A stretch of 64,000 bases of DNA from Leifsonia shinshuensis. GTDB taxonomy: Bacteria > Actinomycetota > Actinomycetes > Actinomycetales > Microbacteriaceae. The stretch spans positions 62,001-126,000 of the forward strand of contig NZ_JAHHZQ010000002.1 in NCBI RefSeq assembly GCF_022606355.1, written 5' to 3'. Below, piece by piece: positions 1 through 64,000 of this stretch. Position 1 is the first letter of the stretch, and each line of letters begins with the position of its first letter. The notes below the pieces were generated by a model, which did no database searches, was not told the DNA's origin, and saw only the letters and a list, made by a program, of their open reading frames with translations. The position numbers and the translations under genes were made by a program.

Positions 1-412
1 GCGTGATGATCAGGTGGCCGAGGACGAGCGTGACGATGCCGAGCGGGACGTGCAGAAAGCTGAACACCGAGAGCAGCGCGACGCCGAGGACGATCTCGGG
101 CACGATCAGCGGCAGCACGATCGCGGCTAGCACCATCCCGGAGCCCCTGAAGGGGAACCGCACCAGGGCGATGGCGGCGAGGAGGCCGACCACGGTCGCG
201 ACGGAGGCCGCGAGCACTCCGACGATCGCACTGATCCCGAGCGTCTGCAGCAGGGCGCCGTCGGCGAACAGTTCGCCGTACCAGCGGAGGCTGAAGCCCT
301 GCCAGGTGTAGCCTCCCGCCGCCGAGTTGAAGGAGTAGACGATCACCGCGATGATCGGGATGTAGAGGAAGACCAGCACCAGGCGGGCGATCCACGACGT
401 TGCGCGATCCAT
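1..412 (-). CDS. ABC transporter permease, PotC-like (partial, cut by window edge)
   Basis: Inner-membrane permease of a spermidine/putrescine-type ABC importer. Only the N-terminal ~137 residues are in the window; the rest lies beyond position 1. The translation begins MDRATSWIARLV and shows a first membrane segment, then further hydrophobic stretches, in the order usual for PotC-type permeases. The ATG at 412 shares one base with the TGA of the upstream permease (TGATG), so the two are translationally coupled and probably form the heterodimeric channel. The substrate (polyamine or another small cation or opine) cannot be told from the permeases alone. Confidence 0.8.
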   Translation of the reverse strand, partial: MDRATSWIARLVLVFLYIPIIAVIVYSFNSAAGGYTWQGFSLRWYGELFADGALLQTLGISAIVGVLAASVATVVGLLAAIALVRFPFRGSGMVLAAIVLPLIVPEIVLGVALLSVFSFLHVPLGIVTLVLGHLIIT

Positions 413-1377
413 CAGGCGACCTTCTTCCGTCCGCGCCGGGCGATGAGGCCGGCCACGGCCATCGCGAGCAGCATGAGCACGAGCAGCACCATGGAGACCG
501 CGGCGCCCATCGGCTGGTTCCGGAACTCGGTGTAGAGGGTGACGATGAGGTTGCCGACGAGCTGCTGCTTGCCGCCGCCGAGCAGCACCGGGATGACGAA
601 GACGCCGAGCGTGGGGATGAACGTCAGCATCGCGGCGGCGATGATGCCGGTCGAGCTGAGCGGCACCAGCACCCGGAAGTGGGTCTGCCACCAGCCGCAG
701 CCGAGGTCGGCCGCCGCTTCCTTGACCGACGGGTCGATGGCCCGCATGCTGGCGTAGATCGGGAAGATCGCGGTGGGCAGGAACGCGTACAGGAGGCCCA
801 TGACGACGGCGCCCTGGCTCGGCACGAGTGACAGCTGCGAGGTGTTCACCCCGAGCAGGTCGAGCAGGCCGTAGACGGGGCCGCCCCGGCCGAGGACCGA
901 GATCCAGGCGAACGTGCGGACCAGGAAGTCGATCCAGAACGGCACGATGATGAGCAGCAGGAGCAGCGACTGCCGCTGCGGAGGCCGCGACACGATGTAG
1001 TACGAGACGATGTAGCCGACGACCAGGCAGATGACCGTGTTGAGCACGGCCATCCCGAGGCTGTAGACGAGGACCTTGCCGTAGACCGGGTCCATCAGCT
1101 GCGCGTAGTTGTCGAACGTGAAGCCGCCGGTGATGCCGCCGTAGACGTTGCTCTCGGCGAACGAGTTGCGGGCGACGATCAGGATCGGAACGATCGCGAG
1201 CCCGAGGACCGCGACGATCGCGGGCACGAGGAGCAGGATGCCGGTGAGGGTGCGGCGGCGGGTGCTCCTCCTGGTCGTGGCGCTCACGCCGCCCCGCCTG
1301 CCAGCGGTGCCGCCGGAACGAGAGCGGACGCTCTGCACGGCCACGGTGTCCGCACGATCGATGGTGTCGCTCGTCAC
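412..1377 (-). CDS. ABC transporter permease, PotB-like
   Basis: 321-residue permease with a ~40-residue basic, Ser/Arg-rich cytosolic N-terminus, then about six membrane segments (the first is rich in Leu/Ile/Val near residues 45-70). The EAA-type cytoplasmic loop (EAAADLGCGWWQTHFRV) lies near residues 220-240 and marks contact with the ATPase. It resembles PotB/PotH family permeases of spermidine/putrescine importers. A GTG start at 1377 is preceded by a strong GGAGGGAG ribosome site. It is the first gene of its operon in this window: no ATPase or binding protein lies upstream, so those partners are presumably downstream, outside the window. Confidence 0.85.
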   Translation of the reverse strand: MTSDTIDRADTVAVQSVRSRSGGTAGRRGGVSATTRRSTRRRTLTGILLLVPAIVAVLGLAIVPILIVARNSFAESNVYGGITGGFTFDNYAQLMDPVYGKVLVYSLGMAVLNTVICLVVGYIVSYYIVSRPPQRQSLLLLLIIVPFWIDFLVRTFAWISVLGRGGPVYGLLDLLGVNTSQLSLVPSQGAVVMGLLYAFLPTAIFPIYASMRAIDPSVKEAAADLGCGWWQTHFRVLVPLSSTGIIAAAMLTFIPTLGVFVIPVLLGGGKQQLVGNLIVTLYTEFRNQPMGAAVSMVLLVLMLLAMAVAGLIARRGRKKVA

Positions 1378-1602
1378 GCCTGCACTCCCTCCGTCGGATG
1401 ATCCAGGACGACCGCCCGGGTTGATCCATTGTTTGCGGAAGGTTCAGCCGCCCGAAACTCGGGGAGGGTTCGAGATCAGTGGCGTCCGAGTTACATGCTT
1501 ACGCATATCGCACCGGGGCGTGCGCCGACGGACCCGGTCGGCACCGGCTCGACCGGGACGGTCGGGCGCCCGCCGAGGGCGGCCTCCGGTTTCGCAGGCC
1601 TG

Positions 1603-1923
1603 TTACGGCGCGATGACCATGCGGGAGATGCGGTCGTGGTCGACCGCGAACCGGATCGGGCTCGTGCCGGTGAACCCGTCGCCCGTCACCGCCACTGTCA
1701 CGACCCACTCGTCTCCCTCGCGCTCCACGCCGTCGACGACGAAGTGCGACCGCTTGCCGATGTTGTCGCTCGCGTTCCACGAACGTGCACCCGCCTGGCC
1801 GTGGAAGACGCGCCCCCAGTCCTCCAGGTGCGCGTCGTCGGTGAACACGGCGACGAACGCCTCCGTGTCGCCGCGGTTCGTGGCGTCGATGAACGTCTGG
1901 ATGGGCGCGGGGAGGTCGGTCAT
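1603..1923 (-). CDS. NTF2-like / SnoaL-type small protein
   Basis: 106-residue protein of the NTF2-like (SnoaL, DUF4440-type) fold. The N-terminal helix pattern (FIDATNRGDTEAFVAVF) followed by a conserved acidic-aromatic turn (DDAHLEDWGRVFHG) is typical of this superfamily, which includes small isomerases, hydratases and non-enzymatic ligand binders. Its length fits a single complete domain. The start is ATG at 1923. It is probably monocistronic, with the permease operon 225 bases downstream on the same strand. Substrate and reaction are not predictable from sequence. Confidence 0.7.
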   Translation of the reverse strand: MTDLPAPIQTFIDATNRGDTEAFVAVFTDDAHLEDWGRVFHGQAGARSWNASDNIGKRSHFVVDGVEREGDEWVVTVAVTGDGFTGTSPIRFAVDHDRISRMVIAP

Positions 1924-1998
1924 GCGTCGAGGATGCCACGCGTGACGGGGTGGTATCCAGGGGCCGGCGATCCCCCCATCCGGATCCGTCTGCGCGGG

Positions 1999-3162
1999 TC
2001 AGGCCCGCGCGCGCCTCCGCACGCCGAGCAGGCCGCGCACGCCGAGCACGCCGAGTCCGCCGGCGAGGCAGAGCACGGCCAGCAGTGCCGTGCCGTCCGG
2101 GGCCGAGCCTGTCGCTGCGAGCTCCGGAGCGCCCGCACCAGCGGTTCCCGACCCCGCGGCCGTCCCGGTTCCCGTGCTCGTGCCCGCCCAGGTCACGGCG
2201 GTCTGCGCGCTGGTGGTCGCCGTGCTCCCCGCGACCAGGATGACGGACTGGGCGTGGTCGGCAGCCGTCGCCGTCCCGCCCGGGAGGTTCGGCACCGAGA
2301 CGATGCGGCCGTTGACCGGCGCACCGGAGACGGTCGCCGTCAGCGTCGTCGACCCGCCCGCCGTCGTGCCTCGGAGGTCGACGTAGACCGACTGGCCGTC
2401 TGCGACCGCGGACGGGTCGATCGGGTCACCCGCCGCGTCGGTGAGGGTCGCGGCGGGGCTCGCGGTGACGCGGGCGGCCGTGCGATTGGTCGTCACGACG
2501 AATGGTCCGACGAGCGTCCCGGCGGCCGGAGCCGCGGGGGGCGCGGAGATCGCGACCGTCGCGGTGTCGACGGGAGTCGGGACCGGGCTGGCGTTCGCCC
2601 CCGCGAGCAGCGCCCAGTAGGCGGTGCCGGAATCGGGCGTCTCGAATGCCCACGGAGCGTCGAAGGTGAGCTCGGTGTACCGCCAGATCGCGTACTGGGT
2701 GGCTTCGATCGCATCGTTGCGGGCGATGCTCGGCACGCCGACGGACGCCCCGAAGTCCGCCAGGCTCAGTGCCGGGTAGCTGTGGGCGACCACCCACAGC
2801 ACCTTCGCCTGCACAGCGGGATCCACGAAGTGGTTGGCGCCGAGGTATCCACTCGGGTCGTCGATCACACCCTCGATGTCGGTCTTGGCCGACACGTTGT
2901 GCTCGATGCAGTACGCCCAGAGGTCGGGATCGCCCGGGTTGGCGGGATCCGCGGGCGGGTGCGCGTAGACCGGGAACACACCGGTTCCGCCGTAGCCCTG
3001 CCGCTTGCCCACGTAGACCGTGCTTCCGTTCTGCGTTCCGGCATCGATGGCCGACGCGGTCGCCGCACCGACGCCGGAGAACACGAGGACGGCGGAGGCG
3101 AGGATTCCGAGGACCAGCGCGCGCCGAAGAGCGGCCGCCCTTCGTGAGAGTGTGCTCATCAT
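1999..3162 (-). CDS. Cell-wall anchored thioester-domain surface protein
   Basis: 387 residues. A signal peptide (roughly 1-38, basic start then hydrophobic core ending near ATASA) precedes a thioester (TQXA-type) domain: Cys85 in WAYCIEHN and Gln156 in EATQYAIWRYTE are the pair that forms an internal Cys-Gln thioester in this family. That bond can bind covalently to host or surface amines. An Ig-like, Thr/Ala-rich stretch follows. The C-terminus has an LAATG motif (about 348-352), a hydrophobic helix and an RRRARA tail, a class E-like sortase sorting signal. Start ATG 3162 was chosen because the signal peptide begins there; the ribosome site is weak. No sortase gene is in the window. Likely role: adhesion. 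Confidence 0.78.
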   Translation of the reverse strand: MMSTLSRRAAALRRALVLGILASAVLVFSGVGAATASAIDAGTQNGSTVYVGKRQGYGGTGVFPVYAHPPADPANPGDPDLWAYCIEHNVSAKTDIEGVIDDPSGYLGANHFVDPAVQAKVLWVVAHSYPALSLADFGASVGVPSIARNDAIEATQYAIWRYTELTFDAPWAFETPDSGTAYWALLAGANASPVPTPVDTATVAISAPPAAPAAGTLVGPFVVTTNRTAARVTASPAATLTDAAGDPIDPSAVADGQSVYVDLRGTTAGGSTTLTATVSGAPVNGRIVSVPNLPGGTATAADHAQSVILVAGSTATTSAQTAVTWAGTSTGTGTAAGSGTAGAGAPELAATGSAPDGTALLAVLCLAGGLGVLGVRGLLGVRRRARA

Positions 3163-3266
3163 CGTGCTCGACGCTATCGGGGGCGCCGGGGTGCTCGGCA
3201 TCCCCCGAACGGGCGACCGCGTCGCCGCCCGCGTGCCGGGATGCGAGCACTGTTGCAAGCGGCTCG

Positions 3267-3749
3267 TCACTCCGCCGCGAGAGGGGCCAACCCCAAGTGC
3301 CGGCGCAGCGTCCGGGTGATGTCGTCGACCTCGTCGAGCTGCGCCGGCGTGAGGGCGTCGAGGAACAGTTCGCGCACCGCTCGGAGGTGCGGGACGGAGC
3401 CGGCCCGGAAGGCCGTCGCGCCGGCGTCGGTCGCGATCACGTCGATCCCGTGGACGTCGTCCGCGCACGCCTGGCGGCTGATCAGCCCCCGTCTCTCCAT
3501 GCGGCCGAGGTGGTGCGAGAGCCTGCTGCGTTCCCAGCCGATCAGTTCGGCCAGCTCGGAAGATCGCAGTGTGCGGTGCTCCGCCTCCGTCAGCGCGAGC
3601 AGCACCTGGTAGTCACCGGTCGACAGCTCCGATTCGCTCTGCAGTCTGCTGCCCAGGCGGGTGCGCAGCGCCTCGGCCGTCTCGATGTAGTCGCGCCAGG
3701 TGCGGAGTTGCTCCCGCGTCGGCGCACGGCGCGGCCGGTCTTCGCTCAT
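3267..3749 (-). CDS. MarR-family transcriptional regulator
   Basis: 160-residue winged-helix regulator. The central part (YQVLLALTEAEHRTLRSSELA, then LIGWERSRLSHHLGRMERRGLI) is the MarR recognition helix and wing region. A start at ATG 3749 is preferred over upstream in-frame starts because GGAGGG lies just upstream and the extra residues would be low-complexity and run across the operator region. It is transcribed divergently from a flavin monooxygenase operon. Two palindromes lie in the gap, so it most likely represses itself and that operon, responding to an aromatic or oxidant ligand (inference). Confidence 0.85.
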   Translation of the reverse strand: MSEDRPRRAPTREQLRTWRDYIETAEALRTRLGSRLQSESELSTGDYQVLLALTEAEHRTLRSSELAELIGWERSRLSHHLGRMERRGLISRQACADDVHGIDVIATDAGATAFRAGSVPHLRAVRELFLDALTPAQLDEVDDITRTLRRHLGLAPLAAE

Positions 3750-3772
3750 CTCGTCTCGTCTCCCTCCGGGAA

Positions 3773-3812
3773 TTGACGCGTCAAGTCCATTGTTACAGCA
3801 TTGACACGTCAA
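3773..3812. promoter_or_regulatory. Paired palindromic operators for the divergent MarR regulator
   Basis: TTGACGCGTCAA at 3773-3784 is a perfect 12-base palindrome. TTGACACGTCAA at 3801-3812 is the same sequence with one base changed near the centre. Centres are 28 bases apart, in the gap between the MarR gene and the first monooxygenase gene. Two near-identical palindromes in a divergent MarR gap are the usual operator arrangement. Binding by this MarR is inferred. Confidence 0.75.
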
Positions 3813-3849
3813 TCCGGGTGGTCCGGCGGCGAGGGAGGTCGTGATCGAC

Positions 3850-4950
3850 ATGGCAGAGCTCGAGTTCGGACTGAACTCCTTCGGCGACGTCGCGACCGAC
3901 GGCGGCAGGGTCCTGTCGGACGCCGAGACGCTGCGGCTGATGGTTCGGGAGGCACAGCTCGCCGAGTCCGTCGGGCTCGACGTCTTCAGCGTCGGCGAGC
4001 ACTACCGCGACGACATGGTCGACTCCGCCACTCCCGTAGTGCTCGCTGCGGCCGCTCAGGCGACGTCCACGATCCGGCTCGGCACCTCCGTCACGGTGCT
4101 GTCGACGCAGGACCCCGTGCGGCTGTACCAGCAGTTCTCCACCGTCGACGGGATCTCCGGCGGACGCGCGCAGCTCGTGCTCGGCCGCGCCTCGGCGATC
4201 GAGTCGTTCCCCCTGTTCGGTTACGACATCGCCGAGTACGAGGACATCTTCGAGGAGAAGCTCGACCTCTTCCTGCGCCTCATGCGCGAGGATCGGGTCA
4301 CCTGGTCCGGCCGATACCGCACGCCTCTCGAGTCGGTGCGGCTGCGCCCACGGATGCCCGAGGGCGGCATCCCCGCCTGGATCGGCATCGGCGGCAGCCC
4401 CGACTCCGTGATCCGCGCGGCCCGGCACGGCCTCCCTCTGATGATGGCGATCATCGGCGGCAAGCCCGAACGCTTCGCCGGCCACGCCGAACTCTACCTG
4501 CGGGCCCTCGCCCGGTTCGGACAGCCGGAGCTGCCGATCGGGCAGCACTCGCTCGGGCTGATCGCGGAGACCGACGACGAGGCCAAGACCGAGCACTGGG
4601 AGTACTGGCAGCCCGTCGTGACCGCACTGAGCCAGGAGCGCGGGTTCTACCCGCCCACCGCTGAACGGTACGCACAGGAGGTCGCGACCGGCGCGCTCTA
4701 CGTCGGTTCACCCGAGACGGTGGCCCAGAAGCTGGCCGCGATCGTACGCACCAACCACCTCTCCCGTTTCGACCTCAAGTACGACATCCGGCACCTGCCG
4801 GTGAAGGCCCGCGAGCGCAGCATCCGCCTCTTCGGCGAACGGGTCGTCCCGCGCGTTCACGAGCTCATCGCCGAGGACCCGGGCGACTGGCGCCTCACCG
4901 GTCGTCACACGGCCCAGATCGTCACCGCCCGGGCGAACGCCGCGCAGTGA
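3850..4950 (+). CDS. LLM-class flavin-dependent monooxygenase (first of pair)
   Basis: 366-residue luciferase-like monooxygenase (TIM barrel, FMNH2- or F420-dependent). Family marks include ELEFGLNSFGD at the N-terminus, VGEHYRDD, the strand TIRLGTSVTVLST, GRAQLVLGRAS and GSPETVAQKL. An in-frame GTG at 3841 is only two bases from the ribosome site GAGGGAGG (3831-3838), so ATG 3850 at eleven bases is the better start. It leads a three-gene operon with a second LLM enzyme and an NAD(P)-binding reductase, opposite a MarR regulator. This suggests inducible oxidation of a small organic compound; the substrate is unknown. Confidence 0.85.
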   Translation: MAELEFGLNSFGDVATDGGRVLSDAETLRLMVREAQLAESVGLDVFSVGEHYRDDMVDSATPVVLAAAAQATSTIRLGTSVTVLSTQDPVRLYQQFSTVDGISGGRAQLVLGRASAIESFPLFGYDIAEYEDIFEEKLDLFLRLMREDRVTWSGRYRTPLESVRLRPRMPEGGIPAWIGIGGSPDSVIRAARHGLPLMMAIIGGKPERFAGHAELYLRALARFGQPELPIGQHSLGLIAETDDEAKTEHWEYWQPVVTALSQERGFYPPTAERYAQEVATGALYVGSPETVAQKLAAIVRTNHLSRFDLKYDIRHLPVKARERSIRLFGERVVPRVHELIAEDPGDWRLTGRHTAQIVTARANAAQ

Positions 4951-4996
4951 CCTCCCCCACCATCCCTTCATCATCCGTTCCGTCAGGAGACACACC

Positions 4997-6076
4997 ATGA
5001 CCGACATCACCGGCCTCGAGTTCGGCCTCGACACCTTCGGCGACCTGCCCAGGGACGACCAGGGGGAGGTCACCAGCTACGCGGCGGCGATCCGCGCCAC
5101 CCGCGATGAGGCGATCCTCGCCGACGACCTCGGGGTCGACGCCTTCGCGGTGGGCGAGCACCACCGTCCCGAGTTCGCGATCTCCACGCCGGAGACGGTG
5201 CTGGCCGGCATCGCCACCGCGACCGAGCGCATCCGGCTGGGTTCCGGGGTGACCGTGCTCTCCTCCGACGACCCGGTGCGGGTGTTCCAGCGGTTCGCGA
5301 CGGTCGACGCCCTCTCGAACGGACGGGCCGAGGTGATCCTGGGACGCGGGTCCTTCACCGAATCGTTCCCGCTGTTCGGGTACGACCTGGCGGACTACGA
5401 CCTGCTCTTCGAGGAGAAGATCGACCTGTTCCACAAGCTCCTGGACGAGAAGCCGGTCAGCTGGGAGGGCACCACCCGGGCCGCCCTGCACGAGGCCGAC
5501 GTGTTCCCGAAGACGGAGTCCGGTCGCCTCCGCACCTGGGTCGGCGTCGGCGGCACGCCGCAGTCGGTGGTGCGAACCGCGCACTACGGGTTCCGTCTGA
5601 TGCTCGCGATCATCGGCGGCGCACCCTCCCGTTTCACACCGTACGTCGACCTGTACCGCCGGGCGGCCGAGCAGTTCGGCACGGAAGCCCTCCCAGTGGG
5701 GATGCACTCCCCGGGGTTCATCGCCGAGACCGACGAGCAGGCGAAGGAGCTGTTCTACCCCGGCTACAAGGTGATCCGCGACCGGATCGGCGCCCTGCGC
5801 GGCTGGCCGCCGCTGCAGCGGCAGGAGTTCGAGGCGGACGTAGCACACGGCTCGCTCTACATCGGCTCCCCAGAGACCGTCGCCCGCAAGATGGCCGACG
5901 CCATCCGCACGCTCGACGTCGGCCGCTTCGACCTCATCTACACCGCCGGCGGTGCCATGCGGGCCGGCGACCGGATGCGCGCGGTCGAGCTCTACGGCGC
6001 GAAGGTCATCCCGATGGTGCGCGAGCTGCTCGCCGAGGCGCCGAAGCCCACGACCGGCGCCGCGTTCCGGCGCTGA
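4997..6076 (+). CDS. LLM-class flavin-dependent monooxygenase (second of pair)
   Basis: 359 residues, clearly paralogous to the preceding gene: [54 protein letters not shown] and [12 protein letters not shown] recur in the same order. ATG 4997 follows CAGGAGA. The two barrels may form a heterodimer, as bacterial luciferase does, or act on different substrates. The 46-base gap to the first gene and 13-base gap to the next support one transcript. Confidence 0.85.
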
Positions 6077-6089
6077 CGGGAGGGACGAC

Positions 6090-6779
6090 ATGAACGACAG
6101 CATCCGCGCGACCGGCATTCGTACGGTAGGCATCCTGGGGGCGGGCAAGGTCGGCACCGTCCTCGCCCGGCTCGCCCTCGCGGCGGGCTACCGCGTGCTG
6201 ATCGCGGGCTCCGGCGACCCCGAGCGCATCGCCCTCACCATCGACGTCCTCGCCCCGGGCGCCACGGCGACACGCCCCGAGGAGACGGCCGAGGGCGCCG
6301 ACGTCGTGATCCTCGCTCTGCCGCTCGGGAAGTACCGCACCCTCCCGGTCGAGCAGTTGCGCGGCAAGCTCGTGATCGACGCGATGAACTACTGGTGGGA
6401 GACCGACGGCATCCGCGACGACCTGAACGACCCGCTCACCTCCACGAGCGAGATCGTCCAGGAGTTCCTCCCCGGATCCCGCGTCGTGAAAGCCCTGAAC
6501 CACATGGGCTACCACGACCTCGAGGAGGAGAGCCGCGCGCCCGGCGCGCCCGGGCGCAAGGCCATCGCGATCGCCGGCGACCACGCAGCAGACCTCGACC
6601 GGGTCGCGGCCCTGATCGACGCCCTCGGCTTCGACCCGGTCGTCGCCGGACCGCTCGCCGCCGGCGCCCTCCTGCAGCCGGGCCGCCCGACCTTCGGCGC
6701 GGACGTGCCGGCCGACGAGCTGCGCACGCTGATCCGCGCGGCCGACACCGACCGGGACCTGACACCCGCGGCGCTCTGA
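6090..6779 (+). CDS. NAD(P)-binding oxidoreductase, F420-dependent NADP reductase family
   Basis: 229-residue Rossmann protein. [20 protein letters not shown] (about 13-32) is the dinucleotide-binding motif, and [17 protein letters not shown] with the following acidic strand and Asn-Tyr turn ([11 protein letters not shown]) are typical of the NADPH:F420 oxidoreductase fold. It follows two LLM monooxygenases with a GGGAGGGA ribosome site. It could supply reduced cofactor (F420H2 or similar) to them or act on their product. Whether it uses F420 or only NAD(P) is unresolved. Confidence 0.75.
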
Positions 6780-6811
6780 ACGCCGCAGTGCTCGGCTGAC
6801 CGGCGAAGCAG

Positions 6812-7588
6812 TCACCTACCGTTGCTGACACCCGCACGCGCACTGACCGCCGGGATGGCGCCGGTCACGAGCCCGACCAGCTCCTCGCCCGTGACATCGT
6901 CCGTGCGCACGCCCTGGACGACGTTGCCCGCCCGCATCACCCAGACCTGTGACGACAGCCGCTTGACCTGCTCGAAGTTGTGCGACACGACGAGCACGGT
7001 CTGCCCGCCGTCGACCACGCGCTGGATCAGCGCCTCCACCTGGGCCGTCTCGCGCAACCCGAGCGCCGCCGTCGGCTCGTCGAGGATGATCATCCCCCGG
7101 GCCCACATCACGCCGCGGGCGATCGCGACCGCCTGGCGTTGGCCGCCGGAGAGCCGCTTGACGGGCCGGTTCACCGAGGGGACGTTGACGGCCAGGTCGG
7201 AGACCAGACGATGGGCCTCGCGCTGCATCTCGCGGCGACGGAGCATCGGGAACCCGATGAACCGGGTGAGCTCGCGCTCGAGGTAGAGGTTCTGCCAGAC
7301 GCTCAGCTGGTCGCAGAGGGCGAGGTCCTGGTAGACCGTCTCGATGCCGGCCGCGCGCGCGTGCTTCGGCGAGCTGAACTGCACCGGCTCCCCATCGATC
7401 CTGATCTCGCCCGAGTCAGGTGTGTAGAGTCCCGTGAGGCATTTGACCAGCGTCGACTTGCCCGCGCCGTTGTCGCCCACGATCGCGGTGACCTCGCCCG
7501 TGCGTACCGTGAGGGACGCGCCCCGGAGCGCCTCGACGCTGCCGAACCGCTTGCGCAGGTCGGAGACCTCCACCTTGATGTCGTTCAC
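6812..7588 (-). CDS. Sugar ABC transporter ATP-binding protein (single domain)
   Basis: 258-residue ATPase for the carbohydrate-uptake-2 class of importers. Walker A (GDNGAGKST) lies near 38-46, the LSGGQRQ signature near 150 and Walker B (GMIILDEPTAALG) shortly after. It is half the length of RbsA-type ATPases, which carry two domains, and so resembles FrcA-type single-domain subunits. A GTG start at 7588 overlaps the permease stop (GTGA) and follows AGAGGACG. It is the last gene of the importer operon and works with the permease and binding protein immediately upstream. Confidence 0.88.
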   Translation of the reverse strand: MNDIKVEVSDLRKRFGSVEALRGASLTVRTGEVTAIVGDNGAGKSTLVKCLTGLYTPDSGEIRIDGEPVQFSSPKHARAAGIETVYQDLALCDQLSVWQNLYLERELTRFIGFPMLRRREMQREAHRLVSDLAVNVPSVNRPVKRLSGGQRQAVAIARGVMWARGMIILDEPTAALGLRETAQVEALIQRVVDGGQTVLVVSHNFEQVKRLSSQVWVMRAGNVVQGVRTDDVTGEELVGLVTGAIPAVSARAGVSNGR

Positions 7589-8583
7589 TTTCGTCCTCTC
7601 ATGAGAGTCGCCGCGGCGATGACCACGATGCCGATCATCAGCGGGGAGTAGAAGGCGCTCACACCGAGGAGGGTCAGGCCCGACTGCAGGAAGGTGAGCA
7701 GGACGGCGCCGATCACCGGGCCGACGATGGTGGCGCGGCCGCCGAAGAGGCTGACACCACCGAGAACCACCGCCGCGATCGCCTTGAGCAGGTAGTCGGT
7801 GTTCGTCGCAGGCTGGCTCGAGCCGATGTACGAGGTGAGCATGATGGCGCCGACACCTCCCATCGCGCCGCAGATCATGTAGCCCGCGAGCTTGACCCGC
7901 GGAACCTTGAGCCCCATCGCCGTGGCCGCTTCGGTGTTGTCGCCGACCGCGAGCAGGTGGGTGCCGAACCGGGTGTGGAAGAGGACGATGTGCAACACGA
8001 TCGCGATGCCGATCGCGATGAGGAAGTTGTAGCGGATGCCGCCCAGCGAGTGCACGCTGACGAACGTCAGCGCGGGCTCCGGGATCTGCACGGGCTTGCC
8101 CTCCGAGATGATGAGGCCGAGGCCCAGCACCAGGCTCAGCGAGCCCAGCGTGACGATGAAGTCGGGGATCCTCACCCAGCCGATGAACGCTCCGTTGAAC
8201 GCGCCGACGGCGACGCCGGAAGCGAGCGCCACGAGGCAGCACAGGATGAGCGGCCAGCCGGCCTGATACGCGGTCGCCATCGTGACGCTGCCCAGTGCGA
8301 CCGTCGCCGCGAGTGACAGGTCGATCCCGGCGAGCGTCACGGCGAAGGTGGCGCCGAGAGCCAGGACGATCGGGATCGTCGAGTCGGCGAGCATCGAGGT
8401 GATGCTCGGCCAGGACAGGAATCGCGGGTTGGCGATCGAGAAGACGATGATGAGCACGGCCAGCGCGACGGGCGCGGTCGCCTTGCTCCACACCTCCTCC
8501 TGTCCGAGGCTGCGGGTCAGGCTCCGGAGCCGTCCGAACGGTGGATCGGTCGGGGCGTCGATGGTGGTGGACTGCGTAGTCAT
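7585..8583 (-). CDS. Sugar ABC transporter permease (RbsC family)
   Basis: 332 residues with roughly eight to ten membrane segments. LGATFAVTLAGIDLSLAATV and the later KAIAAVVLGGVSLFGGRATI are hallmarks of RbsC/XylH-type permeases of ribose-class importers. The N-terminal ~35 residues are hydrophilic and cytosolic. ATG 8583 is 46 bases from the binding-protein stop. It forms the membrane channel for the adjacent ATPase and lipoprotein. Confidence 0.88.
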   Translation of the reverse strand: MTTQSTTIDAPTDPPFGRLRSLTRSLGQEEVWSKATAPVALAVLIIVFSIANPRFLSWPSITSMLADSTIPIVLALGATFAVTLAGIDLSLAATVALGSVTMATAYQAGWPLILCCLVALASGVAVGAFNGAFIGWVRIPDFIVTLGSLSLVLGLGLIISEGKPVQIPEPALTFVSVHSLGGIRYNFLIAIGIAIVLHIVLFHTRFGTHLLAVGDNTEAATAMGLKVPRVKLAGYMICGAMGGVGAIMLTSYIGSSQPATNTDYLLKAIAAVVLGGVSLFGGRATIVGPVIGAVLLTFLQSGLTLLGVSAFYSPLMIGIVVIAAATLMRGRK

Positions 8584-8629
8584 TGGATGAGGATCCCCAG
8601 GGTCGTGGGTGGATTGCTCGGGTGTCGGG

Positions 8630-9664
8630 TTACTCGAAGGGGTTCGGCACGGTGAAGTCGGCGGGCGGCGCCGGGAAGTTCTTCAGCGCGGCGTCGGCGT
8701 TCTTCTTGTCCACGATGAGGACGGGCGTCTCGACCTTGGCCGGGATCTTCTTGCCCGAGTGGGCTGCCAGGCACGCCTGGACCGACTGCTCCCCCATCAG
8801 GTAGGGGAACTGCTCGACCGCGGCGGGCTGCCCGCCGGCGATGATGTCCTTCAGCTGGTCCTGCGTGCCGTCGACGCCGACCACGGCGACCTTGCCCTTG
8901 AGCCCGGCCTCTTCGACCGCCTGCTCGATGCCCATCGCCATGTCACCCGACGGGGTGAAGAAGCCCTTGATGTTCGGGTTCGCGATGAGGATCGTCGCCG
9001 CCGCGCTCTTGGCCTTCGCCTTGTCGAAGTCGGCCGCGACGGTCTGGGTGATCTTCAGCTTGCCGCCCACCTTGTCGGTGAAGCCCTTGAGGCGGGCGTT
9101 GCTGCCCGGGTCGGCCACCAATCCGCCGATGAGCGCGACATCGCCGCCCTCCGGGACGAGGCCGAGCATGGCTGTCCCGCCGGCCGCCCCCGCCGTCTCG
9201 TTGTTCGTCCCCACGTAGGTGGTGAGCTTCACGCCGGCCGCGTCCGCGGCCTTGGTGTCGATCGGGAGGTCGAGGTTGACGATCGGGGTGCCGGCCTGCG
9301 ACACGGGGGCGAGCCCGGTGAGCAGGTTGGTCTGGCTGGTCGGGTTGACGATGTAGCAGTCGTAGCCGGCGGTGACGAGCGCGTTGAGCTTGGTCGCCTG
9401 GCCGCTGTCGTCGGTGACCGTCTCCGCTGCGACGGTGGTGAGCTTGGCTCCTGCCGCCTTCGCGGCCTTCTCGGCCCCCTGCGCCATGGCGCCGAAGTAC
9501 GTGTTGTCCAGCGGTTTGATGACCAGAGCGATCTTCACGCCTGAGGCGTCGGTCGAGTCTGCGCCGGCCGTTCCTGCGGAACAGCCGCTGAGTGCGGACA
9601 CTACAATGAGGCTCGTCCCTGCTGCCGCGAGGACGAGGCGCTTCCGGGTGGTGCGATGTGCCAT
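8630..9664 (-). CDS. Sugar ABC transporter substrate-binding lipoprotein
   Basis: 344-residue periplasmic-binding-protein-like (type 1, RbsB class) lipoprotein. The signal peptide ends in the lipobox LSGC with the lipidated Cys near residue 28. KIALVIKPLDNTYFGAMAQG starts the first lobe, and the hinge region GFFTPSGDMAMGIEQAVEEAG is typical of sugar binders. AAAGGAGAG precedes ATG 9664. It captures the sugar or polyol outside the membrane for the next two gene products. The specific ligand is unknown; kinase and aldolase neighbours imply a pentose, hexose or polyol. Confidence 0.88.
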   Translation of the reverse strand: MAHRTTRKRLVLAAAGTSLIVVSALSGCSAGTAGADSTDASGVKIALVIKPLDNTYFGAMAQGAEKAAKAAGAKLTTVAAETVTDDSGQATKLNALVTAGYDCYIVNPTSQTNLLTGLAPVSQAGTPIVNLDLPIDTKAADAAGVKLTTYVGTNNETAGAAGGTAMLGLVPEGGDVALIGGLVADPGSNARLKGFTDKVGGKLKITQTVAADFDKAKAKSAAATILIANPNIKGFFTPSGDMAMGIEQAVEEAGLKGKVAVVGVDGTQDQLKDIIAGGQPAAVEQFPYLMGEQSVQACLAAHSGKKIPAKVETPVLIVDKKNADAALKNFPAPPADFTVPNPFE

Positions 9665-9727
9665 CTTGCTCTCTCCTTTGAGTGTGACTTCGGACAGTCG
9701 CTGCCTCGGTGGCAGCGGTGACGCGAT

Positions 9728-9770
9728 GGCTGGTCACAGTGGTTCTTCGCATGAGTTGCTGTGACCAGCC
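9728..9770. repeat. Perfect 12-bp inverted repeat upstream of the sugar importer
   Basis: GGCTGGTCACAG (9728-9739) and CTGTGACCAGCC (9759-9770) are exact inverse complements separated by 19 bases. They lie between the LacI gene and the binding-protein gene, both on the minus strand. No T-run follows on either strand, so a simple intrinsic terminator is unlikely. It may be an operator, or an mRNA hairpin that sets binding-protein expression relative to upstream genes. Confidence 0.55.
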
Positions 9771-9829
9771 GTTCCGTACTGTTCCTCGGAACTGTTCTTC
9801 GGACGGCCGCGCGCCTGCGGCCCTGCCGC

Positions 9830-10891
9830 TCAGGCCGGGGCTTGACCGAGCATGAGCGGAGTCGTGAGGGGGACGCACCCGCAGGTGGTCCCGAATTCGA
9901 TGTCGAGGGGGACGCGGACCTCGCGCACCTCTCTCGTGGGGTCGGCCGTGCGTTCGCCGAGCAACTCCATCGCTCGAGCGGCGACGGACTGCACGGGCAC
10001 GACGGCCTGCGTGGGCTTGAGGCCGGTGACGGTGGCCTCGCCGATGGAGTCGATCGTCGTGACGAGGACGTCACGCGGCACGTGCAGGCCGAGACGGGCG
10101 ATGGCGGCCATCGCTCCCCAGAACATGCGGTTGTTGGTCGCGAAGACGCCGAACGGCGGAGTCAGCTCCCGGAAGACCTTGATGGCTCCTGCCGCGGCGT
10201 CGTCCGGCGTCTGGTGGCCGTCGCTGACGAAGACCTCGAGGCCGGCCTCCTCCAGCACCCGGCGGTAGCCCTCCTCACGGTCGCCGACCGACGAGATCCC
10301 GGTGTCGCCGGCGATCAGCGCGACCTGGGAGAGCCCGTGGTGCTTCACGAGATGACCGACGAGCTGCTGCGCCGCGCGCTCGTAGTTCGGAAGGACATGG
10401 TCGGCGATGTCGCGCAGGCCCGGGGTGGTGCGGTCGACGACGACCGTCGGGATCTCGCTCACCGCGTCCGCGAGGCTGGGAGCCCCGGCAGGGAGGACGA
10501 TCAGTCCGTCGACCCGCTGCTGGCGGAACGTGCGCAGGTAGCGCTCCTCCTGCTGGCTCTCCTCGTCGGAGTCGCCCAGCAGCAAGGTGGGGCTGTCTGC
10601 CGAGAGGCGCTCCTCGATCGCCCGGGTGAGAAGTGCGAAGAAGCCGTTGCGCACATCCGGGATGATCAGGCCGATGATTCCGGAGCGGCGCGTGCGCAGC
10701 CCCGACGCCGCGGCGTCGCCCACGTAGCTGAGCTCGTCGACCGCGGCCATGACCTTGTTGCGCATCGACTGCGTGACGTACTGTTCGCCGCGCAGCACGC
10801 GCGAGACGCTCTTGACCGACACGCCTGCATGCTCGGCGATGTCGACGAGCCGCGCCGGCGCGCGCAACCCCGAACCGGTGTGCGGGCTCAT
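9830..10891 (-). CDS. LacI-family regulator of the sugar operon
   Basis: 353 residues. The N-terminal helix-turn-helix (LVDIAEHAGVSVKSVSRVLRG) and hinge are followed by a sugar-binding core (SGIIGLIIPDVRNGFFALL; GHQTPDDAAAGA; PPFGVFATNNRMFWGAMAA). ATG 10891 fits the ribosome site GGGAGG; an in-frame GTG two codons upstream does not. It sits between the kinase and importer genes on the same strand, so it is probably autoregulated. Candidate operators lie at 12339-12392. Confidence 0.88.
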   Translation of the reverse strand: MSPHTGSGLRAPARLVDIAEHAGVSVKSVSRVLRGEQYVTQSMRNKVMAAVDELSYVGDAAASGLRTRRSGIIGLIIPDVRNGFFALLTRAIEERLSADSPTLLLGDSDEESQQEERYLRTFRQQRVDGLIVLPAGAPSLADAVSEIPTVVVDRTTPGLRDIADHVLPNYERAAQQLVGHLVKHHGLSQVALIAGDTGISSVGDREEGYRRVLEEAGLEVFVSDGHQTPDDAAAGAIKVFRELTPPFGVFATNNRMFWGAMAAIARLGLHVPRDVLVTTIDSIGEATVTGLKPTQAVVPVQSVAARAMELLGERTADPTREVREVRVPLDIEFGTTCGCVPLTTPLMLGQAPA

Positions 10892-10948
10892 GCACACCTC
10901 CCGGAAGACCAGGACCTATCCGCCATACTCGGCTTCCCTCCGCACATC

Positions 10949-12304
10949 TCACGCTGCCTCTTCGCTCATCGGGATGAGGTCCGCCGGAGGATAGTCTTCC
11001 GCCTCCCACCATCCTGCAGCGACTCCGGACAGCAATGCGGCTCCGCGCGAGACCGCCTCCCGCTCCGCAGCCATCGCGAGGGGCCAGGCCGCGCACGCCA
11101 TCTTGGCCTCGATCCATCGCCGCGACCGCAGACCGCCGCCGATGAGGAGCGTCTTGCCTGTGACGCCGGACAGCCGGCGCATTCCGACCTCGGCTCCGGC
11201 CGCCGCCGCCGCGTAACCCTCCAGCGCAGCGGCCCACGCGACCTCGGCCGGCAGGGCGAGCACCTGGGGAGGGACGTCGCCCTCCTGCATCCGCAACAGC
11301 TGCTCGACGGGGAGGGGATCCGCTGCCACCCGGATGGCGGCGAACTCGATGTCGTCTCGGGCCTGGCCGAGGTGCCCGAGGAGAGCCGACATGGCGAGTC
11401 CAGGGCGCAGCGTCTCCCAGAGGAGCATGTGCCGGTCGGTTCCCGGCCAGCTCGTGACGGTCAGGTCGCCGGGCTGGCCGCTCAGCACGGGATGCGGGTC
11501 GCCGGCGGCGGCACCCCAGGAGACCACGAGAGGCTCGCCGGTGCCGAGGGAGTCGATCACCTCGTCGCGCTCCCCGCCGGCGCCGACGACACCCACCGGG
11601 TGGTCGTGCCCCGCGATGGTGACGGGGGTTCCGCGGCGCAGCCCGCTCCATCGCTCGCCGCCCTCGTTGATCCGGCCGAGCATCGTCCCTGCTCGACGGG
11701 CGGGCGCCCAGGCGATGTGGTCGAGGCCGACCGCCCGGAGGATGTCGGTGTCGTAGCGGCCCGCGACCGGATCGAAGGCACCACTGGTCGCGGCGAGCGA
11801 ATGCTCCTGGCCCAGCGCCCCGGTGAGCCGCCAGAGAGTGAGACCGGCCACACCCGTCCAGGTGCCGGAGAGCTCGACCCCCGAGGCACGCAGCCAGCCG
11901 AGCTTCGCGATGCTGGTGACGTTTCGCGCGCGCCGGCCGGTGCGCCGGAGGATCTCGTCGGCGCCGAACTCGTCCGCCAGCCGTCCGGCGATCTCCTCGC
12001 CGCGGCCGTCATGCCAGGCGATGAGCGGCAGCCTGCCGGGGCCGTCCGGGCGGATGACCGTGCCGGTCTCCCCCATGCTCGAGATCCCGACCGCGGCGAC
12101 CCGGTTCCTGAGCTCGCCGAGCTGTGCGATGGCGGCGCCGATCGCCGAGAAGAGGTCCTCCGGCGTCATCTCCACGCCGGACGCCGTCGCCCGGAACGGG
12201 GTGGGGGCAGTGCCGATCCCGAGCGACCGTCCGTGCCGGTCGATCGCGTTCGCCTTGATCGACGACGTACCGAGATCGATGCCAAGCAGCAGCTCGTCTC
12301 GCAT
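10949..12304 (-). CDS. FGGY-family carbohydrate kinase
   Basis: 451 residues. GIDLGTSSIKANAID is the phosphate-1 motif of the FGGY fold, VGISSMGETG and WHDGRGEEIA follow, and VTIAGHDHPVGVVGAGG is the conserved FGGY second signature. GKTLLIGGGLRSRRWIEAKM is the adenosine-binding region. It should phosphorylate the imported sugar or polyol with ATP in the cytosol. ATG 12304 follows AAGGAGAC. It is the first gene of the kinase-LacI-importer operon and is divergent from a class II aldolase. Substrate is undetermined (xylulokinase-like is only a family-level statement). Confidence 0.82.
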   Translation of the reverse strand: MRDELLLGIDLGTSSIKANAIDRHGRSLGIGTAPTPFRATASGVEMTPEDLFSAIGAAIAQLGELRNRVAAVGISSMGETGTVIRPDGPGRLPLIAWHDGRGEEIAGRLADEFGADEILRRTGRRARNVTSIAKLGWLRASGVELSGTWTGVAGLTLWRLTGALGQEHSLAATSGAFDPVAGRYDTDILRAVGLDHIAWAPARRAGTMLGRINEGGERWSGLRRGTPVTIAGHDHPVGVVGAGGERDEVIDSLGTGEPLVVSWGAAAGDPHPVLSGQPGDLTVTSWPGTDRHMLLWETLRPGLAMSALLGHLGQARDDIEFAAIRVAADPLPVEQLLRMQEGDVPPQVLALPAEVAWAAALEGYAAAAAGAEVGMRRLSGVTGKTLLIGGGLRSRRWIEAKMACAAWPLAMAAEREAVSRGAALLSGVAAGWWEAEDYPPADLIPMSEEAA

Positions 12305-12338
12305 CACCCTGTCTCCTTCGACGCTTGTGGGGCCTTTC

Positions 12339-12392
12339 TGACCAACGATGGACAAAGTAGCACACGATCGATAGTCTGTCCAACGTTGTCAG
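12339..12392. promoter_or_regulatory. Two LacI-type operators in the divergent kinase/aldolase gap
   Basis: TGACCAACGATGGACA (12339-12354) and TGTCCAACGTTGTCAG (12377-12392) share a CCAACG(A/T)TG core with the central CG usual for LacI-family sites. Centres are 38 bases apart, between the kinase start at 12304 and the aldolase start at 12452. They could let the LacI protein silence both directions. Assignment to this LacI is inference. Confidence 0.65.
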
Positions 12393-12451
12393 ACCGGGTT
12401 CCACAACTCGCTGGGAACGAAGACGTTCAGCCATCGACCAAGGAGACGAAC

Positions 12452-13420
12452 TTGTCCCTCATCACACTCCGCGAGATCCTCGACGCCGCAGGAGACGGCT
12501 CGTACGGGGTAGGCGCGTTCAACGTGACCGACCTCGTACAGGCAGAAGCCGTGCTCGAGGCCGCCGTCGAGACCGACTCCCCCGTGATCGTGCAGACCAT
12601 CGCCGGCTCGTCGGCGCACGGCAGCGACGAGCCGTTCTGGGAGGCGCTGGTCAACCTGATCAAGCGCTACCCGCAGGTCCCGGTCACCCTCCACCTCGAC
12701 CACGGCGCCTCCTACGAGGACTGCGTACGAGCGATCGATGCCGGCTTCACCAGCGTCATGATCGACGGCAGCCTGCTGCCGGACCGGGTCTCGCACGCGA
12801 GCTTCGACGAGAACGTCGCCGTCACGCGCAAGGTCGTCGAGTACGCCCACGCACACGGGGTCTCGGTGGAAGGAGAGCTCGGCACCATCGGTGGCTCGGA
12901 GGACGGCGGAGCGACGGTCAAGGAGATCGTCCTCGCCGACCCGGACGACGCCGCCGACTTCGTCGAGCAGACGGGCGTCGACGCCCTCGCGGTCGCGATC
13001 GGCACCTCGCACGGCGCCTACAAGTTCACCAGCCCGCCGGACGGCACGGTACTGCACATGGACCTGATCACCGAGATCGCCTCCCGGATCCCCGGCACCC
13101 ACCTGGTCATGCACGGCTCGTCGTCCCTCCCGGCAGACCTCCGCTCGGAGATCAACCGCTTCGGCGGCGCCCTGCCCGAATCGTGGGGTGTCCCCGAGGA
13201 CGAGAAGGCACGCTCGACGCAACTCGGCATCCGCAAGATCAACCAGGGGATGGACTCGCACATGGCGTACTCGGCGGCGGCGCGGAAGTCACTCGCCGAG
13301 GACGGCATCACCGTCGACCCTGCACCCTTCCAGCGCGCGGCACGCGAGGCCATGCAAGCCATCGTCGCCGAACGGATGCAGGTGTTCGGGCAGGCGGGAC
13401 AGGCCTACCGCAACCGATGA
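12452..13420 (+). CDS. Class II (zinc) ketose-bisphosphate aldolase
   Basis: 322-residue metal-dependent aldolase of the fructose/tagatose-bisphosphate family. The N-terminus (GVGAFNVTDLVQAEAVLEAA) matches the CbbA-like subgroup. LHLDHGASYEDC carries a zinc His, GTSHGAYK and VMHGSSS carry the other metal and phosphate-site residues, and KINQGMDSHMA is the C-terminal phosphate loop. The start is a TTG at 12452 with AAGGAGACG upstream; an ATG start would cut into the barrel. It is divergent from the sugar kinase, so it probably splits the phosphorylated sugar into triose units. Confidence 0.85.
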   Translation: MSLITLREILDAAGDGSYGVGAFNVTDLVQAEAVLEAAVETDSPVIVQTIAGSSAHGSDEPFWEALVNLIKRYPQVPVTLHLDHGASYEDCVRAIDAGFTSVMIDGSLLPDRVSHASFDENVAVTRKVVEYAHAHGVSVEGELGTIGGSEDGGATVKEIVLADPDDAADFVEQTGVDALAVAIGTSHGAYKFTSPPDGTVLHMDLITEIASRIPGTHLVMHGSSSLPADLRSEINRFGGALPESWGVPEDEKARSTQLGIRKINQGMDSHMAYSAAARKSLAEDGITVDPAPFQRAAREAMQAIVAERMQVFGQAGQAYRNR

Positions 13421-13425
13421 CGCGC

Positions 13426-13455
13426 GGGCCGGCTCGTCCTAGCGGCGGCCGGCCC
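13426..13455. terminator. GC hairpin between convergent genes
   Basis: GGGCCGGC (13426-13433) pairs with GCCGGCCC (13448-13455) over a 14-base loop, between the convergent aldolase and peptidase genes. No T-run follows, so it is only a weak intrinsic terminator candidate. Confidence 0.4.
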
Positions 13456-13471
13456 ACGGGACCGCACTTCC

Positions 13472-14656
13472 TCAGCCCGCCGCCAACCGCACCGTCGACA
13501 GCGCTACGACCCGTGCGATGTCGGCGGCCATCCGCCTGCCCGCGTCGCCGGCGAACTGGTCGGCGCCGATGTCCGTGTGGAAGCCCCAGCCACCTGACCG
13601 CCCGACGCCGACCAGCGCACCAGGCGCCCGGCGCGTCGCGTTGCCGAAGTCGGTGGCGAAGGGCAGGGGCGACGGGTTCGTGTCCGGCTCGCGTCCCATT
13701 CCGCGGAACGCGTCGAGCACCCCTGCCGTGACCCGCTCGTCGGGCTGGATCGCCGCGATCGCGGTGCCGGACGTCCATACGGCCGTGGGGAAGAGCGCTC
13801 GCACCGCTTCGGCGAGCACGGCCGCGCCGTCCTCGGATTCATCGAAGACCAGGACGCGTACCGTGAGCGTGAGCCCAGACCCCTCCTCCACGTCTCCGTC
13901 GAGCACCGCCGATTCGACCATCACGCGGCCCGGGTCGAACCCGGCCAGCACCTCCCGCAGCGCGTCGAGCGCGAGAAACGGCGCGACCTCCGTGCCGGAG
14001 CGCAGAGTGCGCGAACCCGAGACGACAGCCGTCTCCCTGCGCATCCAGAGGCTCTCCTGCCAGACCGTGTCGATGAACTCGGGATGCGGATACAGCAGGG
14101 CGTCCAAGTCGTCGAAGACTCCGGCTGCTGCCGCGCGCGCCTTCCCGCTGCCGAGGGAGCGGGTGCCGGGCGAGTGGATCTCATCCGCGGGGGCGCCGAT
14201 CACGATCATGCGGCCCGTCCAGCGGGAGCGGATGGAGGCCAGGGCGAGCGCGGCTCCGACCACGCCGGCCGACTGCGGTCCGTGCCCGCAGGAGTGGACA
14301 GCGTCGTCGGTGCCGTCCGGTCGTTTGGCACACGCTGCGTCGTAGACGGCGATGATCCCGACGGCGCCGCCCGCCTCGACAGGCGCACCCTGACCGGCCG
14401 CAAGCCCGCCCGCGATCTCCGCCCGGAAGGCCGTCGGCATCCCGGCGATGCCTCGGACCACGGTCGCGCCGGCCGCCTCCAGCAGCCCGGTGATCGTCGC
14501 CGCAGCGAAGGCCTCCTGGTGCGCGAGCTCCGGATTCCCGTGGAGCTCGTCGATCACTGCCGCCATCGTCGGCGCCTGCCGGTCGACCGCCTTCAGGACC
14601 TCGTCGTCCGACAGGACCCGTCCACTGCGGGCGTCAGTCATCACCCGACCAGACAT
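13472..14656 (-). CDS. M20-family amidohydrolase/peptidase
   Basis: 394-residue metallo-amidohydrolase of the M20D type (aminoacylase, p-aminobenzoyl-glutamate hydrolase relatives). It shows ELHGNPELAHQE near 40-50, the metal loop HSCGHGPQSAG where most relatives have HACGHD, GAPADEIHSPG, and a C-terminal TDFGNATRRAPG. The change of the usual Asp after the third His to Gly may alter metal binding. It overlaps the IclR gene stop by 23 bases and is the last gene of the pyridoxamine/importer operon. It may hydrolyse an amide in that pathway. Start ATG 14656 versus 14641 is uncertain. Confidence 0.72.
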   Translation of the reverse strand: MSGRVMTDARSGRVLSDDEVLKAVDRQAPTMAAVIDELHGNPELAHQEAFAAATITGLLEAAGATVVRGIAGMPTAFRAEIAGGLAAGQGAPVEAGGAVGIIAVYDAACAKRPDGTDDAVHSCGHGPQSAGVVGAALALASIRSRWTGRMIVIGAPADEIHSPGTRSLGSGKARAAAAGVFDDLDALLYPHPEFIDTVWQESLWMRRETAVVSGSRTLRSGTEVAPFLALDALREVLAGFDPGRVMVESAVLDGDVEEGSGLTLTVRVLVFDESEDGAAVLAEAVRALFPTAVWTSGTAIAAIQPDERVTAGVLDAFRGMGREPDTNPSPLPFATDFGNATRRAPGALVGVGRSGGWGFHTDIGADQFAGDAGRRMAADIARVVALSTVRLAAG

Positions 14657-15413
14657 GCCGTTCCACGAGCGTGGCGAGCATCGCCTCGAAGTCGTTCGCC
14701 GCCGCCTTCACGGCGGCGTCCAGCTCCTCGTGCCGGTCGGCCACACGGTACGCCGGCGCGACGACGGACAGCGCGCCGATGAGTTGGCCGTGAGCGCGAA
14801 CCGGCGCGGCACACGCCCATACCCCCTCGTCGACCTCGCCGAAGCTCTCCGCGATCTCGTCGTCGAGGATCTGCGCGAGGTCCGTCTCGATCTTGGCGCG
14901 TTCATCTTCGGACAGCGGCGGAGTGAGCTTGTCGAAGTACTGCTTGCGTCGGGCGGAGGGATAGCCGGCGAGGAGCACCTTCGCCCCGGCGCCCTTGTGC
15001 AAGGGCATCACGTGGCCGGGCTGGAAGGAGATCGTGATCGCGTGATCGGAGTCCGAGATCGCCAGGCAGACCGCGGCGTCGTTGAGTCGACGCAGATAGA
15101 GCGCAGTCTCCCCCGTCGCCTCGCGCAGCTGGTCGAGGATCGGCTGAGCCTCCACCCGGTAGTCGAGGGTGCGCTCGGCCGCCTGGGCGAGCTGGAGGAT
15201 CTGCGGCGAGAGCACGTAGCGCCCCTTCGTGCGCTCTTCGATCAGGTACATCTCGCGCAGGAGCGAGATGTACCGGTAGGCGCTCGGCAGCGAGATGTCG
15301 TGAGCTTCGATCAACTCGTCCACCGTGAGCTCCGGCTTGGTCTGGCTGAACTGGAGAAGGATCTGCAACGCTCGCCGTGCGCTGTCGACCCCCTTCGTGC
15401 GCTGAACAGCCAT
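14634..15413 (-). CDS. IclR-family regulator of the vitamin B6 cluster
   Basis: 259 residues. N-terminal winged helix (TVDELIEAHDISLPSAYRYISLLREMYLIEER) then the IclR effector domain (ATGETALYLRRLNDAAVCLAI; GKGAGAKVLLAG-like MPLHKGAGAKVLLAGYPS). ATG 15413 follows AGGAAGGA. It lies 59 bases behind the pyridoxamine-pyruvate aminotransferase and is the only regulator inside the B6 block. It is therefore the best candidate for binding the four three-arm operators found at the block's promoters. That IclR relatives such as PcaU bind a palindrome plus a spaced direct repeat is from memory and fits the architecture. Confidence 0.85.
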   Translation of the reverse strand: MAVQRTKGVDSARRALQILLQFSQTKPELTVDELIEAHDISLPSAYRYISLLREMYLIEERTKGRYVLSPQILQLAQAAERTLDYRVEAQPILDQLREATGETALYLRRLNDAAVCLAISDSDHAITISFQPGHVMPLHKGAGAKVLLAGYPSARRKQYFDKLTPPLSEDERAKIETDLAQILDDEIAESFGEVDEGVWACAAPVRAHGQLIGALSVVAPAYRVADRHEELDAAVKAAANDFEAMLATLVERHVWSGDD

Positions 15414-15472
15414 TGAAGCATCCTTCCTGCCGAAGCGGGCGGCCCGTGCAGTATCCACCATCGCCCCGGGTC

Positions 15473-16651
15473 CTAACCGCGCTGCTCGCTGAGAACTGCC
15501 AACGCCGCGTCGACTCCGGCGCCGACGTTGACTTCCCACCCCATGTCCATCAGAGCTCGTCCGAGCGCGGAGATCCCCACGATCGGGAACAGGCCACTCG
15601 CCGTCGGCCCCATGTGGGCAATGCGAATGATGTTACCTGCACCCTGACCGCTGGACAACATGACCCCGTAGCGGTCTCGGACGTGCTTTCGCACCTGGAC
15701 GTCATCTAATCCGTCCGGGAGGGCCACCGACGTGACGCAGGCCGCGGCGATGTCGTCGGAGACGGGCCAGAGGTCGAGGCCCATGGCACGGACACCCGCG
15801 CGCGTCACCGCTGCCGAGGCGACGTGACGCGCGATCGCCGCGTCGACGCCTTCGTCGAGGATCTGGTCGAGGCAGGCTGCGAGACCATGCATGTCCGACA
15901 CCGACGGCGTGTACGGGAACGCCCCTCCGCCGAGCCACTTCTCCTTCCAGTCCAGCAGCGAGAGATACGAGGCGCGCGGTGCGCGCTCGTTGCGTCCGAT
16001 CGCGTCCCACGCCGCCGCGCTGACGGACACCAGCGCGACGCCAGGAGGGCCCCCGAGGCTCTTCTGGGCACCCGCTACGCAGATGTCCAGCCCCCACGCG
16101 TCGGTGCGGAACTCCATGCTGCCGACGCCGGAGACCGTGTCCACCAGGGTCAGCACACCGCGCTCCCGGCAGATCGGGCCGATGCGCGAGACGTCGCTCA
16201 CGGTTCCGGACGGCGTCTCCGACGCGACGACGGCGACCAGCTCGATCTCGGGATGCGCGTCCAGGTACTCAGCCACACGCTCCGGAGCGACGGCCTCGTT
16301 GTACGGCACCTCGATCTCGTGGAGCTCTGCGCCGAAGTCGCGCAGCCAATACCCCATCCCTTTGCCGAACACACCCTGCACCAGGTTGAGCACGGGCATC
16401 CCCTCGCGCACGAGCGATCGGGCGGCGCCCTCGAGCGCGACGATCGCTTCGCCCTGCATCAGCACGATGTCGTTGCGCGTCTCGAAGAGCTGCGCGACCT
16501 TGCGCTCCGTGGCGCGGAACAGGTCGAGGAACTCGGGGTCGTAGTGGTAAGTGATCGGCGAGCCGAGCGCGGCCAGTGTCTGTGCCGAGGCCACCGTGGG
16601 ACCAGCGGACAGGGTGAAGTCCAGCCTCGACATTGCGGCAGTGTTCGTCAT
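15473..16651 (-). CDS. Pyridoxamine-pyruvate aminotransferase (class V fold)
   Basis: 392-residue aminotransferase of the alanine-glyoxylate group. The expected reaction is pyridoxamine plus pyruvate giving pyridoxal plus alanine, in the cytosol. Lys197 in CVAGAQKSLGGPPG is the Schiff-base Lys. Glu68 (MQGEA) and Tyr35 (ITYHY) sit where I recall active-site residues in the Mesorhizobium loti enzyme, and APRASYLSLLDWKEKW and RIAHMGPTA also resemble it. Start ATG 16651 has GAGAGGTG upstream and overlaps the permease stop (ATGA). Neighbouring pyridoxal-degrading genes support the call over generic alanine-glyoxylate aminotransferase. Confidence 0.8.
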   Translation of the reverse strand: MTNTAAMSRLDFTLSAGPTVASAQTLAALGSPITYHYDPEFLDLFRATERKVAQLFETRNDIVLMQGEAIVALEGAARSLVREGMPVLNLVQGVFGKGMGYWLRDFGAELHEIEVPYNEAVAPERVAEYLDAHPEIELVAVVASETPSGTVSDVSRIGPICRERGVLTLVDTVSGVGSMEFRTDAWGLDICVAGAQKSLGGPPGVALVSVSAAAWDAIGRNERAPRASYLSLLDWKEKWLGGGAFPYTPSVSDMHGLAACLDQILDEGVDAAIARHVASAAVTRAGVRAMGLDLWPVSDDIAAACVTSVALPDGLDDVQVRKHVRDRYGVMLSSGQGAGNIIRIAHMGPTASGLFPIVGISALGRALMDMGWEVNVGAGVDAALAVLSEQRG

Positions 16652-17580
16652 CGTGCACCTCTCGTGTATGGAGCCCCCAGGACCGGGGAGATGTAGACGC
16701 TTCGGGCGAAGATGAGCAGCACGATCATCACGACGATGTACGGGAGCATCGAGATGATCTGCGGCGGGATGCTGATGCCGCCCAGTTGCAGGGCGGTGCC
16801 GAGAGCCTGAGTGAATCCGTACAGGGTCGAGATCGCGGCCACGACCCAGATGCGGCCGCGGGAGAGCATCGTGACGACGATGGCGATGTAGCCGACGCCT
16901 GCGGTCATGAACGGTGTGAATGCTCCCGTCGACAGCAGCGAAAGGTAGGCGCCGCCGATGCCGCTGAAGAAACCGCCGAGGAGGACGGCCTGCGAGCGCG
17001 TCTTCATCACTGACCCTCCCGCGGCGTCCAGCGACGACGGCTGCTGCCCGGCAGCCCGGATGGACAGCCCCCAGTTCGTCCGCGAGAGCAGGAAGGCCAC
17101 CGCCACGGCAAGCAGGATGGAGACCCAGAAAACCCCCGACTGGCTGAAGATCGACGAGCCGACCGCCGGGATGGCCGAGAGACCGGGGAGCTGCCACCGA
17201 TCCGGCGGGATGGACGGCTGACTCTGGCCGTAGGTGTTGTGGTAGAGCACGCTCGTGATGCCGCCGCCCGCGATGGTGATCGCGATGCCGAGAACGATCT
17301 GATTGAGCCCGAGCCAGACGTTCAGGACCATGAGGACGAGCGAGATGGCGATGCCGCCGATCGCGCCGCCGAGCATCCCGATCCAGATGCTGTGGCTGGC
17401 GATGGCGCACACGTAGCCCGTGTAGGCGCCGATCAGCATCATGCCCTCGATACCGAGGTTGAGGACCCCGGACTGCTCTCCGATCGTCTCGCCGACCGAC
17501 GCGAGCAGGAGCGGGATGGCCCCCGAGATGCACGCGATGATGAACGCCGAGAGGAACGACGCCGTGAGGAGCTCGCTCAT
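16648..17580 (-). CDS. ABC transporter permease, NupQ/YufQ-like
   Basis: 310 residues, eight or so membrane segments. GEQSGVLNLGIEGMMLIGAY is the signature of the second permease in BMP-type nucleoside importers. ATG 17580 overlaps the stop of the paired permease (ATGA), and its own stop overlaps the aminotransferase start, so the importer and enzyme are made from one message. In this setting the imported substrate may be a B6 vitamer rather than a nucleoside (inference). Confidence 0.85.
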   Translation of the reverse strand: MSELLTASFLSAFIIACISGAIPLLLASVGETIGEQSGVLNLGIEGMMLIGAYTGYVCAIASHSIWIGMLGGAIGGIAISLVLMVLNVWLGLNQIVLGIAITIAGGGITSVLYHNTYGQSQPSIPPDRWQLPGLSAIPAVGSSIFSQSGVFWVSILLAVAVAFLLSRTNWGLSIRAAGQQPSSLDAAGGSVMKTRSQAVLLGGFFSGIGGAYLSLLSTGAFTPFMTAGVGYIAIVVTMLSRGRIWVVAAISTLYGFTQALGTALQLGGISIPPQIISMLPYIVVMIVLLIFARSVYISPVLGAPYTRGAR

Positions 17581-18698
17581 GCGTGGACCTTCCTGCGGGT
17601 GAGGACGAGGGCCGGGCGGCGGAAGGCTTCCTTCAGCTCGTCCGGCAGATAGCTCTGGCCGAGGTCGAGCTTCGTCCCGACATACTCGGTGATGGTCATG
17701 AAGACGAGGATCAGGGCGACGATGACCATCAGGAAGTCCGTCGAGAGCCCCGCGTCGATGGAGGCCACCGTCCCGCCGGTGGCGAAGATCGAGTAGAACG
17801 CGATGAACGGGATCGATCCGACCGGACTCAGCCGGGCGAGGAAGACGAACGGCATGATCGTGGCGCCGTATCCCGGGTTCCAGTTGTTCCGCACGTAGCC
17901 CCATTGCCCGAGGATGTCCATGGACGCCGCGAGGCCGATCAGCGCACCGCTGATCAGGAACAGCACGATCGTCATCCACTTCGAGTTGATGCCCACGTGG
18001 CGAGCGGCCTTCGGGCTGGTGCCGAAGATGTCGAGCCGCAGCCCGAACGAGGTGCGGTTGAGGATGAACTGGAACACCACGGCGACGACCAGCGCGACGA
18101 TGAAGCCGATGTGGATCCGCGTGCCGGGGATGAAGGGGAGCATGTCGCCGGTGTCGAGCGTGCGCGTCTGCGGCGTCCGCTGGTTCGGGTCCTGGAAGAC
18201 GTACTCGATGAGAAGGCCGGTGAGGCCGACGCCGATGGACGACATCACCAGTGTGGTGATGATCTCATTGGTGCCGAACTGGGCCTTCAGCCACGCCGGC
18301 AGGAGAGTCCAGACGGCGCCGATCGCCATCGCGAGCAGGGTCAGTGCCAGATACGTGAGCCCGGGGCCGATCTGTTTCATCATCGTCGGGCCGAGTCCGG
18401 CGACGAACACCGCCGCGAGGAGGTACTGCCCGTCGTACCCGAGGTTCCAGAGCTGGCCCCGGAACACGACGATGAGCGCGACAGCGATGATCAGCAGCGG
18501 CGTCATCATGACCAGGCTGTGCTGCCAGTTGCCGTCCAGGACGCCGTTCTGGACGACGTCACCGTAGAACGCGAGCGGATCCTTGCCCAACGCGAGCAGG
18601 ATGAACGCAGCCGTGACCAGCGCGAGGATCACCGGGATGATCGCGCGGATGACGACGCTCGTGGACCTCCGTGCACGGCTCCGTTCAGTCGCCTGCAT
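17577..18698 (-). CDS. ABC transporter permease, NupP/YufP-like
   Basis: 373-residue permease, first of the BMP-type pair. The N-terminus is basic (RSRARRSTS), then about nine membrane segments; FRGQLWNLGYDGQYLLAAVF and FGTNEIITTLVMSSIGVGL are characteristic of YufP-like proteins. It overlaps the ATPase gene by 14 bases and the next permease by 4. Forms the channel with the NupQ-like subunit. Confidence 0.85.
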   Translation of the reverse strand: MQATERSRARRSTSVVIRAIIPVILALVTAAFILLALGKDPLAFYGDVVQNGVLDGNWQHSLVMMTPLLIIAVALIVVFRGQLWNLGYDGQYLLAAVFVAGLGPTMMKQIGPGLTYLALTLLAMAIGAVWTLLPAWLKAQFGTNEIITTLVMSSIGVGLTGLLIEYVFQDPNQRTPQTRTLDTGDMLPFIPGTRIHIGFIVALVVAVVFQFILNRTSFGLRLDIFGTSPKAARHVGINSKWMTIVLFLISGALIGLAASMDILGQWGYVRNNWNPGYGATIMPFVFLARLSPVGSIPFIAFYSIFATGGTVASIDAGLSTDFLMVIVALILVFMTITEYVGTKLDLGQSYLPDELKEAFRRPALVLTRRKVHA

Positions 18699-20292
18699 GA
18701 GTGCCTCCGATCATGTACTGCCCTACTTTCTCTGCGGTGTTCACGCCGTCGTTGTCGACCACCCCGACGATCTCGCCCTTGGAGATCACGCCGATCCGGT
18801 GCGAGAGCTCAACCAGTTCGTCGAGCTCGGTCGAGATCAGCAGCACCGCACCTCCGCCGGCCGCGAACTCGCGGAGCAGGTCGTGGACGAGCCGCACGGT
18901 CTTCAGGTCGAGCCCGTACGTGGGCTTGTTGACGACCACGACCTTGGCTCCGGGGGCGAGCTCCCTGGCGAGGAGGATCTTCTGGATGTTGCCGCCGGAG
19001 AGCGCGGCCGCCCGCGTCGACGGCGACGGCGTGCGGATCGAGTACTCGTCGATCAGACGCTTGGCCTCCGTGTTCACGGCCGACCTGTTGATCTGGCCGA
19101 ACCGCCAGAAGGGCGCCTTGCCGATGCGCTTGAGCACGAAGTTGAGCGCGACGCTGAGGTCGCACACCGTACCCTCGTGGAGGCGGTCGTCGGTGACGTA
19201 GCGCACGCCGAGCTCCTGCCGGTCGCGCACGCCGGTCCGGGTGATGTCCTCCCCCTCCAATCGCACGGCTCCCTGCACGGCGGCGCGCTGTCCCGCGACG
19301 ACCTCGGCGAGACCGGTCTGACCGTGCCCGTCGATGCCGGCGATCCCGAAGATCTCGCCCGACCGGATCCGCAGGCTCACGTCCTTGACCATGACATCGG
19401 TCGTGCGTCCAGAGGAGGTCACGTCGTCGAGCTCGATGACGACCGGGCGAGCGCTCAGATCGACCTGGGCGACTTCGCGCGTCGCCTCGGTCGCACCAGC
19501 GAGATCTGCGGCCTCGTCGAGCGTGCCGGCCTTCCGCAGGTCCTCGCCGAACATGGCTCGGAGGATCTCGGCCTGAGCCTGGTCCTCGTCGAGCTCCTTC
19601 ATCCGCTCGGGCGAGAGGAACCCCACCTTCTTGCCCGACCGGAGCACGGTGACGCAGTCCCCCATCGAGTACGCCTCCCGGAGCTTGTGGGTGATGAAGA
19701 CGACACCGAGTCCGCGTTCCGTGAGCCGGCCGATGCTCTCGGCGAGGTTCTCGATGGCCGACGGGGTCAACATCGAGGTGGGCTCGTCGAGGATCAGCAG
19801 CCGGCTGCCTTTCCACATCGCCTTGGCGATCTCGACCTGCTGCTGCTGGCCGAGTCCCAGGTCGCTCGCCAGCGTGCGCGGGTCGATCGAGATCCCGAGA
19901 AGCGCCGAGAGCTCGTCGAGACGCGAGCGGGCCTCCTTCTCCTTCAGCAGGAGCCCGGTCTCCCCGAGCATCAGATTCTCGATGACCGTCAGGCTCGGCA
20001 CGAGCGTCGAGTGCTGGTGGACCACGCCGATCCCGTGTCGCATGGCGATCTTGGGCGAGCCGATCGACACCGTCTCGCCGTCGATCGTGATGGTGCCAGA
20101 ATCGGGAAGCTGCATCCCGGCCAGGATGCTGATGAGGGTGGACTTGCCCGCTCCGTTCTCTCCGAGCAGGCAGTGCACCTGCCCCGAGACGAGGTCGAGC
20201 GAGATGTCGTCGTTGGCGACCACGCCAGGGAACGCCTTGGTGATGTTGTTGAGCGAGATGACGCCGGTCAGGGGCACGGTATCCGTGAGCAT
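18685..20292 (-). CDS. ABC transporter ATP-binding protein, NupO/YufO-like (two domains)
   Basis: 535 residues with two fused ATPase domains. The first has LLGENGAGKSTLISILAG and LGLGQQQQVEIAKAM; the second has a degenerate P-loop (GIDGHGQTGL) but a clear LSGGNIQKILLARELAP signature and VNKPTYGLDL in place of the usual DEPT. This asymmetry is normal for the sugar/nucleoside class. ATG 20292 has GGAGGACC upstream. It energises the two permeases and follows the binding lipoprotein. Confidence 0.88.
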   Translation of the reverse strand: MLTDTVPLTGVISLNNITKAFPGVVANDDISLDLVSGQVHCLLGENGAGKSTLISILAGMQLPDSGTITIDGETVSIGSPKIAMRHGIGVVHQHSTLVPSLTVIENLMLGETGLLLKEKEARSRLDELSALLGISIDPRTLASDLGLGQQQQVEIAKAMWKGSRLLILDEPTSMLTPSAIENLAESIGRLTERGLGVVFITHKLREAYSMGDCVTVLRSGKKVGFLSPERMKELDEDQAQAEILRAMFGEDLRKAGTLDEAADLAGATEATREVAQVDLSARPVVIELDDVTSSGRTTDVMVKDVSLRIRSGEIFGIAGIDGHGQTGLAEVVAGQRAAVQGAVRLEGEDITRTGVRDRQELGVRYVTDDRLHEGTVCDLSVALNFVLKRIGKAPFWRFGQINRSAVNTEAKRLIDEYSIRTPSPSTRAAALSGGNIQKILLARELAPGAKVVVVNKPTYGLDLKTVRLVHDLLREFAAGGGAVLLISTELDELVELSHRIGVISKGEIVGVVDNDGVNTAEKVGQYMIGGTHAGD

Positions 20293-20376
20293 GGGCGTGA
20301 ACGGTCCTCCGGTCGGACGGGGCGGGTGGGGCGGCGGGACTCGCTGCCCCACCCGGGAGATGGGTCGGTCAGCGGA

Positions 20377-21459
20377 TCACTTCGCGAGGATCTTGTCGAG
20401 CTGATCCTTCGTCTGCGCCTGGTCGACCTTGATCGCACCCGAGTTGATCTTCGTCGTCGCGTCCTTGACGGCGGACTTGATGTCGGAAGTCAGGTTCGGG
20501 GTGTCCTGCAGCAGCATCCCGCCGTTGGCCAGATCGAGGTTGTACGGCTTCTTCGCGTAGGTGCCCGCCTTGATGTCCTTGACGGCCTGCTCGTAGGTGC
20601 CGGTGAACGACCAGAGCGCAGAGGTCAGGAGGGCGTCCTTCGACGTGAAGAGGTCGGAGACGTCACCGATGTCGGCGATGTACTTGACCTTGTTGCCGGA
20701 CGCGTTGGCGTCGTTGACCGCCGCCACGTAGCCGACCGTTGCGCCGTCGCCCATGCCGAAGATGACATCGTCGCCCTTCGCGATCAGCTGCTGGACGATG
20801 GACTTGCCGCCCTTGGAGTCGTCGTAGCCGGCGGCCGAGATATAGGCCACGTCGATCTGGATGGCCGGATCGATGCTGCGAGCGCCCTGGGCGAAGCCGC
20901 CGGACATGGAGTACCAGTTCACGTCGTCGGCCGAGATGGCGACACCGAGCTTCTTCGACTGGGTGGTCTTGGCTGCGGCGATGCCGGCGAGGTACCCGAC
21001 TTGCTCGGCGCTGAAGGTGATGACGCCGACCTTTCCTGGCACCTGCTTGCTCGGGTAGTCGGTGACGAGCACGGGCACGCCGGTATTGGCCTGGGCCTTG
21101 GCCGCCGCGTCGCCGAAGCCGGAGGCGTGGGCGATGACGAATCCGACGCCGGACTTCTTGGCCGCCTGCTCGATGTTGGTCTCCGGGTTGTCGTAGCCGA
21201 CGTTCGGGTAGGAGTCGAGCTTGAGACCGAGGTTGTCCGCGGCCTCCTGGGCGTCCTTGAGGCCGACCTGGTTCCAGCCGTGGTCGGCTTCGGTGGCGGG
21301 CGTGACGATGGCCATGCGGCTGAACGACGCGCCTGTGCTTCCGGTCGTCGAACCGGCGCTCGTATCGTTGCCGCGACCCGAGCACGCCGCGAGTAGGGCA
21401 ACGACGGCGAGCGTCGAACCGGCCGCTAGGACCGTGCGCTTCAGAATGGAGCTGTGCAT
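20377..21459 (-). CDS. BMP-family substrate-binding lipoprotein (PnrA/BmpA class)
   Basis: 360 residues; signal peptide with lipobox LAAC, Cys near residue 26. The mature domain resembles BmpA/PnrA nucleoside binders: HGWNQVGLKDAQEAADNLG, NIEQAAKKSGVGFVIAHASGFG, VGYLAGIAAAKTTQ, VIFGMGDGATVGYVAAVN. First gene of a seven-gene minus-strand operon (binding protein, ATPase, two permeases, aminotransferase, IclR, M20). AGGAGAGG precedes ATG 21459. Because every downstream enzyme partner is B6-related, this may bind pyridoxine, pyridoxal or pyridoxamine (inference, not shown by residues). Confidence 0.85.
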   Translation of the reverse strand: MHSSILKRTVLAAGSTLAVVALLAACSGRGNDTSAGSTTGSTGASFSRMAIVTPATEADHGWNQVGLKDAQEAADNLGLKLDSYPNVGYDNPETNIEQAAKKSGVGFVIAHASGFGDAAAKAQANTGVPVLVTDYPSKQVPGKVGVITFSAEQVGYLAGIAAAKTTQSKKLGVAISADDVNWYSMSGGFAQGARSIDPAIQIDVAYISAAGYDDSKGGKSIVQQLIAKGDDVIFGMGDGATVGYVAAVNDANASGNKVKYIADIGDVSDLFTSKDALLTSALWSFTGTYEQAVKDIKAGTYAKKPYNLDLANGGMLLQDTPNLTSDIKSAVKDATTKINSGAIKVDQAQTKDQLDKILAK

Positions 21460-21524
21460 TGCGGGTTCCTCTCCTGGACGTGTACCGCGTCACTGCGAAA
21501 CACACCACCGCGAGTGGGGTTGTT

Positions 21525-21562
21525 TTCTCACAATGTGCGGATAGATGATGACACTATGAGAA
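21525..21562. promoter_or_regulatory. Three-arm operator, site 1 (importer/lipoprotein gap)
   Basis: Arms TTCTCACA (21525-21532), TGTGCGGA (21534-21541) and TATGAGAA (21555-21562). The first two form a near-palindrome around one base; the third is a direct repeat of the second, 21 bases on. The same register recurs at sites 2 and 3, and nearly at site 4. It lies between the BMP lipoprotein gene and the divergent small lipoprotein gene. Confidence 0.65.
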
Positions 21563-21578
21563 GAAAGGACGGTGGTCA

Positions 21579-22082
21579 ATGCCGATTTCCGGAGATTTAC
21601 ACAAACGAAACGATGCGTGCCGCCGCCGCGCCGCCGCGGGCGGCGCGATCCTGATCGCCGCCACGCTCGCACTGGCGGGATGCAGTGCACCTTCCACCCC
21701 CGACGCATCCACGCCCTCCCCGACCTGGACCAACGTCGTGAAAGCGCCGAATGACGCCGAGGCATTCGCCACGCTCGGCAGCGTCGCGCCGCCGGCTGCG
21801 CGGCTGCAGGAGGGCGCCCGGGTGCAGGGAACACAGTGCTGGACGCCGTCCGAGCATCTCTTCCGCGACGCCGCAGTCGCCCCACCGAGCGTCTTCCGAG
21901 TGATCTGCCGCGTGCACTACGAGCTCTCGGACGCCGCGCGCTACACCGACGTGGTCTGCATCGGCGACTTCGACAAGCAGCCGATGCTGAACGATTGCTA
22001 CATCTGGAAGCCGCACCTCGGCGATCCCACCTTCGACGACGGCGACTCGCTCGCGTCACCCCCGCCGACGCCTCTGCCCTGA
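21579..22082 (+). CDS. Small secreted lipoprotein, unknown function
   Basis: 167 residues. A basic N-terminus (KRNDACRRRAAAGG) and hydrophobic core end in the lipobox LALAGC, so the mature protein is membrane-anchored outside the cell. It has five further Cys, suggesting disulfides (CWTP, VICRVHYE, VVCIGDF, DCYIW). I do not recognise the domain. It lies between the importer operon and the 4-pyridoxolactonase operon and shares a promoter gap carrying operator site 1, so it may be part of the B6 regulon. ATG 21579 has AAAGGAC upstream. Confidence 0.7.
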   Translation: MPISGDLHKRNDACRRRAAAGGAILIAATLALAGCSAPSTPDASTPSPTWTNVVKAPNDAEAFATLGSVAPPAARLQEGARVQGTQCWTPSEHLFRDAAVAPPSVFRVICRVHYELSDAARYTDVVCIGDFDKQPMLNDCYIWKPHLGDPTFDDGDSLASPPPTPLP

Positions 22083-22098
22083 CGCCTGACTCAGCCTC

Positions 22099-22154
22099 TT
22101 GACCAGGGCGGGTGATCTCTCATATGGTGAAGCAAATTTCACAACATGCGAGAA
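22099..22154 (+). promoter_or_regulatory. Promoter and three-arm operator, site 2 (4-pyridoxolactonase operon)
   Basis: A -35 candidate TTGACC (22099-22104) is 18 bases from a -10 candidate TATGGT (22123-22128). Operator arms CTCTCATA (22117-22124) and TGCGAGAA (22147-22154) stand exactly as far apart as the outer arms of site 1; the middle arm GGTGAAGC (22126-22133) is weak. The left arm overlaps the -10 region, so a bound regulator could block RNA polymerase. Confidence 0.55.
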
Positions 22155-22178
22155 ACTCGCCTGCAGAGAGGTGAAAAC

Positions 22179-22937
22179 ATGGCGGATCCGAAGGTGTACC
22201 TGCTCGACGGCGGAACCCTGGTCATCGACGCGTCGGACGTCCACTGGCACATCGACACCGGGACACCCGTGCGATTCCCCGTTTACTCCGTGCTCGTCGA
22301 GCATCCCGATGGGCTCATTCTCTACGACACGGGCTTCGATCTCGACCATGTCAACAAGGTGTTGCCCTTCGAGCTGCCGCTGCAGACCCCCGAGCAGACC
22401 ATCCCGGCTCAGCTCGCTCTGTGCGGCTACACGCCGGAGGACGTCGATATCGTGGTGAACTCCCACTTCCACTTCGACCACGTCGGCGGCAACAAGTACC
22501 TGACGAACGCGACCACGCTGGTCCACACGGCGGAACTGCGCCAGGCGAAGGTCCCCGAGCCCTTCGAACGCCTGGGATACTCGGACCTCTCGTTCGACCA
22601 CCCCGGTGTGAGCTACAAGCCGATCTCCGGCGACTACGAGATCGTGCCGGGAGTGTGGCTCTTCGAGACCCCCGGCCACACCATCGGCCACTACTCGATG
22701 CTCGTCGAGATGAGCAACGAGCGGAGCATGCTCTTCTGCGGAGACGCCGCGTACACGCGCACGACGCTCGAGAAGGAGTGGATCGCCGGTTTCCACCTCG
22801 ACCCCGCCAAGTCCGTCCAGGCGATCCGCCGACTGAACTACCTCGGCCGAACCAAGGAGGCCGACATCTACCCGTCGCACGAGCTCGCCTCGTTCGAGAC
22901 CTGGAAGCTCGCGCCGGAGTACTACGGCGGCAACTGA
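22179..22937 (+). CDS. 4-Pyridoxolactonase (metallo-beta-lactamase fold)
   Basis: 252-residue zinc hydrolase expected to open 4-pyridoxolactone to 4-pyridoxate in the cytosol. HFHFDH at 96-101 is the metal motif, with DHVGGNKY after it, TPGHTIGHYSMLVE near 175 and GDAAYT supplying the bridging Asp. KVYLLDGGTLV, VRFPVYSVLVEHPDG, HVNKVLPFE and ERLGYSDLSF closely resemble the M. loti enzyme as I remember it. ATG 22179 with GAGAGGTG is preferred over ATG 22146, which lies inside the operator. It leads an operon with the dehydrogenase and oxidase of the same pathway. Confidence 0.85.
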   Translation: MADPKVYLLDGGTLVIDASDVHWHIDTGTPVRFPVYSVLVEHPDGLILYDTGFDLDHVNKVLPFELPLQTPEQTIPAQLALCGYTPEDVDIVVNSHFHFDHVGGNKYLTNATTLVHTAELRQAKVPEPFERLGYSDLSFDHPGVSYKPISGDYEIVPGVWLFETPGHTIGHYSMLVEMSNERSMLFCGDAAYTRTTLEKEWIAGFHLDPAKSVQAIRRLNYLGRTKEADIYPSHELASFETWKLAPEYYGGN

Positions 22938-22987
22938 GCGTCACCAACCCGTGAACGTCCCATAACGAAAGAGGAGAACCGCCCACC

Positions 22988-23716
22988 ATGACTGAACAGC
23001 GTGTCGCGATCGTCACCGGAGCCGCGCAGGGAATCGGAGCAGCCATCGCCCGCGAGCTCGCGGCAGACGGCCACAAGGTCGTCGTAGCCGACCTCAACCT
23101 CGAGGGCGCCTCCGCGGTCGCCCAGGAGATCGACGGCGTCGCCAAGCTGCTCGACATCTCCGACGAAGCAGCGGTCGCCCGTGTCGTCGGCGAAGTGGTC
23201 GACGAGTTCGGCCGCATCGACATCCTGGTCAACAACGCCGGCCTCGTCCCCTTCACCCCCTGGGAGAAGCTCGACTTCGCCGAGTGGAAGCGCGTCTTCG
23301 ACGTCAACGTCAACGGTCTCTACCTGATGACCAAGTCGGCCGGCGACGTCATGGCACAGGGCGGCTACGGCCGGATCGTGAACATCGCCTCCAACACGTT
23401 CGTCGCAGGAACCCCGAACTGCGCGCACTATGTGGCGACGAAGGGCGCGTACATCGGCTTCACCCGGGCGCTCGCCGGCGAGATCGGCAAGCACGGGATC
23501 ACGATCAACGCCGTCGCGCCCGGGATCATCGCCAGCGAGGGCGTGCTCTCCGGCCCGCACGCCGACGGGTTCGACTACGTCGTGCCGATGCAGGCGTTCG
23601 CGCGCCGCGGGGTTCCGAGCGACATCGGCCCGGCAGTCGCATTCCTGGCCTCCGAGAAGGCGAGCTGGATCACAGGTCAGACCCTCGTGGTCGACGGCGG
23701 CCACACGCGCAACTGA
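22988..23716 (+). CDS. Pyridoxal 4-dehydrogenase, SDR type
   Basis: 242-residue short-chain dehydrogenase. TGAAQGIG at 10-17 binds NAD, NNAG is at 82-85, and Ser135, Tyr148 and Lys152 (YVATK) form the catalytic triad. Expected reaction: pyridoxal (hemiacetal) to 4-pyridoxolactone with NAD. M. loti uses an SDR here, whereas Microbacterium luteolum is reported to use an aldo-keto reductase; this gene follows the M. loti solution. AGAGGAGAA precedes ATG 22988. Substrate is assigned from position between lactonase and oxidase; on sequence alone it is only an SDR. Confidence 0.75.
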   Translation: MTEQRVAIVTGAAQGIGAAIARELAADGHKVVVADLNLEGASAVAQEIDGVAKLLDISDEAAVARVVGEVVDEFGRIDILVNNAGLVPFTPWEKLDFAEWKRVFDVNVNGLYLMTKSAGDVMAQGGYGRIVNIASNTFVAGTPNCAHYVATKGAYIGFTRALAGEIGKHGITINAVAPGIIASEGVLSGPHADGFDYVVPMQAFARRGVPSDIGPAVAFLASEKASWITGQTLVVDGGHTRN

Positions 23717-23719
23717 GCG

Positions 23720-25243
23720 ATGACCGGCACCGACGTCCTCATCATCGGCGCCGGCTCGGCCGGCAGCGTCCTGGCGGATCGGCTGAGCCGAGACCCCGAC
23801 CGCACGGTCACCGTGCTCGAGGCCGGCACGCGGATCACCGACCCGGACATGCGCCGCCCCGAGCTCTGGCCGTTCATCGACGGCCGGGACTACGACTGGG
23901 CCTACCGGACGACCCCCCAGCCGGGCCTGGCCGGGCGCTCGCTCGAATGGCCGCGCGGCAAGGGCATCGGAGGCTCCAGCAACCTGCACGCGATGGCGCA
24001 CATGCGCGGCTGTCGCGCCGACTTCCAGCGCTGGGTGGACGCGACGGGCGATCCGCGGTGGTCGTGGGAGGGGCTCCTTTCTGCGTTCGAACGGATCGAG
24101 TCCCGCCGGCCCGGTGAGCCCGGCCTGCCTGTCGTCGTGCCGGGTCCGGAGCTCAGCAGCCCGCTGGTGACCGACTACCTGAACGCCTGGGCAGGGCTCG
24201 GCGTCGACCGCATCGCGGATCACAACGGCGGCGAGATGATCGGGGCGACCCCGAACTCGCTGACGATCGCGGACGGGAGGCGTGTGACCGCCTCCGACGC
24301 CTTCCTCGATCCCGCGCTCGGCCGCCCCAACCTCCACCTCGTGGACCGTGCGACGGTGCACACCCTCGAGATCGATCGCGGGCGTGTGACCGGCGCGCGG
24401 TACGAGCGCGACGGACGGCTGGAGACGATCCACGCCGCCGTCGTCGTGCTCGCCTCGGGCGCCGTCGCCGATCCACTGCTCCTGATGCGCTCGGGCGTCG
24501 GCGACCCGGAGATCCTCCGCAGCGCAGGGGTGCCGGTCGTCGCGGAGACTCCCGGGGTCGGCGCGAACCTGCATGACCATCTCCTCGGCGCCGGCAACGT
24601 CTACCTCTCGGCGAAGACCGTCCCTCCCACGAGGCTCCAGCTCTCCGAGTCGATGACCTATCTGTCGGCCGCCGGGCTCGACGTCCGCACGGGGGCACCG
24701 GACATCGTGGTGGGCTGCGTCGTGGGCCCGAGCGCTTCCGAGGTGTATCGCGGCGAGCTCGCGGACGTGCCGGCCGGCGGCGCGTACACCCTTCTCTTCG
24801 GCGTCACGAACCCGACGAGCCGTGGTTCGCTGCGGATCTCGGGTCCGGACGTCGATGACGCACCCGTCATCGATCCGCAGTACCTCTCCACCGAGCACGA
24901 CCGCGCCCTGTTCCGCAGCGCGCTCGAGCACGCCCGGCTGGTCGGCGCCACGAACGCTCTGGCCGTGTGGCGCTCGGAGGAGCTGCTCCCGGGAGCCGGG
25001 GTGCAGAGCGCTGAGCGACTCGACGCCTTCATCCAGCGGGCCGCGATCACCCACCACCATCCTGTCGGCACGCTGCGGATGGGCGCTGAGGACGCCGCCC
25101 CGGTCACCCCTGGCCTCGCGCTGCGTGCCCTCGACGGCTGCTATGTCGTCGACGCGTCCGTGATCCCGTCGATCACAGCAGGACCGGTGCACGCGGCCGT
25201 CCTGGCGATCGCAGAGTCGTTCGCCGACACTTTCACGGACTGA
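23720..25243 (+). CDS. GMC flavin oxidase, probable pyridoxine 4-oxidase
   Basis: 507-residue GMC oxidoreductase. GAGSAG at 10-15 binds FAD; GKGIGGSSNLHAMAHMRG is the GMC signature 1 region; His447 (HHHPVGTLRMG) and His491 (ITAGPVHAAV) are the active-site pair. Expected reaction: pyridoxine plus oxygen to pyridoxal plus H2O2. M. loti has a second GMC enzyme for 4-pyridoxate oxidation at C5 and none is seen here, so this protein could instead, or also, do that step. ATG 23720 is four bases after the dehydrogenase stop. Ends before a strong terminator. Confidence 0.75.
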   Translation: MTGTDVLIIGAGSAGSVLADRLSRDPDRTVTVLEAGTRITDPDMRRPELWPFIDGRDYDWAYRTTPQPGLAGRSLEWPRGKGIGGSSNLHAMAHMRGCRADFQRWVDATGDPRWSWEGLLSAFERIESRRPGEPGLPVVVPGPELSSPLVTDYLNAWAGLGVDRIADHNGGEMIGATPNSLTIADGRRVTASDAFLDPALGRPNLHLVDRATVHTLEIDRGRVTGARYERDGRLETIHAAVVVLASGAVADPLLLMRSGVGDPEILRSAGVPVVAETPGVGANLHDHLLGAGNVYLSAKTVPPTRLQLSESMTYLSAAGLDVRTGAPDIVVGCVVGPSASEVYRGELADVPAGGAYTLLFGVTNPTSRGSLRISGPDVDDAPVIDPQYLSTEHDRALFRSALEHARLVGATNALAVWRSEELLPGAGVQSAERLDAFIQRAAITHHHPVGTLRMGAEDAAPVTPGLALRALDGCYVVDASVIPSITAGPVHAAVLAIAESFADTFTD

Positions 25244-25252
25244 GGACACGAA

Positions 25253-25290
25253 GAGGGGGCCGCACGCGTCATCCCGCGTGCGGCCCCCTC
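25253..25290. terminator. Bidirectional terminator hairpin
   Basis: GAGGGGGCCGCACGCG (25253-25268) and CGCGTGCGGCCCCCTC (25275-25290) form a perfect 16-bp stem with a 6-base loop, exactly in the gap between the convergent GMC oxidase and YbhB-like genes. It separates the two catabolic operons. T-runs are lacking on both sides, as is common in high-GC genomes. Confidence 0.8.
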
Positions 25291-25295
25291 ACGTC

Positions 25296-25748
25296 CTACT
25301 TCTGGAACGTCCCCACGAGCCGCGCCTGTTCGATCACGCGGTCGCCGTAGCCCGCGAGGAACTCTTCGCGGGTCGGCGTCCCCGCGACCGGTGCCGAGAG
25401 GGCGTACACCCAGAAGTAGTAGTGGTGGATGCCATGGCCCTCCGGAGGCATCGGGCCGGTCCAGCCGGGTTCGCCGAGCCCGTTGGGTCCGATGCGCACG
25501 CTCTCGGCGTCGAGGTCGAGCGTTCCGCCGACAGCGGGGATGCCGTACACCGTCCAGTGCGTGAAGCCCTGAGGCAGCGGAGCGTCCGGGTCGTGGCACA
25601 CGAGTGCGAGCTCGACGGCGCCCTCCGGGACGCCGGAGACCGCGAGCGCGGGGACGCGGTTGGCACCGTAGCCGGAGTACTCCTCCGGAATGGCGGCGAG
25701 CGGAGCGAGGTCGGGACTGGATACGACGAGGTCAGCGAAGAGTGCCAT
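25296..25748 (-). CDS. YbhB/YbcL (PEBP-like) protein
   Basis: 150-residue phosphatidylethanolamine-binding-protein-like protein. VCHDPDAPLPQGFTHWTVYGIP and the HHYYFWVYAL stretch are the conserved ligand-pocket motifs of the family. ATG 25748 (AAGGACC upstream) overlaps the preceding hydrolase gene by 17 bases. It is the last gene of the ring-degradation operon. The family has no settled bacterial function; its place here is unexplained. Confidence 0.82.
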   Translation of the reverse strand: MALFADLVVSSPDLAPLAAIPEEYSGYGANRVPALAVSGVPEGAVELALVCHDPDAPLPQGFTHWTVYGIPAVGGTLDLDAESVRIGPNGLGEPGWTGPMPPEGHGIHHYYFWVYALSAPVAGTPTREEFLAGYGDRVIEQARLVGTFQK

Positions 25749-26595
25749 GGGGTCCTTCTGAGTCGAGGCTGAGCAGGTGTTCGATTTCGGAGGCCACGAG
25801 GGTCGCGTTCTCCTCGGGGACATAGTGGTCGGCAGAACGGTCGACGACCCAGCGGTCATGCGGCCGGGCAGCGACGGCCGCATTCCACGCCGAGTCGGTG
25901 GTGATGCGGCTGAGAGCGCCCCGAACGTGGGACATCGGCGCCGCGACCGAGACGAACTCGGCGTCCCACGGCTCGCGGAGGCCGTCGATGAGCTGGCGCA
26001 TGGCCGCCGGGTCGGCGAGCGGGGCCAACCGCCCCTCGCCATCGCGGCGGTAGCCCCAGCGCGCTCGGCGATCGACGGCGTCGGCCGGCAGCATCCGGTA
26101 GCGCTGCTGGAGGTATCGGCGGACGTCGTCCACAGTGTCGAACGAGCGGTTCCCCGCCTCCACGCGCACCAGGAGGTCGTCGAGCATACTCGGCTCGACC
26201 CACGGCGTGTAGTCGACCGCGAGCACTCCCGCGACCCGTTCGGGGAACAACGCCCCGGTGAGCCACGCATTGCGCGCCCCCAGAGAGTGCCCTGCGACGA
26301 GCGCACGGTCGATCCCGAGGGCGTCGAGCACCACGACCACATCGCCGGCGAAGTCCGGACCGCGGTAGCCGCTCGCCGGCTTGCCGCTGCGCCCGTGTCC
26401 CCGCTGGTCCAGCGAGATCACCCGCGCGCCCGGCTGGAGCCGATCGACGACGGGCTCCCACACCGCATGGTTCGCCGACGTGCCGTGGAGGAGCACGACG
26501 GCAGGGCCGTCGCCTCGCACCCGGAACGCCACCTCGACGGCGGCGCCCCGGGTGATGAGCATCCCGCCGGGGCCGGCCTCGACGGTGACCGCCAC
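25732..26595 (-). CDS. (E)-2-(acetamidomethylene)succinate hydrolase (alpha/beta hydrolase)
   Basis: 287-residue alpha/beta hydrolase. Ser104 (GHSLGA), Asp128 (AVDYTP) and His257 (SADHYVP) form the triad, with HGTSANH as oxyanion loop near 37. I recall the M. loti enzyme's triad as Ser106, Asp130 and His258, nearly the same spacing. It would split the ring-cleavage product into succinic semialdehyde, acetate, ammonia and CO2, the last step of B6 pathway I. The start is taken as GTG 26595, three bases after the dehydrogenase stop; its ribosome site is weak. Confidence 0.77.
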   Translation of the reverse strand: MAVTVEAGPGGMLITRGAAVEVAFRVRGDGPAVVLLHGTSANHAVWEPVVDRLQPGARVISLDQRGHGRSGKPASGYRGPDFAGDVVVVLDALGIDRALVAGHSLGARNAWLTGALFPERVAGVLAVDYTPWVEPSMLDDLLVRVEAGNRSFDTVDDVRRYLQQRYRMLPADAVDRRARWGYRRDGEGRLAPLADPAAMRQLIDGLREPWDAEFVSVAAPMSHVRGALSRITTDSAWNAAVAARPHDRWVVDRSADHYVPEENATLVASEIEHLLSLDSEGPHGTLR

Positions 26596-26597
26596 GG

Positions 26598-27533
26598 TCA
26601 GACCGGGGTGATGCTGGTCAGGGTCTTCAACGCGGCGACGAGACCGGCCGTGATGTCCTTGCGCTTCGCGTCGACCTCGCCGTCGGCGTAGTCGTACATT
26701 CCGCCATTGGTCTTGAAGCCGAGCTTGCCCGCGGCGACCATGTCGGTGACGACGGCAGGCGTCTCGGTGCTCGCGTCGAGCTCCTTGTTGAGATAGCTCG
26801 ACACTGCGCTGTAGATGTCGAGACCGGCCATATCGAGCAACCGGGTCGGGCCGATGACCGACAGCTTGTAGCCGATGCCCCACTTCACGCAGGTGTCGAG
26901 TCCCTCGGGGGTGACGATCCCCTCGTTCAGGAGCGCGACGCACTCGCGGAGGATCGCGTAAAGGACGCGGTTCTCGACGAAGCCGGCGATCTCCTTCTCT
27001 ACGACCGGGTTGTAGCCGAACGCCTCCACGATCTCGACGAGCTGGTCGGTGACCGCGGCGTCGGTCTGATCGCCGGGCACGACCTCGATCATCGGGATCA
27101 GGTGCGGGGGGTTCGACCAGTGCATCCCGATGAAGCGGCCCGGACGGGCGAGCGACGTGGACAGCGTCGAGATCGGGATTCCCGAGGTGTTGCTGGCGAT
27201 GATGACATCGTCGCCCACGTACTGCTCGATCTGAGCCAGAACGGACTGCTTCAGCTCGAGCTTCTCCGGGACGGCCTCGATGACGAATCGCGTGCCGTCG
27301 AGGGCCTCGGCGATGTCGGTGGTGAAGGAGACGGAGCCGCCCTCGGCCTTCGGGCCGCCGACCTGGTCGAGGACGGAGGAGGCGAACGTCGAGGAGGTCC
27401 GGGCGCGCTCGAGGGCGTCTGGGCTGATGTCGTACACGCGGACTTCTGCTCCGGCGCGGGCGAGGGTCGCGGCGATGCCGGGGCCCATGGTTCCCGAGCC
27501 GACGATGGTGGCAACAGCGGGAAGGCTGCTCAT
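26598..27533 (-). CDS. 5-Formyl-3-hydroxy-2-methylpyridine-4-carboxylate 5-dehydrogenase
   Basis: 311 residues of the 3-hydroxyacyl-CoA dehydrogenase family. VGSGTMGPGIA (11-21) binds NAD; IIASNTSGIPIS and GMHWSNPP follow, with catalytic His138 of the HWxNPP motif. The 3-hydroxyacyl-CoA relatives usually have HFFNPA-type motifs; the Trp variant and operon partners fit the M. loti pyridine enzyme, which oxidises the 5-aldehyde to the 4,5-dicarboxylate with NAD. AAAGGGAG precedes ATG 27533. An acyl-CoA or other hydroxy-acid role cannot be fully excluded from sequence. Confidence 0.78.
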   Translation of the reverse strand: MSSLPAVATIVGSGTMGPGIAATLARAGAEVRVYDISPDALERARTSSTFASSVLDQVGGPKAEGGSVSFTTDIAEALDGTRFVIEAVPEKLELKQSVLAQIEQYVGDDVIIASNTSGIPISTLSTSLARPGRFIGMHWSNPPHLIPMIEVVPGDQTDAAVTDQLVEIVEAFGYNPVVEKEIAGFVENRVLYAILRECVALLNEGIVTPEGLDTCVKWGIGYKLSVIGPTRLLDMAGLDIYSAVSSYLNKELDASTETPAVVTDMVAAGKLGFKTNGGMYDYADGEVDAKRKDITAGLVAALKTLTSITPV

Positions 27534-27594
27534 GATCGGTGCTCCCTTTCTTATGGTGTGTGCTGCTGGCTGCTGTGCGATGGTTTCGGTCTAT

Positions 27595-28356
27595 TCAGAC
27601 CTGCGCGATGCCGATGCCCTGCAACTGCTCGACGCGCTCGAGTTTCCGGTTGAAGTACATCCAGTAGTTGCGCTGCGCCTTGGGCGGGTAGATCCGGCGC
27701 TTCTTCTCGACCGTCTCGTCGTGATCGGGCAACGGATACGACACGCCCGCCTGCAGGAGGTCGAGCTGGAAGCGCGACGCCCACTCGAGGAAGATTCCGG
27801 CCAGAGTCGCTTCGATCACGTTGTCCCCGACGAAGGCGACGCCGTGATTGCGCAGCAGGATGGCCTCGGCGTCGCCGAGCTGCTTCGCGACCTCCTTGCC
27901 GAGTTCGACGGTCGTCACGATGTGACTGGTGTCGCTGAACCGCGGGACACCGTGCTCGGCGAACCACACGCCGTGGTTGTTGTACGGCCCGAGCTCCTGA
28001 TCCGTCGCACCGAGGACCGTCGCGTAGTGCGAGTGCGAGTGGCCGACGACGTTGACGTCCGGTCGGGCCAGCATGATCTCCGCGTGGAGCGGCCACTCGA
28101 GGTGACGGAGACCCGTGCCCTCGAGTACGTTCCCGTCGAAGTCGATGAGGATGAAGTCGTCCCCGACCACCTCCGACAGGGCGAGGTTGCCGCGTTTCAG
28201 CCACAGTCCGCGGCCGAACGGGTCGCGGTAGGAGAGGTGGCCCATGGACATGTCGCCGTGTCCCTCGAGCTCGAGGATGCGATGCGCGCGGGCGACGTCG
28301 TCGAGGGTGTTCGCGATCGACTCGTCCTCGTGATAGCGCGCGGGGGTGTACGTCAT
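27595..28356 (-). CDS. 3-Hydroxy-2-methylpyridine-4,5-dicarboxylate 4-decarboxylase (class II aldolase fold)
   Basis: 253 residues of the class II aldolase/adducin fold. Metal and catalytic residues are visible: Glu87 (RHLEWPLH), His91, the GHSHSHY cluster with His106/108/110, and NHG near 176. M. loti uses a protein of this fold to remove the 4-carboxylate of the pyridine dicarboxylate. AAGGAGAAC precedes ATG 28356. It sits directly upstream of the aldehyde dehydrogenase gene in the same operon, the order expected for successive steps. On fold alone, a sugar-phosphate aldolase would also fit; context decides. Confidence 0.78.
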   Translation of the reverse strand: MTYTPARYHEDESIANTLDDVARAHRILELEGHGDMSMGHLSYRDPFGRGLWLKRGNLALSEVVGDDFILIDFDGNVLEGTGLRHLEWPLHAEIMLARPDVNVVGHSHSHYATVLGATDQELGPYNNHGVWFAEHGVPRFSDTSHIVTTVELGKEVAKQLGDAEAILLRNHGVAFVGDNVIEATLAGIFLEWASRFQLDLLQAGVSYPLPDHDETVEKKRRIYPPKAQRNYWMYFNRKLERVEQLQGIGIAQV

Positions 28357-28390
28357 GCTTTCGTTCTCCTTCTCGTTGGATCGACCGTGG

Positions 28391-28999
28391 CTATGGCAAC
28401 CGGGGTGCGGACAGCTTCAGCAGCGCTTCCTCGCGCGTCAGGCCGCCGACGCGGTGGTGGACGCGCCCACGGCTGGCGACCGCGACGCAGATGAGCAGTT
28501 CGTCGGGGCGCGGTGCGTCGGCGAAGGTGACCGTGACGGCGTCGTAGTGCGAGCGCACGTAGAGGTCGTCCTTGAACGCGAGTGGGATGTCGATGGATGC
28601 ACCGGCCGACGCAGTCTTGGTCGCAGAAGAGATCCATGCCTCCCCACCGCCGACGGACTCGCGGAACGCGTCGCCGAACACGGTGGTCACGCACGCGACG
28701 ACATGGTCCTGCTCGCCGTTGACCCCGGCGATGCCACCCTTTCCGTAGCCTTCGACCGGGCGACCACCGAGGAGCGCGCGGGCCCTCGCGCCGAGCGCAG
28801 TGCCCAGGCTCGGGCTCGGCTTCGTCAGCGGGGAGAGGTCCTCGACATAGCGGCCGGCGAACGGGTTCTTGATCACCACGGCCGCGACCGCCTTGATCAG
28901 CGGTTCCTCCGCCGCGGGGCCGCCCTCGTGCACGACCTCCTGAGCGAAGGCGAACCACTCCCTGACCTCGTAGAACGGGTCGAGCTGGGGGAATGTCAT
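28391..28999 (-). CDS. Amino-acid-synthesis (AA_synth) family protein, unknown function
   Basis: 202-residue protein of what I take to be the AA_synth family. AVVIKNPFAGRYVEDL, GYGKGGIAGVNGEQDHVVAC and KTASAGASIDIPLAFKDD are strongly patterned and suggest a complete single domain. The family name does not describe a proven reaction. It is encoded between the decarboxylase and the ring-opening oxygenase of the B6 pathway with operon spacing, so it may process or stabilise an intermediate. ATG 28999 has AAAGGAA upstream. Confidence 0.65.
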   Translation of the reverse strand: MTFPQLDPFYEVREWFAFAQEVVHEGGPAAEEPLIKAVAAVVIKNPFAGRYVEDLSPLTKPSPSLGTALGARARALLGGRPVEGYGKGGIAGVNGEQDHVVACVTTVFGDAFRESVGGGEAWISSATKTASAGASIDIPLAFKDDLYVRSHYDAVTVTFADAPRPDELLICVAVASRGRVHHRVGGLTREEALLKLSAPRLP

Positions 29000-29033
29000 C
29001 GTTGGATTCCTTTCGGGGGAAGCGCGGACCGCT

Positions 29034-30206
29034 TCATCGGGCGACGACGTCGTCATGTCGGCGCGGGTCTGTCGGGTCGTAGAGCGCGGTTTCATTGTTC
29101 TCTCCCACGAACTGGCCGCCTTTCGACATGCCGCGGGTGTCCGCGTAGCGCTGCGACCGGGTCTGGCAGCGGTCGGTGTACGGTCGCTCGATGCGCTCCC
29201 ACTCGACCAGGGCGTCCGGGATGTCGCCCGTCGATGCGGCGGACGCCGCTTCGGCGACGGTGTAGGCGTTCATCATGGCGCAGCCGCCACCCTGGGCGAG
29301 AGCAGGAGCCATGGCATGTGCGGCGTCACCGACGAGTGCCACGCGACCGCGCGTCCATTGCTCGAGGCGGTTGGTCTGGTAGCGGAAGTACTTGCCCTCG
29401 ATCCCGGCCGCCTTCTTCAGCACGGGCGTGAGCTGCGGGTGGATGGACGTCCACACGTCGAGGTTGATCGTCGGGACCGCAGAGCCCTCCGCGTCATCCG
29501 CCGGGGCCATCAGTGCGATGTACAGCTCACGGTCGTTCGCCGGGGTGTAGAGCACACGGAGTACGCGCGGCTCCAGGTTCCAGAAGTCGATGACGTTGTC
29601 CCACTCCGTGTCCGGCTCGATGGCCTGCAGTTCCTCCTTGCACCGGGGAACGAGGAACCGGGTGATCCCGTCGCGGGCCTGGTGCCGTTCGTAGCGGATG
29701 TCGAGGGAGTCCCGCACCGCGGAGCCGACGCCGTCGGCACCGATGACCAGGTCGCCGGAGACCTCGCTGCCGTTCGCGAGGCGGAGAGTGCCGGCATCAC
29801 GCGCCTCCACCACTTCGGAGCCGGTGACGATCTCGACGCCTTCCCTGATCGCCGCCGACGACAGCACCGAGTGCAGGAACGGCCGCGTCATGGTGCGCCA
29901 CGGGATGCCCGGCACGTCCTCGTCCGAGACGATCCGGTTCTGCATCCGCGTCTCGTAGAAGGGCGGCCGCATGGAGCCGCGTTCGATCTCTTCGGTGAGA
30001 CCGAACGCGTCGAGGATGCGAAGCGTGTTGTTCCAGAGGACGATGCCTGCGCCCTGCTCCCGGAGTTCGAGGCCCTTCTCGTGCACGCGGACGGACCAGC
30101 CCCGACGTGCGAGGGCGATCGCCGCGGTCAGACCGGCGAATCCCGCTCCGGCGATCTCGGCGTGCCGGGCGCTGCCCTGGCCCCGAACTTCTGTCTGGTG
30201 TTCCAC
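29034..30206 (-). CDS. 2-Methyl-3-hydroxypyridine-5-carboxylate oxygenase (ring-opening FAD monooxygenase)
   Basis: 390-residue class A flavoprotein hydroxylase. GAGFAG (20-25) binds FAD, GADGVGSAVRDS is the DG motif, and VALVGDAAHAMAPALAQG is the GD motif. Stretches such as ELREQGAGIVLW, PPFYETRMQNRIVS, EWDNVIDFWN, GCAMMNAY, and the TDRCQ and MSKGG segments near the C-terminus resemble the M. loti oxygenase as I remember it. That enzyme hydroxylates and opens the pyridine ring to acetamidomethylene-succinate with NAD(P)H and O2. Start is GTG 30206 with GGAGG four bases upstream. It is the first gene of a six-gene operon. Confidence 0.87.
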   Translation of the reverse strand: MEHQTEVRGQGSARHAEIAGAGFAGLTAAIALARRGWSVRVHEKGLELREQGAGIVLWNNTLRILDAFGLTEEIERGSMRPPFYETRMQNRIVSDEDVPGIPWRTMTRPFLHSVLSSAAIREGVEIVTGSEVVEARDAGTLRLANGSEVSGDLVIGADGVGSAVRDSLDIRYERHQARDGITRFLVPRCKEELQAIEPDTEWDNVIDFWNLEPRVLRVLYTPANDRELYIALMAPADDAEGSAVPTINLDVWTSIHPQLTPVLKKAAGIEGKYFRYQTNRLEQWTRGRVALVGDAAHAMAPALAQGGGCAMMNAYTVAEAASAASTGDIPDALVEWERIERPYTDRCQTRSQRYADTRGMSKGGQFVGENNETALYDPTDPRRHDDVVAR

Positions 30207-30216
30207 AGGACCTCCA

Positions 30217-30254
30217 TTATTACAATGTGAGACACGATTATCGATCTACGAGAT
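30217..30254. promoter_or_regulatory. Three-arm operator, site 3 (ring-degradation operon)
   Basis: Arms TTATTACA (30217-30224), TGTGAGAC (30226-30233) and TACGAGAT (30247-30254), in the same register as site 1 (offsets 0, 9 and 30). It starts 11 bases upstream of the oxygenase start codon. Confidence 0.6.
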
Positions 30255-30334
30255 CGTGTACCCAACCTAGTGGCAAGAGCGGTCCAGGAGAAGACCCCGA
30301 CACTTTTCTTGCCCCGTGGCGCGATCTGGGCGTA

Positions 30335-30757
30335 TCAGCCCTCGGCGCCTCGGACACCCTCGTCGTCGTACGCATCGACCGTCGGCCGAAGCGGGTCGAT
30401 GCCGACGACGTCCTGCCACGCACCGACACCCCACTGGAAGGCGACGACACCGGCTTCGGGCAAGGCGATCTCGATCGCCTCGAGGATCTCCTGGGGCGAG
30501 AGGCCGATTTCGAGCGCGACGCGGATGTGACTGCGAAGCTGGGGCAACGGCGCGCGCATGACCGTGAGGCTGAGGATGAACAGCAGCTCCTTGGTCTGCC
30601 GCGACAGCGTGCGCGGCGTGAGATAGGCGGCCTCCACGACCGTATTCGCCGCCTGCAGTATCGGGAAGTCCGCCGCCGCCATCACCTTGTGGTAGTCGAG
30701 CACGTAGCCGCGCTCGACGACCATCCGGTCGATGTACTTCTGCGCATCATCAGCCAC
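30335..30757 (-). CDS. Carboxymuconolactone decarboxylase-family protein
   Basis: 140-residue helical protein of the CMD/AhpD superfamily. LSRQTKELLFILSLTVMRAPLPQLRSHIRVALEIG is the conserved region around residues 54-88 (seen in two halves), but it has no Cys pair, so it is more like a true decarboxylase or lactone enzyme than a peroxidase. GTG 30757 with AAGGGATGG upstream is preferred to GTG 30775, which has no ribosome site and abuts operator site 4. It lies just upstream of the ring-degradation operon and carries its own operator, so it is likely co-regulated. Its step in B6 breakdown is unknown. Confidence 0.72.
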   Translation of the reverse strand: MADDAQKYIDRMVVERGYVLDYHKVMAAADFPILQAANTVVEAAYLTPRTLSRQTKELLFILSLTVMRAPLPQLRSHIRVALEIGLSPQEILEAIEIALPEAGVVAFQWGVGAWQDVVGIDPLRPTVDAYDDEGVRGAEG

Positions 30758-30770
30758 CGGGATCCATCCC

Positions 30771-30807
30771 TTCACTCATGTGAGAATAGATCCTCAGTGT
30801 ATGAGAA
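30771..30807. promoter_or_regulatory. Three-arm operator, site 4 (CMD-family gene)
   Basis: Arms TTCACTCA (30771-30778), TGTGAGAA (30779-30786) and TATGAGAA (30800-30807). The second and third arms are 21 bases apart, as at sites 1-3; the palindrome centre is one base shorter. This site has the clearest direct repeats. Confidence 0.65.
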
Positions 30808-30858
30808 TATCTACCGACGCGCGATGGCTATTGCGGTGACAGCCCGAGCCGGCACGCC

Positions 30859-30890
30859 AAAAACCCCCGGAACCGTGAGATTCCGGGGGT
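30859..30890 (-). terminator. Rho-independent terminator of the GH32-like operon
   Basis: On the minus strand, ACCCCCGGAA and TTCCGGGGGT form a 10-bp stem (30863-30872 with 30881-30890, 8-base loop) followed by TTTTT. It stands downstream of the serine hydrolase gene and insulates the B6 regulon from that operon. Confidence 0.85.
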
Positions 30891-30948
30891 CGGCGCAGGG
30901 GGTCCACACAGGGGTCCACGTATCGAACAACCTGCCTGGGCAGGACAG

Positions 30949-32100
30949 CTAGCCGAGCACCCTCCGGAGCGCGCCGACGATCCGCGTGGCACGATCATCC
31001 ACTCCCGCCTCCAGCCAGTTGGTCACGAACGCGAACCCGAGCTGCGCGTCCCTGTCGGCGAAGGCGACCTGTCCTCCCGCGCCGTCGTGCCCGAAGCTGC
31101 TCGTCCCGAGGTACCGGCGTGCCTCGGAGTCGAGCTGCAGTCCTCGCCCCCATCGCGGCCAGGGTCCCGGGGTCGGGAAGACCGGCTCGCCGGAACTCAT
31201 CAGGACCCGTGCCTCCCTCAGCGTCGCGTCGTCCAGCAACCGTGAGCCTTCGGTCTCCACGACGGTCGATGACCAGATCGCCGAGAGGGCGTCGGCGGTC
31301 GCGATCCCTCCGGCTCCCGGAACCTGGGCGGCACGAAGCCGCTCATCGTTGAAGCCGCCGTCCGGCGTCACCAGGGCCGCGGGAAGGGCTCCGCCCAACG
31401 TCATCGCGAGACCGGTCCACTCGGACGGCGCTTCGAGGAGCTGATGTCCGGCCTCCAGTTGGCTGGGCGAGGCTTGGAGGTGGGCGACGCGCTCCGACTC
31501 GTCGGCCGGCAGCCCGATCCACGCGTCGCCGGTGATCGCGCCGGTCAGCTCGGTGAGGTACGCGCCGGGGAGCTTTCCGGTCACGCGCCGCACCAGCTCG
31601 CCCGCGAGCCAGCCGTGAGTGATCGCGTGATACGCGTATCCGCTGCCCGGCTCCCAGAGCGGTCGCTGGCGGGCGAGCGCGTCGGTCATGTAGTCCCAGT
31701 CGAGGAGTTGTTCGAATTCGATCGGCTCCCGCAGCGCAGAGAGGCCGGCGCGGTGCGAAAGCAGCTCGGCCACCGTCACCCGGGACTTGCCCGCTGCGGC
31801 GAACTCGGGCCAGTACTGCGCGACCGGCGCCGTGTAGTCGAGTCGCCCCTCTTCAACCAGCCGGGCGACCAGTACCGACATCACTCCCTTGGTGCACGAG
31901 AAGACCACCGTCGGCGTGTCCGCGGCCCACGGCCGGCCAGAGCGCTCGTCCGCGATCCCGCCCCACAGGTCCACGACTCGTCGGCCGCCGACCCGCACCG
32001 AGAGAGCGGCTCCCATCGTCGGCCGGTCGCTGAACGCGTCGGCGAAGGCCTCCGCCACCGGCTCGAACCCGGGCTCCGTCGTTCCCTGAATGACCGCCAT
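30949..32100 (-). CDS. Serine hydrolase, beta-lactamase/EstB-like
   Basis: 383 residues. The serine triad of class C beta-lactamase-type esterases is visible: Ser and Lys in FSCTKGVMS, Tyr in GYAYHAITHGW, and a third motif FGHDGAGGQ. The family includes esterases, D-amino-peptidases and penicillin-binding relatives. There is no signal peptide, so it is probably cytosolic. ATG 32100 overlaps the stop of the glycoside hydrolase (TGATG). As the last gene of a sugar-import operon it may remove acyl groups from the imported saccharide (inference). Confidence 0.8.
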   Translation of the reverse strand: MAVIQGTTEPGFEPVAEAFADAFSDRPTMGAALSVRVGGRRVVDLWGGIADERSGRPWAADTPTVVFSCTKGVMSVLVARLVEEGRLDYTAPVAQYWPEFAAAGKSRVTVAELLSHRAGLSALREPIEFEQLLDWDYMTDALARQRPLWEPGSGYAYHAITHGWLAGELVRRVTGKLPGAYLTELTGAITGDAWIGLPADESERVAHLQASPSQLEAGHQLLEAPSEWTGLAMTLGGALPAALVTPDGGFNDERLRAAQVPGAGGIATADALSAIWSSTVVETEGSRLLDDATLREARVLMSSGEPVFPTPGPWPRWGRGLQLDSEARRYLGTSSFGHDGAGGQVAFADRDAQLGFAFVTNWLEAGVDDRATRIVGALRRVLG

Positions 32101-33083
32101 CACGCGAGGTCCCCTTCCTGGACGAGCGTTCCGAGTCGCAACTCGGCGCCGTCGATGATCAGTTCGTACGGATCGGTGATCCGTCCCTGGAACGCACCTG
32201 CGCCCACGCTGTTCTCGAATGCGATGAATCGCGGCAGCCCGCCTCGATCCACGACGATCCGACCGGCATAGAGGCTCTCGGTGGCGAGGAGCCGCGCCCC
32301 GGCCGCGTCGAAAGGCCCGGTGGCGGACGAGGCGTCTGCCACCCAGACCCCTCCGCCGGTGCCGGAACGGTCGCCGGCGAGGTGGGCGGAGTCGCAGGAG
32401 AAGACCAGGAGGTCACGTCCTCCGATTCGCACCGCTTGCGGTACTTCGAGATGCGCGAAGCCGCTTCCGGGAGAGCTCAGCGGCGGCTGGACCTCCCAGT
32501 GGACCAGGTCGGCCGATCGCGCGTGCCCGATGACCCCGCGGTCGGTGTCGCGTCGCGAGCGCAGGCCCCGTGTCCGGGCCGTGATGAGCATGTGCCAGCC
32601 GTCGCCTGACCCGTCTCGGAACACCCAGGGATCCCGCCACGCCTCCTCATGCCAGGTCGCATCGGGGAGGATCTCGTACCACGCGGGGTCGGCCCCCAAC
32701 CGCACCCGCCCATCCTTGTGCCAGGTGTGGAGATCGTCGGAGACGGCGACGCCGATCGTCTCGACGTTCGTGATGTCGCGAGGCGAGAGGAACAGTGAAC
32801 CGGTGTAGAACATCCGCCAGAGCCCGTCATCCCCCCGGACGACGCTGCCCGTCCAGGTGGCTGACCCGTCGATGTCGCCGGGCGCACCGGCCGAGAGCAC
32901 CTCGCCGAGATCGTCCCAGTCGACGAGATCGTCCGATACTGCGTGCCCGATCCGCGCGTTGCGATGACGCAGATCCGGGTCGCCGAGCGAGGTCGGGGCG
33001 TGGAGGTAGTAGAGATGGTAGTTCTCGCCGTCGTCCGCGAGCCAGAAGTCCCAGACCCAGTAGCCGTCTTTGCTGAACGCCAT
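32100..33083 (-). CDS. Glycoside hydrolase, GH32/GH43-like five-bladed propeller
   Basis: 327 residues. Three acidic motifs of the clan are visible: Asp near 11 in VWDFWLADDGENYHLYYLH (nucleophile), RDPW near 150 (stabiliser) and EVPQ near 220 (acid/base). Repeated propeller-strand pairs such as IGHAVSDDLVDW, IGVAVSDDLHTWH and IGHARSADLVHW occur. No signal peptide, so it acts on imported oligosaccharide inside the cell. Beta-fructosidase-like activity is plausible; an arabinan- or mannoside-type activity is possible. Placed behind an oligosaccharide importer. Confidence 0.72.
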   Translation of the reverse strand: MAFSKDGYWVWDFWLADDGENYHLYYLHAPTSLGDPDLRHRNARIGHAVSDDLVDWDDLGEVLSAGAPGDIDGSATWTGSVVRGDDGLWRMFYTGSLFLSPRDITNVETIGVAVSDDLHTWHKDGRVRLGADPAWYEILPDATWHEEAWRDPWVFRDGSGDGWHMLITARTRGLRSRRDTDRGVIGHARSADLVHWEVQPPLSSPGSGFAHLEVPQAVRIGGRDLLVFSCDSAHLAGDRSGTGGGVWVADASSATGPFDAAGARLLATESLYAGRIVVDRGGLPRFIAFENSVGAGAFQGRITDPYELIIDGAELRLGTLVQEGDLA

Positions 33084-33086
33084 CCT

Positions 33087-33911
33087 TCAGCCCTTGACCG
33101 CACCCTGGATCAGCGCCTTGATGAACTGACGCTGGAAGATCACGAAGACCACGATCGTGGGGACGATGATGAGCAGCGCTCCCGCGTTGAGCAACGGGAT
33201 GCTGAGGCTGTACTGGCCCTGGAAGAACGTGAGGGCGCCGGCCACGGTGCGCTGGAGCGGATCCGCGACGAGCACGACCGGGAGGAGGAACTGGTTCCAG
33301 GTCCAGAGGAAGAGCAGGATCGCGAGCGCCGACAGAGCCGGCCGCGCCAGCGGCAGGTGGATGTGACGCAGTTCCTGCCACATCGACGCCCCGTCCACGC
33401 GAGCCGCCTCGGAGAGTTCCGCGGGCACGTTGACGAAGTGCGCGCGCATCCAGAAGACGCTGAACGGCATGAAGAGGCCGATGAGCGGCAGGATGATCGC
33501 CCACTGCGTATTGAGAACGTTCAGCGACTGCATCTCGTAGTAGAGAGGGATGATCAGCGCTTCGAACGGGATCGTGAGCCCGAGGATGAACAGGATCAGG
33601 AGCGCGCGACCGCCACGGATGTTCAGACTGCCGAGCGCATAGCCGGCCATGCTCGAGATCAGCAGGCTGATCGGCACGACGCCGATCACGATGAGCGCGC
33701 TGGAGCCCATCAGCTCCCACACGTGGCCGGTGGTGAAGGCCTCGGCGAAGTTGCCCCACTGCGGGTTCGACGGCCAGGTGAGGCCGGTCGGGTTCACGTC
33801 AGCGGGCTGCAGCGCGGCCGAGACCATGTTGACCAGCGGGATGAGGGTGAGGACGAGGACGACCGCGAGCAGAGTACGGCCGGTCCACTTCTCGACGGGG
33901 TTGACGATCAT
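33087..33911 (-). CDS. Carbohydrate ABC transporter permease, MalG-like
   Basis: 274 residues, six membrane segments. EAARVDGASMWQELRHIHLPLARPAL is the EAA loop that docks to the ATPase. ATG 33911 overlaps the MalF-like stop (ATGA). Pairs with the upstream permease. No ATPase gene is present in this operon, so a shared MsiK-type ATPase encoded elsewhere is likely, as is usual in actinobacteria. Confidence 0.88.
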   Translation of the reverse strand: MIVNPVEKWTGRTLLAVVLVLTLIPLVNMVSAALQPADVNPTGLTWPSNPQWGNFAEAFTTGHVWELMGSSALIVIGVVPISLLISSMAGYALGSLNIRGGRALLILFILGLTIPFEALIIPLYYEMQSLNVLNTQWAIILPLIGLFMPFSVFWMRAHFVNVPAELSEAARVDGASMWQELRHIHLPLARPALSALAILLFLWTWNQFLLPVVLVADPLQRTVAGALTFFQGQYSLSIPLLNAGALLIIVPTIVVFVIFQRQFIKALIQGAVKG

Positions 33912-34897
33912 GAGTCACGGACTTTCGAGAGGCGCTGGATCGGGAGGACGACGGCGAGGACGAGCAGCATCAGGACGATGCCGAACGCCGACGCGAGACC
34001 GACCTCGCTCTGCGTGAACCCGATCCGATAGATCGAGATCCCGGGGACGAGCGTGGCCCGGCCGGGGCCGCCGAGCGTCGTGGTGTAGATGATGTCGAAA
34101 CTGCTGAGCGCTGCGATGATCGTGAGCGTGATCAGGACGGCCAGCTCCTGACGCAGCCCAGGCAGCGTGATGGTGAAGAACTCGCGCCACCACCCGGCTC
34201 CGTCGAGGCGCGCGGCCTCGTAGAGGGAGACGTCGATCTTTCCGATGCCGGTCAGCAGCAGCACGGTGCACAGGCCGGTCAGCGTCCACGACCCGATGAG
34301 GCCGACAGCGGGGAGGGCCGTCTGGTAGTCGCCCAGCCAGGGGCGGGCGAGGCCGCCCAGTCCGATCGCGTTCAGGATCTGGTTGACGGCGCCGGTCTGC
34401 GCGTACATCCACGACCAGGCAATGCCCGCCGCCGCGAGCGGGATGATCTGCGGCAGGAAGAGCACCGTCTGCGAGAAGCTCGTGAACGCGCCGGCCCGCA
34501 TCGAGCGGATGAGCGTCGCGAGCACCAGGCCGAAGGTGACAGGGATGATCGTGAAGAACGCGATCAGGATGAAGGCGTTGACGATCGATCCCAGGAGGTC
34601 GGGGTCGGTGAACACGGTCAGATAGTTGGCGAAGCCGACCCAGGTCGAGGCGCCGATTCCGTTCCAGTCGTAGAACGAGTACTGGATGCCCTGCAGCAGA
34701 GGCCAGAGCACGAACGCGGCGTAGGCGATCAGCGCGGGTGCGACGAGCAGCCAGCCGATCCGACGTCCTCGCCCGGCCGTCCGTCTCCGGGCGGCCGGGC
34801 GCTGCGCAGCCCCGTGAGCGCTTCCGCGTTCCGTCTGTCGCGCCGACGATTCTTGTCGGATCGCGGTGGCGCCGTTACGGGACTGCACAGCGGACAT
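33908..34897 (-). CDS. Carbohydrate ABC transporter permease, MalF-like
   Basis: 329 residues. A ~45-residue polar, Arg-rich cytosolic N-terminus precedes six membrane segments; EAARLDGAGWWREFFTITLPGLR is the EAA loop. ATG 34897 is two bases after the binding-protein stop. It partners the MalG-like subunit in an oligosaccharide importer. Confidence 0.88.
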   Translation of the reverse strand: MSAVQSRNGATAIRQESSARQTERGSAHGAAQRPAARRRTAGRGRRIGWLLVAPALIAYAAFVLWPLLQGIQYSFYDWNGIGASTWVGFANYLTVFTDPDLLGSIVNAFILIAFFTIIPVTFGLVLATLIRSMRAGAFTSFSQTVLFLPQIIPLAAAGIAWSWMYAQTGAVNQILNAIGLGGLARPWLGDYQTALPAVGLIGSWTLTGLCTVLLLTGIGKIDVSLYEAARLDGAGWWREFFTITLPGLRQELAVLITLTIIAALSSFDIIYTTTLGGPGRATLVPGISIYRIGFTQSEVGLASAFGIVLMLLVLAVVLPIQRLSKVRDS

Positions 34898-34899
34898 GG

Positions 34900-36252
34900 T
34901 TACTTCTTCACTTCCTGCGCGTAGAACGCCTGCACCTTGTCGACGAACTCCGCGCCGGTGATCTTGCTGGTGACCAGGAGCTGGGACTCCGGGATGATGG
35001 CTCCGGCGTAGATGCCCGCTGTGGTGTTCGCCATGAAGTCGACCTGGCCGTTCTCCTTGCCGATCTGGGCCGCCGCCGCGAGGACCTGCTCGGTGATCGA
35101 GCCCTTCTCGACCTTCGGCTGCGCCTCGGCCGGGTCGCCGCCGGGAGCGGCGCCGGTCACATCGACGACGATCTGACGCGCTTTGGCGTTCGTGTGGACC
35201 CAGTTCAGGAAGTAGGCGACCGTGTCGAGGTTCTTCGACTTCGCTGCAGCGGAGAACGAGTTCGCCGCACCCATCGCGACGTGGTCGCCGCCCTTCTTCG
35301 CCGGAGGCACGAGGAAGAACTGCACGTCCTTGCCGAGCTTCTTGGCGTAGTTCGCCGCCTCCCAGTTGCCGTTGAAGGTGTAGACGCCCTTGCCGTCCTG
35401 GAAGTTGCTCACGAACGTGAAGTAGTCGACGGCGTTGATGTCGGAGGGGAAGTATCCCGCGTCCGCCCACGTGCGGATCAGCTCGGCGCCCTTGATGTTG
35501 CCGGGCTGGGCATAGGTCGCGCCGGGCTTGTTGAACATCCAGTCGAGGAACTGCTGCTTGTCGACGTACTGGTTCATCGCGGCCTGGACGGTGAAGTTGA
35601 CGACGCCGTCCTTGTCACCTTCGACCAGGGGCGCGATACCGGCCGCCTTCGCCTTCGCGAAATCGGCACCGAGCTCGTCGAGCGTCGTGGGGATGCTCGT
35701 GATCCCGGCCTTCTCAGCAAGCTTCGTGTTCACGAAGATGCCCGTCACGCTGTAGCCGAGGCCGAGCTGGTACAGCGATCCGCTGCCACGGACTCCGTCG
35801 GCGGTCATCCGCAGCGGGGCCAGCTGCGCGGCGGGCCATTTGTCCCACCCGTAGGCCTTGAAGTACGGATCGAGGTTCGCGACGAGACCGTCCTTGACCG
35901 TGTCGCCCAGCGTCGGGAGCCGGATCAGATCGGGCGGGGTGGAACTCGCCAGCAGCTTCGGCGCGTTGGCGGTGAGGTTCTGGAACGTGTCGCGCGTGAC
36001 CTTGAAGGTCACGTTCGGGTGCTGCTTGGTGAACTCCTTCGTCAGATCGTCGGTGAGCGGGAAGCCCGTCTCGTCCGCGATCGTGAGTGTCACCTTCTTG
36101 GAGGTGAGCTGGGTGCTCACGTCGGTGGCGCCCTTGGCCGGCCCGGTGGTGGCGGACCCTGGCGCGCATCCGGCGAGCACGAGAGCGACAGCCGAGGCGA
36201 CGACGCCGGCGGCGAGGACGCCCCGGAGGCGGCGGGGGGAAGCGAATGACAT
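34900..36252 (-). CDS. Extracellular carbohydrate-binding lipoprotein
   Basis: 450 residues. Signal peptide with lipobox VLAGC (Cys near 29). The mature part is a type 1 extracellular solute-binding protein: FTKQHPNVTFKVTRDTF, PPDLIRLPT, GLGYSVTGIFVNTKLAEKAG and GVYTFNGNWEAANY. First gene of the importer-hydrolase operon; a well-formed promoter and LacI-type operator lie upstream at 36299-36349. Ligand probably a small oligosaccharide (inference from the hydrolase). Confidence 0.88.
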   Translation of the reverse strand: MSFASPRRLRGVLAAGVVASAVALVLAGCAPGSATTGPAKGATDVSTQLTSKKVTLTIADETGFPLTDDLTKEFTKQHPNVTFKVTRDTFQNLTANAPKLLASSTPPDLIRLPTLGDTVKDGLVANLDPYFKAYGWDKWPAAQLAPLRMTADGVRGSGSLYQLGLGYSVTGIFVNTKLAEKAGITSIPTTLDELGADFAKAKAAGIAPLVEGDKDGVVNFTVQAAMNQYVDKQQFLDWMFNKPGATYAQPGNIKGAELIRTWADAGYFPSDINAVDYFTFVSNFQDGKGVYTFNGNWEAANYAKKLGKDVQFFLVPPAKKGGDHVAMGAANSFSAAAKSKNLDTVAYFLNWVHTNAKARQIVVDVTGAAPGGDPAEAQPKVEKGSITEQVLAAAAQIGKENGQVDFMANTTAGIYAGAIIPESQLLVTSKITGAEFVDKVQAFYAQEVKK

Positions 36253-36298
36253 ACAGGACTCCCTTGTCTTCAGGACCGGATCGGGGTTCGATCCCGCT

Positions 36299-36349
36299 GC
36301 TAAATGCTTTCAGCACGCTTATACTGAGTCACGGCTTCCGGTTTGTCAA
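36299..36349 (-). promoter_or_regulatory. Promoter and LacI-type operator of the oligosaccharide operon
   Basis: On the minus strand, TTGACA (complement of 36344-36349) is 17 bases from CAGTAT (36321-36326), with TATAAG an alternative -10. GCTAAATGCTTTCAGC (36299-36314), an imperfect palindrome resembling catabolite/LacI sites, lies immediately downstream, where transcription should begin. A repressor there would block the binding-protein operon. Confidence 0.6.
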
Positions 36350-36405
36350 ATGATGTTCCCGGATTGTGATGGCCAACCGGATAGCATCCGCTGGAGGAGG
36401 AATCG

Positions 36406-37449
36406 ATGCTGAGCAAGCGAGTGACGCTCGCCGATGTGGCTCGGAGAGCCGGACTGTCGGTCTCCGCTGCGTCGATGATCCTGAACGGGCGCCCGGACAC
36501 CCGGCTGTCGCAGGATGCGCACGACCGGGTGCATACCGCCGCAGCCGAGCTGGGGTACCGCCCCAACGTCGCGGCGCGCGGCCTCAAGACCGACAAGACG
36601 CACACGATCGCCTTCGTCTCCGACCTCGTCGCGACGACCCGCTACGCCTCCGGTCTGATCACCGGGGCGATCGCCGCGGCCGAATCGGCCGGCCACGTGA
36701 TGATGGTGCTGGAGACCGGCGGCGAGCCCAAGCGCGAGACCGAGGCCATCGGGGCCGCGCTCGACCGGCAGGTGGACGGATTGGTGTTCGCGACGATGCG
36801 CGCGAGAGAGCTCTTCCTCCCCGAGATCGCGTTCGACTCTCCCGCCGTGATGCTCAACGCCACGAATGCCCGTTTTCCCCGAGCCGTCCTCCCCGACGAG
36901 TTCAACGGCGGTCGCAGCGCCGTGAACGCGCTCTTCGCTGCCGGAATCCGCGACGACATCGCGCTGATCGGATACAGCGCGCGCGAGGAGAAGGAGCTCT
37001 TCCGGTCGGCCACGGTGGCCGAGCGCGTCGCGGGGATCAGCGCCGCCATGGCTGACGGCGACGTCGAGTTCAGCAGTGAGTCGTCGATCTGGCTGTGGGA
37101 ACCGGACGGCGGCTACACCGCCACCAAGAAGATCCTCCGGCAGCGGAAGCGTCCAGCAGCCATCCTCGCGATGAACGACCGGCTCGCGTTCGGCGCCTAT
37201 CAGGCGATCGCCGAGACGGGTCTGAGGGTGCCCCACGACATCTCCATCGTGTCGTTCGACAACGACGAGCTCGCCGCCTACCTTCGACCCGGCCTCACGA
37301 CAGTGGCGCTCCCTCACGAGACGATGGGGCGGCGTGCCGTCGAGATCCTGCTCGACGACGAACCCGGTGAGCTGACGAGGATTCCGATGCCCCTGGTGGA
37401 GCGCGACTCGATCCGGGACGCGGAGCCGGCCTCCTTGGTGGAGCACTGA
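36406..37449 (+). CDS. LacI-family regulator of the oligosaccharide operon
   Basis: 347 residues. VTLADVARRAGLSVSAASMILNGRPD is the helix-turn-helix; the hinge is followed by a sugar-binding core (HTIAFVSDLVATTRYASGLI; RPAAILAMNDRLAFGAYQAIAE in two parts; ISIVSFDNDELAAYLRPGLTT). ATG 36406 has a strong GGAGGAGG. It is divergent from the importer operon and the operator at 36299 lies in between. Confidence 0.88.
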   Translation: MLSKRVTLADVARRAGLSVSAASMILNGRPDTRLSQDAHDRVHTAAAELGYRPNVAARGLKTDKTHTIAFVSDLVATTRYASGLITGAIAAAESAGHVMMVLETGGEPKRETEAIGAALDRQVDGLVFATMRARELFLPEIAFDSPAVMLNATNARFPRAVLPDEFNGGRSAVNALFAAGIRDDIALIGYSAREEKELFRSATVAERVAGISAAMADGDVEFSSESSIWLWEPDGGYTATKKILRQRKRPAAILAMNDRLAFGAYQAIAETGLRVPHDISIVSFDNDELAAYLRPGLTTVALPHETMGRRAVEILLDDEPGELTRIPMPLVERDSIRDAEPASLVEH

Positions 37450-37491
37450 CCGGTCGTCCCGCCGTCAGGACGGGGTGCACTCGGCTCCGTC

Positions 37492-38091
37492 TCAGATCCA
37501 GCCGTTGTCGCGGGCCTTCCGGGCGGCGGTGATCCGCGAATCGGCGTGGAGCTTGGCTATGGCCGACGACAGTCGATTGCGCACGGTGCCGTGCGCGAGC
37601 CCCAGCGACCGCGCGATGTCCTTGGTGGCCAGTCCCTCCGTGGTGAGCCGGAGCACATCGGCTTCGCGCGCTGTCAGAGGGCTCTCGTCTTCGGTGAGGG
37701 CTGCCGCGGCCAGTCGCGCGTCGATGTACCGTTCGCCGGAGGCGACCGATCGGATGATGTCGGCCAGCTCGGAGGCCGGGGTGGATTTCGGGACGAAGCC
37801 GCGGACGTGAGCGGCAAGCGCACGCTTCAACGCGCCCGGTCGTGCGTGCCGGGTGACGATGACGATGTGCGTTGCTTCCGCCCGTAGCGCTCGCGCAGCA
37901 TCGATGCCGTCCAGCTGCGGCATCTCGAGGTCGAGCAGGGCGACCTCTGGACGGTGTTCGAGGACCGCGGCGACGGCGGCTCGGCCGTCGCCGATGTCGG
38001 CGATCACCTCGATGTCCGGTTCGAGCGAGAGGAGCGCGACCAGCGCTCCTCGGATCAGCTCTTCGTCGTCGGCTATCACGATCCTGATCAC
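37492..38091 (-). CDS. NarL/LuxR-type response regulator
   Basis: 199 residues. Receiver domain with phosphoacceptor Asp54 (ALLDLEMPQLDG), acidic pair near residues 8-9 (VIADDEE) and Lys in FVPKSTP. The C-terminal LuxR helix-turn-helix is LTAREADVLRLTTEGLATKDIA then LGLAHGTVRNRLSSAI. GTG 38091 overlaps the kinase stop (GTGA), with GGGGAGGAG upstream. Works with the adjacent kinase; targets may include the operon itself and the adjacent alpha/beta hydrolase. Confidence 0.9.
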   Translation of the reverse strand: MIRIVIADDEELIRGALVALLSLEPDIEVIADIGDGRAAVAAVLEHRPEVALLDLEMPQLDGIDAARALRAEATHIVIVTRHARPGALKRALAAHVRGFVPKSTPASELADIIRSVASGERYIDARLAAAALTEDESPLTAREADVLRLTTEGLATKDIARSLGLAHGTVRNRLSSAIAKLHADSRITAARKARDNGWI

Positions 38092-39302
38092 CGCTTCTCC
38101 TCCCCCGCGTCCGGCGGTGGGGCGGGAATGCTGACGACGAGGGTGAAGGCGCCATCGCGACGGTGCGTGCTCACCGTTCCGCTGCGAGCGGCCACCCGTT
38201 CTCTGAGCCCCACGATGCCCGTACCTCCTGTCCGAACAGCTCCGGGCCGATCGTTCGTGATCGTCAGTCGGTACTCGTCGGATGTCGGACGGACGAGCTC
38301 GACCGTGGCCTTCGTCGCTGTGCTGTGCCTCATGATGTTCGTGACCGCTTCGCGGATCGCCACGGCGAAGACCGCTCCCAGCTCGGTCGGGAGATCCACC
38401 GTTTCGATTCGTGCCGTGCAGTCGATCCCCGCCGATCGCAGAACAGCGGCCGCATTCCGCGCTTCCACCGCCACGGTGACGGTGCGGTAGTCGTTGACGA
38501 CGGCGCGGGTGTCCTCGAGCGCGGCCTGGGCGATCGCCCGGATGTCCGAGAGCTCCGCCGCTGCGAGGGCCGCGTCGCCCGAGATCAGGCGGCGTTCGGC
38601 GAGTTCGCCTTTCAGGGCGATCACCTGGAGATGGTGGCCCTGGATGTCGTGGAGGTCGGTGGCGAATCGGAGACGTTCCGTCGCCACGGCGAGCTCGGAA
38701 GCCGTCCGCCGCGCCTGGTCGAGGCGAAGCGCGACCCGCAGCACCCAGACGGTCGAGAGAGGAATGATCGCGATGAGAACGAGCGTGCCGACGATCACGA
38801 GTGTGCCGGGGTCGTCCAGGGCGGGCGCGCCGGTGGCGGACGTCGACGACTCCTGCAGGCTCGGCACGCTGCCGAGAGCGAGCACGCCGAGCGTTGCGAC
38901 GAGTACGACGGCGCGCCACCGGCTCGCGACGACGCAACTGAGCATCCCGCCGGCGATGGCGAGCAGGAACCCCGACCCCCACCCGGCGAACGGGGGGATC
39001 AGCGCCAGAATCCAGGTCAGGCAGGCCATAGCGAGCAGCGGGAGCAGGAGCGGGTGACGCGCGAGTGCGGGGCCGGAGGGCCTCAGCAGCAACGGGACCA
39101 CAGCCAGGGCGAGCAACGCCGTCGCGATCGTCGTCCCGATGAAGAACGCTGTGCGCGGCCCGGGCCCGCTCGGCATCCCGAGGACGAACTGCAGGTAGCA
39201 GCCGAGGAGGACGAGCGACGCGAGCGACGCTGCCGTCAGGCCGCGCATCCACCGGAGATCCGTGCCGGAGCTGCGGTGGATACGCGCGGATCCGTCCGTC
39301 AT
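38088..39302 (-). CDS. Sensor histidine kinase, HisKA_3 type
   Basis: 404 residues. About six membrane segments (roughly 20-190) form the sensor. His218 in ATDLHDIQGHHLQ is the phosphorylated residue; AIREAVTNIMRHS is the N box and GTGIVGLRERV the G box. DesK-like in layout. ATG 39302 lies four bases after the hydrolase stop; an upstream in-frame ATG at 39389 would overlap the hydrolase gene and lacks support. Partner of the NarL-type regulator. Confidence 0.86.
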   Translation of the reverse strand: MTDGSARIHRSSGTDLRWMRGLTAASLASLVLLGCYLQFVLGMPSGPGPRTAFFIGTTIATALLALAVVPLLLRPSGPALARHPLLLPLLAMACLTWILALIPPFAGWGSGFLLAIAGGMLSCVVASRWRAVVLVATLGVLALGSVPSLQESSTSATGAPALDDPGTLVIVGTLVLIAIIPLSTVWVLRVALRLDQARRTASELAVATERLRFATDLHDIQGHHLQVIALKGELAERRLISGDAALAAAELSDIRAIAQAALEDTRAVVNDYRTVTVAVEARNAAAVLRSAGIDCTARIETVDLPTELGAVFAVAIREAVTNIMRHSTATKATVELVRPTSDEYRLTITNDRPGAVRTGGTGIVGLRERVAARSGTVSTHRRDGAFTLVVSIPAPPPDAGEEKR

Positions 39303-39306
39303 GTCG

Positions 39307-40311
39307 TCAGCGTATCGGGAGAGAATCCAGGAACGCCGTGGTGTCGGTTCCGATCTCTGCCGATCGGGTGTGATGCAGGTAGTGCTCACCCTCCAGCACG
39401 ATGACCTTTCCTCGTTCGACGGTCGCCGCCTGCCGCTCGTGGAGGGCGAGCCAGCCGGGGACGTCCTGGTCGTCCCGCCTCACGAAGAGCAGGACGGGCA
39501 GCGACGCCGGGAACGTCTTGCCCCGCACCGCCGCGAAGTTGGCGGTGGTTCGGTTCATCTCATCGAGGAGCGTCGGTTCGGTCGCGTTCCTCGTGGTCAG
39601 CAGCCGCATCTGCTCCTTCGTGCGCTCGTCGTACGGCATCCCGGCGTACGGATCGCCGGACACCGCCGCCAGGACTCGGAGGATGCCGAGGTCGCGAAGG
39701 GCGGCGAGGCCGTCGGTCGGAGCGGGCTCGTCCCACCCGGGCTGATTCGGGACACTGCTGTCGATTCCCACGAACGCGACGAGTTCATCCGCATACATCG
39801 AGCTGTACTCGAGTGCGTAGATCCCGGCGATCGAATGCCCCATGAGCACGTAGCGGTCGACACCGAGATACTGCAGCGCCTCATGGATCTCTCGGGCGAT
39901 GTTCTGTGCGGTGCGAGGTTTGGCGGTCTGATCGCTCAATCCGGTGCCGAACGGTTCGACCGCGATCACCCGGTACTTCTTGTCGAGCTGGGAGATGAGA
40001 GGTGTGAAGTCGAGCGCCGGCGCCGCAGTGCCGAGGCCCGGCAGCAGAACGATCGTCTCGGCACCGGTCCCGGTGTCGACCACGTTCATCTTCTTGCCGT
40101 CCACGGGGACCTTCTCGCCGTAGGGCACGATCGCTGCGAGATCGGACTTCGTCGCCACGACGTTCACGATCGACGTGGTCGTGAGCAGGAGGACAGGAAG
40201 CGCCACGACCGCTCCGATCGTCAGCAGGGTGATCTTCACGCGTTTTCGCACAGGGTTCTCATCTCGGGAGGGCGGCTCGGAGTCCGCGGTTTCGTCGTCC
40301 CTCAATCCCAC
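39307..40311 (-). CDS. Membrane-anchored alpha/beta hydrolase
   Basis: 334 residues. A single hydrophobic segment (KITLLTIGAVVALPVLLLT, about 26-44) anchors it, the hydrolase domain outside. VLMGHSIAGIYALEY carries the nucleophile Ser; LLPGLGT is the oxyanion loop; EHYLHHTR has the catalytic His. Start uncertain: GTG 40311 has no clear ribosome site and GTG 40251, just before the anchor, is an alternative. Upstream of, and probably cotranscribed with, the two-component system, which may sense its product. Confidence 0.75.
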   Translation of the reverse strand: MGLRDDETADSEPPSRDENPVRKRVKITLLTIGAVVALPVLLLTTTSIVNVVATKSDLAAIVPYGEKVPVDGKKMNVVDTGTGAETIVLLPGLGTAAPALDFTPLISQLDKKYRVIAVEPFGTGLSDQTAKPRTAQNIAREIHEALQYLGVDRYVLMGHSIAGIYALEYSSMYADELVAFVGIDSSVPNQPGWDEPAPTDGLAALRDLGILRVLAAVSGDPYAGMPYDERTKEQMRLLTTRNATEPTLLDEMNRTTANFAAVRGKTFPASLPVLLFVRRDDQDVPGWLALHERQAATVERGKVIVLEGEHYLHHTRSAEIGTDTTAFLDSLPIR

Positions 40312-40415
40312 CGAACATGCGAAGACGGCGAAAGTGCCCTGATGTCACGCGACGCGGTGACAGATGTCACGGTGCGGGGATCGGCCCGTGTCGCGGGGAA
40401 CAACGGGCCCGTCCG

Positions 40416-42212
40416 TCACCCCACACCCACTCGCGTGAGCAGCTCGATCAGAACGTCGTCGTGGGTGAGCTGCGGATGGTGCCCGGCACCGGGGATCGAG
40501 ATCAGCTCGACGTCCGGAAGCGACTCCAGCAGTTCCGTCGCGGAAGGGGCGAGGGGGTCTTCGCTTCCTGTGATGATGCGGACCGGGCCGCGGAATCGCC
40601 CGAGTGCCTCCCGGAGCTCGGCGCGCCATCGCCTCGATCCCGCGCGCGCGAGGTGCTCGGCCACCCTCGTGGCGGTGCTTCGCTTGAGATCGCTGACGCT
40701 CGACGCGAGGGCGACCGCGCTCGCTTCTGATCCGGTCAGCGTGCGAGAGAGCCGAGCCGGGTCGGTGTGCCGGAGGTAGGTGCTGATGAGCGGGCGCAGT
40801 CTGGTCGAGGCGCCTGTCGGGGATTGGAGGAAGAAGGGGGAGATCAGCGTCAGGGATCTGACCTGTGCCGGGAACCGGTCGGCCGCGATCACGGCCGCAG
40901 CCGCGCCGATCGAATGGCCGAAGAGATCGGCGGGCTCCTCGCCCAGCACAGCAGGAAGCCACCGTTGCCAGTCGTGGATGCCCGTGCCGCCGCTGAGGCC
41001 GAGTCCGGGCAGATCGACGGCTCGCGCGTCGATGCCCGATGCGACCTCGGCCCAGGTGTCGGCGTTGAGCGGCAGCCCGGGGAGGATCAGCCGGTTGGAT
41101 GCGGTCGCTCCGAGCTGGAAGGTCCGCACACCCCCGGCATCGACGAATCGGCGGTCGCCCTTCAGATCGGCACGGAACCGGTGGGCGGCCAGATGGTCGG
41201 CCCAACGTTCCAGGGATTCCCGCACTTCGGGCATCCGGATCCCGTGCCGGTCGGCGAAGTCGATCGCGGACTGCGTCGGATAGCGGTCGGCGGACATGAA
41301 GCCGAGCGTCTCCGGATCCGCCTTGGTGATCCGCTGCGGGAGCCGTTTGATGACGCCGACCGGAATCCTCAGCCACGGGACCTTCGCGCCGAGATGCCGG
41401 CCGACGTGCGTGAGCAGGTCGGCGAGCGGCGGGGTGTCGTCGTCGAGAACCCAATAGGCCACTCCGGCAGAAGCCGGATCGACGGCCGCGGCCGCCATGA
41501 AGGCGGCCAGGTAGTCGACCGTCACGACCGGGAGGAACGTCGATCCGCCTCCGGGAAGCGCAGCCGCGGTGCCGTCCCAGACCTGCTCGATCGTCGTGGC
41601 GAGCCCGATGAGCTGGTCGGACTCCCCCGTCGTACTGTCGCCGATCACGCTGGACGGGTTGACGATCGTCCAGGGGACTCCGCGCGCGAGAGCTCGCGCC
41701 TGGAAGATCGCGTCGGATTCCACCTTCGACGCCTCGTAGGCGCCGAGTTCGTCGTAGATCGCGGCGCGCTGGTCGGCCGACCACGGGACGCTCGTGGGGT
41801 CCTGGCCGCCCACGCGGTACCCCGACACATGGACGACGCGCTGCAGGCGGGGCAGTCCTGCGGCGAAGTCGATCAGCTTCTCGACGATTCCGACGTTCGC
41901 GCCGCGTGCCTCGTGAGCGGTCATGCCGAACCGGTAGGACCCGGCGCAGTTGTGGATCTCGGTGATGGACGCGAAGGCCGCCGGCCCACCCGCAAGGATC
42001 TCCGGAGCATCGAAATCGACGATCGTCGTGCCGATGCGCCGGCTCAGGCCGTGCTCCTCGACCCACCGCTCGACGCGCGCTCCTGACTCGGCGTTCCGAA
42101 CCGCGGCGGTGACCTTCGCACCGGCCGCTGCAAGCGTGAGGACGAGGTGACGGCCGACCAGTCCGGAGGCGCCGAAGACCAGGGCGTGTCGGGAGCCTTC
42201 ATCCGGTGTCAT
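40416..42212 (-). CDS. Fusion of extended SDR and alpha/beta hydrolase
   Basis: 598 residues, twice the usual length of either family. Residues ~1-330 are an NAD(P)-binding extended SDR: VFGASGLVGRHLV, NCAGSYRFGM, a YEASK active site and IVNPSSVIGDSTTG, like thioester-reductase or NAD-epimerase proteins. Residues ~360-598 are an alpha/beta hydrolase: LPGLPLNADTW, AVDLPGLGLSGG, GHSIGAAAAV (nucleophile Ser), TGSEDPLAP and GAGHHPQL (His). ATG 42212 overlaps the TetR stop (ATGA) with GGGGGAGA upstream. Likely reduces and hydrolyses a lipid- or polyketide-like ester; substrate unknown. Confidence 0.82.
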   Translation of the reverse strand: MTPDEGSRHALVFGASGLVGRHLVLTLAAAGAKVTAAVRNAESGARVERWVEEHGLSRRIGTTIVDFDAPEILAGGPAAFASITEIHNCAGSYRFGMTAHEARGANVGIVEKLIDFAAGLPRLQRVVHVSGYRVGGQDPTSVPWSADQRAAIYDELGAYEASKVESDAIFQARALARGVPWTIVNPSSVIGDSTTGESDQLIGLATTIEQVWDGTAAALPGGGSTFLPVVTVDYLAAFMAAAAVDPASAGVAYWVLDDDTPPLADLLTHVGRHLGAKVPWLRIPVGVIKRLPQRITKADPETLGFMSADRYPTQSAIDFADRHGIRMPEVRESLERWADHLAAHRFRADLKGDRRFVDAGGVRTFQLGATASNRLILPGLPLNADTWAEVASGIDARAVDLPGLGLSGGTGIHDWQRWLPAVLGEEPADLFGHSIGAAAAVIAADRFPAQVRSLTLISPFFLQSPTGASTRLRPLISTYLRHTDPARLSRTLTGSEASAVALASSVSDLKRSTATRVAEHLARAGSRRWRAELREALGRFRGPVRIITGSEDPLAPSATELLESLPDVELISIPGAGHHPQLTHDDVLIELLTRVGVG

Positions 42213-42808
42213 CGCGTCTCCCCCGCCTTCGCGGAGCGCTGGTCGATGAGCGCCGCCACGACCTCCGCGGCTGAAGCCAGCGGCTGAACACTCCGCATGG
42301 CGCGAGAGACGATGACCGCCCCCTCGATCGTCGACACGACGACGGTCGCCAGAGACCGGGCGTGCTCGGCATCGACGCCGCCGGCCTCGAGGAGCGAGGC
42401 CGCTGCCGCGATCCACGACTCGAATGCCGTGACGCACGCGAGCCGGAGTCTCTCGCTCTCCGCGCCCATCTCCAGCGTGACGACCGAGACCGGGCAGCCC
42501 AACCGGAAGTCGCTCCCGCTGACGATGGTCGACAGGGCGGCGATCACGGCGCGGACAGCATCCGACGCGTTCCCCGTGGACGCGGCCGCCTCCGAGATCA
42601 GCGTCTCGAACTGCTTCGCTGCGAGTTCGACCGCGGCGACTCCGAGACCTTCCTTCCCATCGGGGAAGTGGAAGTAGACGGACCCTTTGGGCGCCGCCGC
42701 GTGCTCGATCACCGCGTTCAGGCCCGTTCCGCTGAAACCGCTGGTCTGGATGAGCTCGAGCATGGACTCTGCGAGCCGTGCCTTCGTCAGGTCTCCTTTG
42801 GATGTCAT
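42209..42808 (-). CDS. TetR-family regulator of the fusion enzyme
   Basis: 199 residues. KARLAESMLELIQTSGFSGTGLNAVIEHAAAPKGSVYFHFP-type helix-turn-helix (recognition helix near 34-50), then a helical ligand domain with RLGCPVSVVTLEMG, typical of the TetR_C LmrA/YxaF-like group. It precedes and overlaps the fusion gene, so both form an autoregulated operon under the perfect palindrome at 42818-42831. Confidence 0.88.
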   Translation of the reverse strand: MTSKGDLTKARLAESMLELIQTSGFSGTGLNAVIEHAAAPKGSVYFHFPDGKEGLGVAAVELAAKQFETLISEAAASTGNASDAVRAVIAALSTIVSGSDFRLGCPVSVVTLEMGAESERLRLACVTAFESWIAAAASLLEAGGVDAEHARSLATVVVSTIEGAVIVSRAMRSVQPLASAAEVVAALIDQRSAKAGETR

Positions 42809-42817
42809 GCGTTCATA

Positions 42818-42831
42818 ATAGACCGGTCTAT
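42818..42831. promoter_or_regulatory. Perfect palindromic TetR operator
   Basis: ATAGACCGGTCTAT is a perfect 14-base palindrome ten bases upstream of the TetR start codon, in an AT-rich gap. The TAGACCGGTCTA core is a frequent TetR-family operator in bacteria (from memory). Confidence 0.85.
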
Positions 42832-42881
42832 ATATTTTGGCGAACCACGATCAGAAGACCACGAGACACGGCCGGTCCTCA

Positions 42882-44492
42882 TCATGCGCTCATGAACACG
42901 ACCGACCCTGCCACGACGGTGCCGACGACGGGGGCGTCGACGAACTCGTCGAGTGGAGCAGTCGACGGATCGGCGGCGAAGACGCTGAGGTCGGCGCGCT
43001 TGCCGACCTCGATGGATCCGGCGATCGCGCCGTCTCCGACGGACCGGGCGGCAGACACGGTGTAGCCGGCGATCGCTGCAGGGATGCTGAGGGCCTGGTG
43101 CGGCGCGATCGCCTCGGCCCGGGAGGAGCCCGGTGAGCGCCGGAGGCAGGCGGAGGCGATGATTCGACGCGGATCGAAGCCGGCGATGGGCCAGTCCGAC
43201 CCGAGGACGAGCGGAACCCCTGCGGCTTCGAGTCGCCCCAGCGGCCAGGCGTTCGCGAGGCGGTCGTGGCCCATCCGTATGGACCAGTTGTCCGTTTCGT
43301 CCGGGTGGAGAAAGTCCGTGCAGTGGGTGGGCTGCATGCTGATCGTCGCCGATGAGGCAGCAATGCGGGCGATGCCGCGTCCGGAGAGATACTCGATGTG
43401 CTCGATACGGTGGGGCACGACTCGACGATGAGACCCGAGGCCGGCATTCGCCCTGTCGATCGCGTCGGCGGCGTGGAGCACCGCCTGATCGCCGATGGCA
43501 TGCGTGGCAGTGACGATGCCCCGTTCCGCGAAGTAGCGGATCGCGGCGCCGTACGCGTCGAGGTCGTGCCAGAGCGGCGCCGTCGAGCCGCCGAGGCTGT
43601 CGTGCTCCGACAGCCAGGCGGTCCCGTCGTCGATCGTTCCGTCGAGGAAGAACTTGGCGCCACCGACTCGCCAGCGGTCGCCGCGGCGGTTCTGCATCCC
43701 CGCGAGCGCACTCCAGGCCTGCCGGTCCGAGTCCGCCGGGCACCAGGGCATGCAACGGATCGTCACCGGCAGCGGACCGTCATCCTCGAGTGCTCGATAC
43801 AGGCGCGCTGCCGCGTCGTCGAACTCCAGCGCATGGATTCCGGTCAGTCCGGCCTGGGACATCGCCTCGAGCGCCGTGCGGAGGAGGGCCGCCTGGCGAT
43901 GGGACGAGAGGGCGGGCGCCGCGCGCTCGACCAGCTCCACAGCATCCGGCTCCCGCAGATAGCCGGTGGGCGAACCGTCCTCGTCGCACACGATGCGGGC
44001 AACTCCGGGCAGGTCATGCGCGCCGTGGATCCCGGCTGCGAGGAGGGCGGCGGAGCTCGCGAGCGCCGAGTGCCCGTCGAACATCCGGAGCAGGGCCGGC
44101 CGGCCGCCGGTGGCGTCGTCGATCATCGACCGGCTGGGGGCGCGCCCGCCGAAGACGTCCGGCAGGAGACCCCAGCCCCGCAGCCATTCGCCGGGGGGCG
44201 CGGTTGCGGCCTCGTCGGCCAGGAGGCGTCGGACGCTGTCGAGATCCCGCGCATCGCGCAGCGAGACACCTGCTGTCAGGTTGGCTCCGAGAACCGGGTG
44301 GGTATGGCCGTCGGTGAACCCGGGCAGGATGGCTGCCGACCCGACATCGTAGACAGCGGTTCCTCGACCGCGCCAGTCTCGGATGTCGGCGCGGTCGCCG
44401 ACGGCGACGATGTGCCCGTCGGCGATCCCGATGGCGTGGACCGGTCGTCCACCGGGCGCCAACGGGACGCTGCCAGCCAGGATGAGATCCAT
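42882..44492 (-). CDS. Amidohydrolase family 3 protein (YtcJ/NfdA-like)
   Basis: 536 residues. GFTDGHTHPVLGANL is the first metal motif; KFFLDGTIDDGTAWLSEHD carries the carboxylated-Lys region or its substitute; ATHAIGDQAV and HRIEHIEYL supply metal His residues; GSDWPIAGFDP has the catalytic Asp. These enzymes hydrolyse N-formyl or N-acyl amides. Divergent from a TetR gene across an inverted repeat that also occurs before the APC permease, so it probably acts in one pathway with that permease and the M24 protein. Confidence 0.82.
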   Translation of the reverse strand: MDLILAGSVPLAPGGRPVHAIGIADGHIVAVGDRADIRDWRGRGTAVYDVGSAAILPGFTDGHTHPVLGANLTAGVSLRDARDLDSVRRLLADEAATAPPGEWLRGWGLLPDVFGGRAPSRSMIDDATGGRPALLRMFDGHSALASSAALLAAGIHGAHDLPGVARIVCDEDGSPTGYLREPDAVELVERAAPALSSHRQAALLRTALEAMSQAGLTGIHALEFDDAAARLYRALEDDGPLPVTIRCMPWCPADSDRQAWSALAGMQNRRGDRWRVGGAKFFLDGTIDDGTAWLSEHDSLGGSTAPLWHDLDAYGAAIRYFAERGIVTATHAIGDQAVLHAADAIDRANAGLGSHRRVVPHRIEHIEYLSGRGIARIAASSATISMQPTHCTDFLHPDETDNWSIRMGHDRLANAWPLGRLEAAGVPLVLGSDWPIAGFDPRRIIASACLRRSPGSSRAEAIAPHQALSIPAAIAGYTVSAARSVGDGAIAGSIEVGKRADLSVFAADPSTAPLDEFVDAPVVGTVVAGSVVFMSA

Positions 44493-44501
44493 CGTCGCTC
44501 C

Positions 44502-44524
44502 TTTTACGAATATGATTCGGTTAC
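44502..44524. promoter_or_regulatory. Inverted-repeat operator, amidohydrolase/TetR gap
   Basis: TTTTACGAA (44502-44510), 5 bases, TTCGGTTAC (44516-44524). Same 9-5-9 geometry and near-identical right arm as the repeat at 47960-47982. The inner part CGAAT-ATG-ATTCG is exactly palindromic. Confidence 0.65.
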
Positions 44525-44563
44525 TGTCATGAGCATCTCAACGGTGCAGTCGAGGGGGATTCG

Positions 44564-45205
44564 ATGCCGAGACCACGCACTCCGAAGCTGTCGCCGGAGC
44601 TGATCGCCCGAGCGGCGATCGCCGAGGTGGACAGCACGGGTGATTTCACGATCGAAGGGCTCGCGCGTGCGCTTGGCGTGGTGCCCTCCTCGCTCTACAG
44701 CCATGTCACCGGCCGCTCCGCGATCATCGAACTGACGCGGAACGAGCTCATCCCGTCCAACCCGGGTGACGAGACGGGTCTCACCTGGGAGCAATCGCTC
44801 ACCCGCTTCGTCCGGCGCTATCGCGACGCGCTCGGCGAGCATCCTCGGCTCATACCGGTGCTCACGTTGAACACGGTCGCCGGCCCCGAGACGGTGGCCC
44901 TCTACCAGTCGCTGGCGGGCATCCTGCGCAGGGCGGGGTTCAGCGACGACAGGCTGCTCGACGCGGTCACGACGGTCGACGTGTTCACCCTGGGTGCGGC
45001 GCTCGATCTCGCGACACCCGACGACACCTGGCTCCCCGAGCGTTTCCCCGACGGGCCGTTGCGCGACGCGCTCTCCTCGGCGCCACGAGGGCGTGCGCGT
45101 TCGGAGAGCGCGTTCGCGTTCGGGCTCGAGGTCCTCGTGGCGGGGCTGAGCGAGGCGCTGGGCTCGGATCGCCCGACCGAGCCCAGCGTCCACGGTCACC
45201 AGTAG
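44564..45205 (+). CDS. TetR-family regulator
   Basis: 213 residues. LSPELIARAAIAEVDSTGDF then IEGLARALGVVPSSLYSHVTGRSAI is the helix-turn-helix; LGVVPSSLYSHV is the recognition helix of the TetR class proper. GAGGGGGAT precedes ATG 44564. Divergent from the amidohydrolase and convergent with the M24 gene, whose 3' end it overlaps by 10 bases. It is the best candidate for binding the two matching inverted repeats at 44502 and 47960. Confidence 0.86.
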   Translation: MPRPRTPKLSPELIARAAIAEVDSTGDFTIEGLARALGVVPSSLYSHVTGRSAIIELTRNELIPSNPGDETGLTWEQSLTRFVRRYRDALGEHPRLIPVLTLNTVAGPETVALYQSLAGILRRAGFSDDRLLDAVTTVDVFTLGAALDLATPDDTWLPERFPDGPLRDALSSAPRGRARSESAFAFGLEVLVAGLSEALGSDRPTEPSVHGHQ

Positions 45206-46443
45206 AGCTGCGGGCTCGTCGAGAGCATCTCGTTGCCATCCGCGCCGACGATGAAGACATCCTCCCAGGTCGCCGATCCGACTCCCGGGGTGTTGAAGAA
45301 CACCTCCACGGTCATGACGCTGCCCTCACGGATCGGCTCGTGGATGAACGCCGCTGCCGGGGCCTCACCACCGGCGGGGACCACCGGCGCCTGGAAGAAC
45401 GTGCCGAGTCCGTGCCCGTAGACATCCCACTGCGAGGCGTCTGCTACCGCGAAGTCGCTCTGCTCCACGAGGCGGTCGCCGTAAGCTCCGATCTCCGCGG
45501 CGGTCGCACCGGGGCGGAAGGCATCGATGATCGCGTTGTGGATGCTGAGGCTGTCCTCCACGAGCCGGCGTTGCGCCGAGGTGGGGCGATTGCCGCAGAC
45601 CGCGGTGCGTCCGGGATCCAGCCAGTAACCGTGCAGGATCGGACCGTAGATCCAACCCCGCAGCATGTCGCCTTCGCGCGGAGCCACGGGGCGGTGGCCA
45701 TACATCGGGCTGCTCCACATGAAGTGCTCGCTGTGCTGTCCGTGGTCGATCGCGACCCGCTGGATGCCACCCCCCGCGCGGTAGACCTCCGCCGCGGCCA
45801 TCGCCGCGGCTTCTGACTCCGGCTTGCCCGCGATGAGGGCGGTCATCAGCGCATCCATGGATCGGGAGGCGATGACGCCCGCCTCCCGGAACACGTCACG
45901 CTCGCGCGGCGACTTGTGCATCTGCACGCGCACGAGCAGGTCGTCCACCGCCACCCACTCGATCTGCGGGGTGCGCTCGGTGAGGGCGCGGTGGATCTGC
46001 ACGGGCAGGAAGTTGTCGCCGACGTAGCCGACGCGGCCCTCGAGCCCGAGGTCGTTCATCCGCTGTGCGAGTCCCTCGCCCAGGTCGAAGTGGCTGTGGA
46101 CCGCTCCTGTCGCGACTTGCGCCGGGTCGGTCGAGGCGGCACCGTCGACGGTGTGGACCTCTGGCTCGTGTCCGGGGCGAAGGAGGACGGCTGCGTGGGC
46201 GCGGCCGGCGCCGACGCCGGGAAGCGGAGGCTCTTGTCCGGACGCGATGGACGCGTAGTTCGTCAGCCAGTACACGTCTCCGGCACGATCGAACGACCCG
46301 CCGCTCTTCTGCCATACGACCAACGCCGGAAGGTCCGCGTCACGCATCGCGAGGAGGGTGCGCTCCCAGCGGTCGTGATATTCCTCGAGCGGAAACGGGA
46401 GGTCGGTGCCGACCGCCCGGTCGAGCGTGTAGTCCAGTGTCAT
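45196..46443 (-). CDS. M24 (creatinase/Xaa-Pro aminopeptidase) family protein
   Basis: 415 residues. N-terminal creatinase domain to about 180, then the pita-bread domain. Expected metal ligands are only partly kept: Asp in WLDPGRT, His in YGHGLGTFF, Glu in VMTVEVFF and Glu in TWEDVFIV are present, but the first Asp (usually in a DxGxxxxGY motif) is replaced in RGWIYGPILHGYW. It may be a metal-free creatinase-like hydrolase or use another metal arrangement. ATG 46443 follows AAAGGAAA and overlaps the permease stop. Confidence 0.8.
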   Translation of the reverse strand: MTLDYTLDRAVGTDLPFPLEEYHDRWERTLLAMRDADLPALVVWQKSGGSFDRAGDVYWLTNYASIASGQEPPLPGVGAGRAHAAVLLRPGHEPEVHTVDGAASTDPAQVATGAVHSHFDLGEGLAQRMNDLGLEGRVGYVGDNFLPVQIHRALTERTPQIEWVAVDDLLVRVQMHKSPRERDVFREAGVIASRSMDALMTALIAGKPESEAAAMAAAEVYRAGGGIQRVAIDHGQHSEHFMWSSPMYGHRPVAPREGDMLRGWIYGPILHGYWLDPGRTAVCGNRPTSAQRRLVEDSLSIHNAIIDAFRPGATAAEIGAYGDRLVEQSDFAVADASQWDVYGHGLGTFFQAPVVPAGGEAPAAAFIHEPIREGSVMTVEVFFNTPGVGSATWEDVFIVGADGNEMLSTSPQLYW

Positions 46444-47936
46444 CGGGTTTCCTTTCGGGTGAGGTGCTGTTCGGTCTCGTCGGCAGGTCTCATGCCGACG
46501 GCTGCAAGTCGTTCCGGTCTCCGGATGGCCGTCGCGCAGGCCCACGCCGCCGAGAGCACGATCACACTGCACAGGACGGCGATCAGCACCGCGTTCACAG
46601 CCGATGCCGCCCCTGTCAGGAGATCGAATTGCGCCAGCAGGACAGCCAGAGCCAGCGACAGGAGGATCGCAGCGACGGCGGGTGCCCATCGACGCCGCAG
46701 CAGTCCCTGCCGAGCGCGCCGGAAGTGGACGACCACTGCCGCGGAGGTGGCGATCTGCAGGACGATCATGAAGATCGCCGCCATGCCGGTGAGCCACAGC
46801 GCGACATTGAGGTAGGGGTCCAGGCCGAGCACTGCGGCGACGAGGATGGCGATCACGGTGACGACGGTCTGGAGGAGTCCGGCCATCCACGGCGCTCCGG
46901 TCCGCATCGACGTCCGGGCGACCAGGCGCGGTAGCACGCCGTCCAGTGCGAGGGAGTGAGCGTAGCGGTTGGCGCCGTTGTGGAATGCGAGTTGCGCGGC
47001 GAGGAGGCTCGTGAGGATCAGGGCCTGCATGAGGATGGAGGCCCACTCGCCGACGTACGTGCGAGCCAGGACGAAGAACAGGTCCGCACCGTACTTCTCG
47101 ACGGCCGTGGCCAGACTGCTCGCGCCGAAACCCTGCACGACCACCCAACTGACGACCGCGTAGAACGCGGCGATCCCCACCACCGTCACCACGCCCGCCC
47201 GCGGGATCGTCCGGTCGGGGTCACGCGCTTCCGCCCGGTAGAGGGCGATCGCCTCGATGCCCAGGAAGCCGATGAACGCGAGTGCGAGGACCGCGCCCAT
47301 CCCCGGCGCGAACACGTTCGAGGGAAGCAGCGAGGACAGTTCCAATCCGTGTGCGCCGCCTCGGACGAGCACCGCGATGGCCACGAACGCGACCAGAGCG
47401 AGCTCCGCGCTGAGAAGCACGGCCAGCACTCGGGCACCGACACCGATCCCCGTGGCCGCGATCGCGAAGATCACGAAGGCGACCACGACAGCCGCGACCG
47501 GCCACGGGATGTCGACGCCGATGAGGAGCTTCGCATCCTGAACGACGTACACCGAGATCAGGCCGAGCGCGCCGATGAGGGCGACGTTGTATGCGACGAG
47601 AGCGACGATCGCGCTCGCGGCCCCCGCTGCCCGGCCCAGGCCGACGGAAATGTAGGCATAGAACGCACCCTGGCTGCGGACGTGCGGTGTCATGGCGGTG
47701 AAGCCGGCGAGGAAGAGCAGCAGCACGCCACCTGCGCCGAGGAACGCGGCAGGCACGCCGACGCCGCCGATTCCCAGCATCAGCGGGCTGAACCCGCCGA
47801 GGTAGCCGAGCGGGCCGGCGGCCGAGATCACGAGGAATGCGATCCCGGCCGCGCCCAGCGTGTTGGCGCGAAGTCCGACGCCACGCGCGGTGTGGACGGG
47901 GGAAGGTGCTGGAGAGGAGGACGTCTCTGCTGACAT
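46440..47936 (-). CDS. APC-family amino acid/amine permease
   Basis: 498 residues, about twelve membrane segments. GIAFLVISAAGPLGYLGG begins segment 1; FIGFLGIEAIALYRAEARDPDRTIPRA is the family-typical segment 6 and loop. First gene of a two-gene operon with the M24 protein; the promoter gap holds a 9-5-9 inverted repeat. Probably imports the compound that the M24 protein and amidohydrolase break down (inference). Confidence 0.86.
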   Translation of the reverse strand: MSAETSSSPAPSPVHTARGVGLRANTLGAAGIAFLVISAAGPLGYLGGFSPLMLGIGGVGVPAAFLGAGGVLLLFLAGFTAMTPHVRSQGAFYAYISVGLGRAAGAASAIVALVAYNVALIGALGLISVYVVQDAKLLIGVDIPWPVAAVVVAFVIFAIAATGIGVGARVLAVLLSAELALVAFVAIAVLVRGGAHGLELSSLLPSNVFAPGMGAVLALAFIGFLGIEAIALYRAEARDPDRTIPRAGVVTVVGIAAFYAVVSWVVVQGFGASSLATAVEKYGADLFFVLARTYVGEWASILMQALILTSLLAAQLAFHNGANRYAHSLALDGVLPRLVARTSMRTGAPWMAGLLQTVVTVIAILVAAVLGLDPYLNVALWLTGMAAIFMIVLQIATSAAVVVHFRRARQGLLRRRWAPAVAAILLSLALAVLLAQFDLLTGAASAVNAVLIAVLCSVIVLSAAWACATAIRRPERLAAVGMRPADETEQHLTRKETR

Positions 47937-47959
47937 GTCAGCCCTTCGGTTCGGATAAG

Positions 47960-47982
47960 TTAACCGAATGGTTTTCGGTTAA
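47960..47982. promoter_or_regulatory. Inverted-repeat operator upstream of the APC permease
   Basis: TTAACCGAA (47960-47968), 5 bases, TTCGGTTAA (47974-47982): perfect 9-bp arms. The same design lies in the amidohydrolase/TetR gap. Likely second site of that TetR. Confidence 0.7.
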
Positions 47983-48351
47983 TGGATTGTGGCACGTCGA
48001 GCGACACGCGTCAATCGGTTCGGCCGAGCCGTTTCAGGGCCACGCCGGTACGGGAGCACGGCCGGGGCGAAACTCGGAGTCACCCAGAAGAACGGCTCGC
48101 CACACTCTCCCCGCACCATCGACCCCACCCGAAGCTGCTGGGCGCAACGAACAGAGAGAGCCCGGCCGATGGCCGGGCCTATCCTGGGCCCTCTCGCCAC
48201 GACGCTGCCCGTCAGAAGCCGTGCAACATCAACGATCTACGGGTTCGGCCGACCCTCACCAACCTCCTCTGACCTCACTCGGTCGTGCGCAGAATGTGCG
48301 CGTATTCGACCGCCGTGAAACGATCGGTCGTGTTCCGGACATGTTGGTTGT
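47983..48351. other. Intergenic region with a GC hairpin; no gene seen
   Basis: 369 bases between the APC permease start and the membrane-protein gene. The only structure I see is a perfect 8-bp stem, GCCCGGCC / GGCCGGGC with a 3-base loop at 48160-48178, without a following T-run. No convincing coding sequence on either strand: frames are short and lack ribosome sites. Confidence 0.6.
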
Positions 48352-49110
48352 ATGACGAAGATCACTGATGACGAGCTCGAAGCGCGAGTGCGAGCCGTTG
48401 CCGGCGTGTCGCCTGCGCAGAATGCTGGCGTGGCCGCTTCACTGACACACGTTCTCGATCAGCTCAGCGACCCCGACATCCGCTCGGGACTAACGCCGAA
48501 GCCGGTGTGGTGGCGTCGCCGGCCTGTGCTCGGAGCCGCCCTCGGAGTCATCATCGCTGTCGGGGTTGTCGGCGTCCCGGCGGCAGCGGCGGTGCAGTGG
48601 CTGGCGCACACAGGCATGTTCGGCGGCCAAGGTACAGAAGTCGACAAGTCGGAGTGGATCGGACTCGACGCTTCCGACGCGCCTTCTGCCATTCGCGGCC
48701 TCTACCCTGCCTGGATGCCGTTGCCGGCCGGAACAACTCGTGCCGACGCCGAGGCCACAGTCGGATCCCTCTACCACCGAAGTGTCGACGAAGCGCAGGA
48801 GGAGACGCCCGGACACGTGCTGACCCAGGAAACGGACATCAGACGCATGTTCGAGAGCTACGGCCGATGCACGTGGTACCGGGCATGGATCGACGCGGAC
48901 CAGACTCGCGATGAGGCCGCGCTCGCGCTCGCAACCAAGACCATCGACGAAGCGACCGGTTGGCCGGCCACTGTGAGCACCGACGGTTCTGGCGTCGTGG
49001 ATCACCTGCGCGAGGTCGCCCGCTCCGCAGGAGACGGCGATCGTGATGCCATCGTCGCAGCGTACGGAATCGACGGTTGCGCTCCGTTCACCGGGAACCT
49101 CGGCGGATGA
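48352..49110 (+). CDS. Single-pass membrane protein paired with a sigma factor
   Basis: 252 residues. A ~55-residue cytosolic N-terminus (DELEARVRAVAGVSPAQNAG) leads to one membrane segment (LGAALGVIIAVGVVGVPAA, about 60-78) and a ~170-residue outside domain with three Cys (GRCTWYRAW, DGCAPF). I do not recognise the outer domain and see no zinc anti-sigma HxxxCxxC motif. The stop overlaps the sigma-factor start (ATGA). The order, membrane protein before sigma, is the reverse of most anti-sigma pairs. It may be an atypical anti-sigma or the sigma factor's sensor. Ribosome site weak. Confidence 0.68.
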   Translation: MTKITDDELEARVRAVAGVSPAQNAGVAASLTHVLDQLSDPDIRSGLTPKPVWWRRRPVLGAALGVIIAVGVVGVPAAAAVQWLAHTGMFGGQGTEVDKSEWIGLDASDAPSAIRGLYPAWMPLPAGTTRADAEATVGSLYHRSVDEAQEETPGHVLTQETDIRRMFESYGRCTWYRAWIDADQTRDEAALALATKTIDEATGWPATVSTDGSGVVDHLREVARSAGDGDRDAIVAAYGIDGCAPFTGNLGG

Positions 49111-49607
49111 CCGCCAGCATCGGCGCCGAGCGAACCGACGTCAACGTCCTTGAACCGTTCCTCCGCGAAATCGCGCCGGACCTGCTCGCCTACTTCACTC
49201 GGCGGGTCTGGCCGACCGAGGACGCCGCTGATTGCCTTTCCGAGACGCTTCTGGTGCTCTGGAGGAGGCGTGATGACCTCCCGGCCGATGCGCGGGACCA
49301 TCGCGCGTGGGCATTCGGAGTCGCCAGGCGAGTCCTCGCCAACTTCCGCCGAGGGGCGATCCGACGCATCGCCCTGAACGACCGGCTTCGTGAGAGCCTC
49401 GCCACTGCTGCCGTCGCGACAGGAACAGACGAGACCATGACCGACGCTCTCGCGCAGCTCACGGAGAACGACCGCGAACTGGTCACGTTGATCCTCTGGG
49501 ACGGATTCGGAGTCGCCGAGGCCGGCGCCATACTCGGGTTGAAACCGGCTACGGCCCGGACCCGATTCGCACGTGCGAAAGCGCGACTGCGCGACCTGCT
49601 GGGATGA
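49107..49607 (+). CDS. ECF-type RNA polymerase sigma factor
   Basis: 166 residues, usual ECF size. Region 2: LLAYFTRRVWPTEDAADCLSE and VLWRRRDDLP; RAWAFGVARRVLANFRRG ends the sigma2 domain. Region 4: LTENDRELVTLILWDGFGVAE then AGAILGLKPATARTRFARAKARLR, the -35 recognition helix-turn-helix. ATG 49107 overlaps the membrane-protein stop. Likely directs a small stress or envelope regulon. Confidence 0.85.
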   Translation: MTASIGAERTDVNVLEPFLREIAPDLLAYFTRRVWPTEDAADCLSETLLVLWRRRDDLPADARDHRAWAFGVARRVLANFRRGAIRRIALNDRLRESLATAAVATGTDETMTDALAQLTENDRELVTLILWDGFGVAEAGAILGLKPATARTRFARAKARLRDLLG

Positions 49608-49625
49608 CCACGAGTCGGCGACGGT

Positions 49626-49960
49626 GAGATCCTCGTCACGGTCGAAGCCGTCGCAGTGGAGAACGTCGACCGTGCGTTCGTCGCCGGCACGCACTACGCC
49701 GCGGCCGACTTCGTGGCCGCACTGCCCGCGATCCCGTGCTTCGACGGCGTCGGTCGCCTCACCGACGGCACGCTCGTCGGATTCGGCGGTCTGAAGCCTC
49801 CTGCGGGTGCGCTCGCCGAGCGCGTGGTCGTTCCGGCCGGATATGCGATGCCGATTCCCGATGGGATCGCACCCGAGATCGCGCGACTGCTCGGCGCGGG
49901 ACGCATCGTCGCGACGGGGCGGGATGCCGGTGCCCTCCACGAGGCCACGCACCGCGTCCC
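49626..49960 (+). pseudogene. Remnant of a zinc-type quinone/alcohol dehydrogenase
   Basis: The translated frame (EILVTVEAVAVENVDRAF; PAIPCFDGVGRL; GALAERVVVPAGYAMPIPDG) matches the N-terminal GroES-like domain of medium-chain dehydrogenases. It then jumps directly to RLLGAGRIVATGRDA, which belongs about 50 residues later in the Rossmann domain, and decays. The middle and end of the gene are missing and there is no good start. A deleted gene copy. Confidence 0.6.
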
Positions 49961-50158
49961 CGGCGTTCCGGACCACTCGGCACGCACCCACGGTCATGCT
50001 ATGCAGGGGAAGCACCCGCGCCCACAGGGCAGGCACCCGCGTCTGCAAGGCCGCATCCACCACCAGCACCGAGAGCCACGCGTCCTCGTCGCGTGGCAGA
50101 ACCGCATCGCCCGGCTCTTCGGAGCACTGCGCGCACGTCCGTGAGGTTGAATGAGAGC

Positions 50159-50614
50159 ATGCGCCCGTTCTTGGACAAGGTCATGCCCGATGCGTGGCGA
50201 GCCGCGCAAGCACTCTCCACGACGGTGGTGCAGGAGGTGGTTCGCGCGGGAGTGACAGAGCAGGAGGTCGAGCTCATCAAGGTGCGCTCGTCCCAGCTCA
50301 ACGCGTGCGCCTTCTGCCTCGACCTCCACACCCGGGAGGCGCGTCGCGTCGGCGTGCCCCAGCAGAAACTCGACATGCTGGCCGCCTGGCGCGACTCGGG
50401 AGTTTACGACGAGCGCGAGCGTGCGATGCTGGCCATCGCCGAGGCAGCGACCGCGCTGCCGTTGACCGAGGACGCGCGGGCCGACCTGGCCGGGGCCCGT
50501 AACCTTCTGGGCGATGTCGAGTTCGCCGCGGCCGAATGGGTCGCGGTGACGATCAACGCCTTCAACCGGATCTCGATCCTCAGCGAGCACCCGGTCCGAC
50601 TGCGGAAGGACTGA
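50159..50614 (+). CDS. AhpD-like carboxymuconolactone decarboxylase family protein
   Basis: 151 residues. Cys50, Cys53 and His57 (CAFCLDLH) form the CxxCxxxH motif of AhpD-type alkylhydroperoxidases, and EVELIKVRSSQLNACAFC precedes it as in the family. Expected role: thiol-based reduction of peroxides. The start ATG 50159 has GAGGTTGA upstream, a modest ribosome site. Stands alone between a gene remnant and a terminator. Confidence 0.82.
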   Translation: MRPFLDKVMPDAWRAAQALSTTVVQEVVRAGVTEQEVELIKVRSSQLNACAFCLDLHTREARRVGVPQQKLDMLAAWRDSGVYDERERAMLAIAEAATALPLTEDARADLAGARNLLGDVEFAAAEWVAVTINAFNRISILSEHPVRLRKD

Positions 50615-50748
50615 TGCCGACCCTGTTCGTCCGGACTCGCGACCAGCAGGAAGATCCATCCGATCTGATCCGTAACGGCCATCGCTGTTCGCCCACGTCG
50701 TTCACCTTGCGCGGTGTCCGTGGCTGCCCAGATTGGCCGTAAACGAGA

Positions 50749-50775
50749 AACGGCGGCTGAACATCAGCCGCCGTT
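50749..50775 (-). terminator. Hairpin terminator beside the tRNA-like fragment
   Basis: AACGGCGGCTGA (50749-50760) and TCAGCCGCCGTT (50764-50775) form a perfect 12-bp stem with a 3-base loop. On the minus strand it is followed by a T-rich run (TTTCTCGTTT), so it fits a terminator for minus-strand transcription, as expected for a tRNA gene ending at ~50794. Confidence 0.75.
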
Positions 50776-50793
50776 CCCGTGTTTTCGAGCTAT

Positions 50794-50837
50794 GCAGCGA
50801 GGGCGGGACTCGAACCCGCGACACCATGATTTTGAGC
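50794..50837 (-). other. tRNA-like 3' fragment (T arm and acceptor strand only)
   Basis: On the minus strand: a perfect T-arm (stem GCGGG/CCCGC with loop TTCGAGT at 50803-50819), the 7-base acceptor 3' strand CCTCGCT, then GCA rather than CCA, and upstream CTCAAAATCATG resembling an anticodon loop. No matching 5' half (acceptor, D arm) lies within 100 bases upstream. The terminator downstream is intact. This looks like a tRNA gene whose 5' part was replaced, a typical integration scar. Confidence 0.45.
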
Positions 50838-50898
50838 GGCGTGCTCGTATGGCATGATTTGGGCGCCTGCACCTTTGCCAAATTCTGCGTGGGTAGCG

Positions 50899-52290
50899 CT
50901 ATACAGGTCTGACCGACATGAGTTCGGACGCTTCATCCCGGCCCAGCGCCGAGAAGCGCTCCACCGCCTCGGCGATCGGTATCTCCTCCTCCAGCGCGTA
51001 CTTCGCGGCGCGCGCGGCGGCCTCATAGCCGATCGCAGGCACGAGGGATGTGACCGAGCCGACGGAGGTCGACACGCGCTGCTCGAGCACCTCTCTATTG
51101 CCTTGGATTCCCGTCACGCACAGCTCGGTGAGAACGCGGACGCCGTTGGTCAGCCAGCCGATCCCCTGGAGGAGCGAGTGCGCGATGATCGGCTCGAAGG
51201 CATTGAGCTGCAATTGGCCCGACTCGGCCGCGACGGCGACCGTCACGTCCGCACCCATGATGGAGAAGGCGATCTGATTGATCACCTCGGGGATGACCGG
51301 ATTGACCTTTCCCGGCATGATCGAGGAGCCGGCCTGTCGCGGCGGCAGACGGAGCTCGCCGAAACCGGTCTGTGGGCCGCTCGAGAGAAGCCTCAGATCG
51401 CTACTGATCTTGGACAGCTTCACTGCGGAGCGGCGCAGGATCCCGGATGCCTGCAGGAATGCGCCCGTGTCCCACGTGGCCTCGAACAGGTCATAGGCGG
51501 GCTCGATCGGCAGGCCCGTCAGCTCGCGCAGGTGATCCAGCGCGGCGGTGCGGTACCCGGGCCCTGCGGTGATTCCCGTCCCGATCGCCGTCGCACCGAG
51601 GCTGCATTCCAGGAGCAGCGGGATGAGCTCGCGGATCCGCTGGATGTCCTCTCGGACGGAGACGCCGAACGCGGTCAGTTCCTGGCCGAGAGTCATCGGC
51701 ACGGCGTCCTGGAGTTGCGTGCGACCGATCTTCTTCAGGTCCGCGTGCGCGCGTCCACGCTCCTCGAAGGCCGCCGCGAGCGCCTCCAGCTCCGGGATCA
51801 GAAGCTGGAACGCCGAGACGATCGCCAGCTTCACCGACGTCGGATAGACGTCGTTGGTCGACTGGCTCCTGTTCACATCGTTGATGGGATGGACGCGGTC
51901 GTACCGCCCCTTCTTGAAACCGAGGGTCTCGAGCGCCGCGTTGGCGATGACCTCGTTGGCGTTCATGTTGCTGCTCGTGCCCGCGCCGCCCTGAACGACA
52001 TCCACGCAGAACTGGTCATGCAGGTCGCCCTGACGAATGCGCTCGCAGGCGGCGATGATGGCGCGCGCCGTGGAGTGGGGAACCAGCTTGAGATCCTCGT
52101 TGGCCATCACCGCCGCCTGCTTGACGGTGACCAACGCCGTGACGAGTGACGGATGGCGGGAGATCGGAGTCCCGCTGATGGGGAAGTTCTCCAGCGCCCG
52201 CAGCGTGTGGATCCCCCAGTACGCCGACGCCGGCACCGCGGCGTCTCCCAGCGAGTCGGTCTCTGTGCGGGAGAGTGTGTTCGTGCTCAT
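50899..52290 (-). CDS. aspA: Aspartate ammonia-lyase
   Basis: 463 residues. [20 protein letters not shown] is the fumarase/aspartase signature with catalytic Ser; [13 protein letters not shown] and [15 protein letters not shown] are other conserved blocks typical of aspartase. Reaction: L-aspartate to fumarate plus ammonia. ATG 52290 is chosen over GTG 52302 because AAGGTGG is then well spaced; it overlaps the aldehyde dehydrogenase stop. Last gene of an operon that begins with a homoserine dehydrogenase. Confidence 0.9.
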
Positions 52291-53693
52291 CCGTTGATGC
52301 ACACCACCTTGGGCTGAGTCATGTCCTCGAATGCGAAGCGGACTCCCTCCCGGCCCATGCTGCCGTACTTCGAACCCCCGAACGGCATGCTGTCGATGCG
52401 GTAGTCGGACGAGTCGTTCACCATCACGCCGCCGGCGTCGAGTTGGGCCGACAGCCGGAGCGCGCGGTTGAGATCGTTGGTGAAGACGGCGGCGTGGAGG
52501 CTGAAGTCGATCTCGTTCGCGAGCGCGAGCGCCTCCTCTTCGGTGTCGAACACCTGGAGTACGACGATGGGCCCGAAGGCTTCATCGGCCCACACCTCGC
52601 ACGAGAACGGCACGTTCTCGAGCACGGTCGGCTGGTAGACGGAGCCTTCCCGTCGATGGCCGGCGAGCACCGACGCTCCCGCCGCGAGGGCGTCGTCGAC
52701 CAGACGCTCGGCGCGCATGGCGCTTTCTTCGGTGATCATGGGCCCGACGTCCGTGGTCTCGTCGGTCGGGTCGCCGACGGTGAGAGCCGACGTCGCGGCG
52801 ACGAAGAGGTCGCGGAACGCGTCGTAGACGTCGCGATGCACGAGGATGCGCTGCGAGCCGATGCAGTTCTGGCCGGCTGCCCAGAACGACCCCGAGACCG
52901 TGGCTTCGACGGCCTCGTTGATGCGCGCGTCGTCGAAGATCACCACGGGAGCGTTCCCTCCGAGTTCCATCGACAGCTTTTTGAGTCCCGCACCTCGCGC
53001 GATCGCCTCGCCGGTCGCGAAGCCTCCCGTGAAGGACACCAGGCGCACTTCCCGTGCTCCGACGATCGCCTGGGCGACCGTGCGGTCCCCGCTGACGACG
53101 GTGATGATCTCGTCCGGGAGGCCGGCCTCGATCAGCAGGTCCACGAGCCGGACCGCCGTCAGCGGAGTGAGCTGCGAAGGTTTCAGGATGACCGAGTTGC
53201 CGGCCGCGATCGCCGGTCCGAGCTTGTGGGCGACCAGGTTGAGGGCGTCGTTGTAGGGCGTGATCGCGGCGATCACGCCGAGAGGCTCACGAGTGAACCA
53301 CCCCGTGCGGTTCTCCGAACCTTCGAACGCGTCGAACGGAACGACCTCGCCCGCATTCGAGCGGGCCTCGTCCGCGGACAGCGACAGCGTGTTCGCCGCT
53401 CGGCGGACCTCCTTGCGCGCCTGACGGATGGTCTTGCCGGCTTCTGCCACGATCAGGGCGGCGAGCTCGTCCTGGCGCTCGAGTACGAGCGACGCAGCAC
53501 GGGCGAGGATGCCGTGTCGGGTGTACCGGGAGAGCTTGCGGGAGAGCTCGAAGCCCAGCTTCGCGCGCTCGATCACACGATCGATGTCCTGCACGTCCGT
53601 CTGCTGAACCGACCCGATCGTCGCGCCCGTGTAGGGATTGCGGACGTCGAGGGTGGGGGACGGGGTCTGCCGTATCGAAGTCATGGTCGCCAT
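52287..53693 (-). CDS. NAD(P)-dependent aldehyde dehydrogenase
   Basis: 468 residues. [20 protein letters not shown] (cofactor), [15 protein letters not shown] with the general-base Glu, and [11 protein letters not shown] with the nucleophile Cys are all present. Resembles succinate-semialdehyde and phosphonoacetaldehyde dehydrogenases. Between a homoserine dehydrogenase and aspartase, the economical reading is oxidation of aspartate 4-semialdehyde to aspartate (inference). It could also take the succinic semialdehyde made by B6 breakdown. Start ATG 53693 (alternative 53684). Confidence 0.82.
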
Positions 53694-53694
53694 C

Positions 53695-54756
53695 TCAGAC
53701 CGCGCTCGTCGCCACGAGGCCGCTGCGGACCGAGCTGTCGATCGCGATGATGTCGGACAGCAGTGCGTAGGCGGTCTCCACGCGACCGGCGCCAGGGCCG
53801 GAGACCGTGACGTCGCCGAGCAGCTCGGTCTCGAACTTCACTGCGTTGGTCGCGCCGGAGATGCCCTGCAACGGGTGGTCGGCGGCCACTGCGACCGGAG
53901 CCACCCTCCCGGTCACCGTGCCGTCCGGGAGTCGCCTGGCCGACCCGATGAGCTTCCAGCGCTTCCCCTGCGTCGCCGCCGCGACGATGTCCTCGGCGGA
54001 GACGACCGAGATGCCGACGCGCTCGACATCCGCGGTGGTCAGGTTCGCTCCGAGAAGTTCGTTCGCGAGGATGACGACCTTCAGCTGCACGTCCGACCCC
54101 TCGATGTCGGCAGTGGGGTCCGCCTCCGCGTACCCGAGGCCTTGGGCTTCCGCGACGGCGTCGGCGAGGCTCAGTCCGGCCTCCATCCGCCCCAGCACGT
54201 AGTTGCTGGTGCCGTTGAGGATGCCTTCCACGGCGGTGAGACCTGCGCCGGCCAACTGCTGCTTCGCGAAGCGGAGGATGGGCGTGCCCGAGAGGACCGA
54301 CCCCTCGTACTCGAATCTCACACCGTACTCGGCTGCGAGGGACTTCAGCCCGGCGCCCGCGAGCGCGATCGGCCCCTTGTTGGTGGTCGTCACGTGCTTG
54401 CCCGACTCGAGCGCCCACGTGACGTGGGAGACGGCCGGCTGCCCATCGAGCGGGTTGGTGAACGTCGCCTCGACCACGATGTCCGCGGTCGAGTTGCGGA
54501 TGACGTATTCGTTGCGAGCCTCCGCGTCGCCGCCGACGAGGCCGGCGAAGGACTCTCCTGCCCGCATGGCCAGCACCTGTGCGACATCGATCCCGTCGGC
54601 CTGCATGAGGGACCCGAGACGAAGGTCGGTGATGGCGACGATGCGCAGGTCGAAGCCGAGTTCGGAACGCAGCCGCTCACCACGGTCGCGGATGAGCTCG
54701 GCGAGGGCGCGGTTCACTCCGCCGAAGCCGATAAGGGCGAGGTCGTATCGATCCAC
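53695..54756 (-). CDS. Homoserine dehydrogenase without ACT domain
   Basis: 353 residues. [17 protein letters not shown] binds NAD(P); [25 protein letters not shown] and [18 protein letters not shown] are conserved catalytic blocks, including the Lys and Asp of the active site. It ends after the catalytic domain: the regulatory ACT domain of the usual ~430-residue actinobacterial enzyme is absent. GTG 54756 with TTGGAGATC is preferred to TTG 54768. First gene of the operon with aldehyde dehydrogenase and aspartase, suggesting a catabolic, oxidative direction. Confidence 0.83.
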
Positions 54757-54941
54757 GATGATCTCCAATTCTCATGTGCGGATGCCGTCCATCATCGGTT
54801 CCGGCCGTGTCGGAGCACTGCTGTCAATCCGCTCCCCTGCCGTGCCGGAACGGCGGGAATGCTGCCGAAACGTCCTCCGCCGCTCCGAGACGCCGCTCGT
54901 GCGGCTTTACTGAACGGAGCACGCACCCGAGGGAGGCACCC

Positions 54942-55382
54942 ATGCGACCGCTCGACACCCACGATCGAACGCTGATCGACCTGCTCACGCGGGATGCCCG
55001 GCTGAGCACCGCCGAACTGGCCGGCTACCTCGGAGAGACGCCCGAGAACGTGCTCGACCGCATCACCACGCTGACGACCTCCGGGCATATCGCCGGCTAC
55101 CGAGCGGTCCGGGGTTTCCCCGACCCGGATCGGCAACCGATCACGGTGCTCATGTTCATCGAACGGAACCAGGCACTGAGCGGCAAGGATGTGCTGCGGA
55201 GCCTTCGCACCCTCCCCGAACTCGTCAGCAGCGACGTCGCCGATACCGGGTTCGACCTGCTCCTCAGGCTCCGTGTCGAGACGGAGGCGAGAATCGCGGA
55301 GATCGAAGCGTTCTTCGACCAGCAGGTCGGTGTGACGAAGGTGACGGTTGTGCGCCCGGTGTCGTCCGTGGAGAAGCACTGA
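54942..55382 (+). CDS. Lrp/AsnC-family regulator (homoserine operon)
   Basis: 146 residues. DTHDRTLIDLLTRDARLSTAELAGYLG starts the AsnC helix-turn-helix; the C-terminal RAM domain (VLMFIERNQ; DTGFDLLLRLRV) binds amino acids. ATG 54942 has GAGGGAGG. Divergent from the homoserine dehydrogenase operon across 185 bases, so it likely controls that operon in response to an amino acid such as homoserine or aspartate. Confidence 0.86.
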   Translation: MRPLDTHDRTLIDLLTRDARLSTAELAGYLGETPENVLDRITTLTTSGHIAGYRAVRGFPDPDRQPITVLMFIERNQALSGKDVLRSLRTLPELVSSDVADTGFDLLLRLRVETEARIAEIEAFFDQQVGVTKVTVVRPVSSVEKH

Positions 55383-55444
55383 TCGCGGCAGGCGGACCGC
55401 CCTGCGCATCCGGCCCCTCTCCGCGTGCGGATTAGGCTTGCGAC

Positions 55445-56248
55445 ATGGCGATGCGTGACGACGAGCGCAACATCTCCTCCAGCATGGGCCGGGGCTTCTC
55501 GATCCTGAGCGCGCTGGCTCAGCTCACGTCGCAGGAACCGTTCAGCGCGTCGGTCCAGGAGGTCGCCCACGCCCTCGGACGCGAGCGCTCGCAGATCTCG
55601 CGAACCCTCTCCGCGCTCGCGAGCAAGCACCTGGTGGTCAGAGGGGACGACCAACGGTATCGCCTGGCGTGGAGCTGGTACGCCGCGGCACAGGAGCTGA
55701 CCCAGCGGCGATTGCGCACCATCGGGCTCTCCGTCCTCGACGAGCTCGCCGACACCGTCGGGGAGGCGTGCTTCATCGGCACGCTCCAGGGCGACGCGAC
55801 CCTCACGATCGTCGAGAGCATCCCTTCCACCGCCCGCATGATCGGTTCGTGGGTCGGACGCGCCTACCCCGCGTTCTGCAGCGACGCCGGCCAAGCGGTG
55901 CTGTGGGACGCCTCCGACGACGAGGTCCGTTCGGTGTTCGCCCGGACCGAGTTCACGAGCCGCGGACCGAACGCACCGCGATCGGTGGAGGACTTCCTGG
56001 AGCGTTTGCACGAGTCGCGTACTCGGGGGTTCGTCATCGTCGACCAGGAAGCGGAGCCGGGACTGTACTCGATCTCGGCGCCGGTTCGTGACTTCCGCTC
56101 GGAGGTCGTGGCCGCGATCCAGATCGTGGGCGAGCGCGATGCGCTGCTCCCCCGCACCCAGGACTTCGCGGCGCACTGCGTGACGGCCGCGAACGGCCTG
56201 TCCCGCGCGATCGGAGCTCCGGCGCGGGCCGATACGGACGTCGGCTAG
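55445..56248 (+). CDS. IclR-family regulator
   Basis: 267 residues. GFSILSALAQLTSQEPFSASV then EVAHALGRERSQISRTLSALASK is the winged helix; the effector domain has ACFIGTLQGDATLTIVESI and AYPAFCSDAGQAVLWDAS. Convergent with a second IclR gene, overlapping by 4 bases at the stops. Ribosome site weak. Target not evident; probably one of the flanking amino-acid operons. Confidence 0.82.
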   Translation: MAMRDDERNISSSMGRGFSILSALAQLTSQEPFSASVQEVAHALGRERSQISRTLSALASKHLVVRGDDQRYRLAWSWYAAAQELTQRRLRTIGLSVLDELADTVGEACFIGTLQGDATLTIVESIPSTARMIGSWVGRAYPAFCSDAGQAVLWDASDDEVRSVFARTEFTSRGPNAPRSVEDFLERLHESRTRGFVIVDQEAEPGLYSISAPVRDFRSEVVAAIQIVGERDALLPRTQDFAAHCVTAANGLSRAIGAPARADTDVG

Positions 56249-56997
56249 AAGCCAGACGCCAGGACGTCCAGCCGGTCGCGAACCTCCCGGAGTGCCGCGT
56301 GCGAGGTCCGCCTCGAGGCGCCGCCCTGCTTCGGCACTACCACCGACACCGACGCGACGACACCCGCTTTCCCGCGGATCGGGAGGGCGATCTCCGTCAC
56401 CCCGTCCGCGTATTCGTCCACCGCGGTGATGATGTCGGCGGCGCGGTCTCGCTCGAGGTGCGCTTCCACCTCCGCCACGGAACGAGCCGCGTTCGGACCG
56501 CCCACTCCGATGAACTGGACGTTCTCGAGAAGGCTCTCGAGCTGAGCGCGGGAGTGGTCCCACAGAAGGGCACGGCCTGACCCGGTGCACCAGATCGGGC
56601 TGACCATGCCGGGGCGTACGACCGGGTCGGGCGCACCGCTGCCGATCTCATAGCGGAGAAGCACGGTGGCCGGTCCGTCCGCAGCGCTGACCAGCGCGGT
56701 CGACCGGAGCCGGGAGGCGAGTGCGCGCAGTTCATGCCTGGCCGCTCCCAACCAGTGCTCGTTGAGCGCGCCGGCGGTGCCGAAGTACGCGTCGCTCGCC
56801 GTCAGCGCGGCCGCCTCGTCGCGCTCCAGGTAGCGCAGGGCCCGCATTTCCTGGGTCAGCCGGGATGCCCTGCTGCGCTCGATCCCCACCGCGTCGGCGA
56901 GACGAGTGACCGTGAGACTCTGCCGGCCGGAACGCTCCCGCTCGACCGCAGCCTCGAGCAGTGCGAGGCCCTGAAGCAGGGACGACGGCAACGACAC
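56245..56997 (-). CDS. IclR-family regulator (racemase/permease side)
   Basis: 250 residues. LTVTRLADAVGIERSRASRLTQEMRALRYLER is the helix-turn-helix; TGSGRALLWDHSRAQLE and the C-terminal GVVASVSVVVP are effector-domain marks. GTG 56997 follows AAGGAGAGG. It lies 37 bases downstream of alanine racemase on the same strand, so it is probably the third gene of the permease-racemase operon. Confidence 0.82.
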   Translation of the reverse strand: MSLPSSLLQGLALLEAAVERERSGRQSLTVTRLADAVGIERSRASRLTQEMRALRYLERDEAAALTASDAYFGTAGALNEHWLGAARHELRALASRLRSTALVSAADGPATVLLRYEIGSGAPDPVVRPGMVSPIWCTGSGRALLWDHSRAQLESLLENVQFIGVGGPNAARSVAEVEAHLERDRAADIITAVDEYADGVTEIALPIRGKAGVVASVSVVVPKQGGASRRTSHAALREVRDRLDVLASGF

Positions 56998-57034
56998 GAT
57001 CCCTCTCCTTCTGAACCGCCGACGCGGCACGGTC

Positions 57035-58201
57035 TCAGCGCCAGACTAGCGGGCCGCCCGCGGACGGGCGCACGGGCGCCGCCCGGTTCTCGCGCAGTGC
57101 GCGGCGCGGCAGCAGGCCTCCCCACGCGGTGTAGAGGTCGGCGGCGATCTGGCCGGATGCGCGCTCGAGGTCGTGGAAGCTGATCTGCTCGTCGCCCTGG
57201 CTGCCGCACAGGACGACCTCGTCCCCGATCCGCACGGAAGGGATGTCTGTGACGTCGATGACGCACGAGTTCATGGCGAGCTTGTCGACCACCCGCGCTC
57301 GCCTTCCCCGCACGAGCACGTCCGCCCGACCGCCGAGGTTCCGGTGGAGCCCCGAGCCGTAGCCGACGGGTACGACCGCCAGTCGAGACGCCCGCCGGGT
57401 GACGAACGTCCGGTCGTAGCCGACGCTGCGCCCCTCGGGATACTCGTTGACGGCGGCGATCTGCGACACGAAGGCGATGGCCGGACGCAGCCCCGTCACG
57501 GGCGCGCTGGTGTCTCCATACAGGGCGGCGCCGATCCGGACCAGGTCGAAACGGGAGGACGGTACGGTGAGGGCCGCGAAGGATGTCGCGCAGTGGCGCT
57601 GGGCCAGGCCCCCGGGAGCCAGCAACGCGACCGCCTCCGCCGATTGAGCCCGGAAGGCCGCAGCCCCCTCGGCCACATCCCCGGCATCCTCGCACGGGAA
57701 GTGCGCGCAGATCCCCACCGTCCGCAGAGCGGTCAGCCGGCCGATCGCAGCGAGGTCGGCGCGATACGCCGTCGTACCGAAGTCGATGCCGTCCCGGCTC
57801 AGTCCTGTCGAGTTGAGAGCCACATGCACCGGGATCGTCCGCCGGGTCGACCTGGCGGCCGATTCCACGATCCGAGCGTGCTGCAGACCGCCGACCCATT
57901 CTTCGATCAGCAGGTCTCCGGCGTCCTCGATCTCCTCCTTGGTGGCCGTACGCAATCGGATGACGCGCCCACGGAAGCCGAGCGCCCGAGCAGTCCTGGC
58001 CTCGTCGTTCGAGGTGACGCCGATCAGGTCGACGCCCGCGGCCATCAGCACCGGGAGGACGAGGTCGACACCGTGTCCGTAGGCGTCCGCCTTCACGACG
58101 CCGCAGAGCTGCGTCGTTTCGGGGAGGAGTCGCCGCACGACCGCGATGTTGTTCGAGATGGCCGCGGTGTCGACCTCGATCCACGCCGGACTCGTCATCA
58201 T
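57035..58201 (-). CDS. alr: Alanine racemase (PLP, catabolic context)
   Basis: 388 residues. WIEVDTAAISNNIAVVR starts the barrel; Lys37 in GVVKADAYGHG binds PLP; the C-terminal beta domain carries the second catalytic Tyr (SVGYDRTF). Interconverts L- and D-amino acids. ATG 58201 (or 58198) overlaps the permease stop. Pairing with a permease and lying within a catabolic island suggests it feeds imported amino acid into breakdown rather than serving the wall, though a wall role cannot be excluded. Substrate may be broader than alanine. Confidence 0.82.
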   Translation of the reverse strand: MMTSPAWIEVDTAAISNNIAVVRRLLPETTQLCGVVKADAYGHGVDLVLPVLMAAGVDLIGVTSNDEARTARALGFRGRVIRLRTATKEEIEDAGDLLIEEWVGGLQHARIVESAARSTRRTIPVHVALNSTGLSRDGIDFGTTAYRADLAAIGRLTALRTVGICAHFPCEDAGDVAEGAAAFRAQSAEAVALLAPGGLAQRHCATSFAALTVPSSRFDLVRIGAALYGDTSAPVTGLRPAIAFVSQIAAVNEYPEGRSVGYDRTFVTRRASRLAVVPVGYGSGLHRNLGGRADVLVRGRRARVVDKLAMNSCVIDVTDIPSVRIGDEVVLCGSQGDEQISFHDLERASGQIAADLYTAWGGLLPRRALRENRAAPVRPSAGGPLVWR

Positions 58202-59754
58202 CGGCTCCGGTCGTCGTCCCGGTTCAGCGGGCGCTCCGAGAGCTCCTCCATGAACTCGGCGGCGGCAGGATCCTCCCGGACGTCCACCGGCGCCTCCTCC
58301 GACACCGCCGCGCGCCCCTTCGCGCCCCTCCGGCCGTAGCGCCACCAGAAGAAGAGGTAGCAGAGGCCGGTGAACGGGACGCCGAAGTACAGGGCGGCGA
58401 TCTGGTTGGGATCGAACGCGATCGCGACGATCGAGATCAGCAGCAGCAGGAACGCGATGATCGGGAGGGCGGGGAAGAGCGGCGTCCGGTACGGGAGCGT
58501 CGAGAGGTCTCCGCCCCGGCGCACGAACGCGCGTCGGTGGAAGAACTGCGAGGCGACGATCGACATCCAGACGGCGACGACGGCGAATCCGGCGATCGAG
58601 ACCAGCGCCAGGTAGACGCTCTGAGCCGCGATGACGCTGGAGAGGAGCGATACGAGCCCCAGCACCATGCTCACGCTGAGCGCGACCAGCGGGATCCCGC
58701 GCTTGGTGAGACGCATGAGCGACTTCGGCGCATGGCCTTCCTCGGCGAGGGAGAAGAGCATGCGCGCGCAGGAGAACAGCCCGCTGTTCCCCGCCGACAG
58801 AAGCGCGGTGATGATGACGAAGTTCATGATGTCCGGCGCGTACGGCACGCCGACGTACTGGAAGACGTCGACGAACGGGCTACTGGTCACCCCGGCCTTG
58901 TCGTACGGCAGGATGGCTGCGATCACGGTGATCGAACCGACGAAGAGGACGAGGAGTCGCAGCACGGTCGAGCGAAGCGCCCGCGGGATGTTCTTTCCTG
59001 GATCCTTCGTCTCACCGGCCGCCACGCCGATCAGCTCGGACCCGCTGAACGCGTAGAACACGGCCAGCGACGTCACGACCACCCCTCCGACACCGTTAGG
59101 GAACAGTCCGTGCGGGGTGCTGAAGTTGCTGAAGAGAACCGCCGCGGGGTGCTCGGAGGACAGCGGAGTGATGCCGAAGATCGCAGCGCCGCCGAGCACG
59201 ATGAGCGCGACGATCGCCACGACCTTGATCAGAGAGAACCAGAACTCCGTCTCCCCGAACACCCGGGCGGAGATCGCGTTGACCGTGAAGAGGACGGCAG
59301 CGAAGATCAGGCACCAGATCCAGACCGGCACGCCGGGGAACCAGCGCTGCATGAGGATGCCCGCCGCCGTGAACTCGGATCCCAGGGCGACGACCCAGCA
59401 CAGCCAGTACAGCCAGGCCGTTGCGAACCCTGTCGCCGGGCCGATCGATCGCGCCGCGTAGATGTGGAACGCGCCGGAGACAGGGTACGCGGTGGCGAGC
59501 TCCCCCAGGCACGCCATGACGAGATAGACGACAAGCGCACCGATGACGTAGGCGATGACCGCCCCGAGCGGGCCGGCCTGGCTGATGGTGTATCCGGAGC
59601 TGAGGAACAGGCCGGACCCGATCACGCCGCCGAGGGCGATCATGATCAGGTGCCTGGCGTCCATCGTCCGCTGCAGCTTTCGCAGCGGAACCTGGGTCGC
59701 GGTGGTGTGGGGCAGCGTGTTGGGGAGTTCTTTCTCCCCGGGAAGCGGGTTCAT
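58198..59754 (-). CDS. APC/AAT-family amino acid permease
   Basis: 518 residues, twelve membrane segments. ALGGVIGSGLFLSSGYTISQAGPLGAV is the segment 1 signature (in two parts) of amino acid permeases; FYAFSGSELIGVAAGETKDPGKNIPRA is the conserved segment 6 block. Closest in style to GabP/AnsP/CycA-type transporters. ATG 59754 fits GAGAGATC; ATG 59766 lacks a site. First gene of the permease-racemase-IclR operon. Confidence 0.86.
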   Translation of the reverse strand: MNPLPGEKELPNTLPHTTATQVPLRKLQRTMDARHLIMIALGGVIGSGLFLSSGYTISQAGPLGAVIAYVIGALVVYLVMACLGELATAYPVSGAFHIYAARSIGPATGFATAWLYWLCWVVALGSEFTAAGILMQRWFPGVPVWIWCLIFAAVLFTVNAISARVFGETEFWFSLIKVVAIVALIVLGGAAIFGITPLSSEHPAAVLFSNFSTPHGLFPNGVGGVVVTSLAVFYAFSGSELIGVAAGETKDPGKNIPRALRSTVLRLLVLFVGSITVIAAILPYDKAGVTSSPFVDVFQYVGVPYAPDIMNFVIITALLSAGNSGLFSCARMLFSLAEEGHAPKSLMRLTKRGIPLVALSVSMVLGLVSLLSSVIAAQSVYLALVSIAGFAVVAVWMSIVASQFFHRRAFVRRGGDLSTLPYRTPLFPALPIIAFLLLLISIVAIAFDPNQIAALYFGVPFTGLCYLFFWWRYGRRGAKGRAAVSEEAPVDVREDPAAAEFMEELSERPLNRDDDRSR

Positions 59755-59805
59755 GATCTCTCGCATTCGAGGTCAGGCGATGGATGAAGCTACGTGCGTT
59801 ATCCC

Positions 59806-59817
59806 CACATCAATGTG
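59806..59817. promoter_or_regulatory. Palindrome upstream of the permease-racemase operon
   Basis: CACAT-CA-ATGTG is an exact inverted repeat 52 bases upstream of the permease start. It resembles the ACACA/TGTGT elements at 60480-60508, so the neighbouring Lrp-type regulator could bind both (inference). Confidence 0.45.
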
Positions 59818-60000
59818 TCGATATGGCACGAGACGTTGGAGGGAGACTACCTGCGACCCGAGGCGAGCACAACGTGTGGCGGAGAAATGTGATCGGGCGG
59901 AAGTCGATTGGGCCAATGCGTCCGAGTCATGGTCGAAATGACCAGCCGACTGAACGTTCCGGCACCTTCGTGGCTCCTCCGCCACGAAGGCGGCGACGAC

Positions 60001-60429
60001 CTACGCCCGGTCGATGACCCGGGCGAGGGAGACCGACGTGACGGTGTTGTCGACGCCGGGAATGGCGGCCACCTGCTCCCAGATCGCCCCGATGCGCTCC
60101 ATCGTGTCGGCCTGGATCGTCACGAGCAGGTCGAACTCGCCGGAGAGGATGTCGCAGCGGACGACCTCCGGGATCTGCTCGAGCACGGTGAGGACGTGAG
60201 CGCCACGCATCCGATCGGCTCGGTACACCATGACGATGGCGGTGACCCGACGCGCTGCGGACGCACCCCGGACGACCGTGTAACCAGCGATGACACCGTC
60301 GCGCTCCATGCGCTCGAGACGTTGCTTGACGGCGTTCCGCGACAGATGGACTCGGTTGGCGAGGGTCACGAGCGGCACGCGAGCGTCTGCCGTGAGCTCG
60401 GCAAGGATGCCGTGATCGATTGCGTCCAT
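60001..60429 (-). CDS. Lrp/AsnC-family regulator (divergent from PLP lyase)
   Basis: 142 residues. DAIDHGILAELTADARVPLVTLANRVHLSRNAVKQRLERM is the AsnC helix-turn-helix region (about 2-41, seen in pieces); VTAIVMVYRADRM and GEFDLLVTIQAD form the RAM domain. ATG 60429. Divergent from the transsulfuration-family enzyme with an inverted repeat between. Confidence 0.87.
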   Translation of the reverse strand: MDAIDHGILAELTADARVPLVTLANRVHLSRNAVKQRLERMERDGVIAGYTVVRGASAARRVTAIVMVYRADRMRGAHVLTVLEQIPEVVRCDILSGEFDLLVTIQADTMERIGAIWEQVAAIPGVDNTVTSVSLARVIDRA

Positions 60430-60479
60430 CTCGCGTCGCCTCCCAGTTGCGTGCTTTATTAGCATGTGCGTATGTTGAT

Positions 60480-60508
60480 GACACACACTAAGCCACATTT
60501 TGTGTGTC
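60480..60508. promoter_or_regulatory. Inverted repeat in the Lrp/PLP-lyase gap
   Basis: GACACACA (60480-60487) and TGTGTGTC (60501-60508) are exact inverse complements 13 bases apart, between the divergent Lrp-type gene and the PLP enzyme. Likely operator of that regulator. Confidence 0.6.
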
Positions 60509-60556
60509 CACCACCTGCGCACGTCGTCGTGCGCTGACTTTTCGAAGGAGGCCCGC

Positions 60557-61759
60557 ATGACTGCGCGCCCTGATCGCACTCGTCCCGAGACATTGGCAGA
60601 GTCCAGCCTCGCCGTGCACGCCGGGAACCGCCTCGACTCGACCAAGGCCCTGCGCACCCCGCTGGTCATGTCGAACTCGTATCAGCTTCCCGACGACCCC
60701 AGCGAGATCAGCTGGTCGGCCACCGCGCCGGGACTCTACACCCGCAACACGGGCGTCAACCAGGAGGCGCTCCAGCACAAGCTCGCGGCCCTGGACGAGG
60801 CGGAGGATGCGGTCGCGCTCGCCTCCGGCGTCGCCGCACTCCACGCCGTATTCTTCACCCATGTCCGCGTGGGCGACCACGTTCTGGTGAGCGACGTCAC
60901 CTACGAGGCCACGTGGCGGCTCTGGACCGAGCTCCTGCCCGGGCGCTACGGGATCGAAGCGACCTTCGTCGACATCACCGACCTCGAAGCGGTCCGGGCC
61001 GCGCTGCGTCCGAACACCCGCCTGGTCTGCATCGAAGCCATCGCCAACCCCACGACGAAAGTCGCGGATGTCGCCGCGATCGCCGACATCGTCCACGACG
61101 CGGGCGCCATCCTCATGGTCGACTCGACCTACACGCCACCACCCCTCTACCGCCCGATCGCCGACGGCGCCGACCTGGTGGTCCACTCCCTCACGAAGTA
61201 CATCAACGGGCACGGCGATGCCATGGGCGGCTCGGTCTCCGGCAGGCGAGAGCTCATCGAGCCGATCAAGGCCGACGCCATGGTCGATGTCGGAGGCATC
61301 ATCTCGCCGTTCAATGCGTGGCAGATCCAGCGCGGGTCGGTCACGCTTCCGCTCCGCCTGCGTCAGCACCTGTCGTCGGCGGAGACGATCTCACGCTTCC
61401 TCGAAGAAGACCCCCGTGTCGCCTACGTCTACTACCCTGGTCTGCCGTCCCACCCCGAGCACGAGCTCGCCACCCGGCAGTTCCGCGGACGCGGATACGG
61501 CGGAATGATGGCGTTCGCCGTCCAGGGAGGCCCAGACATGCAGAACCGCTTCGTGGCGAATCTCCGACTGATCACCTCCGGCTTCTCGCTCGGCCACGAC
61601 GACTCCCTCATCGTGCACACCGGGACCGAAGGCGGCCGCGTCGCGACCTACCCGGAACCCTTCCGCACGATGGGCCATCTGCGTTTGTCGGTTGGGCTCG
61701 AGGACGCGGCCGATCTCGTCACCGACCTCGCATATGCGCTCGACGAGACCTACGGGTGA
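60557..61759 (+). CDS. PLP-dependent transsulfuration-family enzyme (Cys/Met metabolism)
   Basis: 400 residues. Lys214 in HSLTKYINGHGD binds PLP; YTRNTGVN (61-68) contacts PLP phosphate from the partner subunit; ASGVAALHAVFF is the conserved phosphate loop. The family includes methionine gamma-lyase, cystathionine gamma-lyase and O-acetylhomoserine sulfhydrylase. The Cys that marks methionine gamma-lyase appears replaced by Ala (TYEATW), so that subtype is unlikely. AAGGAGG precedes ATG 60557. With an Lrp-type regulator facing it, it probably degrades a sulfur amino acid or homoserine derivative. Confidence 0.82.
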   Translation: MTARPDRTRPETLAESSLAVHAGNRLDSTKALRTPLVMSNSYQLPDDPSEISWSATAPGLYTRNTGVNQEALQHKLAALDEAEDAVALASGVAALHAVFFTHVRVGDHVLVSDVTYEATWRLWTELLPGRYGIEATFVDITDLEAVRAALRPNTRLVCIEAIANPTTKVADVAAIADIVHDAGAILMVDSTYTPPPLYRPIADGADLVVHSLTKYINGHGDAMGGSVSGRRELIEPIKADAMVDVGGIISPFNAWQIQRGSVTLPLRLRQHLSSAETISRFLEEDPRVAYVYYPGLPSHPEHELATRQFRGRGYGGMMAFAVQGGPDMQNRFVANLRLITSGFSLGHDDSLIVHTGTEGGRVATYPEPFRTMGHLRLSVGLEDAADLVTDLAYALDETYG

Positions 61760-62241
61760 AGCGCGGCCCTGGCAGGCGAACACGCGACATCAGAAGCCCA
61801 CTCGAGCCATCTGCTCACGAATCTGGCTCTGGGTGGCGGCCGCCGCCGACTCTCTGCCGCAGCGGTGAGATTCGCCGGACCGCGGAGCGGCGGAGGGCGT
61901 GGGATTCGAACTCTCGCCACGGCCCGCTCAACCTCCGCAATACTTTCAAGATCCGCGGAAATTCGGCATCTTTGAGTGCTCAAGACCGCCACCCGATCCG
62001 GTTGGATTCTCCTCAAGTGTTGTCAAAGTGTTGTCACGCAATCGGGATGGCGGAACCGACTGAGATCCGCTCCGGAGCTGACCGCTCGGGAGCCGTCATG
62101 CCGGTCCAATGAGTCTGAATGCGCTCGATCCAGCTATCAGGGGACGATGCGTCAGCAAATCCTGCTTGCACGCCCGTTCAAACTGTCAGAGCGAGCACTA
62201 TCAAAGCTTGAAAGCATGAGGTTTCTTTACCTCAAGGGCGG
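61760..62241. other. Intergenic region with a tRNA-like T-arm remnant; no gene seen
   Basis: 482 bases between the PLP enzyme and the convergent wall-hydrolase gene. At 61891-61935, read on the minus strand, GAGAGTTCGAATCCCAC followed by GCCCTCCGCC looks like the T loop and acceptor end of a tRNA, but the stem is imperfect and no 5' half is present. The stretch after 61930 is less GC-rich than the rest. I see no coding sequence, and read the T-arm piece as a possible att scar. Confidence 0.4.
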
Positions 62242-63579
62242 CTACATCGGATCGTTGATGTGGAGGTGGTCGCAGGTGTCGTTGAAGTCTTGGAAGTTGC
62301 GCAGGGCAGGCTCGTTTCCTGCGTTACGTCGGCAGCTGCGCTGACCTAGACCCGAACCGTAGGGCATCCTCGGGTCCAGGACACGGATCAACGTCAACGA
62401 GTTGCCGTCGGCACCGGTAGCGGAGCTCCCATTGAAGCTGTAGAAGTCCACCGCATGGCCGCCACCTCCTGCATAGTGTTGCGAATAGATCCCGGCGCCC
62501 TCGATCTGGCCGGTGCAGCGACGATTGATATCGCTGACCCCGACGCTCGAAAAGGTGTGAAGAGCAATCACCATTGCTTGAAGCACCTGTGTGTCGATTC
62601 CGCAGTTCGGCACCGAGCGGCCCTCTGCGATCCACCGGATCTCCATGATGTGGTCGGGGTAGGAACCGGACAGCCGTCCGGCTGAGACGTATCCCATCAG
62701 CTCCTGGGCAAGTGCGCGCGCATCGGTAGATACTGGCGCGCTGGGACCCGCGGCCGCGGCTGCTGCCGCCGCGGCAGCTGCTGCCGCGGCAGCCGCAGCA
62801 GCTCGCGCCGCAACTCCGGCTTGATACTGCTGCTCGGTCACCGCTGTCGCGCTGGTGAGCGACGCCAGCTGAGCTTGAAGCTCATTCTCGTGAGCTGTCT
62901 GAGCGGACAGGGCTGCGATCATGTCCCGTTGTGCCTGCACGGCCTTTGCGAGCGCTGCTTTCGCCGCGGCCGCCAGGGCAGCGAGGGCATTCTTTGCCGA
63001 CACGGCCTGGTCGCTGGCCGCCTTGGCATTGTTGCTGTCCTGAGCCGCTTGTGAGTACAGGCCGTTGATTGTCGAAGTGAGCTTTCCCAGGCTGCTCAGT
63101 CGATACAACAGTCCGTCTGCGTCGGTCGACTTACTGAGCAGGAGGCTCCCGGTGAGGTTTTGGTCTCCCGTGCGGATCAACTTTGCCATCACCGTCGCCG
63201 CCTGCTGGTGTGAGGTCTCGGACTTCTTTTTCAGTCGCGCCGCCTCGGCGGCCAGCATGTCCGATTTCTTCTGGCCCGCGGCCAGGGCGAACTGGGCCGC
63301 CTCGTTATCCTTTTCCCGAGCGGCAGCGGCATCCTCGGCCGCTTTCGCTTGCGTTTTGAGCCCAGCAATAAGCGCGGTGATCGCATTAACCTGGGCCTGC
63401 TTGGCGGCCTCGCTGGATCGAGCGGCCAGTACATCGCCCCACGATGGATAGTTATCCGCAAACGCTTTCGGGACGGCGACCCCATTCCAAGCGGCCAGAA
63501 CCGCCACAACCACGAGGATCACCCCCAGACGCGACCAGACGTACCCACTGTGGGGCGCAGAGCCGAGAGGTAGTCGCAT
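62242..63579 (-). CDS. Secreted coiled-coil protein with M15-like peptidase domain
   Basis: 445 residues. Signal peptide about 15-41. Residues ~50-255 are Ala/Lys/Gln-rich coiled coil, as in wall hydrolases of the PcsB/RipA type. A run of 18 Ala (260-277) links to a C-terminal domain (~280-445) where His368 (YSQHYAGG), Asp378 (HAVDF) and His440 (DHLHI) resemble the zinc ligands of M15 D,D-carboxypeptidases. Likely cleaves peptidoglycan outside the cell. ATG 63579 is chosen because the signal peptide begins just after. Confidence 0.75.
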   Translation of the reverse strand: MRLPLGSAPHSGYVWSRLGVILVVVAVLAAWNGVAVPKAFADNYPSWGDVLAARSSEAAKQAQVNAITALIAGLKTQAKAAEDAAAAREKDNEAAQFALAAGQKKSDMLAAEAARLKKKSETSHQQAATVMAKLIRTGDQNLTGSLLLSKSTDADGLLYRLSSLGKLTSTINGLYSQAAQDSNNAKAASDQAVSAKNALAALAAAAKAALAKAVQAQRDMIAALSAQTAHENELQAQLASLTSATAVTEQQYQAGVAARAAAAAAAAAAAAAAAAAAGPSAPVSTDARALAQELMGYVSAGRLSGSYPDHIMEIRWIAEGRSVPNCGIDTQVLQAMVIALHTFSSVGVSDINRRCTGQIEGAGIYSQHYAGGGGHAVDFYSFNGSSATGADGNSLTLIRVLDPRMPYGSGLGQRSCRRNAGNEPALRNFQDFNDTCDHLHINDPM

Positions 63580-63801
63580 TTCGCTTCCGAAGAGTAGGGA
63601 ACCTGATTGTGGGGGCGAACAGGCCCGGTCGCCAGTTCCCGACGCTAACCCGTGACGGGTCGCTGCCTTCCCGCAACACGCCGTCGGTAGGCCCGCCGTT
63701 GAGGAACGTCCTCTGCCCGAGCGCGTGCCTACGCAAGTCGAGTCGCCTCGAATTCGTCCCGGGGTCTCAGTGTTTGCTGCGCAACGGAGACAGCAATCCA
63801 A

Positions 63802-64000
63802 TCAGCTGGCGAGCTGAGCTGTGGCGGAGCTGCCGCTAGCGCTCTGAGGACGGATCACAAAGTCGTCAAGGTTGCGCACGGTGGAGCGCACGTGACTGGA
63901 TGCGGCAGCGGCGACGGTGTCGGCCACCTCAAGGCTTACGTCGTCCAGGGTGATCGTTGCGTTGCCTTGGAGTCGGTGTCCGACCCAGCGCAACTGGACA
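63802..64000 (-). CDS. Cation diffusion facilitator, C-terminal part (cut by window edge)
   Basis: Only the last ~65 residues are present. QLRWVGHRLQGNATITLDD, then VADTVAAAASSHVRSTVRNLDDFVI, matches the ferredoxin-like cytoplasmic domain that ends CDF metal exporters. The rest lies past 64000. Exports divalent metal such as zinc or iron in exchange for protons; which metal cannot be told here. Confidence 0.65.
   Translation of the reverse strand, partial: VQLRWVGHRLQGNATITLDDVSLEVADTVAAAASSHVRSTVRNLDDFVIRPQSASGSSATAQLAS

Follow-up and report, generated by a model that had tools for sequence, protein, structure and literature searches.

The window analysed here is a stretch of 64,000 nt from Leifsonia shinshuensis (GCF_022606355.1, contig NZ_JAHHZQ010000002.1, positions 62,001-126,000 of the forward strand), in which positions 13472-30757 are occupied by a cluster of genes with predicted functions in vitamin B6 breakdown (Table 1). 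A sequence-only reading had described it as eight enzymes in two facing blocks, corresponding to the steps of B6 pathway I in Mesorhizobium loti. The coordinates, strands and folds of the eight enzymes proved accurate; the genes lie, however, in three strand blocks (minus, 21459-13472; plus, 21579-25243; minus, 30206-25296). Beyond these eight enzymes, the cluster also contains genes that the earlier reading had not listed, for an ABC importer, an IclR regulator, an AA_synth protein, a PEBP protein and a small lipoprotein.

Table 1. Genes of the cluster with their predicted products (window positions) and the matches on which the predictions are based.
Predicted product	Position	Strand	Basis
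M20-family amidohydrolase/peptidase, accessory	13472..14656	-	PF01546
IclR-family transcriptional regulator	14634..15461 (start picked by overlap)	-	PF01614/PF09339
PPAT-like class V aminotransferase (pyridoxamine-pyruvate aminotransferase)	15473..16651	-	2z9u, NF046070
B6-type ABC importer, permease 1	16648..17580	-	NF047928 334 bits, cut-off 465
B6-type ABC importer, permease 2	17577..18698	-	NF047929 486 bits, cut-off 400
B6-type ABC importer, ATP-binding protein	18685..20292 (ORF to 20352; candidate start)	-	NF047930 788 bits, cut-off 670
B6-type ABC importer, BMP-family substrate-binding protein	20377..21459	-	NF047927 440 bits, cut-off 400; PF02608
Small putative lipoprotein	21579..22082	+	found alongside upper-pathway genes
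4-Pyridoxolactonase	22179..22937	+	3aj3 268 bits; NF047925 428 bits, cut-off 325
Pyridoxal 4-dehydrogenase (PLDH), SDR type	22988..23716	+	3ndr 244 bits; NF047923 383 bits, cut-off 325
Pyridoxine 4-oxidase (GMC family)	23720..25243	+	4ha6 517 bits; tree clade
PEBP/YbhB-family protein, pathway-conserved	25296..25748	-	PF01161
2-(Acetamidomethylene)succinate (AAMS) hydrolase, alpha/beta hydrolase	25732..26601	-	3kxp 174 bits
FHMPC 5-dehydrogenase-type enzyme (3HCDH family)	26598..27533	-	4om8, NF042925
Class II aldolase-fold enzyme, proposed HMPDC decarboxylase	27595..28356	-	sequence + fold comparison
AA_synth (PF06684, DUF1185) protein, pathway-conserved	28391..28999 (ORF to 29095)	-	PF06684 214 bits
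MHPC (2-methyl-3-hydroxypyridine-5-carboxylate) ring-opening oxygenase	29034..30206	-	3alm 398 bits; tree

Sequence searches against the PDB returned the expected M. loti-type enzyme as best match for seven of the eight proteins; the exception was the class II aldolase-fold protein, which matched 8iqa best. In a check fixed beforehand, the best characterised PDB matches of the oxygenase, the lactonase and the aminotransferase were all found within B6 pathway I. For the lactonase, the SDR enzyme and the GMC oxidase, the entries matched are a 4-pyridoxolactonase, a pyridoxal 4-dehydrogenase and a pyridoxine 4-oxidase, with the best other protein at 127, 191 and 237 bits, respectively. The lactonase, whose ATG at 22179 lies within ORF 22146-22937, and PLDH both exceed the NCBIfam equivalog cut-offs, and a GMC tree placed the window protein within the pyridoxine oxidase clade (100/100) and outside the 4-pyridoxate dehydrogenase clade.

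The aminotransferase matched 2z9u with 336 bits versus 128 bits for the next protein. The PDB lists 2z9u as an aspartate aminotransferase; we take it to be pyridoxamine-pyruvate aminotransferase (PPAT), a name with which the NF046070 match (411 bits, cut-off 600) agrees. Relatives with 64-67% identity were present in three of five flanks examined (L095, L096 and L098) and were not found in the other two (L094 and L097). At the position aligned to Arg336 of M. loti PPAT, the four actinobacterial proteins aligned carry Gln; the Tyr, Glu, Lys and second Arg of the PPAT active site are kept. The importer resembles the NCBIfam "putative B6 ABC transporter" (NF047927-NF047930), with the substrate-binding protein, the ATPase and permease 2 above the model cut-offs and permease 1 below.

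In the lower pathway, the oxygenase is 53% identical to the M. loti protein, and its best PDB match (MHPC oxygenase) stands far above the best other protein at 97 bits. The alpha/beta hydrolase matched AAMS hydrolase best, with the next protein at 66 bits; its start candidates are a CTG at 26601 and the first ATG at 26562. For the 3HCDH enzyme, 4om8 (FHMPC 5-dehydrogenase) scored 300 bits and the best other protein 152 bits. The enzyme is 49% identical to the protein of the M. loti locus L044 and keeps both the Ser and the His that we take to be the catalytic residues of the 3HCDH family; with NF042925 (cut-off 500) it scored 390 versus 557 for the L044 protein. The class II aldolase-fold enzyme scored 76 bits with 8iqa, an entry titled pyruvic oxime dioxygenase, and 55 bits with 2z7b, the decarboxylase of the pathway. 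Its assignment as decarboxylase is weakly supported by 30-32% identity to the rhizobial HMPDC decarboxylase (mlr6791 type), the two being reciprocal best hits. AA_synth, 66% identical to its L044 counterpart, was the most similar of eight protein pairs compared.

Gene content was compared across 23 actinobacterial loci, some of which end at contig ends, and 52 alphaproteobacterial loci. Around the oxygenase gene, AA_synth, FHMPC dehydrogenase (FHMPCDH) and the aldolase-fold protein each occur in 21 of the 23 actinobacterial loci, AAMS hydrolase in 19/23 and 52/52, and the PEBP gene in 18/23 and 51/52 of the actinobacterial and alphaproteobacterial loci, respectively. None of AA_synth, FHMPCDH, the aldolase-fold protein and AAMS hydrolase was detected at the set thresholds in five loci whose sole oxygenase homologue is a weak one (0/5). 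The earlier description of the pathway as nearly complete, given without naming the step that is missing, masks the fact that 4-pyridoxic acid dehydrogenase is systematically absent. With the L044 gene that we take, from its position and the locus order, to encode this enzyme (mlr6792 type) as query, it was detected in 48 of the 52 alphaproteobacterial loci and in none of the 23 actinobacterial ones, contig-end loci included; nor was an ortholog found in the window cluster or elsewhere in the same genome.

A group of eight actinobacterial loci, A2 (one incomplete), contains the lower half only, behind a different ABC importer with an NMT1-type protein; Streptomyces is among the A2 genera, Herbiconiux and Microbacterium are among those of the A1 clusters. 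Orthologs of the lactonase and of the pyridoxine oxidase were not found in any of the eight A2 genomes, and the A2 FHMPCDH therefore probably meets imported 4-pyridoxate, known as a B6 waste product excreted by animals.

Taken together, homology, gene content, phylogeny and conserved motifs suggest that the cluster serves import of B6 vitamers and their catabolism by pathway I chemistry, in an actinobacterial variant, down to succinic semialdehyde (probability about 0.8); the earlier reading as pathway I is thus supported and appears largely right. The activity of every enzyme is inferred, as are the two-step oxidation, what the importer carries, and what AA_synth, PEBP, the M20 protein and the lipoprotein do. 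The importer would bring in B6 vitamers, the GMC oxidase and the class V aminotransferase would convert pyridoxine and pyridoxamine, respectively, to pyridoxal, the SDR enzyme would form 4-pyridoxolactone, and the lactonase would open it to 4-pyridoxate. The 5-hydroxymethyl group of 4-pyridoxate would then be oxidised to yield the 4,5-dicarboxylate. Rhizobia use a separate 4-pyridoxate dehydrogenase followed by FHMPC dehydrogenase; since only the second of these proteins was found here, both two-electron steps are assigned to the FHMPC-type 3HCDH enzyme, an assignment we regard as evenly balanced. Subsequently, the class II aldolase-fold protein would take off the 4-carboxylate, the FAD oxygenase would open the ring and the alpha/beta hydrolase would convert the ring-opened product to succinic semialdehyde, acetate, ammonia and CO2, with AA_synth and PEBP probably assisting at or after ring opening.

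Whether the 4-pyridoxate step is indeed carried out by the 3HCDH enzyme is best weighed against an ordinary pathway I in which a dehydrogenase from elsewhere in the genome, unrelated or only distantly related, acts on 4-pyridoxate and FHMPCDH is limited to aldehyde oxidation. Candidates exist, as the Leifsonia genome encodes two other GMC proteins, and of 16 actinobacterial genomes searched for 4-pyridoxate dehydrogenase, 11 gave matches of 35-45%, with GMC proteins at 39-45% in Arthrobacter, Georgenia and one Streptomyces genome. Seven such proteins from elsewhere in actinobacterial genomes fell outside the 4-pyridoxate dehydrogenase clade, however, at E<=1e-40 five of the 16 genomes gave no match, and within the 10 kb flanks compared no extra oxidoreductase is common to the A1 and A2 clusters. 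We consider an enzyme encoded elsewhere a real possibility, if the less probable outcome. More tentatively still than the two-step assignment itself, a single NAD-dependent 3HCDH enzyme may replace the flavoenzyme in a four-electron oxidation of 4-pyridoxate to HMPDC, with Streptomyces, Georgenia, Arthrobacter and others as dedicated 4-pyridoxate scavengers.

A further rival casts the lower operon as a route for a different substituted pyridine and the aldolase-fold protein as an iron dioxygenase, not a decarboxylase. It would fit the ties of this protein to pyruvic oxime dioxygenase in fold and best PDB match and the existence of lower operons without upper-pathway genes. It appears improbable, as the cluster here also encodes the upper B6 pathway and a B6-type importer, the oxygenase and FHMPCDH are far closer to the M. 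loti enzymes than to other PDB entries, and the aldolase-fold protein pairs reciprocally with the rhizobial decarboxylase. Least probable is B6 pathway II, which proceeds via isopyridoxal and 5-pyridoxate: for its first steps the cluster encodes orthologs of the 4-oxidase, the 4-dehydrogenase and 4-pyridoxolactonase, and FHMPCDH and the decarboxylase-fold enzyme are members of pathway I, although pathway II is described in the text of PMC3538738 for an actinobacterium, Arthrobacter Cr-7.

Pathway I as proposed for Leifsonia shares with that of M. loti MAFF303099 and Pseudomonas MA-1 relatives of pyridoxine 4-oxidase, PPAT, pyridoxal 4-dehydrogenase, 4-pyridoxolactonase, FHMPC dehydrogenase, MHPC oxygenase and AAMS hydrolase, and with the rhizobial cluster the AA_synth and PEBP genes. 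It differs in the lack of 4-pyridoxate dehydrogenase, the distant decarboxylase, the gene order, the added lipoprotein and the regulator (IclR here, GntR/FCD at L044). With one rhizobial enzyme missing and another far diverged, the cluster probably conceals an enzyme step not yet recognised. AA_synth and PEBP, left without an assignment in all versions of the pathway, may also catalyse a so far unrecognised reaction, either as the ring opens or on the enamine/formylsuccinate intermediates; this is less certain than the single-enzyme oxidation of 4-pyridoxate. If so, PF06684 would gain a biochemical function, its presence in B6 breakdown clusters contrasting with the DUF1185 structures BB2672 and SPO0826, tied in the text of PMC2954203 to branched-chain amino-acid genes.

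The pathway, most of its enzymes and actinobacterial B6 oxidation are already known, and NCBI models exist for several of the proteins of the cluster. Microbacterium luteolum, likened here by name alone, has a pyridoxine 4-oxidase; its B6 enzymes had been expressed by 2004 according to the text of PMC2642769, where a reference title presents its pyridoxal 4-dehydrogenase as an unusual aldo-keto reductase, unlike the SDR enzyme found here. The present comparison indicates that pathway I-type clusters are found across many genera of actinobacteria, where their make-up differs, and suggests that 4-pyridoxate serves some actinobacteria as part of their nutrition. In a pathway usually held to be solved, it points to a missing step, a probable substitute and a pair of conserved proteins lacking an assignment, and it provides candidate importer families for B6 and 4-pyridoxate.

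Among the minor genes, the lipoprotein gave no Pfam or NCBIfam match, and 20 of 391 other genomes of the order yielded matches, all weak (<=24 bits). It is present in ten loci including the window, with four cysteine motifs kept in 10/10. IclR relatives (60-62% identity) adjoin PPAT or permease 1 in four of the five flanks examined (L094-L097), and M20 relatives scoring 338-368 bits were found in six of 23 other actinobacterial loci (L010, L011, L015, L017, L024 and L027).

All eight enzyme genes named in the sequence-only reading were present in the window, where the cluster genes form three strand blocks instead of the two facing blocks it had described. Adjacent genes inside each block overlap or lie at most about 100 bases apart, and the G+C content of the cluster (0.678) shows no contrast with that of the window (0.681). 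The own genome comprises 4.78 Mb, and its relatives by protein are actinobacterial. The genes adjoining the cluster at 30949-35470, encoding a beta-lactamase-fold protein, a GH32-type glycoside hydrolase and ABC permeases, apparently constitute an unrelated locus.

Positions of the cluster blocks and of smaller features in the window (L-numbers denote oxygenase loci from other genomes)
Feature	Position	Strand	Content or relatives
Block 1	21459 to 13472	minus	BMP substrate-binding protein, ABC ATPase, two permeases, aminotransferase, IclR regulator, M20 hydrolase
Block 2	21579 to 25243	plus	lipoprotein, lactonase, SDR, GMC oxidase
Block 3	30206 to 25296	minus	oxygenase, AA_synth, class II aldolase-fold protein, 3HCDH enzyme, alpha/beta hydrolase, PEBP protein
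Small putative lipoprotein	21579-22082	plus	lipobox-like N-terminus; relatives in L010, L011, L013, L014, L017, L024, L027, L028, L031
TTGAC/TCTCATA element	about 22099-22124		upstream of lactonase; equivalent position in nine other loci

The proposed match of the eight enzymes to the steps of the Mesorhizobium loti pathway held for seven, the class II aldolase-fold protein being the exception. In a comparison with 177,635 distinct PDB sequences, the B6 pathway I enzyme of M. loti was the best match, ahead of the next family, for the oxygenase (398 versus 97 bits), lactonase (268 versus 127), aminotransferase (336 versus 128), SDR (244 versus 191), GMC oxidase (517 versus 237), 3HCDH enzyme (300 versus 152) and alpha/beta hydrolase (174 versus 66). 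Judged by sequence similarity, the convergence of all seven predicted enzymes on this one pathway is beyond chance. The alignments revealed an HxHxDH motif in the lactonase and a GHSLG motif in the alpha/beta hydrolase. NCBIfam cut-offs were exceeded by the lactonase, the SDR and three of the four importer subunits, while the aminotransferase, the 3HCDH enzyme and permease 1 matched the correct models with scores below cut-off.

For these predicted enzymes, the most likely route would begin with import by the BMP ABC system and conversion of pyridoxine or pyridoxamine to pyridoxal, which would proceed via 4-pyridoxolactone to 4-pyridoxate. A two-step oxidation would yield HMPDC, and decarboxylation MHPC, the ring of which would be opened by the FAD enzyme to 2-(acetamidomethylene)succinate; hydrolysis would then release succinic semialdehyde, acetate, ammonia and CO2. 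The steps already established follow PMC6253932 and PMC3538738, together with what is generally known of the route in M. loti.

A contig scan with an alignment of the window and M. loti oxygenases as query yielded 91 relatives, the best 80 of which were kept as loci. A true oxygenase is carried by 23 actinobacterial loci and by 52 from Alphaproteobacteria or unnamed Pseudomonadota, the other five being weak homologues; the window is counted in none of these sets. In the oxygenase tree (n = 49), the actinobacterial rows including the window grouped together (23 rows, 99/97), next to a proteobacterial group with 21 rows (100/99). Within the window's order the cluster is rare and patchily distributed, since the oxygenase gene was found at E ≤ 1e-50 in one of 396 sampled genomes, the own genome.

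A GMC gene, presumably 4-pyridoxate dehydrogenase (mlr6792 type) by gene order, lies between the decarboxylase and FHMPC dehydrogenase genes in 48 of 52 alphaproteobacterial loci. It was found there in none of the 23 actinobacterial loci; several of these are cut by a contig end, yet 21 show both the aldolase-fold and FHMPC dehydrogenase genes. Searching the own genome with 4-pyridoxate dehydrogenase returned the window's pyridoxine oxidase as best match (37%), followed by two others (36% and 34%). Among 16 actinobacterial genomes, that of L018 being left out, five gave no match at E ≤ 1e-40 and 11 gave matches of 35-45%; of two Mesorhizobium controls, one returned the query itself (100%) and the other a 93% match, with paralogs reaching 45% as well. 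In the GMC tree (n = 37, without two further matches, G434 and G422), the pyridoxine oxidases (15, including the window) and the 4-pyridoxate dehydrogenases (9) formed separate clades, each 100/100, and seven GMC proteins from elsewhere in actinobacterial genomes, the own genome included, fell outside the latter. The predicted actinobacterial pathway thus seems to oxidise 4-pyridoxate by a different route.

Three architectures were distinguished. In rhizobia and their relatives the core, seen in 48 of 52 loci, comprises AAMS hydrolase, oxygenase, AA_synth, PEBP, decarboxylase, 4-pyridoxate dehydrogenase (GMC) and FHMPC dehydrogenase. The A1 core, present in the window, Herbiconiux, Microbacterium, Salinibacterium, Subtercola, Glaciibacter and others, consists of oxygenase, AA_synth, aldolase-fold protein, FHMPC dehydrogenase, AAMS hydrolase and PEBP, accompanied by lactonase, SDR and a B6-type importer. 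Pyridoxine oxidase was not found in L016 (a 1.3 Mb MAG), L025 or L028, also genome-wide (E ≤ 1e-60). In L013 (Microbacterium sp. Se63.02b, 15598-17165), its match is spread across two reading frames, which may reflect a broken gene or a sequencing error.

The A2 loci (L012, L018, L019, L021, L022, L023, L026 and L029) carry the same core behind a different ABC importer, the binding protein of which has an NMT1 domain (by domain scan in L021, by clustering in the others); the core of L018 is visible in part, as a contig end cuts the locus. Neither a lactonase nor a pyridoxine oxidase ortholog was found genome-wide in any of the eight A2 genomes (one 35% match for each), and the SDR search covered the flanks only. 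Import of 4-pyridoxate by A2 would be the most straightforward reading. The importer in the M. loti CJ3sym cluster (L044) is related to the Streptomyces one (51-57%). The names A1 and A2 serve as labels and do not denote clades; the A2 oxygenase of L012 was placed among A1 rows in the oxygenase tree. Three further loci (L042, 4039-10704; L070, 5691-12304; L081, 5663-12261) are limited to a regulator and the genes for AAMS hydrolase, ABC importer, oxygenase, AA_synth and PEBP, with an NMT1-type binding protein in L042; they may serve the use of MHPC or another hydroxypyridine carboxylate related to it. An additional hydrolase gene follows PEBP in L013, L014 (a PF04909 amidohydrolase) and L031, and an M20 hydrolase lies beside the oxygenase in other clusters.

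The only oxidoreductases common to A1 and A2 clusters are the FAD oxygenase and the 3HCDH-family FHMPC dehydrogenase, the latter a candidate for the missing oxidation. Because 3HCDH is an alcohol dehydrogenase family (compare histidinol dehydrogenase), a single enzyme leading from alcohol via aldehyde to acid would be chemically reasonable. The M. loti enzyme is reportedly a dismutase and, on that description, would already handle 4-pyridoxate in one direction. Between 22 actinobacterial and 48 proteobacterial FHMPC dehydrogenase rows, 21 positions differ while being at least 90% conserved within both groups, including Ala87/Asn, Asn115/Asp and Arg231/Ala (actinobacterial/proteobacterial). Ala87 and Asn115 also occur in eight of 12 aligned ordinary 3HCDH rows, two of the 12 being identical in sequence. 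These residue differences are suggestive only.

Pathway I and its M. loti enzymes are already known, as are a putative B6 importer family (NCBIfam) and, from PMC2642769, B6 oxidation in Microbacterium luteolum. As far as the literature compared shows, what is new comprises an actinobacterial variant lacking 4-pyridoxate dehydrogenase, the A2 set, AA_synth and PEBP as constant companions, and the lipoprotein. The cysteine motifs CWxPS, CRxHY, CxG and CYxW of this lipoprotein are kept in all ten copies. A Pfam and NCBIfam search of the window copy found no family, and among 391 other genomes of the order, 20 gave matches, of at most 24 bits and mostly covering the N-terminal part.

Within 110 bases of the lactonase, a TTGAC box followed 18-19 bases downstream by TCTCATA was found in 10 of 13 loci and not in L016, L025 or L086; about 0.003 occurrences per such stretch are expected by chance. 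The element is a conserved promoter and perhaps also an IclR operator. By eye, a TATGAGAA-like partner often lies further on. The near-palindrome CACANTGT(G/A) occurs at only two places in the 64 kb window, preceding the importer/lipoprotein pair (21529) and the oxygenase operon (30221). It is perhaps an IclR operator, a lead rather than a test, as the pattern was chosen after both promoters had been inspected. In three relatives (L013, L014 and L031), TCACAATGTG is also present 626-728 bases upstream of the lactonase.
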